Source: Solirubrobacterales bacterium (lineage in GTDB: Bacteria > Actinomycetota > Thermoleophilia > Solirubrobacterales > Solirubrobacteraceae). From it: a stretch of DNA of 35,426 nucleotides. The stretch spans positions 1 through 35,426 of the forward strand of contig JAFAPR010000282.1 in NCBI GenBank assembly GCA_019247075.1, given 5' to 3'. The translations under genes and the position numbers were made by a program. Under the pieces are notes generated by a model. The model searched no databases. It had not been told where the DNA came from and worked only from the letters and a program-made list of their open reading frames with translations. The stretch's first letter is position 1, and every line of letters starts with the position of its first letter. Below are positions 1 through 35,426 of this stretch, piece after piece.

Positions 1-383
1 CATTGCAGGCGCATGGCTGTGGGCAGGGCCGGCGCGGCAATCCCGGCCACCGCAGCGACCACGAGGCTCGCCCGGCTCACGTGGGTATAGGCGACTGGCC
101 ACAGCGCGCCGATCGCCACCGCTCGGACCACGGCGATCGGCGGGATGGCTCGCCTGGATCCGAAGCGATCCAGCATCCGCCCACGGTTCGGCCCGGTGAG
201 GGCCCCGGCCGCCAGATTGGTCGCCTCGGCCGCACCGGCAAGCGCGTAGGAATGCGTAGTGCCCTGGATAAGCAGGATCAGCGGGATCGGATAGGCGCCG
301 GTCGAGAGGCGACCGAGCAGCGATGTGACCACCAGTCGGCGGGCGGGCCGCACAGCGAACAGCGGCAGGTAGGCGGAGATCAA
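1..383 (-). CDS. MFS transporter, N-terminal part (runs off the window)
   Basis: Reading the minus strand from about 383 down to base 1 gives an uninterrupted hydrophobic frame. It contains a first membrane segment (SLLGRLSTGAYPIPLILLIQ), a loop rich in basic residues and glycine (GPNRGRMLDRFGSRRAI) and further hydrophobic stretches. This is the normal N-terminal pattern of a 12-TM major facilitator transporter: TM1, TM2, then the conserved basic GxxxDRxGxR loop. The start is uncertain; a TTG at 383 precedes the hydrophobic segment, and no ATG lies in frame close by. It sits about 30 bases downstream of the helix-turn-helix gene on the same strand, so the two are probably cotranscribed and the regulator may control export by this protein. 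The substrate cannot be told. Only the first third or so of the gene is in the window. Confidence 0.7.
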   Translation of the reverse strand, partial: MISAYLPLFAVRPARRLVVTSLLGRLSTGAYPIPLILLIQGTTHSYALAGAAEATNLAAGALTGPNRGRMLDRFGSRRAIPPIAVVRAVAIGALWPVAYTHVSRASLVVAAVAGIAAPALPTAMRLQ

Positions 384-412
384 CCCAAGACGGCCCGACC
401 GGAGACCCGTCG

Positions 413-1072
413 TCACCGAGCGGGACGCGGACCGCCTGTCGGATGGCGGGGCGAGGTCGCGGCGCCGCCCGGCAGCTCGGCCGCTGCGCCGCGCCAGCGC
501 CGCCCCTGGCCGAGGTCCGGAAAGGCTGCCTCGACTGCGAACCGTTCGCTGCCTGGTTCGATCCCGGGAGCCGCCAACGCCGCCAGTCGCTCGCGATGCC
601 GTCGCGCCTGCAACTCCCCGTTGAGCATCGCCAAAAACTCGGCTGCCGAACGATCGACCGGGGGCGCGCGCTCAACGGCCACCGAGCACCACTCGGCGAC
701 ATCGCTCCAGCGCCACAGGCGCGCTGCGCCCTCCACCCACACCGCCGCCGCGGGAAACCCCCCGGGTCCGCGACGGCCGGCGATCAGCTGCGCCGCGCTC
801 TGGCGCGTCCGACCCAGGCGGCGTGCGATCGCCGCGGCACTCACCAGCTCGTCGGGCTCGACCCGCACCACCCGCCACTCCGCCTCGGCGCCTTCAACCT
901 CCCGGATCGCGTCGAGCACAGCGTCGGCCAACGTCGCAGCCGACCGGACGACCTCGGCGACCGGAACCCCGTCGCGCTCACGCACCGCTACACCTCCACA
1001 CCGGTCGGCCACACGCGCGGCTTGACCGGCGCCGCGGAGGCGCTCGAGCAGCAGGCCGAAGCGATACTCCAC
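413..1072 (-). CDS. Helix-turn-helix DNA-binding protein
   Basis: A protein of about 219 residues with a central recognisable segment: an acidic lead-in (VVRVEPDELV), then a short HTH (SAAAIARRLGRTRQSAAQLI) and the tail GRRGPGGFPAA...LWRWSDVAEWC. This arrangement is common in actinobacterial excisionase/MerR-like DNA-binding proteins. The N-terminal part includes ATLADAVLDAIREVEG, typical of the same proteins. The start is chosen at GTG 1072 because a promoter-like TTGACA-N18-TACGCT ends 6 bases before it, which would give a leaderless message. A GTG at 1111 is an alternative and would put the palindrome at 1093-1110 inside the coding sequence. It precedes the MFS gene at 383. The function as a regulator is inferred from the fold. 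Confidence 0.65.
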   Translation of the reverse strand: MEYRFGLLLERLRGAGQAARVADRCGGVAVRERDGVPVAEVVRSAATLADAVLDAIREVEGAEAEWRVVRVEPDELVSAAAIARRLGRTRQSAAQLIAGRRGPGGFPAAAVWVEGAARLWRWSDVAEWCSVAVERAPPVDRSAAEFLAMLNGELQARRHRERLAALAAPGIEPGSERFAVEAAFPDLGQGRRWRGAAAELPGGAATSPRHPTGGPRPAR

Positions 1073-1078
1073 GAGCTC

Positions 1079-1110
1079 AGCGTACGGAGGTGCGTTGACA
1101 TTTGTCAACA
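1079..1110 (-). promoter_or_regulatory. Promoter and palindromic operator of the HTH gene
   Basis: Bases 1094-1109 read GTTGACATTTGTCAAC, a perfect inverted repeat with a 2-base centre. On the minus strand the outer half is TGTTGACA (1110-1103), the same 8-mer found at four other promoters in the window. It can act as the -35 (TTGACA, 1108-1103), with an 18-base spacer and a -10-like TACGCT (1084-1079). The start codon at 1072 would lie at about the transcription start. The operator role is inferred. Confidence 0.5.
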
Positions 1111-1129
1111 CCTGGCGATGGGCCGGACG

Positions 1130-1168
1130 CTTGGATGTTTCCCGCGAATAGCGCGGTAAACATCCAAG
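1130..1168. repeat. Long inverted repeat upstream of the HTH gene
   Basis: Two 17-base arms (1130-1146 and 1152-1168) are complementary with one mismatch and are separated by the 5-base loop AATAG. The outer 11 bases of the arms (CTTGGATGTTT / AAACATCCAAG) pair perfectly. There is no T-run, and the element lies in the upstream region between two divergent genes, so a terminator is unlikely. It could be an operator or a structured element. Confidence 0.55.
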
Positions 1169-1279
1169 ACGGCGCCCGCGCGGGTCAGACGGAACGCCCG
1201 CAGTGCGCAAGAGGGCCCGCGACCCCGGACCCCGAGTCGCGCCTTACGCCGGACCGCGAGCACACGTCATACTGGCCTG

Positions 1280-1672
1280 ATGGCGGAGCGCAACGTGCTT
1301 GGCGGCCCGCTCGAGAGCTGCGGCACCCAGCCCCTAACCGGTTTCTACCGCGACGGCTGCTGCCGCACCGGTCCCGAGGACATCGGCAGTCACACCATCT
1401 GCGCGGTCGTCAGCGCCGAGTTCCTCGACCACCAGCGGACCATCGGCAACGACCTCATCACCCCCGCCCCCACCTACGGGTTTCCGGGACTCCAGCCGGG
1501 CGATCGCTGGTGCGTGGTCGCCGCCAACTGGCTGCGCGCGCACGAGGCGGGCGCGGGGGCATACGTGGTCCTGGCCGCGACTCACGAGCGGGCGCTCGAG
1601 GTCGTGCCGCTCGAAGTGCTCGAGCAGTACGCGGTGGACGTGCCGGCCGATCCAAGTGCGCTCGGGGGCTGA
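1280..1672 (+). CDS. DUF2237 family protein
   Basis: A 130-residue protein that matches the DUF2237 family along its whole length. The pattern NVLGGPLESCGTQPLTGFYRDGCC...GPEDIGSHTICAVV...FL...GNDLITPAPTYGFPGLQPGDRWCVVAANW...VVLAATHERALEVVPLEVL is the family signature, including the paired Cys of DGCC and the RWCVV Cys. The family is widespread in bacteria; no biochemical role is established that I know of. It stands alone, divergent from the HTH gene and convergent with the M20 gene. It is probably not part of the catabolic operon. Confidence 0.9.
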   Translation: MAERNVLGGPLESCGTQPLTGFYRDGCCRTGPEDIGSHTICAVVSAEFLDHQRTIGNDLITPAPTYGFPGLQPGDRWCVVAANWLRAHEAGAGAYVVLAATHERALEVVPLEVLEQYAVDVPADPSALGG

Positions 1673-1756
1673 TCGCCGGCATGGCAGCCATAGAGCCGAT
1701 GACGACGACGCGCTGGGACGACGGGCGCCCGCGGTCTCACCGCGAGCATTTCGCCG

Positions 1757-2863
1757 TCAGGCGGACTCGCTCAGCCGTGCGGCCGCAAGCGCGAGCACCC
1801 GCGCAATCGTAAGTCCTGCCTGCTCGCCGTCGTCTGACGCGAACTCCTTTGCGCCCTGGTCCGTGTGAAAAGCCCAGCCGCCCTCGCGCCCGACGCCAAT
1901 CAGCGCGGCGCGAGTGCGCCGGGAGATGTTTCCGAAGTCGGTCGCGAACGGCAGCGGCTGTGGATCGTCTACGAACCGGCGGTCAATCGCGTGGAAGGCG
2001 TCCGCCACAGCGGCGGTTAGCTGGGGATCCGGCGCCACGCCCTGGTAGAGCGGGCCCTCCTGCCACTTGCCGGGGAGCCGCGCACGGACCTCGGCGGCGC
2101 GCTCCTCGAGCACCTGCTCGCTCGAGCCCCAGAACAGGAACGTGCATTGCACCCCCAACGCCGTTCCCTCCTCGACGTCGCCATCCAAGACGAGCCGCTC
2201 GAGCATGACTTCGCCGGGGCGCTCGGCGTCGATGGCGGCGCGAGCGGCGCTCAGCGGCGCCTGGTCGGCGCCGCTGAGCGAGCGCGAGCCGAACACGGTC
2301 AGGCGGTCGCGGCGCATCCACAGCGACTGGAGCGAGACGGTATCGACGAATTCGGGATGCGCGTACAGTGCCGCATCGACGTCGTCCCAGAAGCCGGCCT
2401 CGACGGTGAGCGCCTTACCGCCGCCGCGCTCGACGGTACCCGGCGCGTGGATCTCGTCCGCGGGACAACCCATGACCGTGACGACGCCGCCGAGCTCGTC
2501 ACGGAGGTCGGCCAGCGCCGCGGCGGCCGCGACGACGCCACCAGCGATCGGCCCGTGGCCACAGGAATGCACCGGCTCGACGCGACCGTCGTCGCGCAGG
2601 GTGGGCACAGCGTCATACAGACACACCAGGCCCACCGAGCGGCCGGGACGCACCCCGCGCAGAACGGCACGGAAGGCGGTCGCAATGTCGCCGACGCCCG
2701 GTTCGACCTCGAGGCCGGCACGGGCGAGCGCCTCGCAGAGGTAGCGCGAGCACTCGTGCTCCTCGTGGCCAAGCTCCGGGTGGGCGTGCACGAATCGCAT
2801 CACCTCGCCAACCAGCGGGGCTCGCGCGTCGACCGCCGCGAGTACCTCACGCTGAGCGATCAC
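1757..2863 (-). CDS. M20 family metallo-amidohydrolase
   Basis: A 368-residue protein of the M20D/aminoacylase type, which hydrolyses amide bonds of N-acyl amino acids and related compounds. Visible landmarks are DAVPTL, the metal-site segment SCGHGPIAGG (usually CGHD in the family), GCPADEIHAPGTVERGGGKALTVEAGF, and ALYAHPEF. The metal-binding Asp after CGH is replaced by Gly, which is unusual. It is the last gene of the catabolic operon, and its GTG start overlaps the TGA of the alcohol dehydrogenase gene by 4 bases. In a B6 pathway an amidohydrolase is needed after ring opening, to remove the N-acetyl group from the opened ring. The Mesorhizobium enzyme for that step is an alpha/beta hydrolase, so assigning this M20 protein to it is inference. 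Confidence 0.8.
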   Translation of the reverse strand: MIAQREVLAAVDARAPLVGEVMRFVHAHPELGHEEHECSRYLCEALARAGLEVEPGVGDIATAFRAVLRGVRPGRSVGLVCLYDAVPTLRDDGRVEPVHSCGHGPIAGGVVAAAAALADLRDELGGVVTVMGCPADEIHAPGTVERGGGKALTVEAGFWDDVDAALYAHPEFVDTVSLQSLWMRRDRLTVFGSRSLSGADQAPLSAARAAIDAERPGEVMLERLVLDGDVEEGTALGVQCTFLFWGSSEQVLEERAAEVRARLPGKWQEGPLYQGVAPDPQLTAAVADAFHAIDRRFVDDPQPLPFATDFGNISRRTRAALIGVGREGGWAFHTDQGAKEFASDDGEQAGLTIARVLALAAARLSESA

Positions 2864-3891
2864 GTCGTAAGTACGACCTTCGTCGCCTCGCGCGTGTCGA
2901 ACGCCCGGTAGGCGGCGGAGGCATCGTCGAGCGGCAGCGTATCTGTGATCACGGCCGACGGCCGCAGCACACCGTCCTCGATCATCCTCAGCAGCCGCTC
3001 TCGGTCGCGGCTGGGGTTCCCAATCGCGAAGGTGAGGGTGATCTCCTTCTCGAACATCGTGGCGTTGTTGAGAGGGAAGTCGGGCTCGAAGTGCGCCCCC
3101 ACGACCGACACCACGCCCTGTGGTCGCACGAGTCCAAGTGCAGAGGTCATGGCGGCCGCAGAACCGGAGGCTTCGACAATTGCGTCAGCGCCGAGGCCTC
3201 CCGTCGCCGCGGAAACCGCATCGGCCGCACCATTGGGGTCGACTGCGCAGGCGCCGAGCGACTCGGCCAGTTGGCGCCTCGCGGGAACCCCATCGACCGC
3301 GATCACCCGCTGCCCGGAGGCACTGGCACAGATCACCGCCATCAGCCCGACCGGCCCACAGCCCAGAACGGTGACGAGCTCTCCCAGCCCAAGCGAGCAC
3401 TTCTCTACGGCCACCATCCCGGTGGGCAGGATGTCTGCGACGAAAACCGCGTCCTCGTTCGAGACGCCATCCGGAACCGGCCACAGGCAGCGGTCGGCCC
3501 GCGGCACACGCACCAGGTCGGCTTGCCCGCCATCGAGCCGCGGGTAAACACCTGAGTACCCAAAAAGAGCGCGCGATGCGCACTGCGTCGTCCTGCCGGC
3601 GCGGCAGTGGACGCACGTTCCATCCGAGGTCATGCTCGTGTTGACCACTCGCTGACCCGGCGCGGGCGAGCGTACGCCGTCTCCGGCGGACTCGACCACT
3701 CCTACGAACTCGTGCCCGAGCGTGGTGCCCAGCTCGAACCCCGGGGTATGGCCGTGGTAGGGGAGCAGATCCGCGCCGCAGATGGCGGTGTGCGTGATGC
3801 GCACGACGGCATCGGTGTCGCTCTCGAGTCGCGGCGCCGGCGCGTCCTGTACCTCGACGGCCTCGGTTCCGACGAGCTTGACCGCTCTCAA
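2860..3891 (-). CDS. Zinc-dependent medium-chain alcohol dehydrogenase
   Basis: A 343-residue MDR-family dehydrogenase. It shows the catalytic zinc Cys (AICGADLLPYHG), the GHE motif (TLGHEFVGVVESAGDGV), a structural-zinc-type loop with three of the usual four Cys (CVHCRAGRTTQC), and a Rossmann loop (VLGCGPVGLMAV). It oxidises an alcohol with NAD(P)+. The TTG start at 3891 overlaps the TGA of the VOC gene as TTGA, and the protein then begins MRAVKLVG, a typical family N-terminus. Pyridoxal breakdown needs a 5-hydroxymethyl oxidation from 4-pyridoxate to the aldehyde FHMPC. In Mesorhizobium an FAD enzyme does this, and none is seen here. This gene, beside the lactonase and FHMPC dehydrogenase genes, is a good candidate to replace it (inference). 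Confidence 0.88.
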   Translation of the reverse strand: MRAVKLVGTEAVEVQDAPAPRLESDTDAVVRITHTAICGADLLPYHGHTPGFELGTTLGHEFVGVVESAGDGVRSPAPGQRVVNTSMTSDGTCVHCRAGRTTQCASRALFGYSGVYPRLDGGQADLVRVPRADRCLWPVPDGVSNEDAVFVADILPTGMVAVEKCSLGLGELVTVLGCGPVGLMAVICASASGQRVIAVDGVPARRQLAESLGACAVDPNGAADAVSAATGGLGADAIVEASGSAAAMTSALGLVRPQGVVSVVGAHFEPDFPLNNATMFEKEITLTFAIGNPSRDRERLLRMIEDGVLRPSAVITDTLPLDDASAAYRAFDTREATKVVLTT

Positions 3892-4286
3892 GCCGGTTGC
3901 TCCAGCTCGATCAGATTGCCGTCGGGGTCGACCGCGAAGCAGCGGTGGCCCCCCCACGGAGGCGAGTAGGGCTCAGCCAGGAACGGCACTCCGGCCTGGC
4001 TCAGCTGGTCATGGGCCCGCAGACAGTCCTCGACCTCGAGCACCAGGATCGCCGCGAGCCGCGAGGGATCGGCAGGCGCGAGCAGATCCACACCCGGACG
4101 GTCCTCGGCGCGATGCCCCTGCTCCGCCAACGACAGCCGCGTGCCAGTGCAAGTCAAAGTCGCGTACGGAGGGTCCTCGTACAGTGCCTCCACTTCGAAC
4201 CCGAGTCGGTCGCGGTAGAACGCGAGCGAGCGCGCGAAATCCGCGACCGCCAGGATGGCCCCCGCTCTTGTCACCGCCACCGCCAT
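3888..4286 (-). CDS. VOC (glyoxalase/bleomycin-resistance fold) protein
   Basis: A 132-residue single-domain pair of beta-alpha-beta-beta-beta modules. The first module begins AGAILAVADFARSLAFYRDRLGFEVEALYED, and the second ends GVPFLAEPYSPPWGGHRCFAVDPDGNLIELEQPA, with the standard DPDGNxIEL end motif. VOC proteins are metal-dependent lyases, isomerases, extradiol dioxygenases or binding proteins. The sequence alone does not say which. It lies within the operon, its ATG overlapping the TGA of the SDR gene by 1 base and its stop overlapping the next start by 4. A role on a pathway intermediate is likely, but no step can be assigned. Confidence 0.85.
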   Translation of the reverse strand: MAVAVTRAGAILAVADFARSLAFYRDRLGFEVEALYEDPPYATLTCTGTRLSLAEQGHRAEDRPGVDLLAPADPSRLAAILVLEVEDCLRAHDQLSQAGVPFLAEPYSPPWGGHRCFAVDPDGNLIELEQPA

Positions 4287-5017
4287 CAGTCGCGGACGTG
4301 CCCCGCGTCGGCCACCACTACCTGGCCGGTGATCCAGCCCGACTCCTCGGAGGCAAGGAACGCCACCACCGGCGCGATGTCCTCCGGCAGCGCATGCCGG
4401 GGGATTGCCTGCAGCGACTGCACAAAATCGAACGCTTCCGCGTGCGGCGTGCCGAGGACGCCTTCCGTGCGGGTGATCCCGGGGGCGACTGCGTTGGCGG
4501 TGATCCCGTACTTGCCGAGCTCCGTGGCAAGCGCCCGGGTGAGCCCAACCACCCCGCCCTTTGCCGCCAGATAAGGGCCCATGTTCGGTGTCCCGGCCAG
4601 GAAGGCGTTCGAGGCGATCTGCACGATCCGTCCGTAGCCGGCGCCTCGCATCGGGCGCTCCACTGCCCGCGAGACCAGGTAGGCGCCGTCCAGGTCGACC
4701 GAGATGATCTTTCGCCAGTAGGCGAAGTTGACCTCGTCCCAGCTAACGAAGGGCACGATCGCCGCCGCATTGACGAGCACGTCGATCTTGCCGTAGCGGT
4801 CGAGCGTCTCACGCGCCATTCGGTTCGCGTCGCCCTCGCTCGAGATGTCCGCGTGGATGGCGAGACCGTCGAGCTCGGAGGCCACCTTGCCGGCGCCCTC
4901 GCCGTTGAGATCGACGGCGGCGATGCTGGCCCCCTCCTCGTGGAGCTTGTTGGCGATCGCCCTGCCGATTCCTTGGGCTGCGCCGGTGACGATCGCCACC
5001 CGTCCCTCGAGCCTCAC
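4286..5017 (-). CDS. SDR dehydrogenase, probable pyridoxal 4-dehydrogenase
   Basis: A 243-residue classical short-chain dehydrogenase. It has the NAD-binding loop TGAAQGIG (residues 11-18), NAAA near 83, and the catalytic Ser136, Tyr149 and Lys153. The specific blocks AIVPFVSWDEVNFAYWRKI, SNAFLAGTPNM and LTRALATELGKYGITANAV strongly resemble the pyridoxal 4-dehydrogenase (EC 1.1.1.107) of Mesorhizobium as I remember it. That enzyme oxidises pyridoxal in its hemiacetal form with NAD+ to 4-pyridoxolactone. The next gene upstream is the lactonase for that product, with a 4-base GTGA overlap, which supports the call. The GTG at 5017 is used because the protein then starts MRLEGRVAIVTGA. A generic 3-oxoacyl reductase is the alternative. 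Confidence 0.82.
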   Translation of the reverse strand: MRLEGRVAIVTGAAQGIGRAIANKLHEEGASIAAVDLNGEGAGKVASELDGLAIHADISSEGDANRMARETLDRYGKIDVLVNAAAIVPFVSWDEVNFAYWRKIISVDLDGAYLVSRAVERPMRGAGYGRIVQIASNAFLAGTPNMGPYLAAKGGVVGLTRALATELGKYGITANAVAPGITRTEGVLGTPHAEAFDFVQSLQAIPRHALPEDIAPVVAFLASEESGWITGQVVVADAGHVRD

Positions 5018-5814
5018 TGGGCACCTCCAGCGGCCGACAGCACTCCGCTGCCCGTGAACGTCTCGGGGGCGAGCGCGTAGCCCCGGAAGGCCTCGGCGTC
5101 GTGGGTGAAGATGACATCGGCCCCCCACTCCTTGGCCAAGCGCTTGATGCGCCGGATGGAGCGGACTCCGGCGACCGGGTCGATGTGGAAGCCTGCCTGT
5201 AGGTCGCTGGCATATGCCGCCGCCGTGTACGAGACGTCAGCCATGAACAGCAGCGGGCGGCCCCCCTCCAGCTCCAGCAGCATCGAGTAGTGCCCGATCG
5301 TGTGACCGGGCGTATGGAACAGGTGGATCCCGTCGGCGAACTCGAGGTCGCCGTCCAGCAGCTCGAACTTGGCGTTCGGATGGTCGAAGCTCTTGTCTCC
5401 ATAGCCCAGGCGCTCGAACGGCTCGGGCGTGCGCGCCTCCCGCAGCTCGTCCTGGTGCAGGAAGGTGGTGGCGTTGACGAGATGCTTGTTGCCGCCGCAG
5501 TGGTCGAAGTGCAGATGCGAGTTGATCACTGCGTCGATCTCCTCGGGCTTGAAGCCGCACTTGGCGAGCTGAGCGGGGACGGTCTGCTCCGGCGTCTGCT
5601 CGGGCAGCTCAAAGGGCAGCACCGCATTGACCAGCTCGAGGTCGTAACCGGTGTCGAACATGAACAGTCCGTCGGGGTGCTCGATCAGCACGCTGTAGAC
5701 CGGGAAGCGGACGGGCGTCCCGCAGCCGATGTTCCACGTGATGTGCGACTGATCGATGACCAGCGTGCCGCTGTCGAGCAGTCGCACTCGAGTTGCCTTT
5801 GCCATTTCAGTCAA
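5014..5814 (-). CDS. MBL-fold lactonase, probable 4-pyridoxolactonase
   Basis: A 266-residue metallo-beta-lactamase-fold hydrolase. The zinc site is visible: H100-L-H102-F-D104-H105, then H171 (PGHT), D193 and H238. The family resembles N-acyl-homoserine lactonases and gamma-butyrolactone lactonases. The blocks VRFPVYSVLIEH, DTGYD, VLPFELP, SHLHFDHCGGNK, PEPFERLGYGDKSF, and FHIDPVAGVRSIRRIKRLA follow the 4-pyridoxolactonase (EC 3.1.1.27) of Mesorhizobium closely. It opens 4-pyridoxolactone to 4-pyridoxic acid in the cytoplasm; no signal peptide is seen. It lies between the genes for the preceding and following type of step, the SDR and the FHMPC-dehydrogenase-like protein. An ATG at 5805 is an alternative start. 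Quorum quenching is a less likely role, given the context. Confidence 0.85.
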   Translation of the reverse strand: MTEMAKATRVRLLDSGTLVIDQSHITWNIGCGTPVRFPVYSVLIEHPDGLFMFDTGYDLELVNAVLPFELPEQTPEQTVPAQLAKCGFKPEEIDAVINSHLHFDHCGGNKHLVNATTFLHQDELREARTPEPFERLGYGDKSFDHPNAKFELLDGDLEFADGIHLFHTPGHTIGHYSMLLELEGGRPLLFMADVSYTAAAYASDLQAGFHIDPVAGVRSIRRIKRLAKEWGADVIFTHDAEAFRGYALAPETFTGSGVLSAAGGAQ

Positions 5815-6727
5815 GCGCCTTTCTCACCGCCACCAGCGCGGCGGCGCGTTGTTGCTGCAGCTCCTTGATCCGCTCGGGCGTGTAGTCGAAGAAACCCCCG
5901 CCGGTCTTGATTCCCAGCCGCCCCTTGTCCTTGAGGTCGGCGGCCGTCTTCGAGACGCCCTTCTCGTCGGAGAGATCGCGGTTCAGGTAGCCGGCAACGC
6001 TCGTGTAGATGTCGAGGCCCGCCATGTCGAGCAATTGAATCGGGGGAACCACCGCGAGCTTGTAGCCGATGCCCCACTTGACGTTGAGGTCAAGACCCTC
6101 CAGGTCGATGACGCCCTCGTCGACGAGCGCCAGGCACTCTCGCATGATCGCGTAAAGCACGCGGTTCTCCACGAACCCCGGGACCTCCTTCTTGAGCGTG
6201 ACCGGGTGGTAGCCGATCCGTCGTGTCAGCTGCTGAATTGCGTTCGTCACCTCGGGCGAGGTTTGCTCGCCGGGAATGATCTCGTTCATGGGGATCAGGT
6301 GCGGCGGGTTGGACCAGTGCCATCCGATCACGCGCTCCGGCCGCTGAAGGCCCTGCGCCAGCTTGGTCGCCGGGATGCCCGAGGTGTTGGAAGCGATGAT
6401 CGTCTCGGGCGAGATCTCGTCCTCGATCTCCAGGAAGGTCTGCCGTTTGAGCTTGAGCTGCTCGGGGATCGCCTCGGCCACCACGTCGGTGCTGTCTAGC
6501 GCGGCGGCGCGTTCGCTCTCGTAGCTCACCCCACCGCCGTCGCGCTTGGGCACTTCCAGGCGGTCAAGCACACCCTCGACCATCCCCACCATCCCCTGCG
6601 CGCGCTCGAGCGCTTCGGGATTGACGTCGAACAGCGTCACCTGCAGCCCGGCGCGGGCGAGAACGGCGCCCATGCCGGGACCCATGGTTCCGGTACCGAG
6701 AACGGTCGCGCGGCTCAGTTCAGTCAT
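5807..6727 (-). CDS. 3-hydroxyacyl-CoA-dehydrogenase-type enzyme, probable FHMPC dehydrogenase
   Basis: A 306-residue, two-domain NAD-dependent dehydrogenase. The dinucleotide loop GTGTMGPGMG spans residues 11-20, followed by the central WHWSNPPHLIPMNEI and a C-terminal helical domain (VPGFVENRVLYAIMRE...WGIGYKLAVVPPIQLLDMAGLDIY). In ordinary fatty-acid 3HCDHs the equivalent centre reads HFFNP. The WSNPPH version and the C-terminal blocks match FHMPC dehydrogenase (EC 1.2.1.100) as I recall it. That enzyme oxidises 5-formyl-3-hydroxy-2-methylpyridine-4-carboxylate to the 4,5-dicarboxylate. There is a strong ribosome site (AGGAAGAGAG) before the ATG. It starts 13 bases after the Mo hydroxylase gene and overlaps the lactonase gene by 8 bases. 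A fatty-acid role is the alternative, but no thiolase or hydratase gene is nearby. Confidence 0.82.
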   Translation of the reverse strand: MTELSRATVLGTGTMGPGMGAVLARAGLQVTLFDVNPEALERAQGMVGMVEGVLDRLEVPKRDGGGVSYESERAAALDSTDVVAEAIPEQLKLKRQTFLEIEDEISPETIIASNTSGIPATKLAQGLQRPERVIGWHWSNPPHLIPMNEIIPGEQTSPEVTNAIQQLTRRIGYHPVTLKKEVPGFVENRVLYAIMRECLALVDEGVIDLEGLDLNVKWGIGYKLAVVPPIQLLDMAGLDIYTSVAGYLNRDLSDEKGVSKTAADLKDKGRLGIKTGGGFFDYTPERIKELQQQRAAALVAVRKALD

Positions 6728-6740
6728 AGCTCTCTTCCTC

Positions 6741-9038
6741 TTAGGGGGTTGACTTCGACAACTCCTGGATCCGTCGCCAGACGCGCTCCGGAGTCAGCGG
6801 CAGCTCCTGCATGGGCACTCCGGCGTCGGCCAGCGCGCAGACGATCGCCGCCGGAACGGCGGCGAAGGCGCCTTCGCCACAGCCCTTGGCGCCATAAGGG
6901 CCGGGGCCGTCCTCGTTCTCGACGATGATCGAGCGCATCCTTTTGGGGAGGTCGGCGACACGCGGGACGCGGTACTCGAGCAGGTTGTCGTTCGTCACCA
7001 GCCCATCCACCAGCCGCATCTCCTCGAACAGCGCATTGCCCACGCCTTGCAGCGTGGCGCCCTCGTCCTGCCGCTCGATCAGCTGGGGATTGATGGCCTT
7101 GCCCACGTCGGCGATCGTCGCGGTCCGCAGCACGTCGATGATCCCGGTGTCGGGATCGACCTCGACCTCGGCGCCGGCCACGCAGACCTCCCAAAAGTGA
7201 GGCCCCTCGGCATACGAACCTGTGTCGCCACCCGTCGGCCTGACCTCTCCACCTTCGATGATCTCCCCGCCGCGGAAGCCAAAGCGCTTGGCGATCAGGT
7301 CGGGAAACGTGATCTCCTCCCCGGAGAAGACCGCGTGACCGTCCACCAAGTCCACCAGCGTCGGGTCGACGTCCCAGACTTCCCCCGCCGTCTCCCTCAG
7401 CCGCTGCGCCACCGCGTCCGCGGCCCGCTTGACCGCCAGGCCGGCGACCGTGGTGGAGCGGCTCGCCCCCGTCGAGCGGTCGTACGGCGTGAACCGGGTG
7501 TCCGCGCCGTGGACGTGCACGAGCCCGCTGGAGACACCGAGCTCCTCGGCGGCGATCTGGGCCATAACGGTGCGCGGCCCCTGGCCAAGCTCTGTGGTGC
7601 CGACATACACATCCACCGAACCGTCCGAAGAGAGCCGCACGGAGGCTCGCGACACGGGGTGGGCTCCGGCCGCGAGCAGCCCCACGCTCACGCCGCGGCC
7701 GCGCCAAGGCCGCCGCGGCTCGTCCCATCCCACGGCGGCCGCGGCCTGCTCGACATCGCCCACGAGATCCGCGTCCAGCGGCTTGCCGGTGCCGTCGGGG
7801 CGCACGGGCTCGCCGGGCACGGCCAGGCAGCGGCGCCGGAGTCGCACCGGGTCCAGGCCCGCGCGGCGTGCGACCTCGTCGACCTGCGACTCGCCGATCC
7901 ATTGCAGATGGGTGGCGCCGAAGGCACGGTAGGACCCAGAGGGCGGCGTGTTGCAGTAAACGCAGTAGCCCTGAACGTCGGCGGCCTCGAAGCGGTACGG
8001 GCCGGGCGCCGCGTCGGCCGCGGTCGCGGTGACGCGCGGCCCGTTGTCGGCATATGCGCCCGTGTCCAGCCAGAAGTGGACCTCCCTGGTAAGGAGCGTC
8101 CCGTCCGCGCCCGCCGTCGTCCGCATCCAGCAGCGCATGCCATGGCGACGCGTCGTGACCATCGACTCCTCGACGCGGTTGACGATCCGCACGGGGCGGC
8201 CCGCCTTGCGCGCCAGCGCGACCGTCAGCGGCTCCATCTTCGTGTAGGACTTCGACCCGAATCCGCCGCCCAGGTAGGGGACCATGATGCGGACGGACCC
8301 GACCTGGAGCCCGAAGAGGTCGGCGATCTCCGCCTGGACCAGGAAGGGGTGCTGACAGTTGGCCCACAGCGTCACCCCGTCGCCGTGGTAGTGGGCGATC
8401 GTGGCGTGGGTCTCCATCGCGTACTGGTAGACGGCGGGAAAGGTGTAGGTGCCCTCGACCGTGATCGCCGCTTCTTTTCGCACTCGATCGATGTCGCCGG
8501 CGGAGATGGTGTGCCGGTAACACACGTTCCCCTGCTGCTCGCCGAGATCGCCGAGCCCGTGGAAGAGCCCGATCTTGGGGCGGCGATCGTGCAACCGCTG
8601 TGCATCCGCGGCGAGGGCTTGTTCGAGCGTCCCGAGCACCGGCAGCTCCTCGTACTCGACTTCGATCGCCCGCATCGCCGCCTCGGCGGTCGCCTCGTTC
8701 ACGGCGGCGACCGCGGCCACGGGCTCGCCGGCGAACCTGACGCGGTCCAGGGCGACGATCGGGCGGTCCTTGATGGCGTGCCCGTAGTACGGCTCGATGT
8801 CCTGGAGGTCATCGCCCGTGAGCACCGCGGCGACGCCTTCCATCTCCTGTGCGGCGCTGGTGTCGATCGAGGTGATCTTGGCGTGGGCTGTGGGGCTGCG
8901 CAGGATCTTGCCGTGAAGCATGCCCGCGACCTCCATGTCGCCGACGTACTGCGCCTGGCCCGAGAGCTTCTCGCGGCCGTCCTTGCGCGGCACCGAGGCG
9001 CCTACCTCGGCGAGTGTGGGGCGTTCGACGACGGTCAA
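6741..9038 (-). CDS. Molybdenum hydroxylase large subunit (xanthine dehydrogenase/CoxL family)
   Basis: A 765-residue molybdopterin-cytosine-dinucleotide-type subunit. The N-terminal aldehyde-oxidase domain starts at KDGREKLSGQAQYVGDM. The Mo-binding part shows LGGGFGSKS, SGSYRAFGATHLQ, TTELGQGPRTVMAQIAAEELG, and the active-site Glu in GAKGCGEGAFAAVPAAI. The AYRCSFR loop of true CO dehydrogenase is absent, so CO oxidation is unlikely. The family hydroxylates electron-poor carbons beside a ring nitrogen (nicotinate, quinoline, purines) or oxidises aldehydes, using water. The TTG start at 9038 has GGGAG about 8 bases before it; no ATG is in frame. The 2Fe-2S subunit gene is directly upstream, while the FAD subunit is about 24 kb away at 33745. 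Activity on the pyridine ring is inferred from the operon. Confidence 0.9.
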   Translation of the reverse strand: MTVVERPTLAEVGASVPRKDGREKLSGQAQYVGDMEVAGMLHGKILRSPTAHAKITSIDTSAAQEMEGVAAVLTGDDLQDIEPYYGHAIKDRPIVALDRVRFAGEPVAAVAAVNEATAEAAMRAIEVEYEELPVLGTLEQALAADAQRLHDRRPKIGLFHGLGDLGEQQGNVCYRHTISAGDIDRVRKEAAITVEGTYTFPAVYQYAMETHATIAHYHGDGVTLWANCQHPFLVQAEIADLFGLQVGSVRIMVPYLGGGFGSKSYTKMEPLTVALARKAGRPVRIVNRVEESMVTTRRHGMRCWMRTTAGADGTLLTREVHFWLDTGAYADNGPRVTATAADAAPGPYRFEAADVQGYCVYCNTPPSGSYRAFGATHLQWIGESQVDEVARRAGLDPVRLRRRCLAVPGEPVRPDGTGKPLDADLVGDVEQAAAAVGWDEPRRPWRGRGVSVGLLAAGAHPVSRASVRLSSDGSVDVYVGTTELGQGPRTVMAQIAAEELGVSSGLVHVHGADTRFTPYDRSTGASRSTTVAGLAVKRAADAVAQRLRETAGEVWDVDPTLVDLVDGHAVFSGEEITFPDLIAKRFGFRGGEIIEGGEVRPTGGDTGSYAEGPHFWEVCVAGAEVEVDPDTGIIDVLRTATIADVGKAINPQLIERQDEGATLQGVGNALFEEMRLVDGLVTNDNLLEYRVPRVADLPKRMRSIIVENEDGPGPYGAKGCGEGAFAAVPAAIVCALADAGVPMQELPLTPERVWRRIQELSKSTP

Positions 9039-9057
9039 GCGCTGGACTCCCGCGGGC

Positions 9058-9510
9058 TCACGCCGCCAACTCCCGCGCCGCCTCGAGGATCGAGCGGTAC
9101 CCGGTGCAGCGGCAGAGGTTGCCGTCGAGCCCATGCCGGATCTCCGCCTCGTTTGAGAGCTCGCCGTTGTCGCGCAGACTCTTGATCGTGAGCAGCAGGC
9201 CGGGAGTACAGTAGCCGCACTGAAGCGCGGCGTGCCGCAAGAAGGCGTCCTCGAAGCGCTCGAACTCCTGCATCTGCGCGAAGCCCTCGATCGTCAGGAC
9301 CTCCTTTTGATGCGCGTCGGCGGCGAGGTAGCTGCAGGCGCTCACGGGCGCGCCGTCGACCAGCACGGTGCACGTCCCGCACACCTGCACGTCGCAGGAT
9401 CGCTTCGCTCCGGTCAGCCCGAGGCGGTCGCGCAGGAAATCGAGCAGCAGCTCGTGGGGCTCGACCTCGGCCCGCAGCTCACGGCCGTTGACCGTCAGCG
9501 TCAGATCCAT
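9058..9510 (-). CDS. Molybdenum hydroxylase 2Fe-2S small subunit
   Basis: A 150-residue iron-sulfur subunit of the CoxS/xanthine dehydrogenase family. All eight cluster cysteines are present: C39, C44, C47 and C59 for the plant-ferredoxin-type cluster, and C98, C101, C133 and C135 for the second cluster (QCGYCTPG, LCRCTGY). It passes electrons from the Mo site to the FAD subunit. The length is normal for the family. Its gene sits between the class II aldolase gene (14-base gap) and the large subunit. No FAD subunit lies beside it; the only candidate in the window is at 33745. Confidence 0.95.
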   Translation of the reverse strand: MDLTLTVNGRELRAEVEPHELLLDFLRDRLGLTGAKRSCDVQVCGTCTVLVDGAPVSACSYLAADAHQKEVLTIEGFAQMQEFERFEDAFLRHAALQCGYCTPGLLLTIKSLRDNGELSNEAEIRHGLDGNLCRCTGYRSILEAARELAA

Positions 9511-9524
9511 TGCCGTGGCGGCCT

Positions 9525-10259
9525 CTAGCTCTCCTCGGGCATCCCGAAAGCCAGCCCGCCGCGGCGCAGCGCCCGTACCCAGGCGTCCCAGTACTCCGCG
9601 GCGAAATCCGACTGGTATTTGACGGCGTGGATCCCGTGCAGCAGCCGGTCGGGGATGGGATGCAGCTGCCCGATCGAGGAGGCGATCGCCTGCAATTGCA
9701 GCGTCCGCTCGAGTAGCGCGCTCGCGAGCACCGCCCAGCGTAGGTCGCGCTCGGCCACGAGCACGCCATGGTTGCGCAGCAAGAGCACGGTGCCAAGGCC
9801 AAGCGCTTCTGCCACCGCCGCCCCCTGCTGTTCGTCGATGATCAGGTCGGGCACCCCGTCGTAGGTCGCGATCCGGTCAATGAAGAACACGCTGTCGTGC
9901 GTCAGATAGGCGAACTCGGCGTCGGTCGCGCCGAAGGCCGTCGCGTAGGTCGGATGGCCGTGCACAACCGCGCGCACGTCGGGCCGGCGCTTGTAGACCT
10001 CGGTGTGGAGCACGGTCTCGAGGTGCATGCCCTTGGCGCCATTGCTCTCGTAGTTGCGTAGATCCACGGTCAGGATGTCTTCGGGCGCGACCTCGCCCAA
10101 CGCGACGCCCTTGCGCTTGATGTAGATCGTGCTGTCGTCCGAGGCGCGCGCACTGACGTGCCCGAGCGTGAGGTCCTCGTAGCCGAAGGTGGCGAGGATG
10201 CGACAGGCCCAGGCGACCTCCTCGATCAGCCGGCGGTCCTGGTCGACCGACACGCTCAT
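9525..10259 (-). CDS. Class II aldolase/adducin family protein, possible HMPDC decarboxylase
   Basis: A 244-residue protein with the class II aldolase fold. It shows GHVSARASDD near the N-terminus, the zinc ligands HGH (VVHGHPTYATAFG) and the third His in LLRNHGVLVAERDL. The family includes fuculose-phosphate aldolase and also metal-dependent decarboxylases, among them the 3-hydroxy-2-methylpyridine-4,5-dicarboxylate 4-decarboxylase (EC 4.1.1.51) of vitamin B6 breakdown. The operon places it just before the Mo hydroxylase and FHMPC-dehydrogenase genes, so that decarboxylase is the favoured role (inference; similarity is at fold-family level only). The ATG at 10259 is chosen over longer frames because GGGAGTGG precedes it and the upstream stretch is palindromic non-coding DNA. 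Confidence 0.8.
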   Translation of the reverse strand: MSVSVDQDRRLIEEVAWACRILATFGYEDLTLGHVSARASDDSTIYIKRKGVALGEVAPEDILTVDLRNYESNGAKGMHLETVLHTEVYKRRPDVRAVVHGHPTYATAFGATDAEFAYLTHDSVFFIDRIATYDGVPDLIIDEQQGAAVAEALGLGTVLLLRNHGVLVAERDLRWAVLASALLERTLQLQAIASSIGQLHPIPDRLLHGIHAVKYQSDFAAEYWDAWVRALRRGGLAFGMPEES

Positions 10260-10281
10260 GGACCACTCCCAATTAGGTGTT

Positions 10282-10410
10282 CCGGCCGGAACATGTTCCG
10301 GCCGGCCGGTCGGCACATGTGCGGACCAGCCGGACGACTCGGGCGTCGCGCAAAAGGGCGAGGCTGGATGCCGAGCGCGCGGCAAGCCCGAGCGGCGCAC
10401 ATGTGCGCCG
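10282..10410. repeat. Cluster of three ACATGT-centred palindromes
   Basis: The 160-base gap between the cupin and class II aldolase genes holds three perfect palindromes: 10282-10305 (24 bases, core CCGGAACATGTTCCGG), 10313-10322 (GCACATGTGC), and 10393-10410 (18 bases, core GCGCACATGTGCGC). All are centred on ACATGT. TGTTCCGGCCGG is also repeated at 10278 and 10295. This is the only long gap inside the 13-gene operon. The palindromes may be operators, an internal promoter region, or mRNA hairpins that separate the operon into parts; the sequence does not decide. Confidence 0.6.
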
Positions 10411-10419
10411 GCCAGAAGA

Positions 10420-10803
10420 TCATGATTCCCTCCGTTCCGTGGGCGGATAGTCGGGGTGCGGGAAGCCGAAGACCATCACCACTTCCTCCGCGCCCGTGTT
10501 GGCCACCGCGTGCCACACGCCCGCGGGGACGAATACCCCTTGACCCGCGGCGAAGGGCATGCTCTCCCCGTCGAGCCGGAGCTCGCCGGACCCGGCGACG
10601 ACATAGGCCACCTCCTCGGTCTCGTGCGCGACCATCGCGGTCACGCAGCCCGGGGTGAAGACCGAGTAGCCGAGCGAGGAGGAGTTCGCCCCCAGCGATT
10701 TCTGGTTGAGGACCATCCTGCTCCAGCTGCCGCCAGGCAGCGGGATTCGCTCGACGTCCTCCAGGTTGACGGTCTTGACGGCCTCCCGTTCTACAGCACC
10801 CAC
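10420..10803 (-). CDS. Small cupin-domain protein
   Basis: A 127-residue single cupin. Motif 1 is the segment VAHETEEVAYVVAGSGELRLDG, and motif 2 is GVFVPAGVWHAVANTG, so the metal-binding His/Glu set is mostly present. The start is GTG 10803, which overlaps the 3' end of the M29 gene by 13 bases; no ATG is in frame near the domain start. Small cupins in catabolic operons can be dioxygenases, isomerases or sensors. It lies directly after the M29-type gene in the same operon, so it may act on the same intermediate, but no reaction can be assigned. Confidence 0.82.
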   Translation of the reverse strand: MGAVEREAVKTVNLEDVERIPLPGGSWSRMVLNQKSLGANSSSLGYSVFTPGCVTAMVAHETEEVAYVVAGSGELRLDGESMPFAAGQGVFVPAGVWHAVANTGAEEVVMVFGFPHPDYPPTERRES

Positions 10804-11819
10804 TGGCCGTCCTTGAGGATGAAGCGACCGTTGTCGACGATCTCGAGCGACGCGTCCAAGACCACGCCGTCGAGGTGCAGCGAGGACACGTTCTGCCCGC
10901 CGGGATAGGCCAGATGGTTGTCGCCCAGAGCACAGTGGACCGTGCCCACCCGGCCCTTCTCGGATGGGGTCCCGAACGGGGCCACCTCGCTCACGCCGAA
11001 GGCGAACTCGCCGATCACGTCGGCGTTCTCGACCCCCTCGATCACCTCGCGCAGCCGGCGCGCATCCTCGCCGCCTTCGATCCGGACAGCCCTCCCGTTC
11101 TCGATCGTCCACGTGATCGGCTCGGTTACCTGGCCTTTCAGACCGATGCCGAGCATGACGCCGTCCACGACCAGCGTGCCCGCGGTCTTGTCCTCCACCG
11201 CGGCGAAGGCCACCTCCGCCCACAGCGGCAGCGGCCCCATCATCTGGCCGCGCTTCTTGATCGAGGTGACCTCGAGTGCGGGACGGCCCTTGATCGTGAC
11301 CGTGAAGTCAGAGCCCTTGGGCGAGGTGACCCTGACCGTCTCCACGCCCTCGAGCGCGGCCATCGCGTCCCAGGCGCGCTGCTGGGCGCGGTGGAGCCCC
11401 TCGACGGTGAGCCCCCAGCTGCCCATGCCGGGCTCGACCGAGGCGATCTTGGCGTCGTTCTCGCACGATGCCTTGACCGCGGGCACGTGCGCGAACCGGT
11501 TTGCCCACTCCAGGTTGGTGATGATGATGATCTCGTCCGAGTGGACCATCGCCTCGTGGAGGTTGCGCGGCGGGACCATCGGGAAATGCGTGTCCGCGCG
11601 CCCCCGCCGGACCTGCGTCTCGTTGTTCATGATCACCGGCCAGGCGCCGCGGTCGACGCACACCTCGGCAACTACATGGGCCTGCTCGTCGTGCTCATCG
11701 TCGCAGATGATCGTCACCACGTCGTCTTTCTCGACCGACATGCACACGTCGACCACGAGCTCGGCGTCCTTGCGCACGGCCTCCTCGTCGGGGCTCCGCA
11801 CTGCCTCGCTCACGCTCAT
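10791..11819 (-). CDS. M29 aminopeptidase-fold protein (possible NicX-like ring-cleavage enzyme)
   Basis: A 342-residue protein of the thermophilic M29 metallopeptidase group (aminopeptidase T, COG2309 as I recall). The metal ligands can be recognised in the C-terminal half: IGEFAFG, then GTVHCALGDN and HLDG in NVSSLHLDGVVLD. The same fold includes 2,5-dihydroxypyridine 5,6-dioxygenase (NicX), a mononuclear iron enzyme that cleaves the ring in nicotinate breakdown and uses equivalent His and His-x-Asp ligands. In an operon of pyridine-compound enzymes with a Mo hydroxylase, ring cleavage is an attractive role, but peptidase activity cannot be excluded. The ATG at 11819 has GAGGAG in front. 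It starts 4 bases after the luciferase-like gene ends and overlaps the cupin start by 13 bases. Confidence 0.85.
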   Translation of the reverse strand: MSVSEAVRSPDEEAVRKDAELVVDVCMSVEKDDVVTIICDDEHDEQAHVVAEVCVDRGAWPVIMNNETQVRRGRADTHFPMVPPRNLHEAMVHSDEIIIITNLEWANRFAHVPAVKASCENDAKIASVEPGMGSWGLTVEGLHRAQQRAWDAMAALEGVETVRVTSPKGSDFTVTIKGRPALEVTSIKKRGQMMGPLPLWAEVAFAAVEDKTAGTLVVDGVMLGIGLKGQVTEPITWTIENGRAVRIEGGEDARRLREVIEGVENADVIGEFAFGVSEVAPFGTPSEKGRVGTVHCALGDNHLAYPGGQNVSSLHLDGVVLDASLEIVDNGRFILKDGQWVL

Positions 11820-11823
11820 CTCC

Positions 11824-12858
11824 TCACCTCACTTCCTGTGTCTGGAAGGCAGGCAGCACCTCGTCCGCGAAGCGCTGGACCTGCCCGAATTGATCGATCG
11901 CCCCGAAGCGGCAGATGAAGTGGCTGACGCCCCGGCCGTGGAACTCCCGCAGCCACGCGGCGATGTCCCCGGGCGTTCCCACCGGGCCCCAGTTCGAGAG
12001 GTCCATCGCGCGCGAGAGCTCCGGGTAGTACTTCGAGATGTAGTCGCCGAAGGCGCTCCGGGCTTCGTCCGCCGACTCGCCGATATTCATCGTCACCTGG
12101 TAGGCGACCGTGTAGTCGTCGAAGTCGCGCCCGCGGCGGGCCGCCGCCTTTGTCAGATAGCCGATCTGCTCGGTCAGCTCCTCAGGGTGCTGCGCCCTGC
12201 AGCAGGTCATCCAGCCGTCGCCGAGCCGGATGATGCGGTCGCAGGCGCGCTCCATGATCGCCCGCATCTTCTCGGTGGGCTTGTCGCCGACCAGGCGGGG
12301 GTTTGAGACGATCCAGATCGGGGGCGAGCTCTGCTGTGGCGCTAGCGGCGCCATCTCCGTGCCCGAGTGGAAGGCGACCTCGTGGAAGGCGTAGTAAGTG
12401 CCCTTGAAGCTGGTCGACCCGGTCCTGAAGACCTCGTTGATGACCTCTAGCCCCTCCTCGAACACCGTCGCCCGGTCCGAGAACGGCAGCCCCAGCGCAG
12501 CGAACTCCCGCTTGACGCCCTCCTCGGGGTTGCCCATGCATGGGCCGAGGATCATGCGGCCGCCCGAAATCGCATCGAGCGTCGCCCATTCGAGGGCTGT
12601 GTACAGGGGGTTGCGCATCGAGGTCACGAGGCAGGCGGTACCGAGGCGGACTTTCTGCGTTCGCTGCGAGATCGCGGCGAGCAGCGTCATCGGCTCATAG
12701 CGGGGCTTGGAGAACAGGCTGTCCCCCACCCACACCGAGTCGAAGCCGAGGTCCTCCACCCGCTCGGAGAGCTCGAGCAGAGCCTGGAGGTCGTAGTCCG
12801 GCGCGATCAGCGGCTCGCGGTTGTTGAGGTTGACGCCGAACTGGAGCGGCTTAGGCAT
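11824..12858 (-). CDS. Luciferase-like flavin-dependent monooxygenase
   Basis: A 344-residue TIM-barrel protein of the LLM class. The order FGVNLNNREP, LLELSERVEDLGFDSVWVGDS, YEPMTLLAAISQRTQKVRLGTACLVTSMRNPLYTALEWATLDAISGGRMILG is characteristic, followed by a C-terminal GPVGTPGDIAAWLREFHGRGV. Members use reduced FMN or F420 and include RutA (ring-opening uracil oxygenase) and flavin monooxygenases that open pyridine rings in Arthrobacter-type actinobacteria. No flavin reductase gene is in the window. The ATG at 12858 overlaps the end of the GntR gene by 8 bases, so it is the second gene of the operon. It is a second candidate for ring oxidation or opening (inference). Confidence 0.9.
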   Translation of the reverse strand: MPKPLQFGVNLNNREPLIAPDYDLQALLELSERVEDLGFDSVWVGDSLFSKPRYEPMTLLAAISQRTQKVRLGTACLVTSMRNPLYTALEWATLDAISGGRMILGPCMGNPEEGVKREFAALGLPFSDRATVFEEGLEVINEVFRTGSTSFKGTYYAFHEVAFHSGTEMAPLAPQQSSPPIWIVSNPRLVGDKPTEKMRAIMERACDRIIRLGDGWMTCCRAQHPEELTEQIGYLTKAAARRGRDFDDYTVAYQVTMNIGESADEARSAFGDYISKYYPELSRAMDLSNWGPVGTPGDIAAWLREFHGRGVSHFICRFGAIDQFGQVQRFADEVLPAFQTQEVR

Positions 12859-13564
12859 CGCTGGAGGCCACCTCCTCCTGTTCGAAAATCTCCTGTGCGG
12901 CGAGCGAGCGCAGCACGCGCTGGGGCACCTCGATGTGATCCTCCAACAGTTGGGCGGCCCGCTCCGGGTCGCCGGCATCGACCGCCTCGAGAATCGCTCG
13001 GTGCTCCGCCGCGGACTGCTCGATGCCCCCGCGCAGCTGCACCGACTGCTTCATCAGCCGCCCCATCTGCGCCACCAGCTGGCTGTGCACCTCCTCCAGC
13101 TTGCTGTTGCCCGAGGCGCGCACCAGGCGAGCGTGGAACTGGCGGTTGAGCTCGAAGAAGCGATCCGCGTTGGCCTTCGCCGCGGCCCGCTCCATCTGCT
13201 CCGCCATCCGGTGAAGCTCCCCCTTCTCGCGCTCGCTCAGGCGCGGCACCGCGAGCTTGATCGCCAGCGACTCCAGCGCCTCACGCACCTGGTAGGCGTC
13301 GATGAACTCCTGGCGCGTGAGACGCTTGACCACCGCCCCGCGGCGCGGAACGATCGTGACCAGTCCCTCCGCAGCCAGCTGACCCAAGGCCTCGCGCAGC
13401 GGGCCCCGGCTGATCCCAAGCGAACGCGCCAGCGCGACCTCGCTCAGCTCGACCCCTGGCGCGAGCCGGCTGGAAAGAATCTCCTCCCGCAGATGGTCTG
13501 CCACCTGCTCGCGCAGCGTGCGGTTCTCAAGTCGTGTGGCGGCGACATATCTGGTTGCGCTCAT
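12851..13564 (-). CDS. GntR/FadR-type transcriptional regulator with FCD domain
   Basis: A 237-residue regulator. The winged HTH covers about residues 18-80 (LREQVADHLREEIL...LSEVALARSLGISRGPLREALGQLAAEGLVTIVPRRGAVV). The all-helical FCD ligand domain follows at 85-225, with FHARLVRASGN and EHRAILEAVDAGDPERAAQLLEDHI. FCD domains bind small carboxylates, often with a metal, and usually repress catabolic operons until the substrate appears. It is the first gene of the 13-gene operon and divergent from the aldehyde dehydrogenase gene. The shared motif TGTTGACA in its promoter fits the GT-N2-AC core of GntR/FCD operators, so autoregulation and control of the other motif-bearing units is proposed. 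Confidence 0.92.
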   Translation of the reverse strand: MSATRYVAATRLENRTLREQVADHLREEILSSRLAPGVELSEVALARSLGISRGPLREALGQLAAEGLVTIVPRRGAVVKRLTRQEFIDAYQVREALESLAIKLAVPRLSEREKGELHRMAEQMERAAAKANADRFFELNRQFHARLVRASGNSKLEEVHSQLVAQMGRLMKQSVQLRGGIEQSAAEHRAILEAVDAGDPERAAQLLEDHIEVPQRVLRSLAAQEIFEQEEVASSDA

Positions 13565-13684
13565 CTAGCCACCAGCAGTACGTTGAATGCACAGGGCCCG
13601 CAAGCGGAAAGGGACTTGCGGGGGGACGATCGCATTGTCCGCCCGAGGCCCCGATAATCGGGTGATCTGCGGCTCACACCGCTT

Positions 13685-13721
13685 CTGTGGGCTGTCAACA
13701 CTCGGCAACAGACGATAGTGT
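13685..13721 (+). promoter_or_regulatory. Divergent GntR/aldehyde dehydrogenase control region
   Basis: Bases 13685-13700 read CTGTGGGCTGTCAACA, which on the minus strand is TGTTGACAGCCCACAG. The same 16-mer apart from one base recurs at 27933 and 33619. A plus-strand -10-like TAGTGT lies at 13716-13721, 17 bases after TGTCAA. The region sits 121-136 bases upstream of the GntR start and about 40 bases before the aldehyde dehydrogenase start. A small CCCGAT-A-ATCGGG repeat at 13650-13662 is also present. Operator function is inferred. Confidence 0.5.
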
Positions 13722-13739
13722 GTCAGGCGCAGATTTTCA

Positions 13740-15281
13740 ATGCATCGCGGCCAGATCGCCAGCAATACCGTGCCCGACCCCGTCGTTCGATACCTCCGCG
13801 GGCGAGACCTCAAGATGCTCGTCGGCGGCAAGTTCGTGGACGCCAGCGATGGAACCACGTCCGCGGTGGTCGACCCGTCCACCGGCGAGGTCGTCGGCGC
13901 GGTGCCCAGCGCGACCGGCGCCGACGTCGAGCGCGCGGTCGAAACTGCCCGCGAGGCGCAGGGGGCGTGGGAGGCGCTCGGGGTCGACGGGCGCGGCGCC
14001 TGCTTCCAGCGTTTCGCCGAGCTGCTGCAGAGCCACCGCGAGGAGCTGGCGGTTATCGACGCGATCGTGTCCGGCAATCCGGTCCGGGCGATGCGGGTGG
14101 ACATCGACCTGGTGCTGCCATACCTGAGGGGCTGGCCGCAGTTGGCGCGCTGGCTGACGGGAGAGGTGATCCCCGGATCGGCCGGGAACCTCCACTACAC
14201 CTCGTACCGGCCATACGGCGTCGTGGGTCGGATCACGGCCTTCAACCATCCGGTCATGTTCGCGGCGACGCGCCCGCTGCCGGCGCTGATCGCTGGCAAC
14301 ACGATCGTGATGAAGCCGGCCCCACCGGCAGCGGCGGCCGCGCTCGTGCTGGCCGAGTCGTTCGCGGAGGCCTTTCCGCCCGGGGTGGTGAACATCGTCA
14401 CCGGCGGGGCGCAGGTGGGTGACGCGCTCGTGACCCACGACGGGGTCAAGCGAATCGCCTTTACGGGTTCCGTTCCCACCGCGCTGACGATCCAGCGGCG
14501 GGCTGCGGAATCGGGACACGTCAAGCACATATCGCTTGAGCTGGGAGGAAAGAACGCGATGGTCGTGTTCCCCGACTTCGAGATCGACGAGGCCGTCGAG
14601 GGCGCGATCTTCGGCATGAACTTCAACGTCTGCCAGGGCCAGTCGTGCGGTTCGAACTCGCGCGTGCTCGTCCACCGCGCGATCTACGACGGGTTCGTCT
14701 CGCGAGCGGCGCAGCGCCTACGGGAATACACCGTGGGGGTCGCGTACGAGGATGCAACGGACATGGGCCCGCTGGTGAGCGCAAACCAGCGCGATCGCGT
14801 TGCCGGCTACCTCGAAACGGGCATGCGCGAGGGCGCGACGCTGGTCACCGGCGGCGAACACCCTGAAGGCGCGCCCGTTGGCGGCTACTTCCTGACGCCG
14901 GCCGTGTTCGCGGACGTCAAGCCGACTATGCGCATCGCCCAAGAGGAGATCTTCGGACCTGTTCTGTCGGTGCTCCCGTGGGGCGACTACGAGGAGATGC
15001 TCGCGCTGGCAAACGGGGTGAACCTTGGTCTCACCGCGAGCGTGTGGACCCACGATCTCGACCTCGCCCACCAGGTTGCCGAGCGCCTGGACGCGGGATA
15101 TGTGTGGGTCAATGACAGCGCCAAGCACTATTTCGGCACGCCGTTTGGGGGCACCAAGGACAGCGGCATCGGCCGCGAGGAATCCCGCGAGGAGCTGCTG
15201 AGCTATATGGAGACAAAGGTCGTAAACGTCCGCTTCCGCGACCCGCCGGGGGTGTTCGTGCGGATGATTTCTGGGCGCTGA
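13740..15281 (+). CDS. NAD(P)-dependent aldehyde dehydrogenase
   Basis: A 513-residue aldehyde dehydrogenase. It shows the cofactor loop (ITAFNHPVMFAATRPLPALIAGNTIVMKPA), the FTGS turn, the catalytic Glu in LELGGKNA, the catalytic Cys in GQSCGSNSR, and the C-terminal FGGTKDSGIGREES. It oxidises an aldehyde to an acid. The known B6 pathway ends in succinic semialdehyde, so a succinate-semialdehyde-dehydrogenase role is reasonable but not specific. It is the only gene of its unit and is divergent from the GntR gene, with the shared motif between them. The start is uncertain: ATG 13740 is used, while ATG 13815 begins closer to the normal family N-terminus (MLVGGKFVDASDG). Confidence 0.9.
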   Translation: MHRGQIASNTVPDPVVRYLRGRDLKMLVGGKFVDASDGTTSAVVDPSTGEVVGAVPSATGADVERAVETAREAQGAWEALGVDGRGACFQRFAELLQSHREELAVIDAIVSGNPVRAMRVDIDLVLPYLRGWPQLARWLTGEVIPGSAGNLHYTSYRPYGVVGRITAFNHPVMFAATRPLPALIAGNTIVMKPAPPAAAAALVLAESFAEAFPPGVVNIVTGGAQVGDALVTHDGVKRIAFTGSVPTALTIQRRAAESGHVKHISLELGGKNAMVVFPDFEIDEAVEGAIFGMNFNVCQGQSCGSNSRVLVHRAIYDGFVSRAAQRLREYTVGVAYEDATDMGPLVSANQRDRVAGYLETGMREGATLVTGGEHPEGAPVGGYFLTPAVFADVKPTMRIAQEEIFGPVLSVLPWGDYEEMLALANGVNLGLTASVWTHDLDLAHQVAERLDAGYVWVNDSAKHYFGTPFGGTKDSGIGREESREELLSYMETKVVNVRFRDPPGVFVRMISGR

Positions 15282-15342
15282 GCGCGCGGCGCGCCACCGC
15301 GCCGGCGGTCGAGCGATCCGGCGGCCGTCCCGGTCTAGGCCG

Positions 15343-16137
15343 TCAGCGGTGCACTGGCGCAGAGGCCTCTTCGTCGCCGAAGAACAGCAGGCGCGCGTTC
15401 TTCGCCAGCACGCGGTCGAGCATCTCCGGACCGAGGCCGGAGACCTGGACCTTGCGGATCTCGACCCCGACCTCGTGGAAGGGAGCGTCGGACCCGTACA
15501 TCACCTTGTGCTCTCCCACTCGGTCGATCGCCTCTGTGATCTTCGTGTGCATGGGCATCCCGGATGTCTCCAGATAAACGTTCGCATTGCGCTGTGCGAC
15601 ATCGATCGCGCCATTGATGTAGACGATATTGCCGTGGCCCATGTGCCCCAGGATGACCTTCGCGTCCGGGAAAGACACGGCCAGTTCCTCGATGCTCCAC
15701 GGCAGGGTGAAGATGGGGTGGCCACAGTGGATGAGGACTGGCATGTCCCTCGCTATGAGCTCCTGGATCAACGGGTGGAGCGCCGGGTCGTTGGGGTGGT
15801 AGGCGTCAAGCAGCGGGTGCAGCTTCACGCCCAGGAAGCGCGGATGGTCAAACAGCTCGACCGCCTCCTCGAGGAAACCCTCCCTGTGTGGGTTTGCCCA
15901 CACAAGCCCATAGGCGCCATCGACGGAGTCGACCACTTCCCGCACGTACTGGTTGTCCGGATGGAACACCATTCCGGCTGAGATGCCGTAGTGCGCAAAG
16001 GTCGCGCGGAGGGTATCGGCATCCATGCGCACGTTGAACAGTGGAAAGTCGCCCACGTGCATGTGGGCATCCACGACGTCGGCCGGCGCGATTCCGGTCA
16101 CCGACGGTAGCTTCATGCCAGGTAGCTCGGCGCTCAT
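15343..16137 (-). CDS. Amidohydrolase family 2 (ACMSD-like TIM barrel) protein
   Basis: A 264-residue metal-dependent TIM-barrel protein. Expected ligands are visible: the HxH pair at 25 and 27 (DAHMHVG), Lys and His in GVKLHPLL, the His of LIHCGHP, GHMGHGN, and the Asp of YGSDAPFHE. The family contains hydrolases and non-oxidative decarboxylases such as ACMSD. It is the last gene of the unit that begins with the Pot-type ATPase gene, about 60 bases after the second permease gene, with a good ribosome site (GAGGGAAGG). It could decarboxylate an aromatic intermediate, for example the pyridine dicarboxylate, or hydrolyse a lactone or amide. This is inference from its place in the island. Confidence 0.85.
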   Translation of the reverse strand: MSAELPGMKLPSVTGIAPADVVDAHMHVGDFPLFNVRMDADTLRATFAHYGISAGMVFHPDNQYVREVVDSVDGAYGLVWANPHREGFLEEAVELFDHPRFLGVKLHPLLDAYHPNDPALHPLIQELIARDMPVLIHCGHPIFTLPWSIEELAVSFPDAKVILGHMGHGNIVYINGAIDVAQRNANVYLETSGMPMHTKITEAIDRVGEHKVMYGSDAPFHEVGVEIRKVQVSGLGPEMLDRVLAKNARLLFFGDEEASAPVHR

Positions 16138-16197
16138 TCGTACCTTCCCTCGTGGTCCGTGGGTTCATCGCTGCTCACGGCTTGGGCCACCGCTCGG

Positions 16198-17079
16198 TCA
16201 CGGAGCGCCGGTCACAAGCGAGCTTTCGGCGTTCGGGGCCAGCACCTCTCCGAATTCCAGGCGCGCGCCCGAACGCCGCGCCTGCCAGCGGTAGGCGAGT
16301 CCAGCGACCACCAGCACCGTGAGCGTGAAGGCCAGCATCATGGCCGCGATCGCATCAACATCGGGACGGGCGCCGAGCCGCACGGTCCCGAAGAGGTACA
16401 CGGGCAGCGTGGTCACCGTCGGCGTGGTCAAGAACAGCGAGATCACGAGGTCGTCGAAGGAGAACGTGAACGCGAGAATCGCGCCCGCGAACATCGCCGG
16501 ACGCAGCTGCGGAAAGACCACATCCCAGAAGGTTCGCCACCCTCCTGCACCGAGATCCGCCGCGGCATCCTCGGCGGCGCGGTCCAGGGCAACCACGCGC
16601 GAACGCACGATGATCGCTACCACAGCGATCGTAAACGGCGTGTGACCGGCGACCAACGGCAGCAGCCCCAGCGAGATGCCGGCCTTGGTGTAGAACAGTA
16701 ACAGCGACACCGCGAGCACGATCTCGGGCACGATCAGCAGGAGATAGACCAACCCTTCGAGGATCAGCCTGAGCGCCCGGGGCCGCCCTCGAACCAAGGT
16801 GAATCCGGTGAGGGTCCCGAGCACCGTCGCGATCACCGCGACCCCCAGCGCAGCCTTGAAGCTGACGCCGACGTCGTGGCGGAGCGCGAAGTTCCCCCAG
16901 GCCTCCGGGTACCAGGACGTGGTAAAGCCGGTGAAGTTCGCCGTCTGCTTGCCGAGCACGCCCTTGTTGAAGGAGAACACCACGACGGTGACGATGGGCG
17001 CGAACAGGAACACGAACACCGCCGCCGACCACAGAGCAAGGGCCCCGTTCAGCCAGGAGCGCCCGCGCAGCAGCCTCAT
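16198..17079 (-). CDS. ABC transporter permease (PotC type)
   Basis: A 293-residue inner-membrane permease of the polyamine/opine/2-aminoethylphosphonate transporter group. It has an N-terminal membrane segment (LALWSAAVFVFLFAPIVTVVVFSF), several further hydrophobic helices, and the EAA loop that contacts the ATPase, AAEDAAADLGAGGWRTFWDVVFPQLRPAM. Its ATG overlaps the stop of the upstream permease gene by 4 bases. It works with the permease at 17076, the lipoprotein at 17979 and the ATPase at 19159 as one importer. The substrate is unknown; the divergent aminotransferase genes suggest an amine such as pyridoxamine (inference). Confidence 0.92.
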   Translation of the reverse strand: MRLLRGRSWLNGALALWSAAVFVFLFAPIVTVVVFSFNKGVLGKQTANFTGFTTSWYPEAWGNFALRHDVGVSFKAALGVAVIATVLGTLTGFTLVRGRPRALRLILEGLVYLLLIVPEIVLAVSLLLFYTKAGISLGLLPLVAGHTPFTIAVVAIIVRSRVVALDRAAEDAAADLGAGGWRTFWDVVFPQLRPAMFAGAILAFTFSFDDLVISLFLTTPTVTTLPVYLFGTVRLGARPDVDAIAAMMLAFTLTVLVVAGLAYRWQARRSGARLEFGEVLAPNAESSLVTGAP

Positions 17080-17969
17080 TGCGGCACCAACTTGAACCCG
17101 CCCGTGGCACGGATCAGCACGAACACGAACGCGCCCAGCACCGCGAGGATCAGAACCGCCATCGCCGAGCCGAGGGCGAAGTTCTGAGCCGTCAGATACT
17201 GATCGGCGATCAGGCCGCCCATGAGCACGCCCTTGTCGCCGCCGAGCAGCGCCGGAATCACGTACTCACCGGTCATCGGCACGAACGTCAGCAGCCAGCC
17301 CGCGGCAATGCCGGGGCGAGCGAGCGGAAGGGTCACCCGAAAGAAGGTGCCGAGCCGGCCGCTGCCCAGGTCCGAGCTGGCCTCGGTGAGCTCTGATGGA
17401 ATGCGCTCAAAGGCCACGTACAGCGGGAGCGCCATCAGCGGGAGATAGCCGTAGACGATCCCGATGAACACGGCAGTCGGCGTGTCGAGCACGTTTAGCA
17501 GGCCGTGGTGCAGCTGCAGGAAGTTGAGCGCGTCGCGAATCGGGCCGTTCGGAGCCAGCAAAGTCTCCCACGCCAGCGTCCTGATCAAGAAGCTGGTCCA
17601 GAACGGGATCAGCAATAGCACTATGAATAGTCCGCGCCAGCGCTTGATCTTCCTGGCTATGAAATAGGCAAGCGGAGTAGCCACGACGAAGCACAGCAGC
17701 GTCCCCGTGGCCGCAAAGCGAAGCGTGCGCAAGAAGATGCTCAGGTAGAAGCCCGACAGCGCCTGCTTGAAGTTCGTCCAGGTGAAGCCGATCTGGACGC
17801 CGCCATAGGTTGCGTGCGCGAAGGCGTAGACGAGCGTGAACCCGAGGGGGACGACGAACAGGATCGTCAGCCACGCCAGGGGCGAAAGCGCGAGTACCGC
17901 GCGTCCGAACGCCGACGCGGCCGACGCGGTGCGGGCCCGGCCTCCTGCGCTGACGGTGCTGGCTTCCAA
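17076..17969 (-). CDS. ABC transporter permease (PotB type)
   Basis: A 297-residue permease paired with the PotC-type protein. It has an initial membrane helix (SPLAWLTILFVVPLGFTLVYAF), several more helices, and the EAA loop EASSDLGSGRLGTFFRVTLPLARPGI followed by GEYVIPALLGG, which is typical of the PotB/spermidine branch. It starts 9 bases after the binding-protein gene ends and overlaps the PotC-type gene by 4 bases. It acts in the cytoplasmic membrane as half of the substrate channel. Confidence 0.92.
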   Translation of the reverse strand: MEASTVSAGGRARTASAASAFGRAVLALSPLAWLTILFVVPLGFTLVYAFAHATYGGVQIGFTWTNFKQALSGFYLSIFLRTLRFAATGTLLCFVVATPLAYFIARKIKRWRGLFIVLLLIPFWTSFLIRTLAWETLLAPNGPIRDALNFLQLHHGLLNVLDTPTAVFIGIVYGYLPLMALPLYVAFERIPSELTEASSDLGSGRLGTFFRVTLPLARPGIAAGWLLTFVPMTGEYVIPALLGGDKGVLMGGLIADQYLTAQNFALGSAMAVLILAVLGAFVFVLIRATGGFKLVPQ

Positions 17970-17978
17970 GTGCGGCCG

Positions 17979-19133
17979 TCAGGCGGCTGCGGCCTGGATC
18001 TGGCTGTAAAGGTTCTCGACTTCGCCCTGGATCGCCGGGTGGATGACGTGGGGTACTAGCCGCGCGAAGTCCGATGGCGAGATGAAGATCTCGCTGCGGA
18101 GCGGCACGTTCGCCGGCAGCTTCTTCTGGAGATCCGGTAGTGCTGTCGGGTAGCCGATGTAGGCGCAGTCCTTGAGCTGGTGCGCGGGCTGGAGCATGTA
18201 GTAGATGAACGAGTACGCCTGATTGACGTCTGGGGCATTGGCGGTGATGCAGTAGTTGTCCACCCACAGCTCGCTCTGCGGCTCGGGAATCACGAACTTC
18301 AAGCTCTTCTTCTGCAGCATCATCAGGCGCGCGGTGCCCTGGGTGACGATGGCCATCACGACGGCTCCACTGGTGACGCCAGAGACGTCGAACTCGTTGA
18401 ACGCCTTGACGTTCTTGGCGAATGCCTTCATCACGTCCGCCGCGTGCCGAAGTTCGGCGAGGTTGTCGGTGTTCCAGTCCTTGCCCTCGGCCCAGAGGGC
18501 GATCCCCAGGGTCTCGTCGGGCACGTCCGGGAGCTCCACCTTGCCGGTGATCCCGGGCTTGTAGCCCGCGTCCAGGAAATCCTGCCAGTGGGCGATCGGG
18601 TGCTTGACGACCGCCGGGTCGTAGATGACGCCGATCGTGCCGTAGTCCTTGGGGATCGAGTACTCGTTGTGCGGGTCGAAGACCTTTCCGAGGAGCTTCG
18701 GATCTATGTACCGAAACGGAATGCGGCTGTGGTCCAGCTTCGCCAGCAGATTGTGGCTCGCCATCACGGGCACGAAGTCACTGGTGGGCACCACAATGTC
18801 GAAGCTCGTGCCGCCGGCGGTATTGAGCTTCGCGAAAGCGGTGTCGTTTGAGTCGTAGGTGGCGATATTGAGGTGTGTCCCGGTGCGCGCCTGGAAGGCC
18901 TTCAGGTTGGACGGCGCGTAGTAGGCGGGCCACGTCCATAGGTTGAGCGTGCCTCCCTTGGCGAGGGCCGTCCGGCTGCCGGCGGCCTTCGTGGTGGTGT
19001 TGGAGCTCGAGCTCGAACTCCCGCATGCAGCGAGCAGCAAGGCGCCGGCGCCGGCGCCGGCAGCGCCCAGGAACTGTCTTCTGGAAGTTCGACGTCCGCT
19101 GGTTACGACGACTTCGAGATCTCTGGGATCCAT
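17979..19133 (-). CDS. PotD-type substrate-binding protein, Tat lipoprotein
   Basis: A 384-residue extracytoplasmic binding protein. The N-terminus has a twin-arginine signal (TSRRQFLG) followed by a hydrophobic stretch and the lipobox LLLAAC, then a Ser-rich linker. This indicates Tat export of a folded lipoprotein. The mature part follows the spermidine/putrescine-binding fold (GGTLNLWTWPAYY..., SFDIVVPTSDFV, DYGTIGVIYDPAVV). The ATG at 19133 is chosen because GAGGAGAG precedes it and the signal begins soon after. It lies between the ATPase gene (25-base gap) and the permease genes. Ligand identity is not readable from the sequence. Confidence 0.92.
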   Translation of the reverse strand: MDPRDLEVVVTSGRRTSRRQFLGAAGAGAGALLLAACGSSSSSSNTTTKAAGSRTALAKGGTLNLWTWPAYYAPSNLKAFQARTGTHLNIATYDSNDTAFAKLNTAGGTSFDIVVPTSDFVPVMASHNLLAKLDHSRIPFRYIDPKLLGKVFDPHNEYSIPKDYGTIGVIYDPAVVKHPIAHWQDFLDAGYKPGITGKVELPDVPDETLGIALWAEGKDWNTDNLAELRHAADVMKAFAKNVKAFNEFDVSGVTSGAVVMAIVTQGTARLMMLQKKSLKFVIPEPQSELWVDNYCITANAPDVNQAYSFIYYMLQPAHQLKDCAYIGYPTALPDLQKKLPANVPLRSEIFISPSDFARLVPHVIHPAIQGEVENLYSQIQAAAA

Positions 19134-19158
19134 GATTCTCTCCTCGTTGGCATCGGTT

Positions 19159-20436
19159 CTAAGAGGGCGGGCTCTGGGACGCGCGCTCATCACGATCCGG
19201 GTAGACGTGGACCGGTTCCGGCGACCACGACAACCAGGCCTCCTCCCCAGAGTGCACGGACGTTCGGCCGTCAATTCGGGACTGCCAGACGGACAGCTTG
19301 AGGCCGCCCGGCGTAAATGCGACGCACCTGAGCTGGCTGCCGACGTTCAGCACCTCCTGGATCTGGACCCGTACAGAGTTGTGCTCGCTGGCGGGGCGCT
19401 CGTCGGTGATGGCGACATGCTCGGGCCGCAGGACAGCGGTGGCGCGCTCGCCGACGCGCAGTTCGCCGTGGGGCTTGGCGCCCACGATCGAGCCGAAGTC
19501 GCACTCCATTCTGACCAGCTCGCCAAGTTCGCGGACGGTTCCGGTGAGGCGGTTGCTGGCGCCGACAAATCCAGCCACCCACAGGGTCGCGGGATTGTCA
19601 TAAACCGCCGCCGGCAAGCCCGACTGCTCGATGCGCCCCTCGCGCATCACGACGAGGCGGTCGGACATCCCGAGCGCCTCCTCCTGATCATGCGTCACGT
19701 ACATGAAGGTCATCCCAAGCTGGGATTGCATCTCGCGCAACTCCAGCTGCATCTCGTCTCTGAGCTTGCGATCGAGCGCCCCCAGCGGCTCGTCGAGCAG
19801 CAGCACGCTCGGGCGGTTGACCAGCGCTCGGGCCAGCGCGACACGCTGCTGCATGCCGCCCGAGAGCTCACCAGGACGCCGGTCGCCGGCATGCGAGAGC
19901 TGGACGAGCGCCAGCGCTTCCGAAATGCGCGCGTTGCGCTCGGCGCGAGAGACGCGCTTGACCTTCAAGCCGTATCCCACGTTGTCCCGCACGGTCATGT
20001 GAGGGAAGAGCGCATAGCTCTGGAAGACCGTATTGACATCGCGCCGGTTCGCGCGCAACGCAGTGACGTCGCGGCCGGACAGCTCGATGCGACCCGAGTC
20101 CGGTGCCACGAACCCGCCGACGATGCGTAGCGTCGTGGTCTTGCCGCTGCCGCTCGGCCCCAGGATGGCCAGAAACTCACCGCGCGCGAGCGAGAGATCG
20201 ACGCCGTCGAGCGCCACCACGTCGCCGTAGTGCTTGCGGATCCCGGTCAGGCGCAGGATCGGCTCAGAGGGCTCGGCTTCGTGCACTGTGCCGGCGGCGA
20301 TGCCGGCTGGAGACCGAATCTGCGATTCCGAGGGCTCGGCGGACGCCATCCGCGTCCCCGATCGCTCGGCCGGCGGGAAGCTCTCTTCGGGAAGGGATGG
20401 GGTCTTCAGCTCGATCGCTGCTAGCTCGGAGAGCAT
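19159..20436 (-). CDS. ABC transporter ATPase (PotA type)
   Basis: A protein of 425 residues if started at ATG 20436. The nucleotide-binding domain has Walker A GPSGSGKTT (about 93-101), the signature LSGGMQQRVALAR, Walker B VLLLDEPLGALD, and the switch His in YVTHDQEEA. A C-terminal TOBE region follows (VLRPEHVAITDE...). This is the energising subunit of the polyamine-type importer. Start choice: 20436 would give a 13-base leader from the proposed promoter; ATG 20349 has GGGGA upstream and removes a 29-residue low-complexity extension. It is divergent from the aminotransferase pair, and the intergenic region carries the shared motif. Confidence 0.9.
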   Translation of the reverse strand: MLSELAAIELKTPSLPEESFPPAERSGTRMASAEPSESQIRSPAGIAAGTVHEAEPSEPILRLTGIRKHYGDVVALDGVDLSLARGEFLAILGPSGSGKTTTLRIVGGFVAPDSGRIELSGRDVTALRANRRDVNTVFQSYALFPHMTVRDNVGYGLKVKRVSRAERNARISEALALVQLSHAGDRRPGELSGGMQQRVALARALVNRPSVLLLDEPLGALDRKLRDEMQLELREMQSQLGMTFMYVTHDQEEALGMSDRLVVMREGRIEQSGLPAAVYDNPATLWVAGFVGASNRLTGTVRELGELVRMECDFGSIVGAKPHGELRVGERATAVLRPEHVAITDERPASEHNSVRVQIQEVLNVGSQLRCVAFTPGGLKLSVWQSRIDGRTSVHSGEEAWLSWSPEPVHVYPDRDERASQSPPS

Positions 20437-20437
20437 C

Positions 20438-20484
20438 GTCAACTGTTGACAGTTCATTGTAACAGCGGCTAATCTGACCCGCAA
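20438..20484. promoter_or_regulatory. Divergent promoters with shared operator (Pot operon / aminotransferases)
   Basis: GTCAACTGTTGAC (20438-20450) is an inverted repeat with a 1-base centre, and it contains the shared 8-mer TGTTGACA (20444-20451). Plus strand: -35 TTGACA 20446-20451, 18-base spacer, -10 TAATCT 20470-20475, for the aminotransferase pair. Minus strand: -35-like TTGCGG 20484-20479, 17-base spacer, -10 TACAAT 20461-20456, for the Pot operon, whose transcription start would fall near 20449. A protein on the operator would cover the -35 of one promoter and the start of the other, so repression of both is expected (inference). Confidence 0.6.
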
Positions 20485-20515
20485 GGCGAGCATCACACAC
20501 CGAAGCGAGGTGACT

Positions 20516-21700
20516 ATGGAAGGCCCTGCGTTCATGCTTAACCCCGGTCCCGCGAGCGCGTCTCCGCAGACCCTGCGCGCCCTTTCGACCCCGGTCACCT
20601 ACCACAACGATCCGTTCTTCATCGAGCGCTTCCGCCGAGCGCAGGACCGCCTCGCGCAGATCCTCGAGACCCAGCACGACGTGGTCCTGATGCAGGGCGA
20701 GTGCATGCTCGGGTTGGAGGCGGCGGCGCGGTCGCTCGTATGGCCCGGAATGAGGTGCCTGAACCTGGCCTCCGGGATCTACGGCAAGGGCATGGGGATG
20801 TGGCTGCGCTCGTTCGGCGCCGAGGTGATCGAAATCGAGGTGCCCTTCCGGGACGTGGTCGATCCGGCCGACGTGCGCCGCGCGTTCGATGAGCACCCCG
20901 GCATTTCGCTGGTCACGGTCGTTCACTCCGAGACCCCGTGCGGGACGCTGACCGCCGTTGAAGAGATCGGGCCGATCGCAAAGGAACACGGCGCGCTCAC
21001 CCTGGTTGACGCCGCTTCGACCCTCGGCGGTGTCCCACTGCGGCCTGACGAGTGGAAGCTCGACGTGTGTGTCGGAGCCTCCCAGAAGTGCCTCGGCGCT
21101 CCGGCGGGCATCTCGCTCATGACCGTCAGCGACGACGCCTGGGGAGCAATGCGTGCCAACCCAGACGCTCCCAGAGCCTCGATTCTCTCGCTCCTGGACT
21201 GGAAGGAGTTGTGGCTGGAGCAGGGCAAGTTTCCCCTGACGCCGTCCATCTCCGATATGTACGGCGTCGACGCGGCGTTCGGTGAGGTCCTCGAAATCGG
21301 GGTGCCGAGGTACTTCGGGCGGCACGAGCGGGCCGCCGCCGCCTGTCGCGCCGGCATCGCAGCGATGGGCCTCGAGCTCTTCCCGCGCTCGGCGGACATC
21401 GCATCGCCGTGTGTGACAGCGATCGCGCTGCCGGATGAGATCGACGACCTTCAGCTGTGCGGCCACGTGCGCGAACGCTATGGCGTGGTCCTGGGGGACA
21501 GCGAAGGAGCCGGCAAGATCGTGCGCATCGGCCACATGGGAATTGCAGCGCGGTCCTTCGAACCCGTGGTTGGGCTGAGCGCCCTGGGGCGTGGACTCAT
21601 GGACTTCGGCGTCGAGGTGAGCTTGGGCGATGGCCTGGAGGCGGCCGCGATGGCGGTCGGCGAGGCCGCGCTGGAGACCGTTCAGGCGCCATCTGTGTAG
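20516..21700 (+). CDS. Class V aminotransferase, pyridoxamine-pyruvate aminotransferase-like (copy 1)
   Basis: A 394-residue PLP-fold enzyme of the alanine-glyoxylate aminotransferase group. The lysine that binds PLP in this group is K191 (GASQKCLGAPAG). Other blocks are GECMLGLEAAARSL, LNLASGIYGKGMGMW, VVHSETPCGTL, LVDAASTLGG, APRASILSLLDW and RIGHMG. These resemble pyridoxamine-pyruvate aminotransferase (EC 2.6.1.30), which uses free pyridoxamine as substrate rather than bound PLP as cofactor, giving pyridoxal and alanine. ATG 20516 follows a GAGG ribosome site. The second copy starts 16 bases after its stop. It is less like the Mesorhizobium enzyme at the N-terminus (LNPGP rather than LTAGP) than copy 2, so it may use another amine. 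Confidence 0.82.
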   Translation: MEGPAFMLNPGPASASPQTLRALSTPVTYHNDPFFIERFRRAQDRLAQILETQHDVVLMQGECMLGLEAAARSLVWPGMRCLNLASGIYGKGMGMWLRSFGAEVIEIEVPFRDVVDPADVRRAFDEHPGISLVTVVHSETPCGTLTAVEEIGPIAKEHGALTLVDAASTLGGVPLRPDEWKLDVCVGASQKCLGAPAGISLMTVSDDAWGAMRANPDAPRASILSLLDWKELWLEQGKFPLTPSISDMYGVDAAFGEVLEIGVPRYFGRHERAAAACRAGIAAMGLELFPRSADIASPCVTAIALPDEIDDLQLCGHVRERYGVVLGDSEGAGKIVRIGHMGIAARSFEPVVGLSALGRGLMDFGVEVSLGDGLEAAAMAVGEAALETVQAPSV

Positions 21701-21716
21701 CTAGGAGAGAGCCGCC

Positions 21717-22913
21717 GTGCGCCAACCAGATTTCACCCTCACCGCGGGGCCGACAATGGCCTCCCCCCGCGTCCTCTCCGCGCTCGGATCGCCGATCATC
21801 TTCGATTACGACCCGGTTTTTCTGGACCGCTTCCGGGAGACCGAGCGGCTACTGGCCGAGGTCTACCAAACGCAGAACGACGTCGTTCTGATGCAGGGCG
21901 AAGCGGTGCTCGGCCTGGAGGCCGCGGCGAGAGGTCTGGTGCAGACCGGAACGCGCTGCCTGAACCTGGTATCGGGCGTTTACGCCTCCTGGTTCGGCGA
22001 CTGGCTGCGCAAGTTCGGAGCCGAGGTCTACGAGGTCCGGGTGCCTTACGACGAGGCCCTCGACCCCGCCGGGGTCCAGCGGGCACTCGACGAGCACGGC
22101 CCGATCGAGGTCGTTTCGGTGGTCCACTCCGAGACGCCGTCGGGGGTCGAGAACCCGTTGGGCGAGATCGGTTTTGTGGCGCACGCCCACGGCGCGCTGA
22201 TGCTGGCGGATGTCGTCTCGTCCCTAGGTGGCACCGAGCTGCTGGTAGACGACTGGCACATCGACGTGGCCGTCGCCGGCCCCCAGAAGTGCCTGGCCGG
22301 CCCGCCGGGGATGTCGCTGATCGCGGTGAGCCCGCGGGCCTGGGAGGCCGTGGAAGCGAACCCGGCGGCTCCGCGGAGCTCTTTCCTGTCTCTGCTCGAC
22401 TGGAAGCTCCGCTGGATCGAGGGAGGCCGCACGGCGTTCCCATACACCCCGTCCGTCGCAGACGTTGGCGGGGTTCACGCCGCGCTTTCTGAGGCTCTGG
22501 AGGAGAGCCTTCAGACAACGATCTCCTGCCATGCGCGGGCTGCGCGCGCCTGCCGGGCGGGTGTTCGGGCTCTAGGGCTTGAGCTGTGGCCGCGCAGTGA
22601 GTCCTATGCCGCGAATTGCGTCACCGCGGTCAGGGCCCCTTCCGCGGTCTCGGTGCCGGAGGTGCTTTCGCACGTGCGCGAGCGCTATGGCGTTCAGCTC
22701 TCGGGCGGCTACGGAGAGCTTAAGGACAAGCTGCTCCGCCTGGGGCACATGGGACCGGCTTCTCGGTCCCTGTACCCATTGGTCGCCGTTTCTGCTTTAG
22801 GCCGGGGATTGGCTGACCTTGGAGTGTCGGTGGACATCGGTGCGGGAGCGCAGGCAGTAATGGACGCGCTGGCCGAGGCCACGGCCGCCCCACTGGAACA
22901 GTCGCTGACCTAG
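21717..22913 (+). CDS. Class V aminotransferase, probable pyridoxamine-pyruvate aminotransferase (copy 2)
   Basis: A 398-residue paralogue of the preceding gene, with the putative PLP/substrate lysine at K191 (GPQKCLAGPPG). FTLTAGPTMASP, FDYDPVF, GEAVLGLEAA, VRVPYDEALDP, VVSVVHSETPSG, VVSSLGG, APRSSFLSLLDW, FPYTPSVADVGG and RLGHMGP all correspond to blocks of the Mesorhizobium pyridoxamine-pyruvate aminotransferase as I remember it. This makes it the better candidate for EC 2.6.1.30, the entry of pyridoxamine into the pathway. The GTG start at 21717 is preceded by AGGAGAG. The gene is cotranscribed with copy 1 and convergent with the BMP permease genes. The alternative is a generic alanine-glyoxylate or serine-pyruvate aminotransferase. 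Confidence 0.85.
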   Translation: MRQPDFTLTAGPTMASPRVLSALGSPIIFDYDPVFLDRFRETERLLAEVYQTQNDVVLMQGEAVLGLEAAARGLVQTGTRCLNLVSGVYASWFGDWLRKFGAEVYEVRVPYDEALDPAGVQRALDEHGPIEVVSVVHSETPSGVENPLGEIGFVAHAHGALMLADVVSSLGGTELLVDDWHIDVAVAGPQKCLAGPPGMSLIAVSPRAWEAVEANPAAPRSSFLSLLDWKLRWIEGGRTAFPYTPSVADVGGVHAALSEALEESLQTTISCHARAARACRAGVRALGLELWPRSESYAANCVTAVRAPSAVSVPEVLSHVRERYGVQLSGGYGELKDKLLRLGHMGPASRSLYPLVAVSALGRGLADLGVSVDIGAGAQAVMDALAEATAAPLEQSLT

Positions 22914-22929
22914 GGGCGCGGCGACGCGC

Positions 22930-23889
22930 TCACTTTGCGCCCCGCATGTAGGGAAGGCACAGCGCCGGCGGCAGGTAGGAGCGGCGCGCAAATATCAGGA
23001 GCGCCACGATGATCGCGACGAAGGGCAGTGTGTTGACGATGTCAGTCGAGATGTTCACTCCGGCCAGCTGCAGCGCCGTGGCGATCGACAGCGAGATCCC
23101 GAATAGAAACGATCCGAAAACGACCCACAGCGGTTTCCCGCGCGCGAGCATCGCGATCACGATCGCCATGTAGCCCTGGCCCTGCGTCATGAACGGCGTG
23201 AACACTCCCGCGCTCACGATCGACAGATACGCCCCGCCAAGGCCGGCGAGCGCGCTGGTACTGAGCGCCGCCCAGCTGCGAGTCGCCACCACGCTCACCC
23301 CCGCCGCGTCGAGGGCTTCGGGCTTCTCGCCCGCCGCGCGCAGGTTCAGGCCGATATTTGTCTTGCGGTAGATCCATGCCAGGAGTCCCGCCAACGCGAA
23401 CCCGATGTAGACCAGCACCGGCTGATTGAACAGGCTCGGTCCGAGCACGGGGATCTTGTCCAGACCGGGGATCGACACCGTCGCGGGGGCAGCTAGCCGC
23501 GGATAGCTGGTTCCGAACTGCGCCCCCTGGAGCACGCTCGTAATCCCTCCCCCAGCCAGCGTGATCGCGATGCCCACTACGATCTGGTCCAGCCCGAGCC
23601 ACACGCAGAGCACCACCATGATCACACCGCCGAGCGTGCCCCCGGCCATTCCGGCGACGAAGCCGAGCGTCTGCGAGTGGACGTAGTAGGCCACGACGAA
23701 GCCCACGTAGGCGCCGAGCAGCATCATTCCCTCGAGCCCCAGGTTGAGCACCCCCGAGCGCTCCGAGATCGTCTCCCCGAGCGCGGTGAACATCAGGGGC
23801 ACGCCCGCGAGCAGCCCGCCGGCCACCAGCGACGTGAGCACTGCCTTGCTGAAGATGTTGCTGGCAGCGGCGAAGTGGAGGATGCTCAT
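22930..23889 (-). CDS. BMP-type ABC transporter permease (second)
   Basis: A 319-residue very hydrophobic permease of the branched-chain/nucleoside (BMP) superfamily. The N-terminal region GVPLMFTALGETISERSGVLNLGLEGMMLLGAYVGF, with its ERSGVxNLGxEG block, is the signature of the nucleoside-type permease pair, and it is followed by repeated long membrane helices. Its start overlaps the stop of the first permease gene by 4 bases. With the partner permease, the double ATPase and the BMP lipoprotein it forms one importer. Known members carry nucleosides, purines, riboflavin or thiamine-like compounds, so a B6 vitamer is plausible but not shown. Confidence 0.92.
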   Translation of the reverse strand: MSILHFAAASNIFSKAVLTSLVAGGLLAGVPLMFTALGETISERSGVLNLGLEGMMLLGAYVGFVVAYYVHSQTLGFVAGMAGGTLGGVIMVVLCVWLGLDQIVVGIAITLAGGGITSVLQGAQFGTSYPRLAAPATVSIPGLDKIPVLGPSLFNQPVLVYIGFALAGLLAWIYRKTNIGLNLRAAGEKPEALDAAGVSVVATRSWAALSTSALAGLGGAYLSIVSAGVFTPFMTQGQGYMAIVIAMLARGKPLWVVFGSFLFGISLSIATALQLAGVNISTDIVNTLPFVAIIVALLIFARRSYLPPALCLPYMRGAK

Positions 23890-25082
23890 CGAGACGGTTC
23901 CTCCGCGGCGGTCCGGCGACGTAGCAGAGGCACGTGCAGCGCTTTGCGGAGCCCCGGCGTCAGATAGCTGCCTCCCAGGTCGTGTCTACGCCCGAAGTAC
24001 TCGATTACGGTCATGAACAGCAGGATCAGCGCGACCAGCACCAGGAGAAAGTCAGTCGGTAGGTTGGCGTTGGAAGCGGCGAGGTCCCCGCCGTTTGAGA
24101 GCACCGCGAAGAACGCGATGTACGGGATCAGGGCCAGGGGGTTCAAGCGCGCCAAAAACACGAACGGGATCACGGTGTCGCCGTACCCGGGGTTCCAGTT
24201 CGCGCGCATGTATCCCCAGACCCCCAGGATGTCGGCGGCTGCCGCCGCGCCGACGAGCGCACCGCTGACCAGGAACGCCATCACGATCAACCTGCGCACG
24301 TTGAGGCCCACGTGTGCGGCGGCTCGAGGGTTCGCGCCGAGCACGTGCAGGCGGAGCCCGAAGGCGGTGCGCTTGAGGACAAAGGCGGCGATAAAGGCCG
24401 CAGCCAAGGCGACGAGCACACCCACGTGGATCCGCGTGCCGGGAATCGACGGCAGCATGTGATCAAGGGGGATCACCCGGGTCTGCGGGATGTTGACGGT
24501 CGGGTCTTGAAACGGCCCCTTGACGAGGAGATTGGCTACCCCCACCCCGATGAACGACATCATCAGCGTCGTGATGATCTCGTTCGTCTCGTAGCGGGCC
24601 TTGAGGAACGCCGGGATGATCGTCCAGGCCGCTCCCGCAGCCATCGCCACCAGGAAGAGCACGACCAGGCTGACCACATTCGGGACACTCGTCAGGTGGG
24701 GCGCGATGCCGCAGATCAGGGCCGCTCCGATCAGGAACTGCCCGTCGTAGCCGAGGTTCCAGATGTTGGCGCGGAAGACAATCGTGAGTCCGACGCCGAT
24801 CAGCAGCAGCGGTGCCGCTCGCATCGCGCTGTCCTCCCACGAACCCTGCTGGATTCCGAACTGCCAGATGTTCGCGTAGAAGGTGAACGGATTGCGCCCC
24901 AGGATCGCAAGCAGCACGCCGCCCGCGATCAGAGCGAGGATCACAGGAATCAGTGAACGGATGAGCAGGTTCCGGCCGGCCGCAACTCGCCGCGATCGTC
25001 CGCGTCCGCCGGTCTCGCCGAGGCCCGGCGGCGGCACCACCGCTACGTCGGCGGGCTGGATTGAGACGCCCGTGTCGCTCAA
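23886..25082 (-). CDS. BMP-type ABC transporter permease (first)
   Basis: A 398-residue permease paired with the one at 22930. After a short cytoplasmic N-terminus come many hydrophobic helices, with the landmarks NIWNLGYDGQFLIGA, FLKARYETNEIITTLMMSFIGVGVANLLV and GLNVRRLIVMAFLVSGALVGAAA. The N-terminal extension is Pro/Gly/Arg-rich. The TTG start at 25082 overlaps the TGA of the ATPase gene as TTGA; no ATG lies near. It forms half of the membrane channel of the BMP-type importer. Confidence 0.9.
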   Translation of the reverse strand: MSDTGVSIQPADVAVVPPPGLGETGGRGRSRRVAAGRNLLIRSLIPVILALIAGGVLLAILGRNPFTFYANIWQFGIQQGSWEDSAMRAAPLLLIGVGLTIVFRANIWNLGYDGQFLIGAALICGIAPHLTSVPNVVSLVVLFLVAMAAGAAWTIIPAFLKARYETNEIITTLMMSFIGVGVANLLVKGPFQDPTVNIPQTRVIPLDHMLPSIPGTRIHVGVLVALAAAFIAAFVLKRTAFGLRLHVLGANPRAAAHVGLNVRRLIVMAFLVSGALVGAAAAADILGVWGYMRANWNPGYGDTVIPFVFLARLNPLALIPYIAFFAVLSNGGDLAASNANLPTDFLLVLVALILLFMTVIEYFGRRHDLGGSYLTPGLRKALHVPLLRRRTAAEEPSR

Positions 25083-26710
25083 GCGCGCTGTACCTCCGGC
25101 TCGGGGGCCTCCTTGATGCCAAGGGTCACATCGCCAATCATCATTCTGCCTATCTGCTCGGCCGCTCCCGGCCCGTTGTCCACGACGCCGACGATGCGCC
25201 CGCGCGAGAGCACCGCGATCCGATCGCACACCTCGATCAGCTCGTCGAGATCCGTCGAGATCAGGAGCGCGGCACCCTCCCGCCGAAGCTCGCCGATCAT
25301 CGAGCGCACGGTGCGTGTCGTCTTCAGGTCCAGTCCGTAGGTCGGCTTGTGGAAGACCACCACCTTCGCGTCGAAGGACAGCTCGCGCGCCAACAGAAGC
25401 TTCTGAACGTTCCCGCCCGACAGCGTCCCCGCCCGGGCCTCGACGCCCGGGGTTCGGATATCGAAGCGGTTCACCAGGGCCTCTGCGTCTCTGTCGATGG
25501 CCTCGGACCGCATGTGCCCGTGGCGCCAGTAGGGCGCACGTCCGATGCGCTTGAGAAAGAGGTTCACCGACACCGGTAGCGCGGACACAATGCCTTCGCC
25601 CAGGCGGTCGTCTGTCACGTAGCGCAGGCCGAGCTTCTGCCGCTGGGCGACGCTCAGACTCCCAACCGGAGCTCCCAGGTAGCGGATCTCGCCGTGGGTA
25701 ATCGGGCGCTGACCGCTGATCGCCTCCGCCAGCGCGCGCTGTCCATTCCCGTCCACGCCCGCGACGCCCAGAACCTCACCGAGGCGCAGCTCCAGCGAAA
25801 CGTCCTCGATCCCCGGCTGTGACCCGTCGCCGGGGGCGTAGGCGCGGTGCAGTCCGAGCGCGACGTCGCCAGTGTCGGTCCCACGGTGTGCCTTGCCTTC
25901 GATCCCCATCTGGAGCTCTGGGACCTCGGCTGCCGCGGCGGCCACCTCGCCGCCCTCGCCGAACATGAGCGCAACGATCTGCGACTCGAGCTCGTCGGGT
26001 GAGCTCAGCCGGATTCGTTCGCGCTCGATGCTGCCAGTCACCCGACCCTGCCGCAGCACCGTAATGCGGTCTCCCAGAGCAACGGCCTCGTGCAGCTTGT
26101 GCGAGATGAACACGATCGCGAGTCCGCTCGTCTTCAGCCGCTCGAGCACCTTGTGCAGTTCAGCGACCGCCTGCGGCGTCAGCATCGAGGTGGGCTCGTC
26201 GAGGATCAGCACACGCGATCCGCGCCACAGCGCCTTGATGATCTCGACCTGCTGTTGGCGCCCAAGCGCGAGCTCTTGCGCCGGAACATCCGGCTCGATC
26301 TCGACCCCGAGCATGCCGGCGAACTCCTTTAGCCGGCGCCGGGCGCCCGCGAAGTCAAGCTTCAGGCCCCGGGAGTCCCCGAGCAGCAGGTTCTCGATCA
26401 CGGTCAGCGGCCCGATCAGTGTCGAGTGCTGGTAGACGGTTCCGATCCCGAGGTCGAGCGCCGCCCGGGGCGAGTCGATCTCCTTCTCCTGGCCGTCCAC
26501 TCGGATACGTCCCGAATCGGGTTGCTGCATCCCGGACAGGATCGCCATCAGCGTCGATTTGCCGGCCCCGTTCTCCCCCAGCAGGCAGTGGACCTCCCCC
26601 CGGCGCAGGACCAACGAGATGTGGTCGTTGGCCAGCACGCCCGGGAAGGCCTTGGTGATGTCGAGCAGCTCGACCGCCGGCGTCTGATCGGACGCCGGCG
26701 CGAGCTTCAT
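25079..26710 (-). CDS. BMP/ribose-type ABC transporter double ATPase
   Basis: A 543-residue protein with two fused nucleotide-binding domains, as usual for sugar and nucleoside importers of this class. Domain 1 has Walker A GENGAGKST and Walker B LILDEPTS, with the shortened signature ALGRQQQVEI. Domain 2 has a degenerate Walker A (GVDGNGQRA) and the signature LSGGNVQKLLLAR, and its Walker B is altered (KVVVFHKPTYGLD, where FHKP replaces the usual xxEP), so this second site is probably weak. ATG 26710 is preferred because GGGAG precedes it; a GTG at 26737 would add nine residues. It sits 51 bases after the binding-protein gene. Confidence 0.92.
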   Translation of the reverse strand: MKLAPASDQTPAVELLDITKAFPGVLANDHISLVLRRGEVHCLLGENGAGKSTLMAILSGMQQPDSGRIRVDGQEKEIDSPRAALDLGIGTVYQHSTLIGPLTVIENLLLGDSRGLKLDFAGARRRLKEFAGMLGVEIEPDVPAQELALGRQQQVEIIKALWRGSRVLILDEPTSMLTPQAVAELHKVLERLKTSGLAIVFISHKLHEAVALGDRITVLRQGRVTGSIERERIRLSSPDELESQIVALMFGEGGEVAAAAAEVPELQMGIEGKAHRGTDTGDVALGLHRAYAPGDGSQPGIEDVSLELRLGEVLGVAGVDGNGQRALAEAISGQRPITHGEIRYLGAPVGSLSVAQRQKLGLRYVTDDRLGEGIVSALPVSVNLFLKRIGRAPYWRHGHMRSEAIDRDAEALVNRFDIRTPGVEARAGTLSGGNVQKLLLARELSFDAKVVVFHKPTYGLDLKTTRTVRSMIGELRREGAALLISTDLDELIEVCDRIAVLSRGRIVGVVDNGPGAAEQIGRMMIGDVTLGIKEAPEPEVQRA

Positions 26711-26761
26711 GTGCTCCCGTTGGGCGAGCGGTGGCACGAGTTCCGGAATCGATTCTCCGGC

Positions 26762-27829
26762 TCAGCTGCCGTTCAGTACTGCTTTGGCCTTTGCCGCGGT
26801 CGTCGTGTCAGGCACTTTGATGGCGCCTGACTCAATACCTTTCTGCGCGGTCTCGATTTTCAACCACACGCTCGCCGGGATGTACTTCGTCTTCAGCAGC
26901 GAGATCCCGCCGTTGGCAAGCGTGAGGTTGTAGTTGTGGTTGCCGAAGGTGTGGCTCTTGATGTCTGACAGGGCCTGGTTATACGCGTGGGTGAAGTTCC
27001 ACAGCACCGACGAAAGGAACACGTGGCCCGTGTCGATCGGCGTCATGTCGCCGATGTCGCCGATCATCCACAGCTTGTGCCCGGGATGAGCCGTTCCAAT
27101 CGCCTGCAGGTACCCGAATGACGCGTTGTCGCCCATCGTGAAGATCACGTCCGCACCGGATGCGATCACGCTGGCGGCCACGCGCTTGCCGCCCGCGGAA
27201 TCGTCGTAGGAGGCCGGGCCGATCTGTCCGAACACGATCGGCAGGTGCGGCTTCACGCTGTGCGCGCCGGCCGCAAAGCCACCGGTCATCTCGTACCAGT
27301 TGGTGTCCGACGCCGAGATGATCACGCCGACCTTGTTCGTCTTGGTCATATGAGCCGCGAGAATTCCCGCCAGGTACGCACCCTGCTGGCTCGAGGTCGT
27401 GATGTTCGACAGGGAACCCGGGTGCAGCATGGTGGGGATGTCGTATGTGATCGTCGGGACCCTGTACTGAACGGCGATTCGCTGGGCGCTCGTGTCGAAG
27501 CCGCTGGCATGGGCGATGATCAGTGTTGGCTTCGCCAGTGCCAGCTGGCGGAGGATTGTGTCGGTGTTGTTGTAACCGATGTTCTGAACGAGCTTCACGT
27601 GCATGCCGTTCGCGGAAGCCGCCGCCTTTGCGCCGGCGTATCCCTGGGCGTTCCACCCATAGTCGGCCGTTTTTGCCGGCGTCGCGATCGCGATCGTCCC
27701 GCCGCTAGCTGAGCTCGAGCCGGAATGCGTCGAGGTGTTCGACTTGCTGCTCGAGCCGCATGCCGCCACCACCACGGCGACCACGACAGCAGCTAGAACC
27801 CCGGCCAGCCGCTTGGAATTGATTTGCAT
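26762..27829 (-). CDS. BMP family substrate-binding lipoprotein
   Basis: A 355-residue lipoprotein. The signal peptide MQINSKRLAGVLAAVVVAVV ends in the lipobox VAAC, followed by a Ser/Thr-rich linker. The mature part follows the PnrA/BMP fold: IAIATPAKTADYGWNAQGYAGAKAA, GYNNTDTILRQLA, GAYLAGILAAHMTKTNKVGVI, and the ligand-binding region near GADVIFTMGDNASFGYLQAI. The family binds nucleosides and related heterocycles. ATG 27829 has GAGGGAGAAGG upstream. It is the first gene of its operon; the shared promoter motif lies about 110 bases upstream. Confidence 0.92.
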   Translation of the reverse strand: MQINSKRLAGVLAAVVVAVVVAACGSSSKSNTSTHSGSSSASGGTIAIATPAKTADYGWNAQGYAGAKAAASANGMHVKLVQNIGYNNTDTILRQLALAKPTLIIAHASGFDTSAQRIAVQYRVPTITYDIPTMLHPGSLSNITTSSQQGAYLAGILAAHMTKTNKVGVIISASDTNWYEMTGGFAAGAHSVKPHLPIVFGQIGPASYDDSAGGKRVAASVIASGADVIFTMGDNASFGYLQAIGTAHPGHKLWMIGDIGDMTPIDTGHVFLSSVLWNFTHAYNQALSDIKSHTFGNHNYNLTLANGGISLLKTKYIPASVWLKIETAQKGIESGAIKVPDTTTAAKAKAVLNGS

Positions 27830-27932
27830 GACCTTCTCCCTCCTCGGGTGGAGATCCCACCGGCTTTGATCGACAGCTCGCGCTGCATCGCGAAAGCGGC
27901 GCATGGGCTTACGCTTTCTCCTTAGCTGTGTG

Positions 27933-27948
27933 CTGTGGACTGTCAACA
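27933..27948 (-). promoter_or_regulatory. Shared TGTTGACAGNCCACAG motif, BMP operon
   Basis: On the minus strand the site reads TGTTGACAGTCCACAG, the same as at 13685-13700 and 33619-33634 except for one base. TTGACA could serve as a -35 for the BMP operon; a TAAGGA 16 bases further on is only a weak -10. The rest of the 27830-28317 gap (488 bases without a clear gene) holds the tandem repeat at 28097-28280 and the promoter of the gene at 28318. Confidence 0.55.
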
Positions 27949-28096
27949 GAGTCACAAAGATACCGCGTCGGTAGGCGGACTGCAAGCGAGCCTAATGCGG
28001 CGCCAACGAAAAGCGCGGAGCTCGCAGTGCGGACGAAATGTACATTCAGCTTCGACTTCTGAAAACACGGCGGTGACATCGAACGGCATCGATCGA

Positions 28097-28280
28097 CGCC
28101 GGGCCGCCCGGCCCCCGATCAGAGCCGGCTGTCGGTGCCGGTCAGCGCTGGGCGTCCGTGCCTCGATCAGCGCCGGTCGCCGATGTGGGTCAGCGCTGGG
28201 CGTCCGTGCCTCGATCAGCGTCGGTCGCCGATGTGGGTCAGCGCTGGGTGCCCGTGCCTCGATCGGCGTCGGTCGCCCTA
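28097..28280. repeat. 48-bp tandem repeat (about four copies)
   Basis: Copies start at 28145, 28193 and 28241, exactly 48 bases apart, each beginning GCGCTGGG and containing GTGCCTCGATC and GGTCGCC. Copies at 28145 and 28193 differ by one base over the 48. The third is slightly diverged and cut short near 28280, and a decayed copy precedes at 28097-28144. The period is a multiple of three, and a minus-strand frame would give a 16-residue Pro/Arg repeat, but it has only a TTG start and overlaps the promoters, so I treat it as non-coding. Confidence 0.8.
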
Positions 28281-28287
28281 TGCCGGC

Positions 28288-28310
28288 TGTTAACAACCAA
28301 CAGATACTAT
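28288..28310 (+). promoter_or_regulatory. Promoter with TGTTAACA variant motif
   Basis: TGTTAACA (28288-28295) keeps the GT-N2-AC core of the shared motif and is fully palindromic. A good -10, TACTAT (28305-28310), ends 7 bases before the ATG at 28318, so the message is probably leaderless. No clear -35 was found at 16-18 bases. It could be a variant site of the same regulator. Confidence 0.45.
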
Positions 28311-28317
28311 TCCTGAT

Positions 28318-28734
28318 ATGAGGCTGCGAGCTGCGCTGGCGGCTGGGAGTCGCCGATGGTCATTGGGCTTGTTCGTCGCGATCTGCGTGGGAGCCGGCGC
28401 AGTCGCATACGCGCTAACGGCCCCCGGTGGCTCGGGCACGTCCGCGCAGGCCGGGACGATCAGCACCGAGGACCCGGCCGCGTTTCGAACCGCCGTGATC
28501 GCGCGGCTGCGGAGCGAGAACCTCGACTTCCACTGGGTGGTTTGCGTCCGCACCCCTCACCGCTACCGAGGCGTCCGAGTGGTCCGCTGCAATGTCGACT
28601 TCGGCGAACCTCACATAGTGGCCTACTGCTCGGTGCTGCGGCGTGGGCGTCTGCTGACGAGCGAGCAGGAGCCATCGATTCCCTGCGGCCACGACAACGC
28701 GGGCTACTCGGACCCGGTGGTCACATACGGCTGA
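28318..28734 (+). CDS. Small exported or membrane-anchored hypothetical protein
   Basis: A 138-residue protein I do not recognise. The N-terminus is basic (MRLRAALAAGSRR), followed by one hydrophobic segment (WSLGLFVAICVGAGAVAYAL), so it is secreted or anchored with the rest outside. The outer part has four Cys (VVCVRT, VRCNVD, AYCSVL, IPCGH), which could form two disulfides. The -10 TACTAT just upstream points to a leaderless start at this ATG. It stands alone between the BMP and Liv operons. A link to the catabolic island is suggested only by the variant motif in its promoter. Confidence 0.65.
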   Translation: MRLRAALAAGSRRWSLGLFVAICVGAGAVAYALTAPGGSGTSAQAGTISTEDPAAFRTAVIARLRSENLDFHWVVCVRTPHRYRGVRVVRCNVDFGEPHIVAYCSVLRRGRLLTSEQEPSIPCGHDNAGYSDPVVTYG

Positions 28735-28815
28735 CGGAGTGAGTCTCAGCGACCCGCGGGTGAGGCTCGCGGCGGCCTGGGCCCCGATCGTTTCCCATCT
28801 GTCGTCGCTACCGAA

Positions 28816-29547
28816 TCACTGCTCGCCCAGAAACACCCGGGCGAGCTCGTCCCAATCGGTGACCTCGTGAGCTTCGCGGGAGGCCCGGATCACTCCGCTG
28901 ACCATCACGTGAACGCGCGAGGAGACCGCGATGGCCTCAAGCGCGCGTTGCTCGACGAGCAGTATCGCCACACCACTGGCACTTAGTCGTGGGATTTGGT
29001 TCTGCAGGACCAAACCGGTCATTTCCGGCGAGAGCCCCGCCGTCGGTTCGTCCAGCAGCAGCGCAGACGGTGCCGGCATCAGGGCACGCGCAATCGCGAG
29101 CAGTTTGCGCTCGCCCCCGCTCAGGCGACCGGCCACACGCGAAGTCATCCCGGCCAGAAGCGGGAAGGTGTCGAGCAGCTCGTCCACACGCGCGGCCACC
29201 CCCTTGCGCGGCAGGAGAAAGCCGCCTAACTCCAGGTTCTCACGCACTGTCAGCGTGGTGAACACGTCGTCGACTTGCGGCACCCACGCCAAGCCGCGCT
29301 TGATCAGCCGGTTGCTCGGGATACGTGATATCTCCTCGCCACCCAGCCACACTCGTCCGCCAAGGAACTGGGCGTCGCCGGTGATCGCCCGGAGCAGCGT
29401 GCTCTTCCCGGCGCCGTTGGGCCCGACGATGCAGGCGATCTGGCCCTGGCCGACCGCGAGCGAGACGTCGTGGACCACCTCGTGACCGCCATAGCCGGCG
29501 GACACCGAGTCGAATACAGGCGCCTCGCCGGCGTCGCTAACCGACAA
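28816..29547 (-). CDS. Branched-chain-type ABC transporter ATPase (LivF type)
   Basis: A 243-residue ATPase of the LivF class. Walker A is GPNGAGKST, the signature is LSGGERKLLAIARAL, and Walker B is ALLLDEPTAGLSP, followed by LLVEQRALEAIAVSSRVHVMVSG, typical of LivF. The start overlaps the end of the LivG-type gene by 11 bases. It is the last gene of the five-gene Liv-type operon (33555 to 28816). It energises import with the LivG-type partner. Confidence 0.93.
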   Translation of the reverse strand: MSVSDAGEAPVFDSVSAGYGGHEVVHDVSLAVGQGQIACIVGPNGAGKSTLLRAITGDAQFLGGRVWLGGEEISRIPSNRLIKRGLAWVPQVDDVFTTLTVRENLELGGFLLPRKGVAARVDELLDTFPLLAGMTSRVAGRLSGGERKLLAIARALMPAPSALLLDEPTAGLSPEMTGLVLQNQIPRLSASGVAILLVEQRALEAIAVSSRVHVMVSGVIRASREAHEVTDWDELARVFLGEQ

Positions 29548-30340
29548 GGTAGGCCCTCCGCACCTCGGGGTGGGCGCGACACTCGGCCATTTCGCCCTGT
29601 ATCAAGACCCGGCCCTGGGCCATCACGATGACTGGGCTGCAAAGCCGCTCGACGACCCCGAGCTCGTGCTCGACCAGCAGGACCGTCATTCCCTCCTCGC
29701 GCAGCTCACCGATCAGCCCCTCGATCACCGGAACGAGCGTGCGGCTGACGCCGGCCATTGGCTCGTCGAGCAGCAGGAGACTGGGCTTGGTCATCATCGC
29801 TCGGCCCAGCTCGACCAGCCGCTTTTGACCGCCGCTCAGCTCGCCCGCGAAGCTGTCCGCGTGTTGTGTCAGGTCGAGACGGTCTAGAAGCTCTCGCGCG
29901 TGCATGAGTTGGGCGCGCTCTTCGCGATGCCACTTTCTGCGCAAGAACAGCGACGCGGATATGCCTTCGCCGCTCCAGGGCGGCACGCCAAGCAGAAGGT
30001 TCTCCATCACCGTCAGGCGCGGGAAGACGCTCGCGGCCTGAAACGTGCGGATCACGCCCCGGTGCGCTGCGCGGTAAGGCGGAAGGCCGGCGATCGACCG
30101 GCCGTCGAGCAGGATCGACCCGTGGTCGGGCTTGATTGCTCCCGCGACCATTCCCAGGACGGTGGTTTTCCCGGCGCCATTCGGGCCGATCAGGCCAGTG
30201 AGCGATCCGCGTGGAACCTCGAACGAGACGCCGTCGACCGCGCGGACGCCGCCGTAGTGCTTGGCTAGACCATCGACGGCCAGCAGCGCATCGCCCTGCT
30301 CACTCACGTGAGTGAGCAGCGCATCGCCCTGCTCACTCAC
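29537..30340 (-). CDS. Branched-chain-type ABC transporter ATPase (LivG type) with duplicated start
   Basis: A 267-residue LivG-class ATPase. It has Walker A GPNGAGKTT, the signature LSGGQKRLVELGRAM and Walker B LLLLDEPMAGVS, and ends with VIVMAQGRVLIQGEMAE. The first 22 residues are an 11-residue unit present twice (MSEQGDALLTH, then VSEQGDALLAV), caused by a 33-base duplication that also copies the GTG start codon. Translation could begin at GTG 30340, which overlaps the LivM-type stop as GTGA, or at GTG 30307. The second start gives a family-typical N-terminus. Confidence 0.92.
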   Translation of the reverse strand: MSEQGDALLTHVSEQGDALLAVDGLAKHYGGVRAVDGVSFEVPRGSLTGLIGPNGAGKTTVLGMVAGAIKPDHGSILLDGRSIAGLPPYRAAHRGVIRTFQAASVFPRLTVMENLLLGVPPWSGEGISASLFLRRKWHREERAQLMHARELLDRLDLTQHADSFAGELSGGQKRLVELGRAMMTKPSLLLLDEPMAGVSRTLVPVIEGLIGELREEGMTVLLVEHELGVVERLCSPVIVMAQGRVLIQGEMAECRAHPEVRRAYLVG

Positions 30341-30342
30341 GT
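30282..30342. repeat. 33-base tandem duplication around a start codon
   Basis: A 28-base stretch occurs at 30282-30309 and again, identically, at 30315-30342 (period 33). It duplicates the GTG start of the LivG-type gene and its first 11 codons. The junction creates a perfect 24-base palindrome at 30296-30319 (CTGCTCACTCAC facing its complement), which overlaps the inner start codon. Confidence 0.85.
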
Positions 30343-31344
30343 CCCCGCGGATTCCTGGAGCTTCGTCGCAGCGAAGCCCGTTTTGACGCGTCGCAAGTAG
30401 CGCCTCCGGCGCTCAGGGAGCAAGCCCTGCGGCCTGAGCCACAGAAAAATCAGCGTGAGCAGGCCCGTGATAATCCACTCGAGCGCGGCGAGCAACGTCG
30501 GGTCGCTACCGATCGGCATGTACTGGACCGCCTGTTGGATCCCCACGGCAACGAGCGCCGCCCCAATCGCCACCCCGGAGATCGACCCGCGTCCGCCCAC
30601 GATCACCGCGGTGAAGAACACGAACGTCTCTGGATACAGCCACTCGCTGGGAGCCCACGCGCCGATGAACTGGGCCAGCAATGCACCGCTCAGCGCGGCC
30701 AGCGCCCCGCCGATTATGAAGACCTGCAGCCGCGCCCGTGTCGCGCTTCGCCCCATCGCCTCGACCGCGGCCTCGTTTTCTCGCACGCCCCGGAGCACAC
30801 GGCCGTACGGCGAATACACGAGCCCGTACATAAGCACTCCCACAATCAGCATGAGCGCCACGCACAGGCCCACGAACAGCCAGTTCTGGGTCTGAAGCGT
30901 CAGGCCCGTGAGGCTTTTGGCCGGATTCGGGATCAGCGAGAGCCCGGCCGAGCCGTTGGCCAGCCCCACGACCGACTCGGCGACGACCGTGGCGACGACA
31001 GAGATAACGAGCATCACCATCGCTTGGTAATCAGAGCGAAGGCGCCTGAGCGTGATTAAGCCGATCACCGCCGAGAGCGCGCCACCGACAAGCATGGCGC
31101 CGATCAGCGGCAGCGGGAAGGGGAGCTTGAATCCGACCAGATAGTGCTGAAACCCGCCGCTCGCGCTCGCGGGTCCGAGGCTCAGCATCGCGGCCGTGTA
31201 CGCCCCGGCCGCCTGGAAGAGGATGAAGGCGAAGTTGAGCACGCCCGTCACGCCGAACTGGAGATCGAGGCCCCAGGCCCCGATCACGTTGACGCAGATG
31301 TAGACGACGATCGTCGCGATGTAGTACTGGGTTGCGGCGCTCAT
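30337..31344 (-). CDS. Branched-chain-type ABC transporter permease (LivM type)
   Basis: A 335-residue membrane protein with many hydrophobic helices. It has the LivM features VIGAWGLDLQFGVTGVLNFAFILFQAAGAYTAAML near the N-terminus and YGRVLRGVRENEAAVEAMGRSATRARLQVFIIGGALAALSG, the conserved cytoplasmic loop that contacts the ATPases. It ends in a basic tail (LRPQGLLPERRRRYLRR). Its ATG overlaps the LivH-type stop as ATGA, and its stop overlaps the LivG-type start as GTGA. Confidence 0.93.
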   Translation of the reverse strand: MSAATQYYIATIVVYICVNVIGAWGLDLQFGVTGVLNFAFILFQAAGAYTAAMLSLGPASASGGFQHYLVGFKLPFPLPLIGAMLVGGALSAVIGLITLRRLRSDYQAMVMLVISVVATVVAESVVGLANGSAGLSLIPNPAKSLTGLTLQTQNWLFVGLCVALMLIVGVLMYGLVYSPYGRVLRGVRENEAAVEAMGRSATRARLQVFIIGGALAALSGALLAQFIGAWAPSEWLYPETFVFFTAVIVGGRGSISGVAIGAALVAVGIQQAVQYMPIGSDPTLLAALEWIITGLLTLIFLWLRPQGLLPERRRRYLRRVKTGFAATKLQESAGT

Positions 31345-32228
31345 CTAGCGATCGCCCGCTCGGTAGCCAAACGTGAGAACAACCCTTGCGGGCGGACCAG
31401 CAGGACCGCGATCAGAACCCCGAACGCGAGCACGTCCTTCAGCTCAGCGTTCCAGTAGGCAGCGCCGACCTCGGTCACGATTCCCACCACCAGCGCGCCG
31501 AGGACCGCCCCCCGGGGCGACCCGATCCCTCCCAGTACGGCCGCTGCGATGATCACGATCAAGAACTCAGACCCGGTGGTGGCGGTGAAGGTGCTGATGT
31601 CGAGGAACAAGGCGACGCCGCCAACCCCCGCGAGCACCCCGGAGACGAACCAGGCGAGGGCGATCACGCCCCGCGTAGGCACGCCACAGGCTCTCGCCAG
31701 CGAAGCGTTGATCGCGAGTCCCCGCATGGCCTTGCCGACACGCGTGTATTGCAGAGCGACCTGCACGAGGATCGTCAGCAGCACCGCGATGCCGACGATG
31801 ATCAACTCCTGCCGCGTCAGCACAAAGTCGGCGAACCGGAATGCCTTGCCGGCGGGTGCGGTGTAGGAGAAGAAGGTCGGTCCCACCGCGGCTTGGAGGC
31901 CGTGGTCGAAGATCACAGCGACGGAGATCGTCACGATCACCATCCCGAACAGGTTCAGGCCGTGGCGGATGAAGGGCGTGTAGATGGCCTCGTTGATCGC
32001 CAGCGAGATGAGTCCGCCGCTGACAGCGGCCGCCGCCATCGCCACCCATATGTTGAGCCCGGCGTGGTTGAGCCAGTAGGCCACGAAGCCCGAGAGCGTC
32101 ATTACGCTGCCGAAGGCGAGGTTGAACACGTTGGTGACGCTGAACTGCAGCGTGAACCCGACCGCGCTGATCGCCAGGATCGCCGCTGTCACCACGCCGA
32201 AACCGACGGCCGAGATGAAGACCGCCAT
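31341..32228 (-). CDS. Branched-chain-type ABC transporter permease (LivH type)
   Basis: A 295-residue permease with helices from the first residues on. LivH features include TLQFSVTNVFNLAFGSVMTLSGFVAYW, TRVGKAMRGLAINASLARACGVPTRGVIALAWFVSGVLAG and GGIGSPRGAVLGALVVGI. It pairs with the LivM-type protein to form the membrane channel. It starts 34 bases after the binding-protein gene ends. Liv-type systems carry amino acids, amides, urea and also aromatic acids, so the substrate is open. Confidence 0.93.
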   Translation of the reverse strand: MAVFISAVGFGVVTAAILAISAVGFTLQFSVTNVFNLAFGSVMTLSGFVAYWLNHAGLNIWVAMAAAAVSGGLISLAINEAIYTPFIRHGLNLFGMVIVTISVAVIFDHGLQAAVGPTFFSYTAPAGKAFRFADFVLTRQELIIVGIAVLLTILVQVALQYTRVGKAMRGLAINASLARACGVPTRGVIALAWFVSGVLAGVGGVALFLDISTFTATTGSEFLIVIIAAAVLGGIGSPRGAVLGALVVGIVTEVGAAYWNAELKDVLAFGVLIAVLLVRPQGLFSRLATERAIAR

Positions 32229-32262
32229 CAGAGCATCTCGGGCATTAGCGGAGCTTACGCGG

Positions 32263-33555
32263 TCAGAATCCCGCGGCTGCGTTGATCTCCGCAGCCGTGA
32301 TTAGGGAATACACCTTCCAGTTCCCGTTGACGTAGCGCTCGATGGCAAATGCGTTGCCCGCGTTATGCCACTGGTTGAAGTGGACCGGGCCGACGGCGCC
32401 GACGTACTGGATGTGCTTGCCGTGCGCCAGCGCGGCCTTCCCCGCGGCATACGTATGGACGATGGTGGCGCCCGACGAGGGAGCGGTCACCTTCGTGACG
32501 TATCGGTTGTAGACGCCCGGGGCGTCCGAGTGGGCCGCATCCATCGCCAGCGCCATGATGATCGCTGAGTCGTAGTCGGCAACCGAGTAGAGGTCGGCAT
32601 TCCATTGCGAAGGATTCGGAACGTGTTTGGCCGAGGCCATCAACTCTGAAGTGAAGACTTTGTACGCCGGCAAAGTCGCCGGCGAATACGCGACAACTGC
32701 GTAGTCCTGCTTGTTGAGCAACGTCGTGCCGATCGCGCCACCCATGGCCTTGCGCCAGTTGGGCTCCTGCGAGACGGGGTCGGTGATCAGCTTCGGTACC
32801 TGCCCCACTTGGGAAAGCTCGGAGAAGTACGTGGCGCTGGTCTGAGGATCTGCCTCGGTGATGATCGCCTGCGGTTTAGCGTTGCTCATGGCCGTCGCTT
32901 CGGAGCGGTACGAGCTCTGCCCGACAGCCAGCGTCTGGCTGGCGGGCAGAGCCAGACCCAGACGTTTCACGCCGGCGATAGCGCTCGGCGCCGACCCCTG
33001 TGCGGCGATGTCGTTGCCGAACATGGTCGCCGCACGCGTGATACCCAATTTCTTTGCGGCAGCGGCCATCGCGCTCCCTTGCGCGGAATCTGGTGAGAGG
33101 ATCCGCCAGAAATACGACGCCGTATTGTGGTCGAACGACGATTGGCCCGTGGTGGAGAAGATCGGGATGTGGGCCTGCTGGAACAACGGGACGACCGCTG
33201 TCGCCTCATTGGATCCGCCGCCTATGACACCCACGAGCGAGCTCGACGAGGCGATCATCCGGTTGGCGGCGGGAACGGCGTCGGCGGGCTCGCCCTTCGA
33301 GTCGACCGGCGTGCAATGCACCTTGTGCCCAAGGATCCCGCCGGCGGCATTGATCTCGACGATGGCGGGATAGCACCCCGCGGCGGCCTCTGGCCCATAT
33401 GCCGCGTTGGGCCCAGAAAAGGCGTGGAACACGGCGAACTCGAGGTTTCCTTTAGGCCCCGAGCTCGAGCTGGAGCTTGAGCTGCCGCACGCCGCGATGC
33501 CCAAGGCACCGACGACCGCGACCGCAATCCCGAACGACTTCCACTTACCTGTCAT
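32263..33555 (-). CDS. Liv-type substrate-binding lipoprotein
   Basis: A 430-residue lipoprotein. The signal peptide MTGKWKSFGIAVAVVGALG ends in the lipobox IAAC, followed by a long Ser run. The mature part follows the LivJ/periplasmic type I binding fold: FAVFHAFSGPNAAYGPEAAAGCYPAIVEINAAGGILGHKV, SSLVGVIGGGSNEATAVVPLFQQAHIPIFSTTGQS and SYFWRILSPDSAQGSAMA. It is the first gene of the operon. The shared promoter motif lies about 70 bases upstream at 33619-33634. Ligands of this family include aromatic acids, so a pyridine carboxylate is possible (inference). Confidence 0.92.
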   Translation of the reverse strand: MTGKWKSFGIAVAVVGALGIAACGSSSSSSSSGPKGNLEFAVFHAFSGPNAAYGPEAAAGCYPAIVEINAAGGILGHKVHCTPVDSKGEPADAVPAANRMIASSSSLVGVIGGGSNEATAVVPLFQQAHIPIFSTTGQSSFDHNTASYFWRILSPDSAQGSAMAAAAKKLGITRAATMFGNDIAAQGSAPSAIAGVKRLGLALPASQTLAVGQSSYRSEATAMSNAKPQAIITEADPQTSATYFSELSQVGQVPKLITDPVSQEPNWRKAMGGAIGTTLLNKQDYAVVAYSPATLPAYKVFTSELMASAKHVPNPSQWNADLYSVADYDSAIIMALAMDAAHSDAPGVYNRYVTKVTAPSSGATIVHTYAAGKAALAHGKHIQYVGAVGPVHFNQWHNAGNAFAIERYVNGNWKVYSLITAAEINAAAGF

Positions 33556-33618
33556 ATCGCTCGCTCCTCCTCATGACCCGCATGCCTAGACCGACCGACA
33601 CTCCCAGCAATGAGTCGG

Positions 33619-33657
33619 CTGTGGCCTGTCAACACTTTACAGGCCGGGCGATAGTAT
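33619..33657. promoter_or_regulatory. Divergent control region of the Liv operon and FAD subunit
   Basis: On the minus strand 33634-33619 reads TGTTGACAGGCCACAG, the third full copy of the 16-base motif, oriented towards the Liv operon. On the plus strand TAGTAT (33652-33657) is a good -10, with the -35-like TCAACA at 33629-33634 and a 17-base spacer; it ends 8 bases before the GTG at 33666. The motif overlaps both promoter regions. Joint control of transporter and FAD subunit is inferred. Confidence 0.55.
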
Positions 33658-33665
33658 TGCTCACC

Positions 33666-33743
33666 GTGAGTTTGGAACGCGTTAAGACGCTTCGGCGCGA
33701 GCGGCACGGGTTACCACGGTTGAGCGCGCGTCGCCGGCTTTGA
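33666..33743 (+). CDS. Short leader ORF before the FAD subunit gene
   Basis: A 25-codon frame starts with GTG 33666, placed 8 bases after the -10 TAGTAT, so it could be translated as a leaderless message. The product begins MSLERVKTLRRERHGL and is rich in arginine. Its TGA (33741-33743) is separated by one base from the GTG start of the next gene, an arrangement that allows translational coupling. There is no recognised family. It may be a true leader peptide or simply a device to bring ribosomes to the next gene. Confidence 0.4.
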   Translation: MSLERVKTLRRERHGLPRLSARRRL

Positions 33744-33744
33744 C

Positions 33745-34614
33745 GTGAGGCTCTCGCCCTTCCGCCTGCATCGCCCGACCACAGTCGAGCAGGCCAGCGA
33801 GCTGCTGAGGGAGCTCGGCCCCGGCGCGCTCCCCTACTGCGGCGGCACCGAGCTGCTGCTGGTCGCCAAGCTGGGGCTGACCGAATTCACGGATCTCATC
33901 GACCTCAAGGGGATCGCCGAGTTGTCAGGGATCCAAGCGAACGGGGAACTGCGGATCGGCGCGGCGACGACCCACCGCGAGATCGAGCGCTCCCCGCTGG
34001 TTGGGGAGCACTCGCCGTCACTGGCGGCGATGGAGCGCCAGGTGGGCAACATCCGGGTACGCAACGTAGGCACGATCGGCGGCAACCTCTGTTTTGCGGA
34101 TCCCCATTCCGATCCGGCGACATATCTGATCGCCGCGGGCGGTCGGCTCGTGGCTCGCGGCCAAGGCCCGGCCCGAAAGATTCTGGTCGAAGAGTTCACG
34201 CGCGGGCCTTATGAAACGGCGCTCACCCCGGGTGAGCTGCTGGTCGCCATCGAGGTCCCCGAACCGGCCGCGGGCTCCGGCCTCGTTCACCTCAAGATGG
34301 CGTTCAACGAGCGCCCGGCCATAACCATCGCCGCGAACATCGCGGTGCGCGACGGCACCGTGGCCGCGAGCAGAATCGCCGTGGGCTCCATCGGAGTGGC
34401 GGCGCAGCGACTGGTCGAGACCGAGCGCTCCCTAGCGGGAGTCGTCGCAGTCGAACCTAGTCCAGAGGCGCTCTCGGCTTGCGCCGCGACTGCGGCGCAA
34501 GAAGCACGGCCGGTCGAGGACGCGAACGGCTCGATCGAGTACAAGCGTCAGTTGGCACGAGTGCTCTTCACGCGCTGCGTCCGCACCGCGCTGGCGGACG
34601 CAGTCGCCATATAG
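33745..34614 (+). CDS. Molybdenum hydroxylase FAD subunit (CoxM/xanthine dehydrogenase FAD-binding family)
   Basis: A 289-residue FAD-binding subunit. The family's two FAD motifs are present: YCGGTELLL near residues 31-39, and GNIRVRNVGTIGGNLCFADPHSDP near 101-124. The C-terminal domain (AITIAANIAVRDGTVAASRIAVGSIGVAAQRL...EYKRQLARVLFTRCV) is the CO-dehydrogenase flavoprotein C-terminal type. It accepts electrons from the 2Fe-2S subunit and passes them on to NAD or another acceptor. No small or large subunit gene is next to it; the matching partners are at 9058 and 6741, about 24 kb away. The GTG start follows the leader ORF directly. Confidence 0.92.
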   Translation: MRLSPFRLHRPTTVEQASELLRELGPGALPYCGGTELLLVAKLGLTEFTDLIDLKGIAELSGIQANGELRIGAATTHREIERSPLVGEHSPSLAAMERQVGNIRVRNVGTIGGNLCFADPHSDPATYLIAAGGRLVARGQGPARKILVEEFTRGPYETALTPGELLVAIEVPEPAAGSGLVHLKMAFNERPAITIAANIAVRDGTVAASRIAVGSIGVAAQRLVETERSLAGVVAVEPSPEALSACAATAAQEARPVEDANGSIEYKRQLARVLFTRCVRTALADAVAI

Positions 34615-34641
34615 CGGCGACGCCGCAATGCGGGCCTCACC

Positions 34642-35094
34642 CAAGGGTTGATGCGGGCCGCCCAGCGCTGGTAGAGCTCGTCCTGGCGCTCGCCTCGGTC
34701 GACGCGCCGAGCGGCGCCGGCGCGGAGGCGATGGCGCCTGCGGCAGCCGTGCTCGCGCCAGAGCTGGAAGCAGCCGGGGGACGGCTCACGCACAAGCCGG
34801 GACCACATCGACCCCTGCTCGAACTCGAGCTGGGGGCTCCTGCCGGCCGGCGCGTCGTAATGCTCGGCCACCACGACACGGTGTGGCCGGCGGGGCCCTC
34901 TTCTCGTCGCGAAGGAGCGGCTGGCGGCACGAGCGACGCGAACCTGTTCGCGCACCGTGGCGTGATGGTGCTGGACGGCCGGGGACCGGGACGGCGGCGG
35001 TGCCCACGCCGAGGACGAGCACGTCTTGGTCGATTCCCTGGTGGAGCGAAGCGCGCTCCTTGCCCTGCTATTGGCGTGGCCACCGGGGATGTGA
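34642..35094 (+). pseudogene. Decayed M20 family carboxypeptidase (internal deletion plus frameshift)
   Basis: Three pieces of an M20A/CPG2-like peptidase are visible. The N-terminal piece reads ALVELVLALASVDAPSGAG and then VVMLGHHDTVWPAG (metal-binding HxD). After about 34900 the frame jumps directly to a C-terminal active-site piece (GGTSDANLFAHRGVMVLDGRG), so roughly half of the usual protein is missing. One extra base near 34985-34993 then moves the end (GGGAHAEDEHVLVDSLVERS) to another frame, which stops at 35094. No start codon is in frame upstream. The gene cannot make a working enzyme. It is a different branch from the M20 gene at 1757. Confidence 0.75.
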
Positions 35095-35113
35095 GCGTGG
35101 CACGCCCTTGAGG

Positions 35114-35410
35114 TCAGCCGTTATGGCTGCCGGCAACGCAGTCGTCGCAAAGCACCGTGATGATCAGGCCGCTACGAACCCGCCCCGCTCCCCCGCACTC
35201 CTCGCACAGCTGCGCGGCACGGGCCTCGTACGCGCGAACGAGAACCTTGCCGTGCGCGCGCGCAGGGGGATCGAGCCTTACGCGAAAGCGCAGCAACCCA
35301 ACGGCATCGATCTCGGTGCTGAGGAGCTCCCCGGGCGGATCAAGCAGTCGCAGCTCGCGCTTGAACTCGTCCACCAAACCGGCCCAGCCTGAACCGAGGC
35401 CTTGGGTCAT
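35114..35410 (-). CDS. Small hypothetical protein with a CxxC...CxxC motif
   Basis: A 98-residue protein that starts at ATG 35410. Its C-terminal third has two CxxC pairs (LCEECGGAGRV ... VLCDDC) with a Gly-rich turn, like a small zinc ribbon or half of a DnaJ-type zinc centre. The N-terminal part has no recognised domain. It is convergent with the M20 pseudogene. Function unknown; metal binding is inferred from the motif only. Confidence 0.6.
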   Translation of the reverse strand: MTQGLGSGWAGLVDEFKRELRLLDPPGELLSTEIDAVGLLRFRVRLDPPARAHGKVLVRAYEARAAQLCEECGGAGRVRSGLIITVLCDDCVAGSHNG

Positions 35411-35426
35411 GAGCAGACTCTAGGAA

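Follow-up and report, generated by a model that had tools for sequence, protein, structure and literature searches.

A probable vitamin B6 catabolic operon joining a known upper half to an apparently undescribed lower half

The window (the whole 35,426-nt stretch of a Solirubrobacterales contig analyzed here) fairly probably holds a vitamin B6 catabolic operon in which a known upper half of the pathway is combined with an apparently undescribed lower half. Judged by homology, the gene set would probably let this uncultured bacterium degrade vitamin B6. Most of the genes form one minus-strand operon (13564 to 1757) in the order GntR-LLM-M29-cupin-aldolase-Mo-hydroxylase-HAD-MBL-SDR-VOC-ADH-M20; the other genes considered are listed with them in Table 1.

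Table 1. Features of the window. Start positions of SDR, MBL, and aldolase are refined values.
Feature	Positions	Strand	Models or domains	Remark
GntR/FCD regulator	12851..13564	-	PF00392, PF07729	Operon gene 1
LLM, luciferase-like flavin oxidoreductase	11824..12858	-	PF00296	
M29-fold protein	10791..11819	-	PF02073	Candidate ring-opening enzyme; NicX-like fold, metal ligands changed
Cupin, single-domain	10420..10779	-	PF07883	
Class II aldolase-fold protein	9525..10259	-	PF00596	Candidate decarboxylase
MoS, [2Fe-2S] subunit of Mo-hydroxylase	9058..9510	-	PF01799, PF00111	
MoL, molybdopterin subunit	6741..9134	-	PF02738, PF20256, PF01315	ORF overlaps MoS; true start probably inside ORF
HAD, 3-hydroxyacyl-CoA-dehydrogenase family	5807..6727	-	NF042925	FHMPC dehydrogenase-like
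MBL, predicted 4-pyridoxolactonase	5014..5805	-	NF047925	
SDR, predicted pyridoxal 4-dehydrogenase	4286..5017	-	NF047923	
VOC/glyoxalase-fold protein	3888..4286	-	PF00903	
ADH, zinc alcohol dehydrogenase	2860..3957	-	PF00107, PF08240	Candidate for 4-pyridoxate to FHMPC
M20 amidohydrolase	1757..2863	-	PF01546	Candidate hydrolase of opened chain; overlaps ADH
ALDH	13740..15281	+	PF00171	
AH2, amidohydrolase-2	15343..16137	-	PF04909	
PPAT1, pyridoxamine-pyruvate aminotransferase-like	20510..21700	+	NF046070	
PPAT2, pyridoxamine-pyruvate aminotransferase-like	21717..22913	+	NF046070	
BMP-type ABC importer	22930..27985	-	PF02608, PF02653, PF00005	Proposed B6 uptake; ORF 23886-25229 outside single-ORF scan
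MoM, FAD subunit	33745..34614	+	PF00941, PF03450	

Upper half of the pathway

The genes named in an earlier note on this DNA (PPAT1, PPAT2, SDR, MBL, HAD, aldolase, and ALDH) are all ORFs at or near the positions it gave, and SDR, MBL, and HAD are adjacent or overlapping, as it described. We compared the proteins with NCBIfam models and with solved structures. SDR passed the cut-off of the pyridoxal 4-dehydrogenase model (356 bits; cut-off, 325), and MBL passed that of the 4-pyridoxolactonase model (376 bits; cut-off, 325). For the other two of the four close matches that had been claimed, the expected models led but stayed under their cut-offs: HAD scored 408 bits with the FHMPC dehydrogenase model (cut-off, 500; next model, 190), and PPAT1 and PPAT2 scored 410 and 427 bits with the pyridoxamine-pyruvate transaminase model (cut-off, 600; next models, 171 and 187). 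Among PDB proteins, SDR had 260 bits to 3ndr versus 171 to the next, MBL had 270.6 bits to the 4-pyridoxolactonase 3aj3 versus 110.6, and PPAT2 had 330 bits to 2z9u versus 153 to PucG, so that in each case the best solved relative outscored the second by a factor of 1.5 to 2.5. By score, AHL lactonases, FabG-type reductases, and photorespiratory or PucG-type aminotransferases are all more distant from these proteins than the B6 enzymes are. We rejected the reading of MBL as an AHL lactonase, the 110.6 bits being those of a quorum-quenching lactonase.

Both PPAT proteins retain E68, K197, and R345 of the Mesorhizobium loti chain, residues with functional roles in that enzyme; E68 is presumably the one that excludes the phosphate of PLP. 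R336 of the M. loti chain is replaced in the window proteins. Matches to PPAT2 were found in 12/23 other lactonase genomes.

Homology thus supports SDR and then MBL as the enzymes that would convert pyridoxal to 4-pyridoxolactone and 4-pyridoxolactone to 4-pyridoxate. PPAT likely supplies the pyridoxal from pyridoxamine, and HAD likely oxidizes FHMPC to 3-hydroxy-2-methylpyridine-4,5-dicarboxylate. The earlier note had spoken of four consecutive steps, but in the M. loti order a flavoprotein converts 4-pyridoxate to FHMPC between the lactonase and the FHMPC dehydrogenase, and no such flavoprotein turned up among the window ORFs scanned. ADH (or HAD) may carry out this oxidation instead; ADH is present in 16/23 other lactonase genomes, including G080 (discussed below).

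Uptake of B6 is proposed for the BMP-type ABC importer, which lies by the operon in 14/19 relatives and in all three fetched B6 clusters of another class.

Conservation of the lower half

The lower half did not figure in the earlier note and is the most unusual part of the window: a Mo-hydroxylase, LLM, the M29-fold protein, and a cupin. In a sample of 399 genomes of the class, M29 at ≥630 bits occurred in 18 of 24 lactonase-bearing genomes and in 0 of the 375 others (Fisher P = 1.9e-26). Since 14 of the 18 also supplied the sequences for the M29 profile, the weight of this result rests on the 0/375. That M29 is so confined argues that the lower half belongs with the upper half. A second tier of M29 proteins (396 to 413 bits) appeared in six genomes, five of which gave no lactonase hit. 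Drafts and MAGs make up nearly all the genomes compared (completeness of G000, 87%).

A scan of named genomes with the M29 profile gave 46 loci, 15 of which, judging by length, are contigs of the class sample; 44 held M29, and its neighbors were mostly the same. Counting only M29 loci whose contig has room for the gene, the cupin was present, directly after M29, in 41/42, the aldolase in 40/40, MoL in 32/33, and HAD in 28/31. LLM was present in 36/37 loci with room upstream; it stands immediately upstream of M29 in 38/44, and contig ends account for 4 of the other 6. MBL was found in 24/29 loci and SDR in 22/29; since 5 lacked MBL and 7 lacked SDR, the lower module does not depend on the presence of the upper one to occur.

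Other genes were less constant. With cut contigs counted, the GntR/FCD regulator was found in 28 and the VOC protein in 18 of the 46 loci. AH2 is associated in some relatives (8/23 other lactonase genomes, with G080 included, plus G033). M20 is modestly conserved, with 52 to 54% matches in the fetched regions of 4/23 other genomes (G274, G288, G355, and G370). ALDH, which the earlier note had rightly listed as present, falls outside the conserved core: it had only 37 to 38% matches, in regions of 2/23 other genomes, and was in 0/46 loci. The Pot and Liv genes are likewise not core.

The earlier reading of a B6 catabolic island is well supported by score, and in relatives the same set is again arranged as an operon. 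The label "actinobacterial-type" proved too narrow: loci titled Chloroflexi and others carry the set, and the titles of loci with the lower half name Thermoleophilia, Chloroflexi, and further uncultured lineages.

Preparation and opening of the ring

The 4-carboxylate would be removed by the aldolase-fold protein, whose PDB matches include Mlr6791 (2z7b) at E = 2.4e-19, in fifth rank below four higher-scoring proteins. All three subunits of a xanthine dehydrogenase-type Mo-hydroxylase, large (MoL), FeS (MoS), and FAD (MoM), are in the window. MoM is 24 kb from MoL rather than adjacent; it occurs in 26/46 loci and in several relatives lies beside PPAT or within the operon, and it is probably the FAD subunit of the same enzyme. 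The best PDB match of MoL was 4-hydroxybenzoyl-CoA reductase (1rm6), followed by 6-hydroxypseudooxynicotine dehydrogenase and quinoline 2-oxidoreductase, both named for N-heterocyclic substrates.

Two relatives, G198 (one contig) and G370, lack MoL. In both, a flavin monooxygenase adjoins ADH; the copies are 67% alike, and that of G370 belongs to PF01494. Its nearest PDB relatives are decarboxylative 4-hydroxybenzoate/vanillate hydroxylases; NicC likewise ranks high. The flavin monooxygenase was found in 2/2 Mo-less versus 1/18 Mo-bearing genomes of the class (P = 18/1140 = 0.016, or 0.0175 with 17; the 18th is G033, which has MoL). The swap is not exclusive: G113 holds MoL and, on another contig, a 61% copy of the flavin monooxygenase, where the 15 kb fetched held no B6 genes. 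Because the Mo-less relatives carry this enzyme beside ADH, we infer that the B6 pyridine is hydroxylated at C6. This carbon, next to the nitrogen and para to the 3-hydroxyl, would be open to both kinds of enzyme, and the Mo-hydroxylase would yield 2,5-dihydroxy-6-methylnicotinate, a pyridone. There is a published precedent, in which 3-hydroxypyridine is converted to 2,5-dihydroxypyridine and then to N-formylmaleamate (PMC6525221).

The ring would then be opened by LLM and the M29-fold/cupin pair. LLM is probably not F420-dependent, because no CofH was found at E ≤ 1e-60 in 9 of the 12 genomes reached via named loci, all nine of which have a 60 to 70% LLM. Amide hydrolases (M20, and an amidase in three relatives) may finally free acetate and ammonia.

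M29 has the NicX fold with altered ligands, and ring opening may be oxidative or hydrolytic. We slightly prefer, at about even odds, M29 as a metal-dependent hydrolase that acts after LLM. The best structural match of M29, which counts against that preference, is the dioxygenase NicX (7cn3; Foldseek TM 0.72, E = 1.8e-18) and not the aminopeptidases PepS, AmpT, and AmpS (0.60 to 0.65); NicX is also the best PDB match of the M29 profile (E = 2.1e-4). The hydrolase reading rests on E271, which occupies the site of NicX H265, and on E202, E271, and H295, which M29 has in common with a plasmid protein annotated as an aminopeptidase (L132; 29% identical). It rests also on G080, where genes for AFOR, CCG/Fe-S, DHO_dh, and UbiD proteins adjoin the M29-cupin pair and the genome gave no LLM match at E ≤ 1e-15. 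The same minus-strand gene run of G080 holds PPAT, ADH, AH2, and BMP permease and ATPase genes.

A real possibility, though one that we doubt, is that M29 is a functional analogue of NicX, a mononuclear Fe(II) dioxygenase that cleaves the C5-C6 bond of 2,5-dihydroxy-6-methylnicotinate and so yields an N-acetyl amide, with LLM and the cupin acting later. The fold and profile matches fit this reading, as do the expected substrate, a 2,5-dihydroxypyridine, and the alignment of H315 and D317 with the iron ligands H318 and D320. However, at the positions of the other two of the four ligands, M29 has E271 (for H265) and A297 (for S302), and the enzyme families around the G080 pair are generally oxygen sensitive.

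It is improbable that the small cupin is itself the ring-cleaving dioxygenase, treating the product as an aza-gentisate, with M29 hydrolyzing what results. Its best PDB sequence match is a putative gentisate 1,2-dioxygenase (2d40; E = 8.3e-10), H52, E56, and H90 are invariant in 13/13 aligned proteins, and the B6 clusters of another class hold a gentisate-dioxygenase-like bicupin and a GST. Nevertheless, small cupins, among them DddK and RemF, headed the fold matches of its AF2 model (pLDDT 90.7), the 50 matches listed included no gentisate dioxygenase, and the cupin also occurs in G080 beside the genes described above.

Very improbable is a pathway for another pyridine (nicotinate-like) or a purine with the B6-like genes as paralogues: the Mo-hydroxylase, M29/NicX fold, and aminotransferase families do include nicotinate-, nicotine-, and purine-related enzymes, but two curated B6 models were passed, PPAT2 prefers 2z9u to PucG, PPAT keeps E68, and MBL, HAD, and BMP genes recur in 3/3, and PPAT in 2/3, of the other-class B6 clusters.

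Known systems and significance

The window resembles B6 degradation pathway I (Pseudomonas MA-1 and M. loti) in its pyridoxal 4-dehydrogenase, 4-pyridoxolactonase, PPAT-like, and FHMPC dehydrogenase-like genes and in its class II aldolase-fold decarboxylase candidate. The domain scan covered 30 window ORFs, leaving aside five that encode transporters and a few short ones at the ends. It gave no GMC flavoprotein, no FAD_binding_3 (MHPCO-type) protein, and no alpha/beta-hydrolase (the family sought for E-2-(acetamidomethylene)succinate hydrolase); a GMC query from L128 also had no window match at E ≤ 1e-10. These results speak for the window only. G000, at 87% completeness, has 4 FAD_binding_3 proteins at E ≤ 1e-10, none matching the G370 flavin enzyme query. 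Instead, the window has the Mo-hydroxylase, LLM, M29, cupin, VOC, and ADH genes. The succinic semialdehyde given as the M. loti end product (PMC3538738) is not implied here.

The 2,5-dihydroxypyridine route for 3-hydroxypyridine and nicotinate is similar to the one proposed here: a 3-hydroxypyridine is first hydroxylated at an alpha position, and a NicX/M29-fold protein acts next. In the window, however, half of the NicX ligands are changed, LLM and the cupin are extra, and the ring is substituted. The B6 clusters of G577, G575, and G483 (from the class of a MAG titled Rhodospirillales) have SDR alongside in 2/3; in G575, an SDR match lies ∼19 kb from MBL and is cut by the stretch end. Unlike the window, all three have the bicupin, the GST, and an LVIVD protein, and their fetched stretches gave no M29, Mo-hydroxylase, LLM, or small-cupin matches. 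Genome-wide, M29 was absent from G577 and G575, and G483 had a 32% match.

Two B6 degradation routes have been described (PMC3538738). We suggest tentatively, though it is somewhat unlikely as a whole, that B6 catabolism has a third lower half, modular in build, whose M29-fold/cupin pair would open the ring by hydrolysis. In aerobes, the Mo-hydroxylase (or flavin monooxygenase) and LLM would prepare the ring, and G080 would do so without oxygen via AFOR, DHO_dh-type, and UbiD enzymes, amounting to anaerobic B6 degradation. A third lower half, if real, would show how Thermoleophilia, Chloroflexi, and other uncultured lineages break down a vitamin. It might also add a new ring-opening enzyme to the M29 fold, and the BMP-type ABC importer would become a named candidate for bacterial B6 uptake.

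Upper-half enzymes

The genes that the earlier note had named are present in the window as open reading frames (ORFs), and family scans match its names, part of the transporter ORFs being named from position alone. The pyridoxal 4-dehydrogenase (SDR) and the 4-pyridoxolactonase (MBL) scored 356 and 376 bits to their family models (curated cut-off, 325 for each); the FHMPC dehydrogenase-like protein (HAD; 408 bits, cut-off 500) and the two pyridoxamine-pyruvate aminotransferase-like proteins (PPAT1 and PPAT2; 410 and 427 bits, cut-off 600) scored below theirs. For HAD, PPAT1, and PPAT2, the top model was in each case 218 to 240 bits ahead of the next. Against the PDB, MBL scored 270.6 bits to 4-pyridoxolactonase (3aj3; runner-up, 110.6), SDR 260 bits to pyridoxal 4-dehydrogenase (3ndr; runner-up, 171), and PPAT2 330 bits to 2z9u (runner-up, 153). 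The last carries the PDB name "aspartate aminotransferase," and we take it to be the PPAT of Mesorhizobium loti, whose B6 pathway provides the order of steps. Judged by these family-model and PDB scores, the enzymes are nearer to those of B6 degradation than to quorum-quenching, FabG-type, or PucG proteins; identities as AHL lactonase, FabG-type, or PucG enzymes are rejected on these scores.

E68, K197, R336, and R345 have functional roles in M. loti PPAT. In the alignment, E68, K197, and R345 are retained in both PPAT1 and PPAT2, but at the R336 position PPAT2 has Y and the aligned PPAT1 has D. Because R336 is replaced, an amino acceptor other than pyruvate may be used.

Operon and distribution

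The operon genes are tightly packed or overlapping. They include a luciferase-like flavin oxidoreductase (LLM), a candidate ring opener (M29), a class II aldolase-fold protein, and the Mo-hydroxylase subunits MoS and MoL. The gene for the probable third subunit, MoM, lies apart; in several relatives it is beside PPAT or within the operon.

Coordinates of the operon and other features
Feature	Position	Strand	Location
GntR (first), LLM, M29, cupin, aldolase, MoS, MoL, HAD, MBL, SDR, VOC, ADH, M20 (last)	13564-1757	minus	window
MoM (FAD subunit gene)	33745-34614		window, close to contig end
ABC transporters of the Pot and Liv types that flank the B6 genes	16198-20598 and 28816-33555		window
NicX homologue directly 5' of gene annotated pyridoxine 4-oxidase	5581-8157		L131, Rhizobium sp. 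ACO-34A plasmid

The lactonase model NF047925 matched 24 of 399 genomes in the sample of the window's class (E ≤ 1e-80, own genome counted; 21 above the cut-off), and 19 of the 23 others have the operon or pieces of it. The lactonase is more distant in G080, G010, G092, and G102. A profile of 14 M29 proteins adjoining those lactonases, run against the same 399 genomes (E ≤ 1e-60), matched 24 genomes, 18 at 630 to 685 bits and 6 at 396 to 413 bits. All 18 high-scoring proteins were in lactonase genomes and none in the remaining 375; 14 of these positives are built in by the construction of the profile, and the informative part is 0/375. One of the six second-tier proteins was in a lactonase genome (G080). 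Six lactonase genomes gave no high-scoring M29: in two of them (G278 and G041) the contig is truncated, and the other four are those with a distant lactonase.

When named genomes were searched with M29, 46 loci were obtained, of which 44 contain M29; judged by length, 15 of the 46 are contigs already in the class sample. Their titles are actinobacterial (Thermoleophilia, Solirubrobacterales, Acidimicrobiia, and others), Chloroflexi, Acidobacteria, Armatimonadota, Latescibacterota, and Rhodospirillales. One operon-bearing MAG (L099) is titled Bifidobacterium breve, probably wrongly. Where the contig left room, M29 was accompanied by cupin in 41/42 loci, aldolase in 40/40, LLM in 36/37, MoL in 32/33, HAD in 28/31, MBL in 24/29, and SDR in 22/29, counts that include weak matches (e.g., a MoL of 38 to 41% in L090). 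Plasmid searches for MBL and M29 gave 25 to 37% identity among the matches listed.

Three MAGs titled Chloroflexi (L078, L084, and L086) have an LLM-M29-cupin-aldolase-Mo-HAD module at a locus where neither lactonase nor SDR gave a match, and no lactonase was found in their genomes (E ≤ 1e-40); this module perhaps starts from 4-pyridoxate.

The Pot-type and Liv-type transporters are not generally conserved in relatives. We rejected ALDH and both transporters as core parts because relatives give weaker matches only; for example, G035 and G355 have a potA match of 40 to 42% close to the operon, and L084 has liv genes of 28 to 36%. Of 19 relatives, 14 have BMP-type ABC importer genes by the operon, and the remaining five are contigs of 5 to 19 kb; such genes are also present in all three B6 clusters examined from another class. 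This repeated linkage to B6 genes in both classes makes them the best candidate B6 importer.

Proposed ring hydroxylation and ring opening

The operon is kept in G198 and G370, where no MoL orthologue was found (G198, one contig, best match 37%; G370, none at E ≤ 1e-20). In G370 a FAD_binding_3 protein adjoins ADH, and G198 has a 67% match to it, also by ADH. Its nearest PDB entries are 4-hydroxybenzoate and vanillate decarboxylative hydroxylases, followed by the flavin monooxygenase NicC among others; MHPCO, the ring-opening oxygenase of M. loti, is a far weaker match (E, 1e-22). Among 29 genomes searched, matches of at least 61% occurred in three, G198, G370, and G113, the last having MoL as well and keeping its copy elsewhere in the genome; matches of 32 to 38% were found in G399, in G312, and as a second gene in G370. 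Mo-hydroxylases attack a carbon adjoining the ring nitrogen, and phenol-type flavin monooxygenases attack ortho or para to a hydroxyl. C6 is the open position of the B6 ring common to both, and from this enzyme chemistry we propose that the Mo-hydroxylase, or the flavin monooxygenase in G198 and G370, would hydroxylate the ring at C6. A precedent is the degradation of 3-hydroxypyridine via 2,5-dihydroxypyridine (PMC6525221).

The predicted model of M29 (pLDDT, 80.8) best matches the dioxygenase NicX (TM, 0.72; E, 1.8e-18), with aminopeptidases next. The NicX iron ligands, as given in PMC7910607, are H265, S302, H318, and D320; the same columns of alignment A2 hold E271, A297, H315, and D317 in the window's M29. 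Thus, the fold is alike but the full metal site is not shared, and on account of the changed ligands we do not file M29 in the NicX family. All members of the 14-member M29 family have E202 and H295.

Second-tier M29-cupin pairs occur in G080, G002, G056, G020, and G076; LLM was not found in these genomes (E ≤ 1e-15), and three of the five have a more distant Mo-hydroxylase near the pair. In G002, G056, and G020 (loci L154, L155, and L157), M29 is 49 to 53% identical, a distant Mo-hydroxylase is nearby, and there is no lactonase match (E ≤ 1e-80); these pairs perhaps act on other N-heterocycles. On the minus strand of G080, the pair is accompanied by CCG/Fe-S, AFOR, DHO_dh, and UbiD genes (L153 and L046), and the adjoining stretch has, on the same strand, ADH, AFOR, PPAT, BMP permease and ATPase, and amidohydrolase-2 genes, interrupted by a single weak call on the plus strand; the genes for MBL and the BMP binding protein are oriented the opposite way. 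The AFOR, CCG/Fe-S, DHO_dh, and UbiD families are generally oxygen sensitive, which speaks slightly for a hydrolytic ring opening by M29 and cupin, and the G080 run possibly serves oxygen-independent B6 degradation.

The best PDB matches of LLM are methylene-H4MPT reductases, from which F420 dependence was at first favored. CofH was found in 22 of all 33 genomes searched (E ≤ 1e-60) and was not found at this threshold in G326 and G274 of the class or in 9 of 12 genomes reached via named loci (two further genomes were left out). Because the LLMs of those nine are 60 to 70% identical to the window's, a need for F420 is unlikely.

Other B6 clusters and the place of this operon

In the order of G577, FHMPC dehydrogenase is present in 14 of 17 genomes (E ≤ 1e-100; 10 above the cut-off), the cluster examined being that of G577. 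B6 clusters in G577, G575, and G483 (L123, L126, and L128) contain a gentisate-dioxygenase-like bicupin, a GST, and an LVIVD protein, with an HpaB-type hydroxylase in L128; they perhaps represent another lower half. Close to the NicX homologue of the Rhizobium plasmid are genes annotated 4-hydroxyphenylacetate 3-monooxygenase and amidase.

PMC3538738 describes two routes of B6 degradation. This operon is not described among the matches listed from the open-access literature on B6 degradation and pyridine ring cleavage, outside which most B6 enzymology lies. The window's genome is 87% complete. The operon very likely serves B6 catabolism, with a lower half that is likely distinct from that of M. 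loti.
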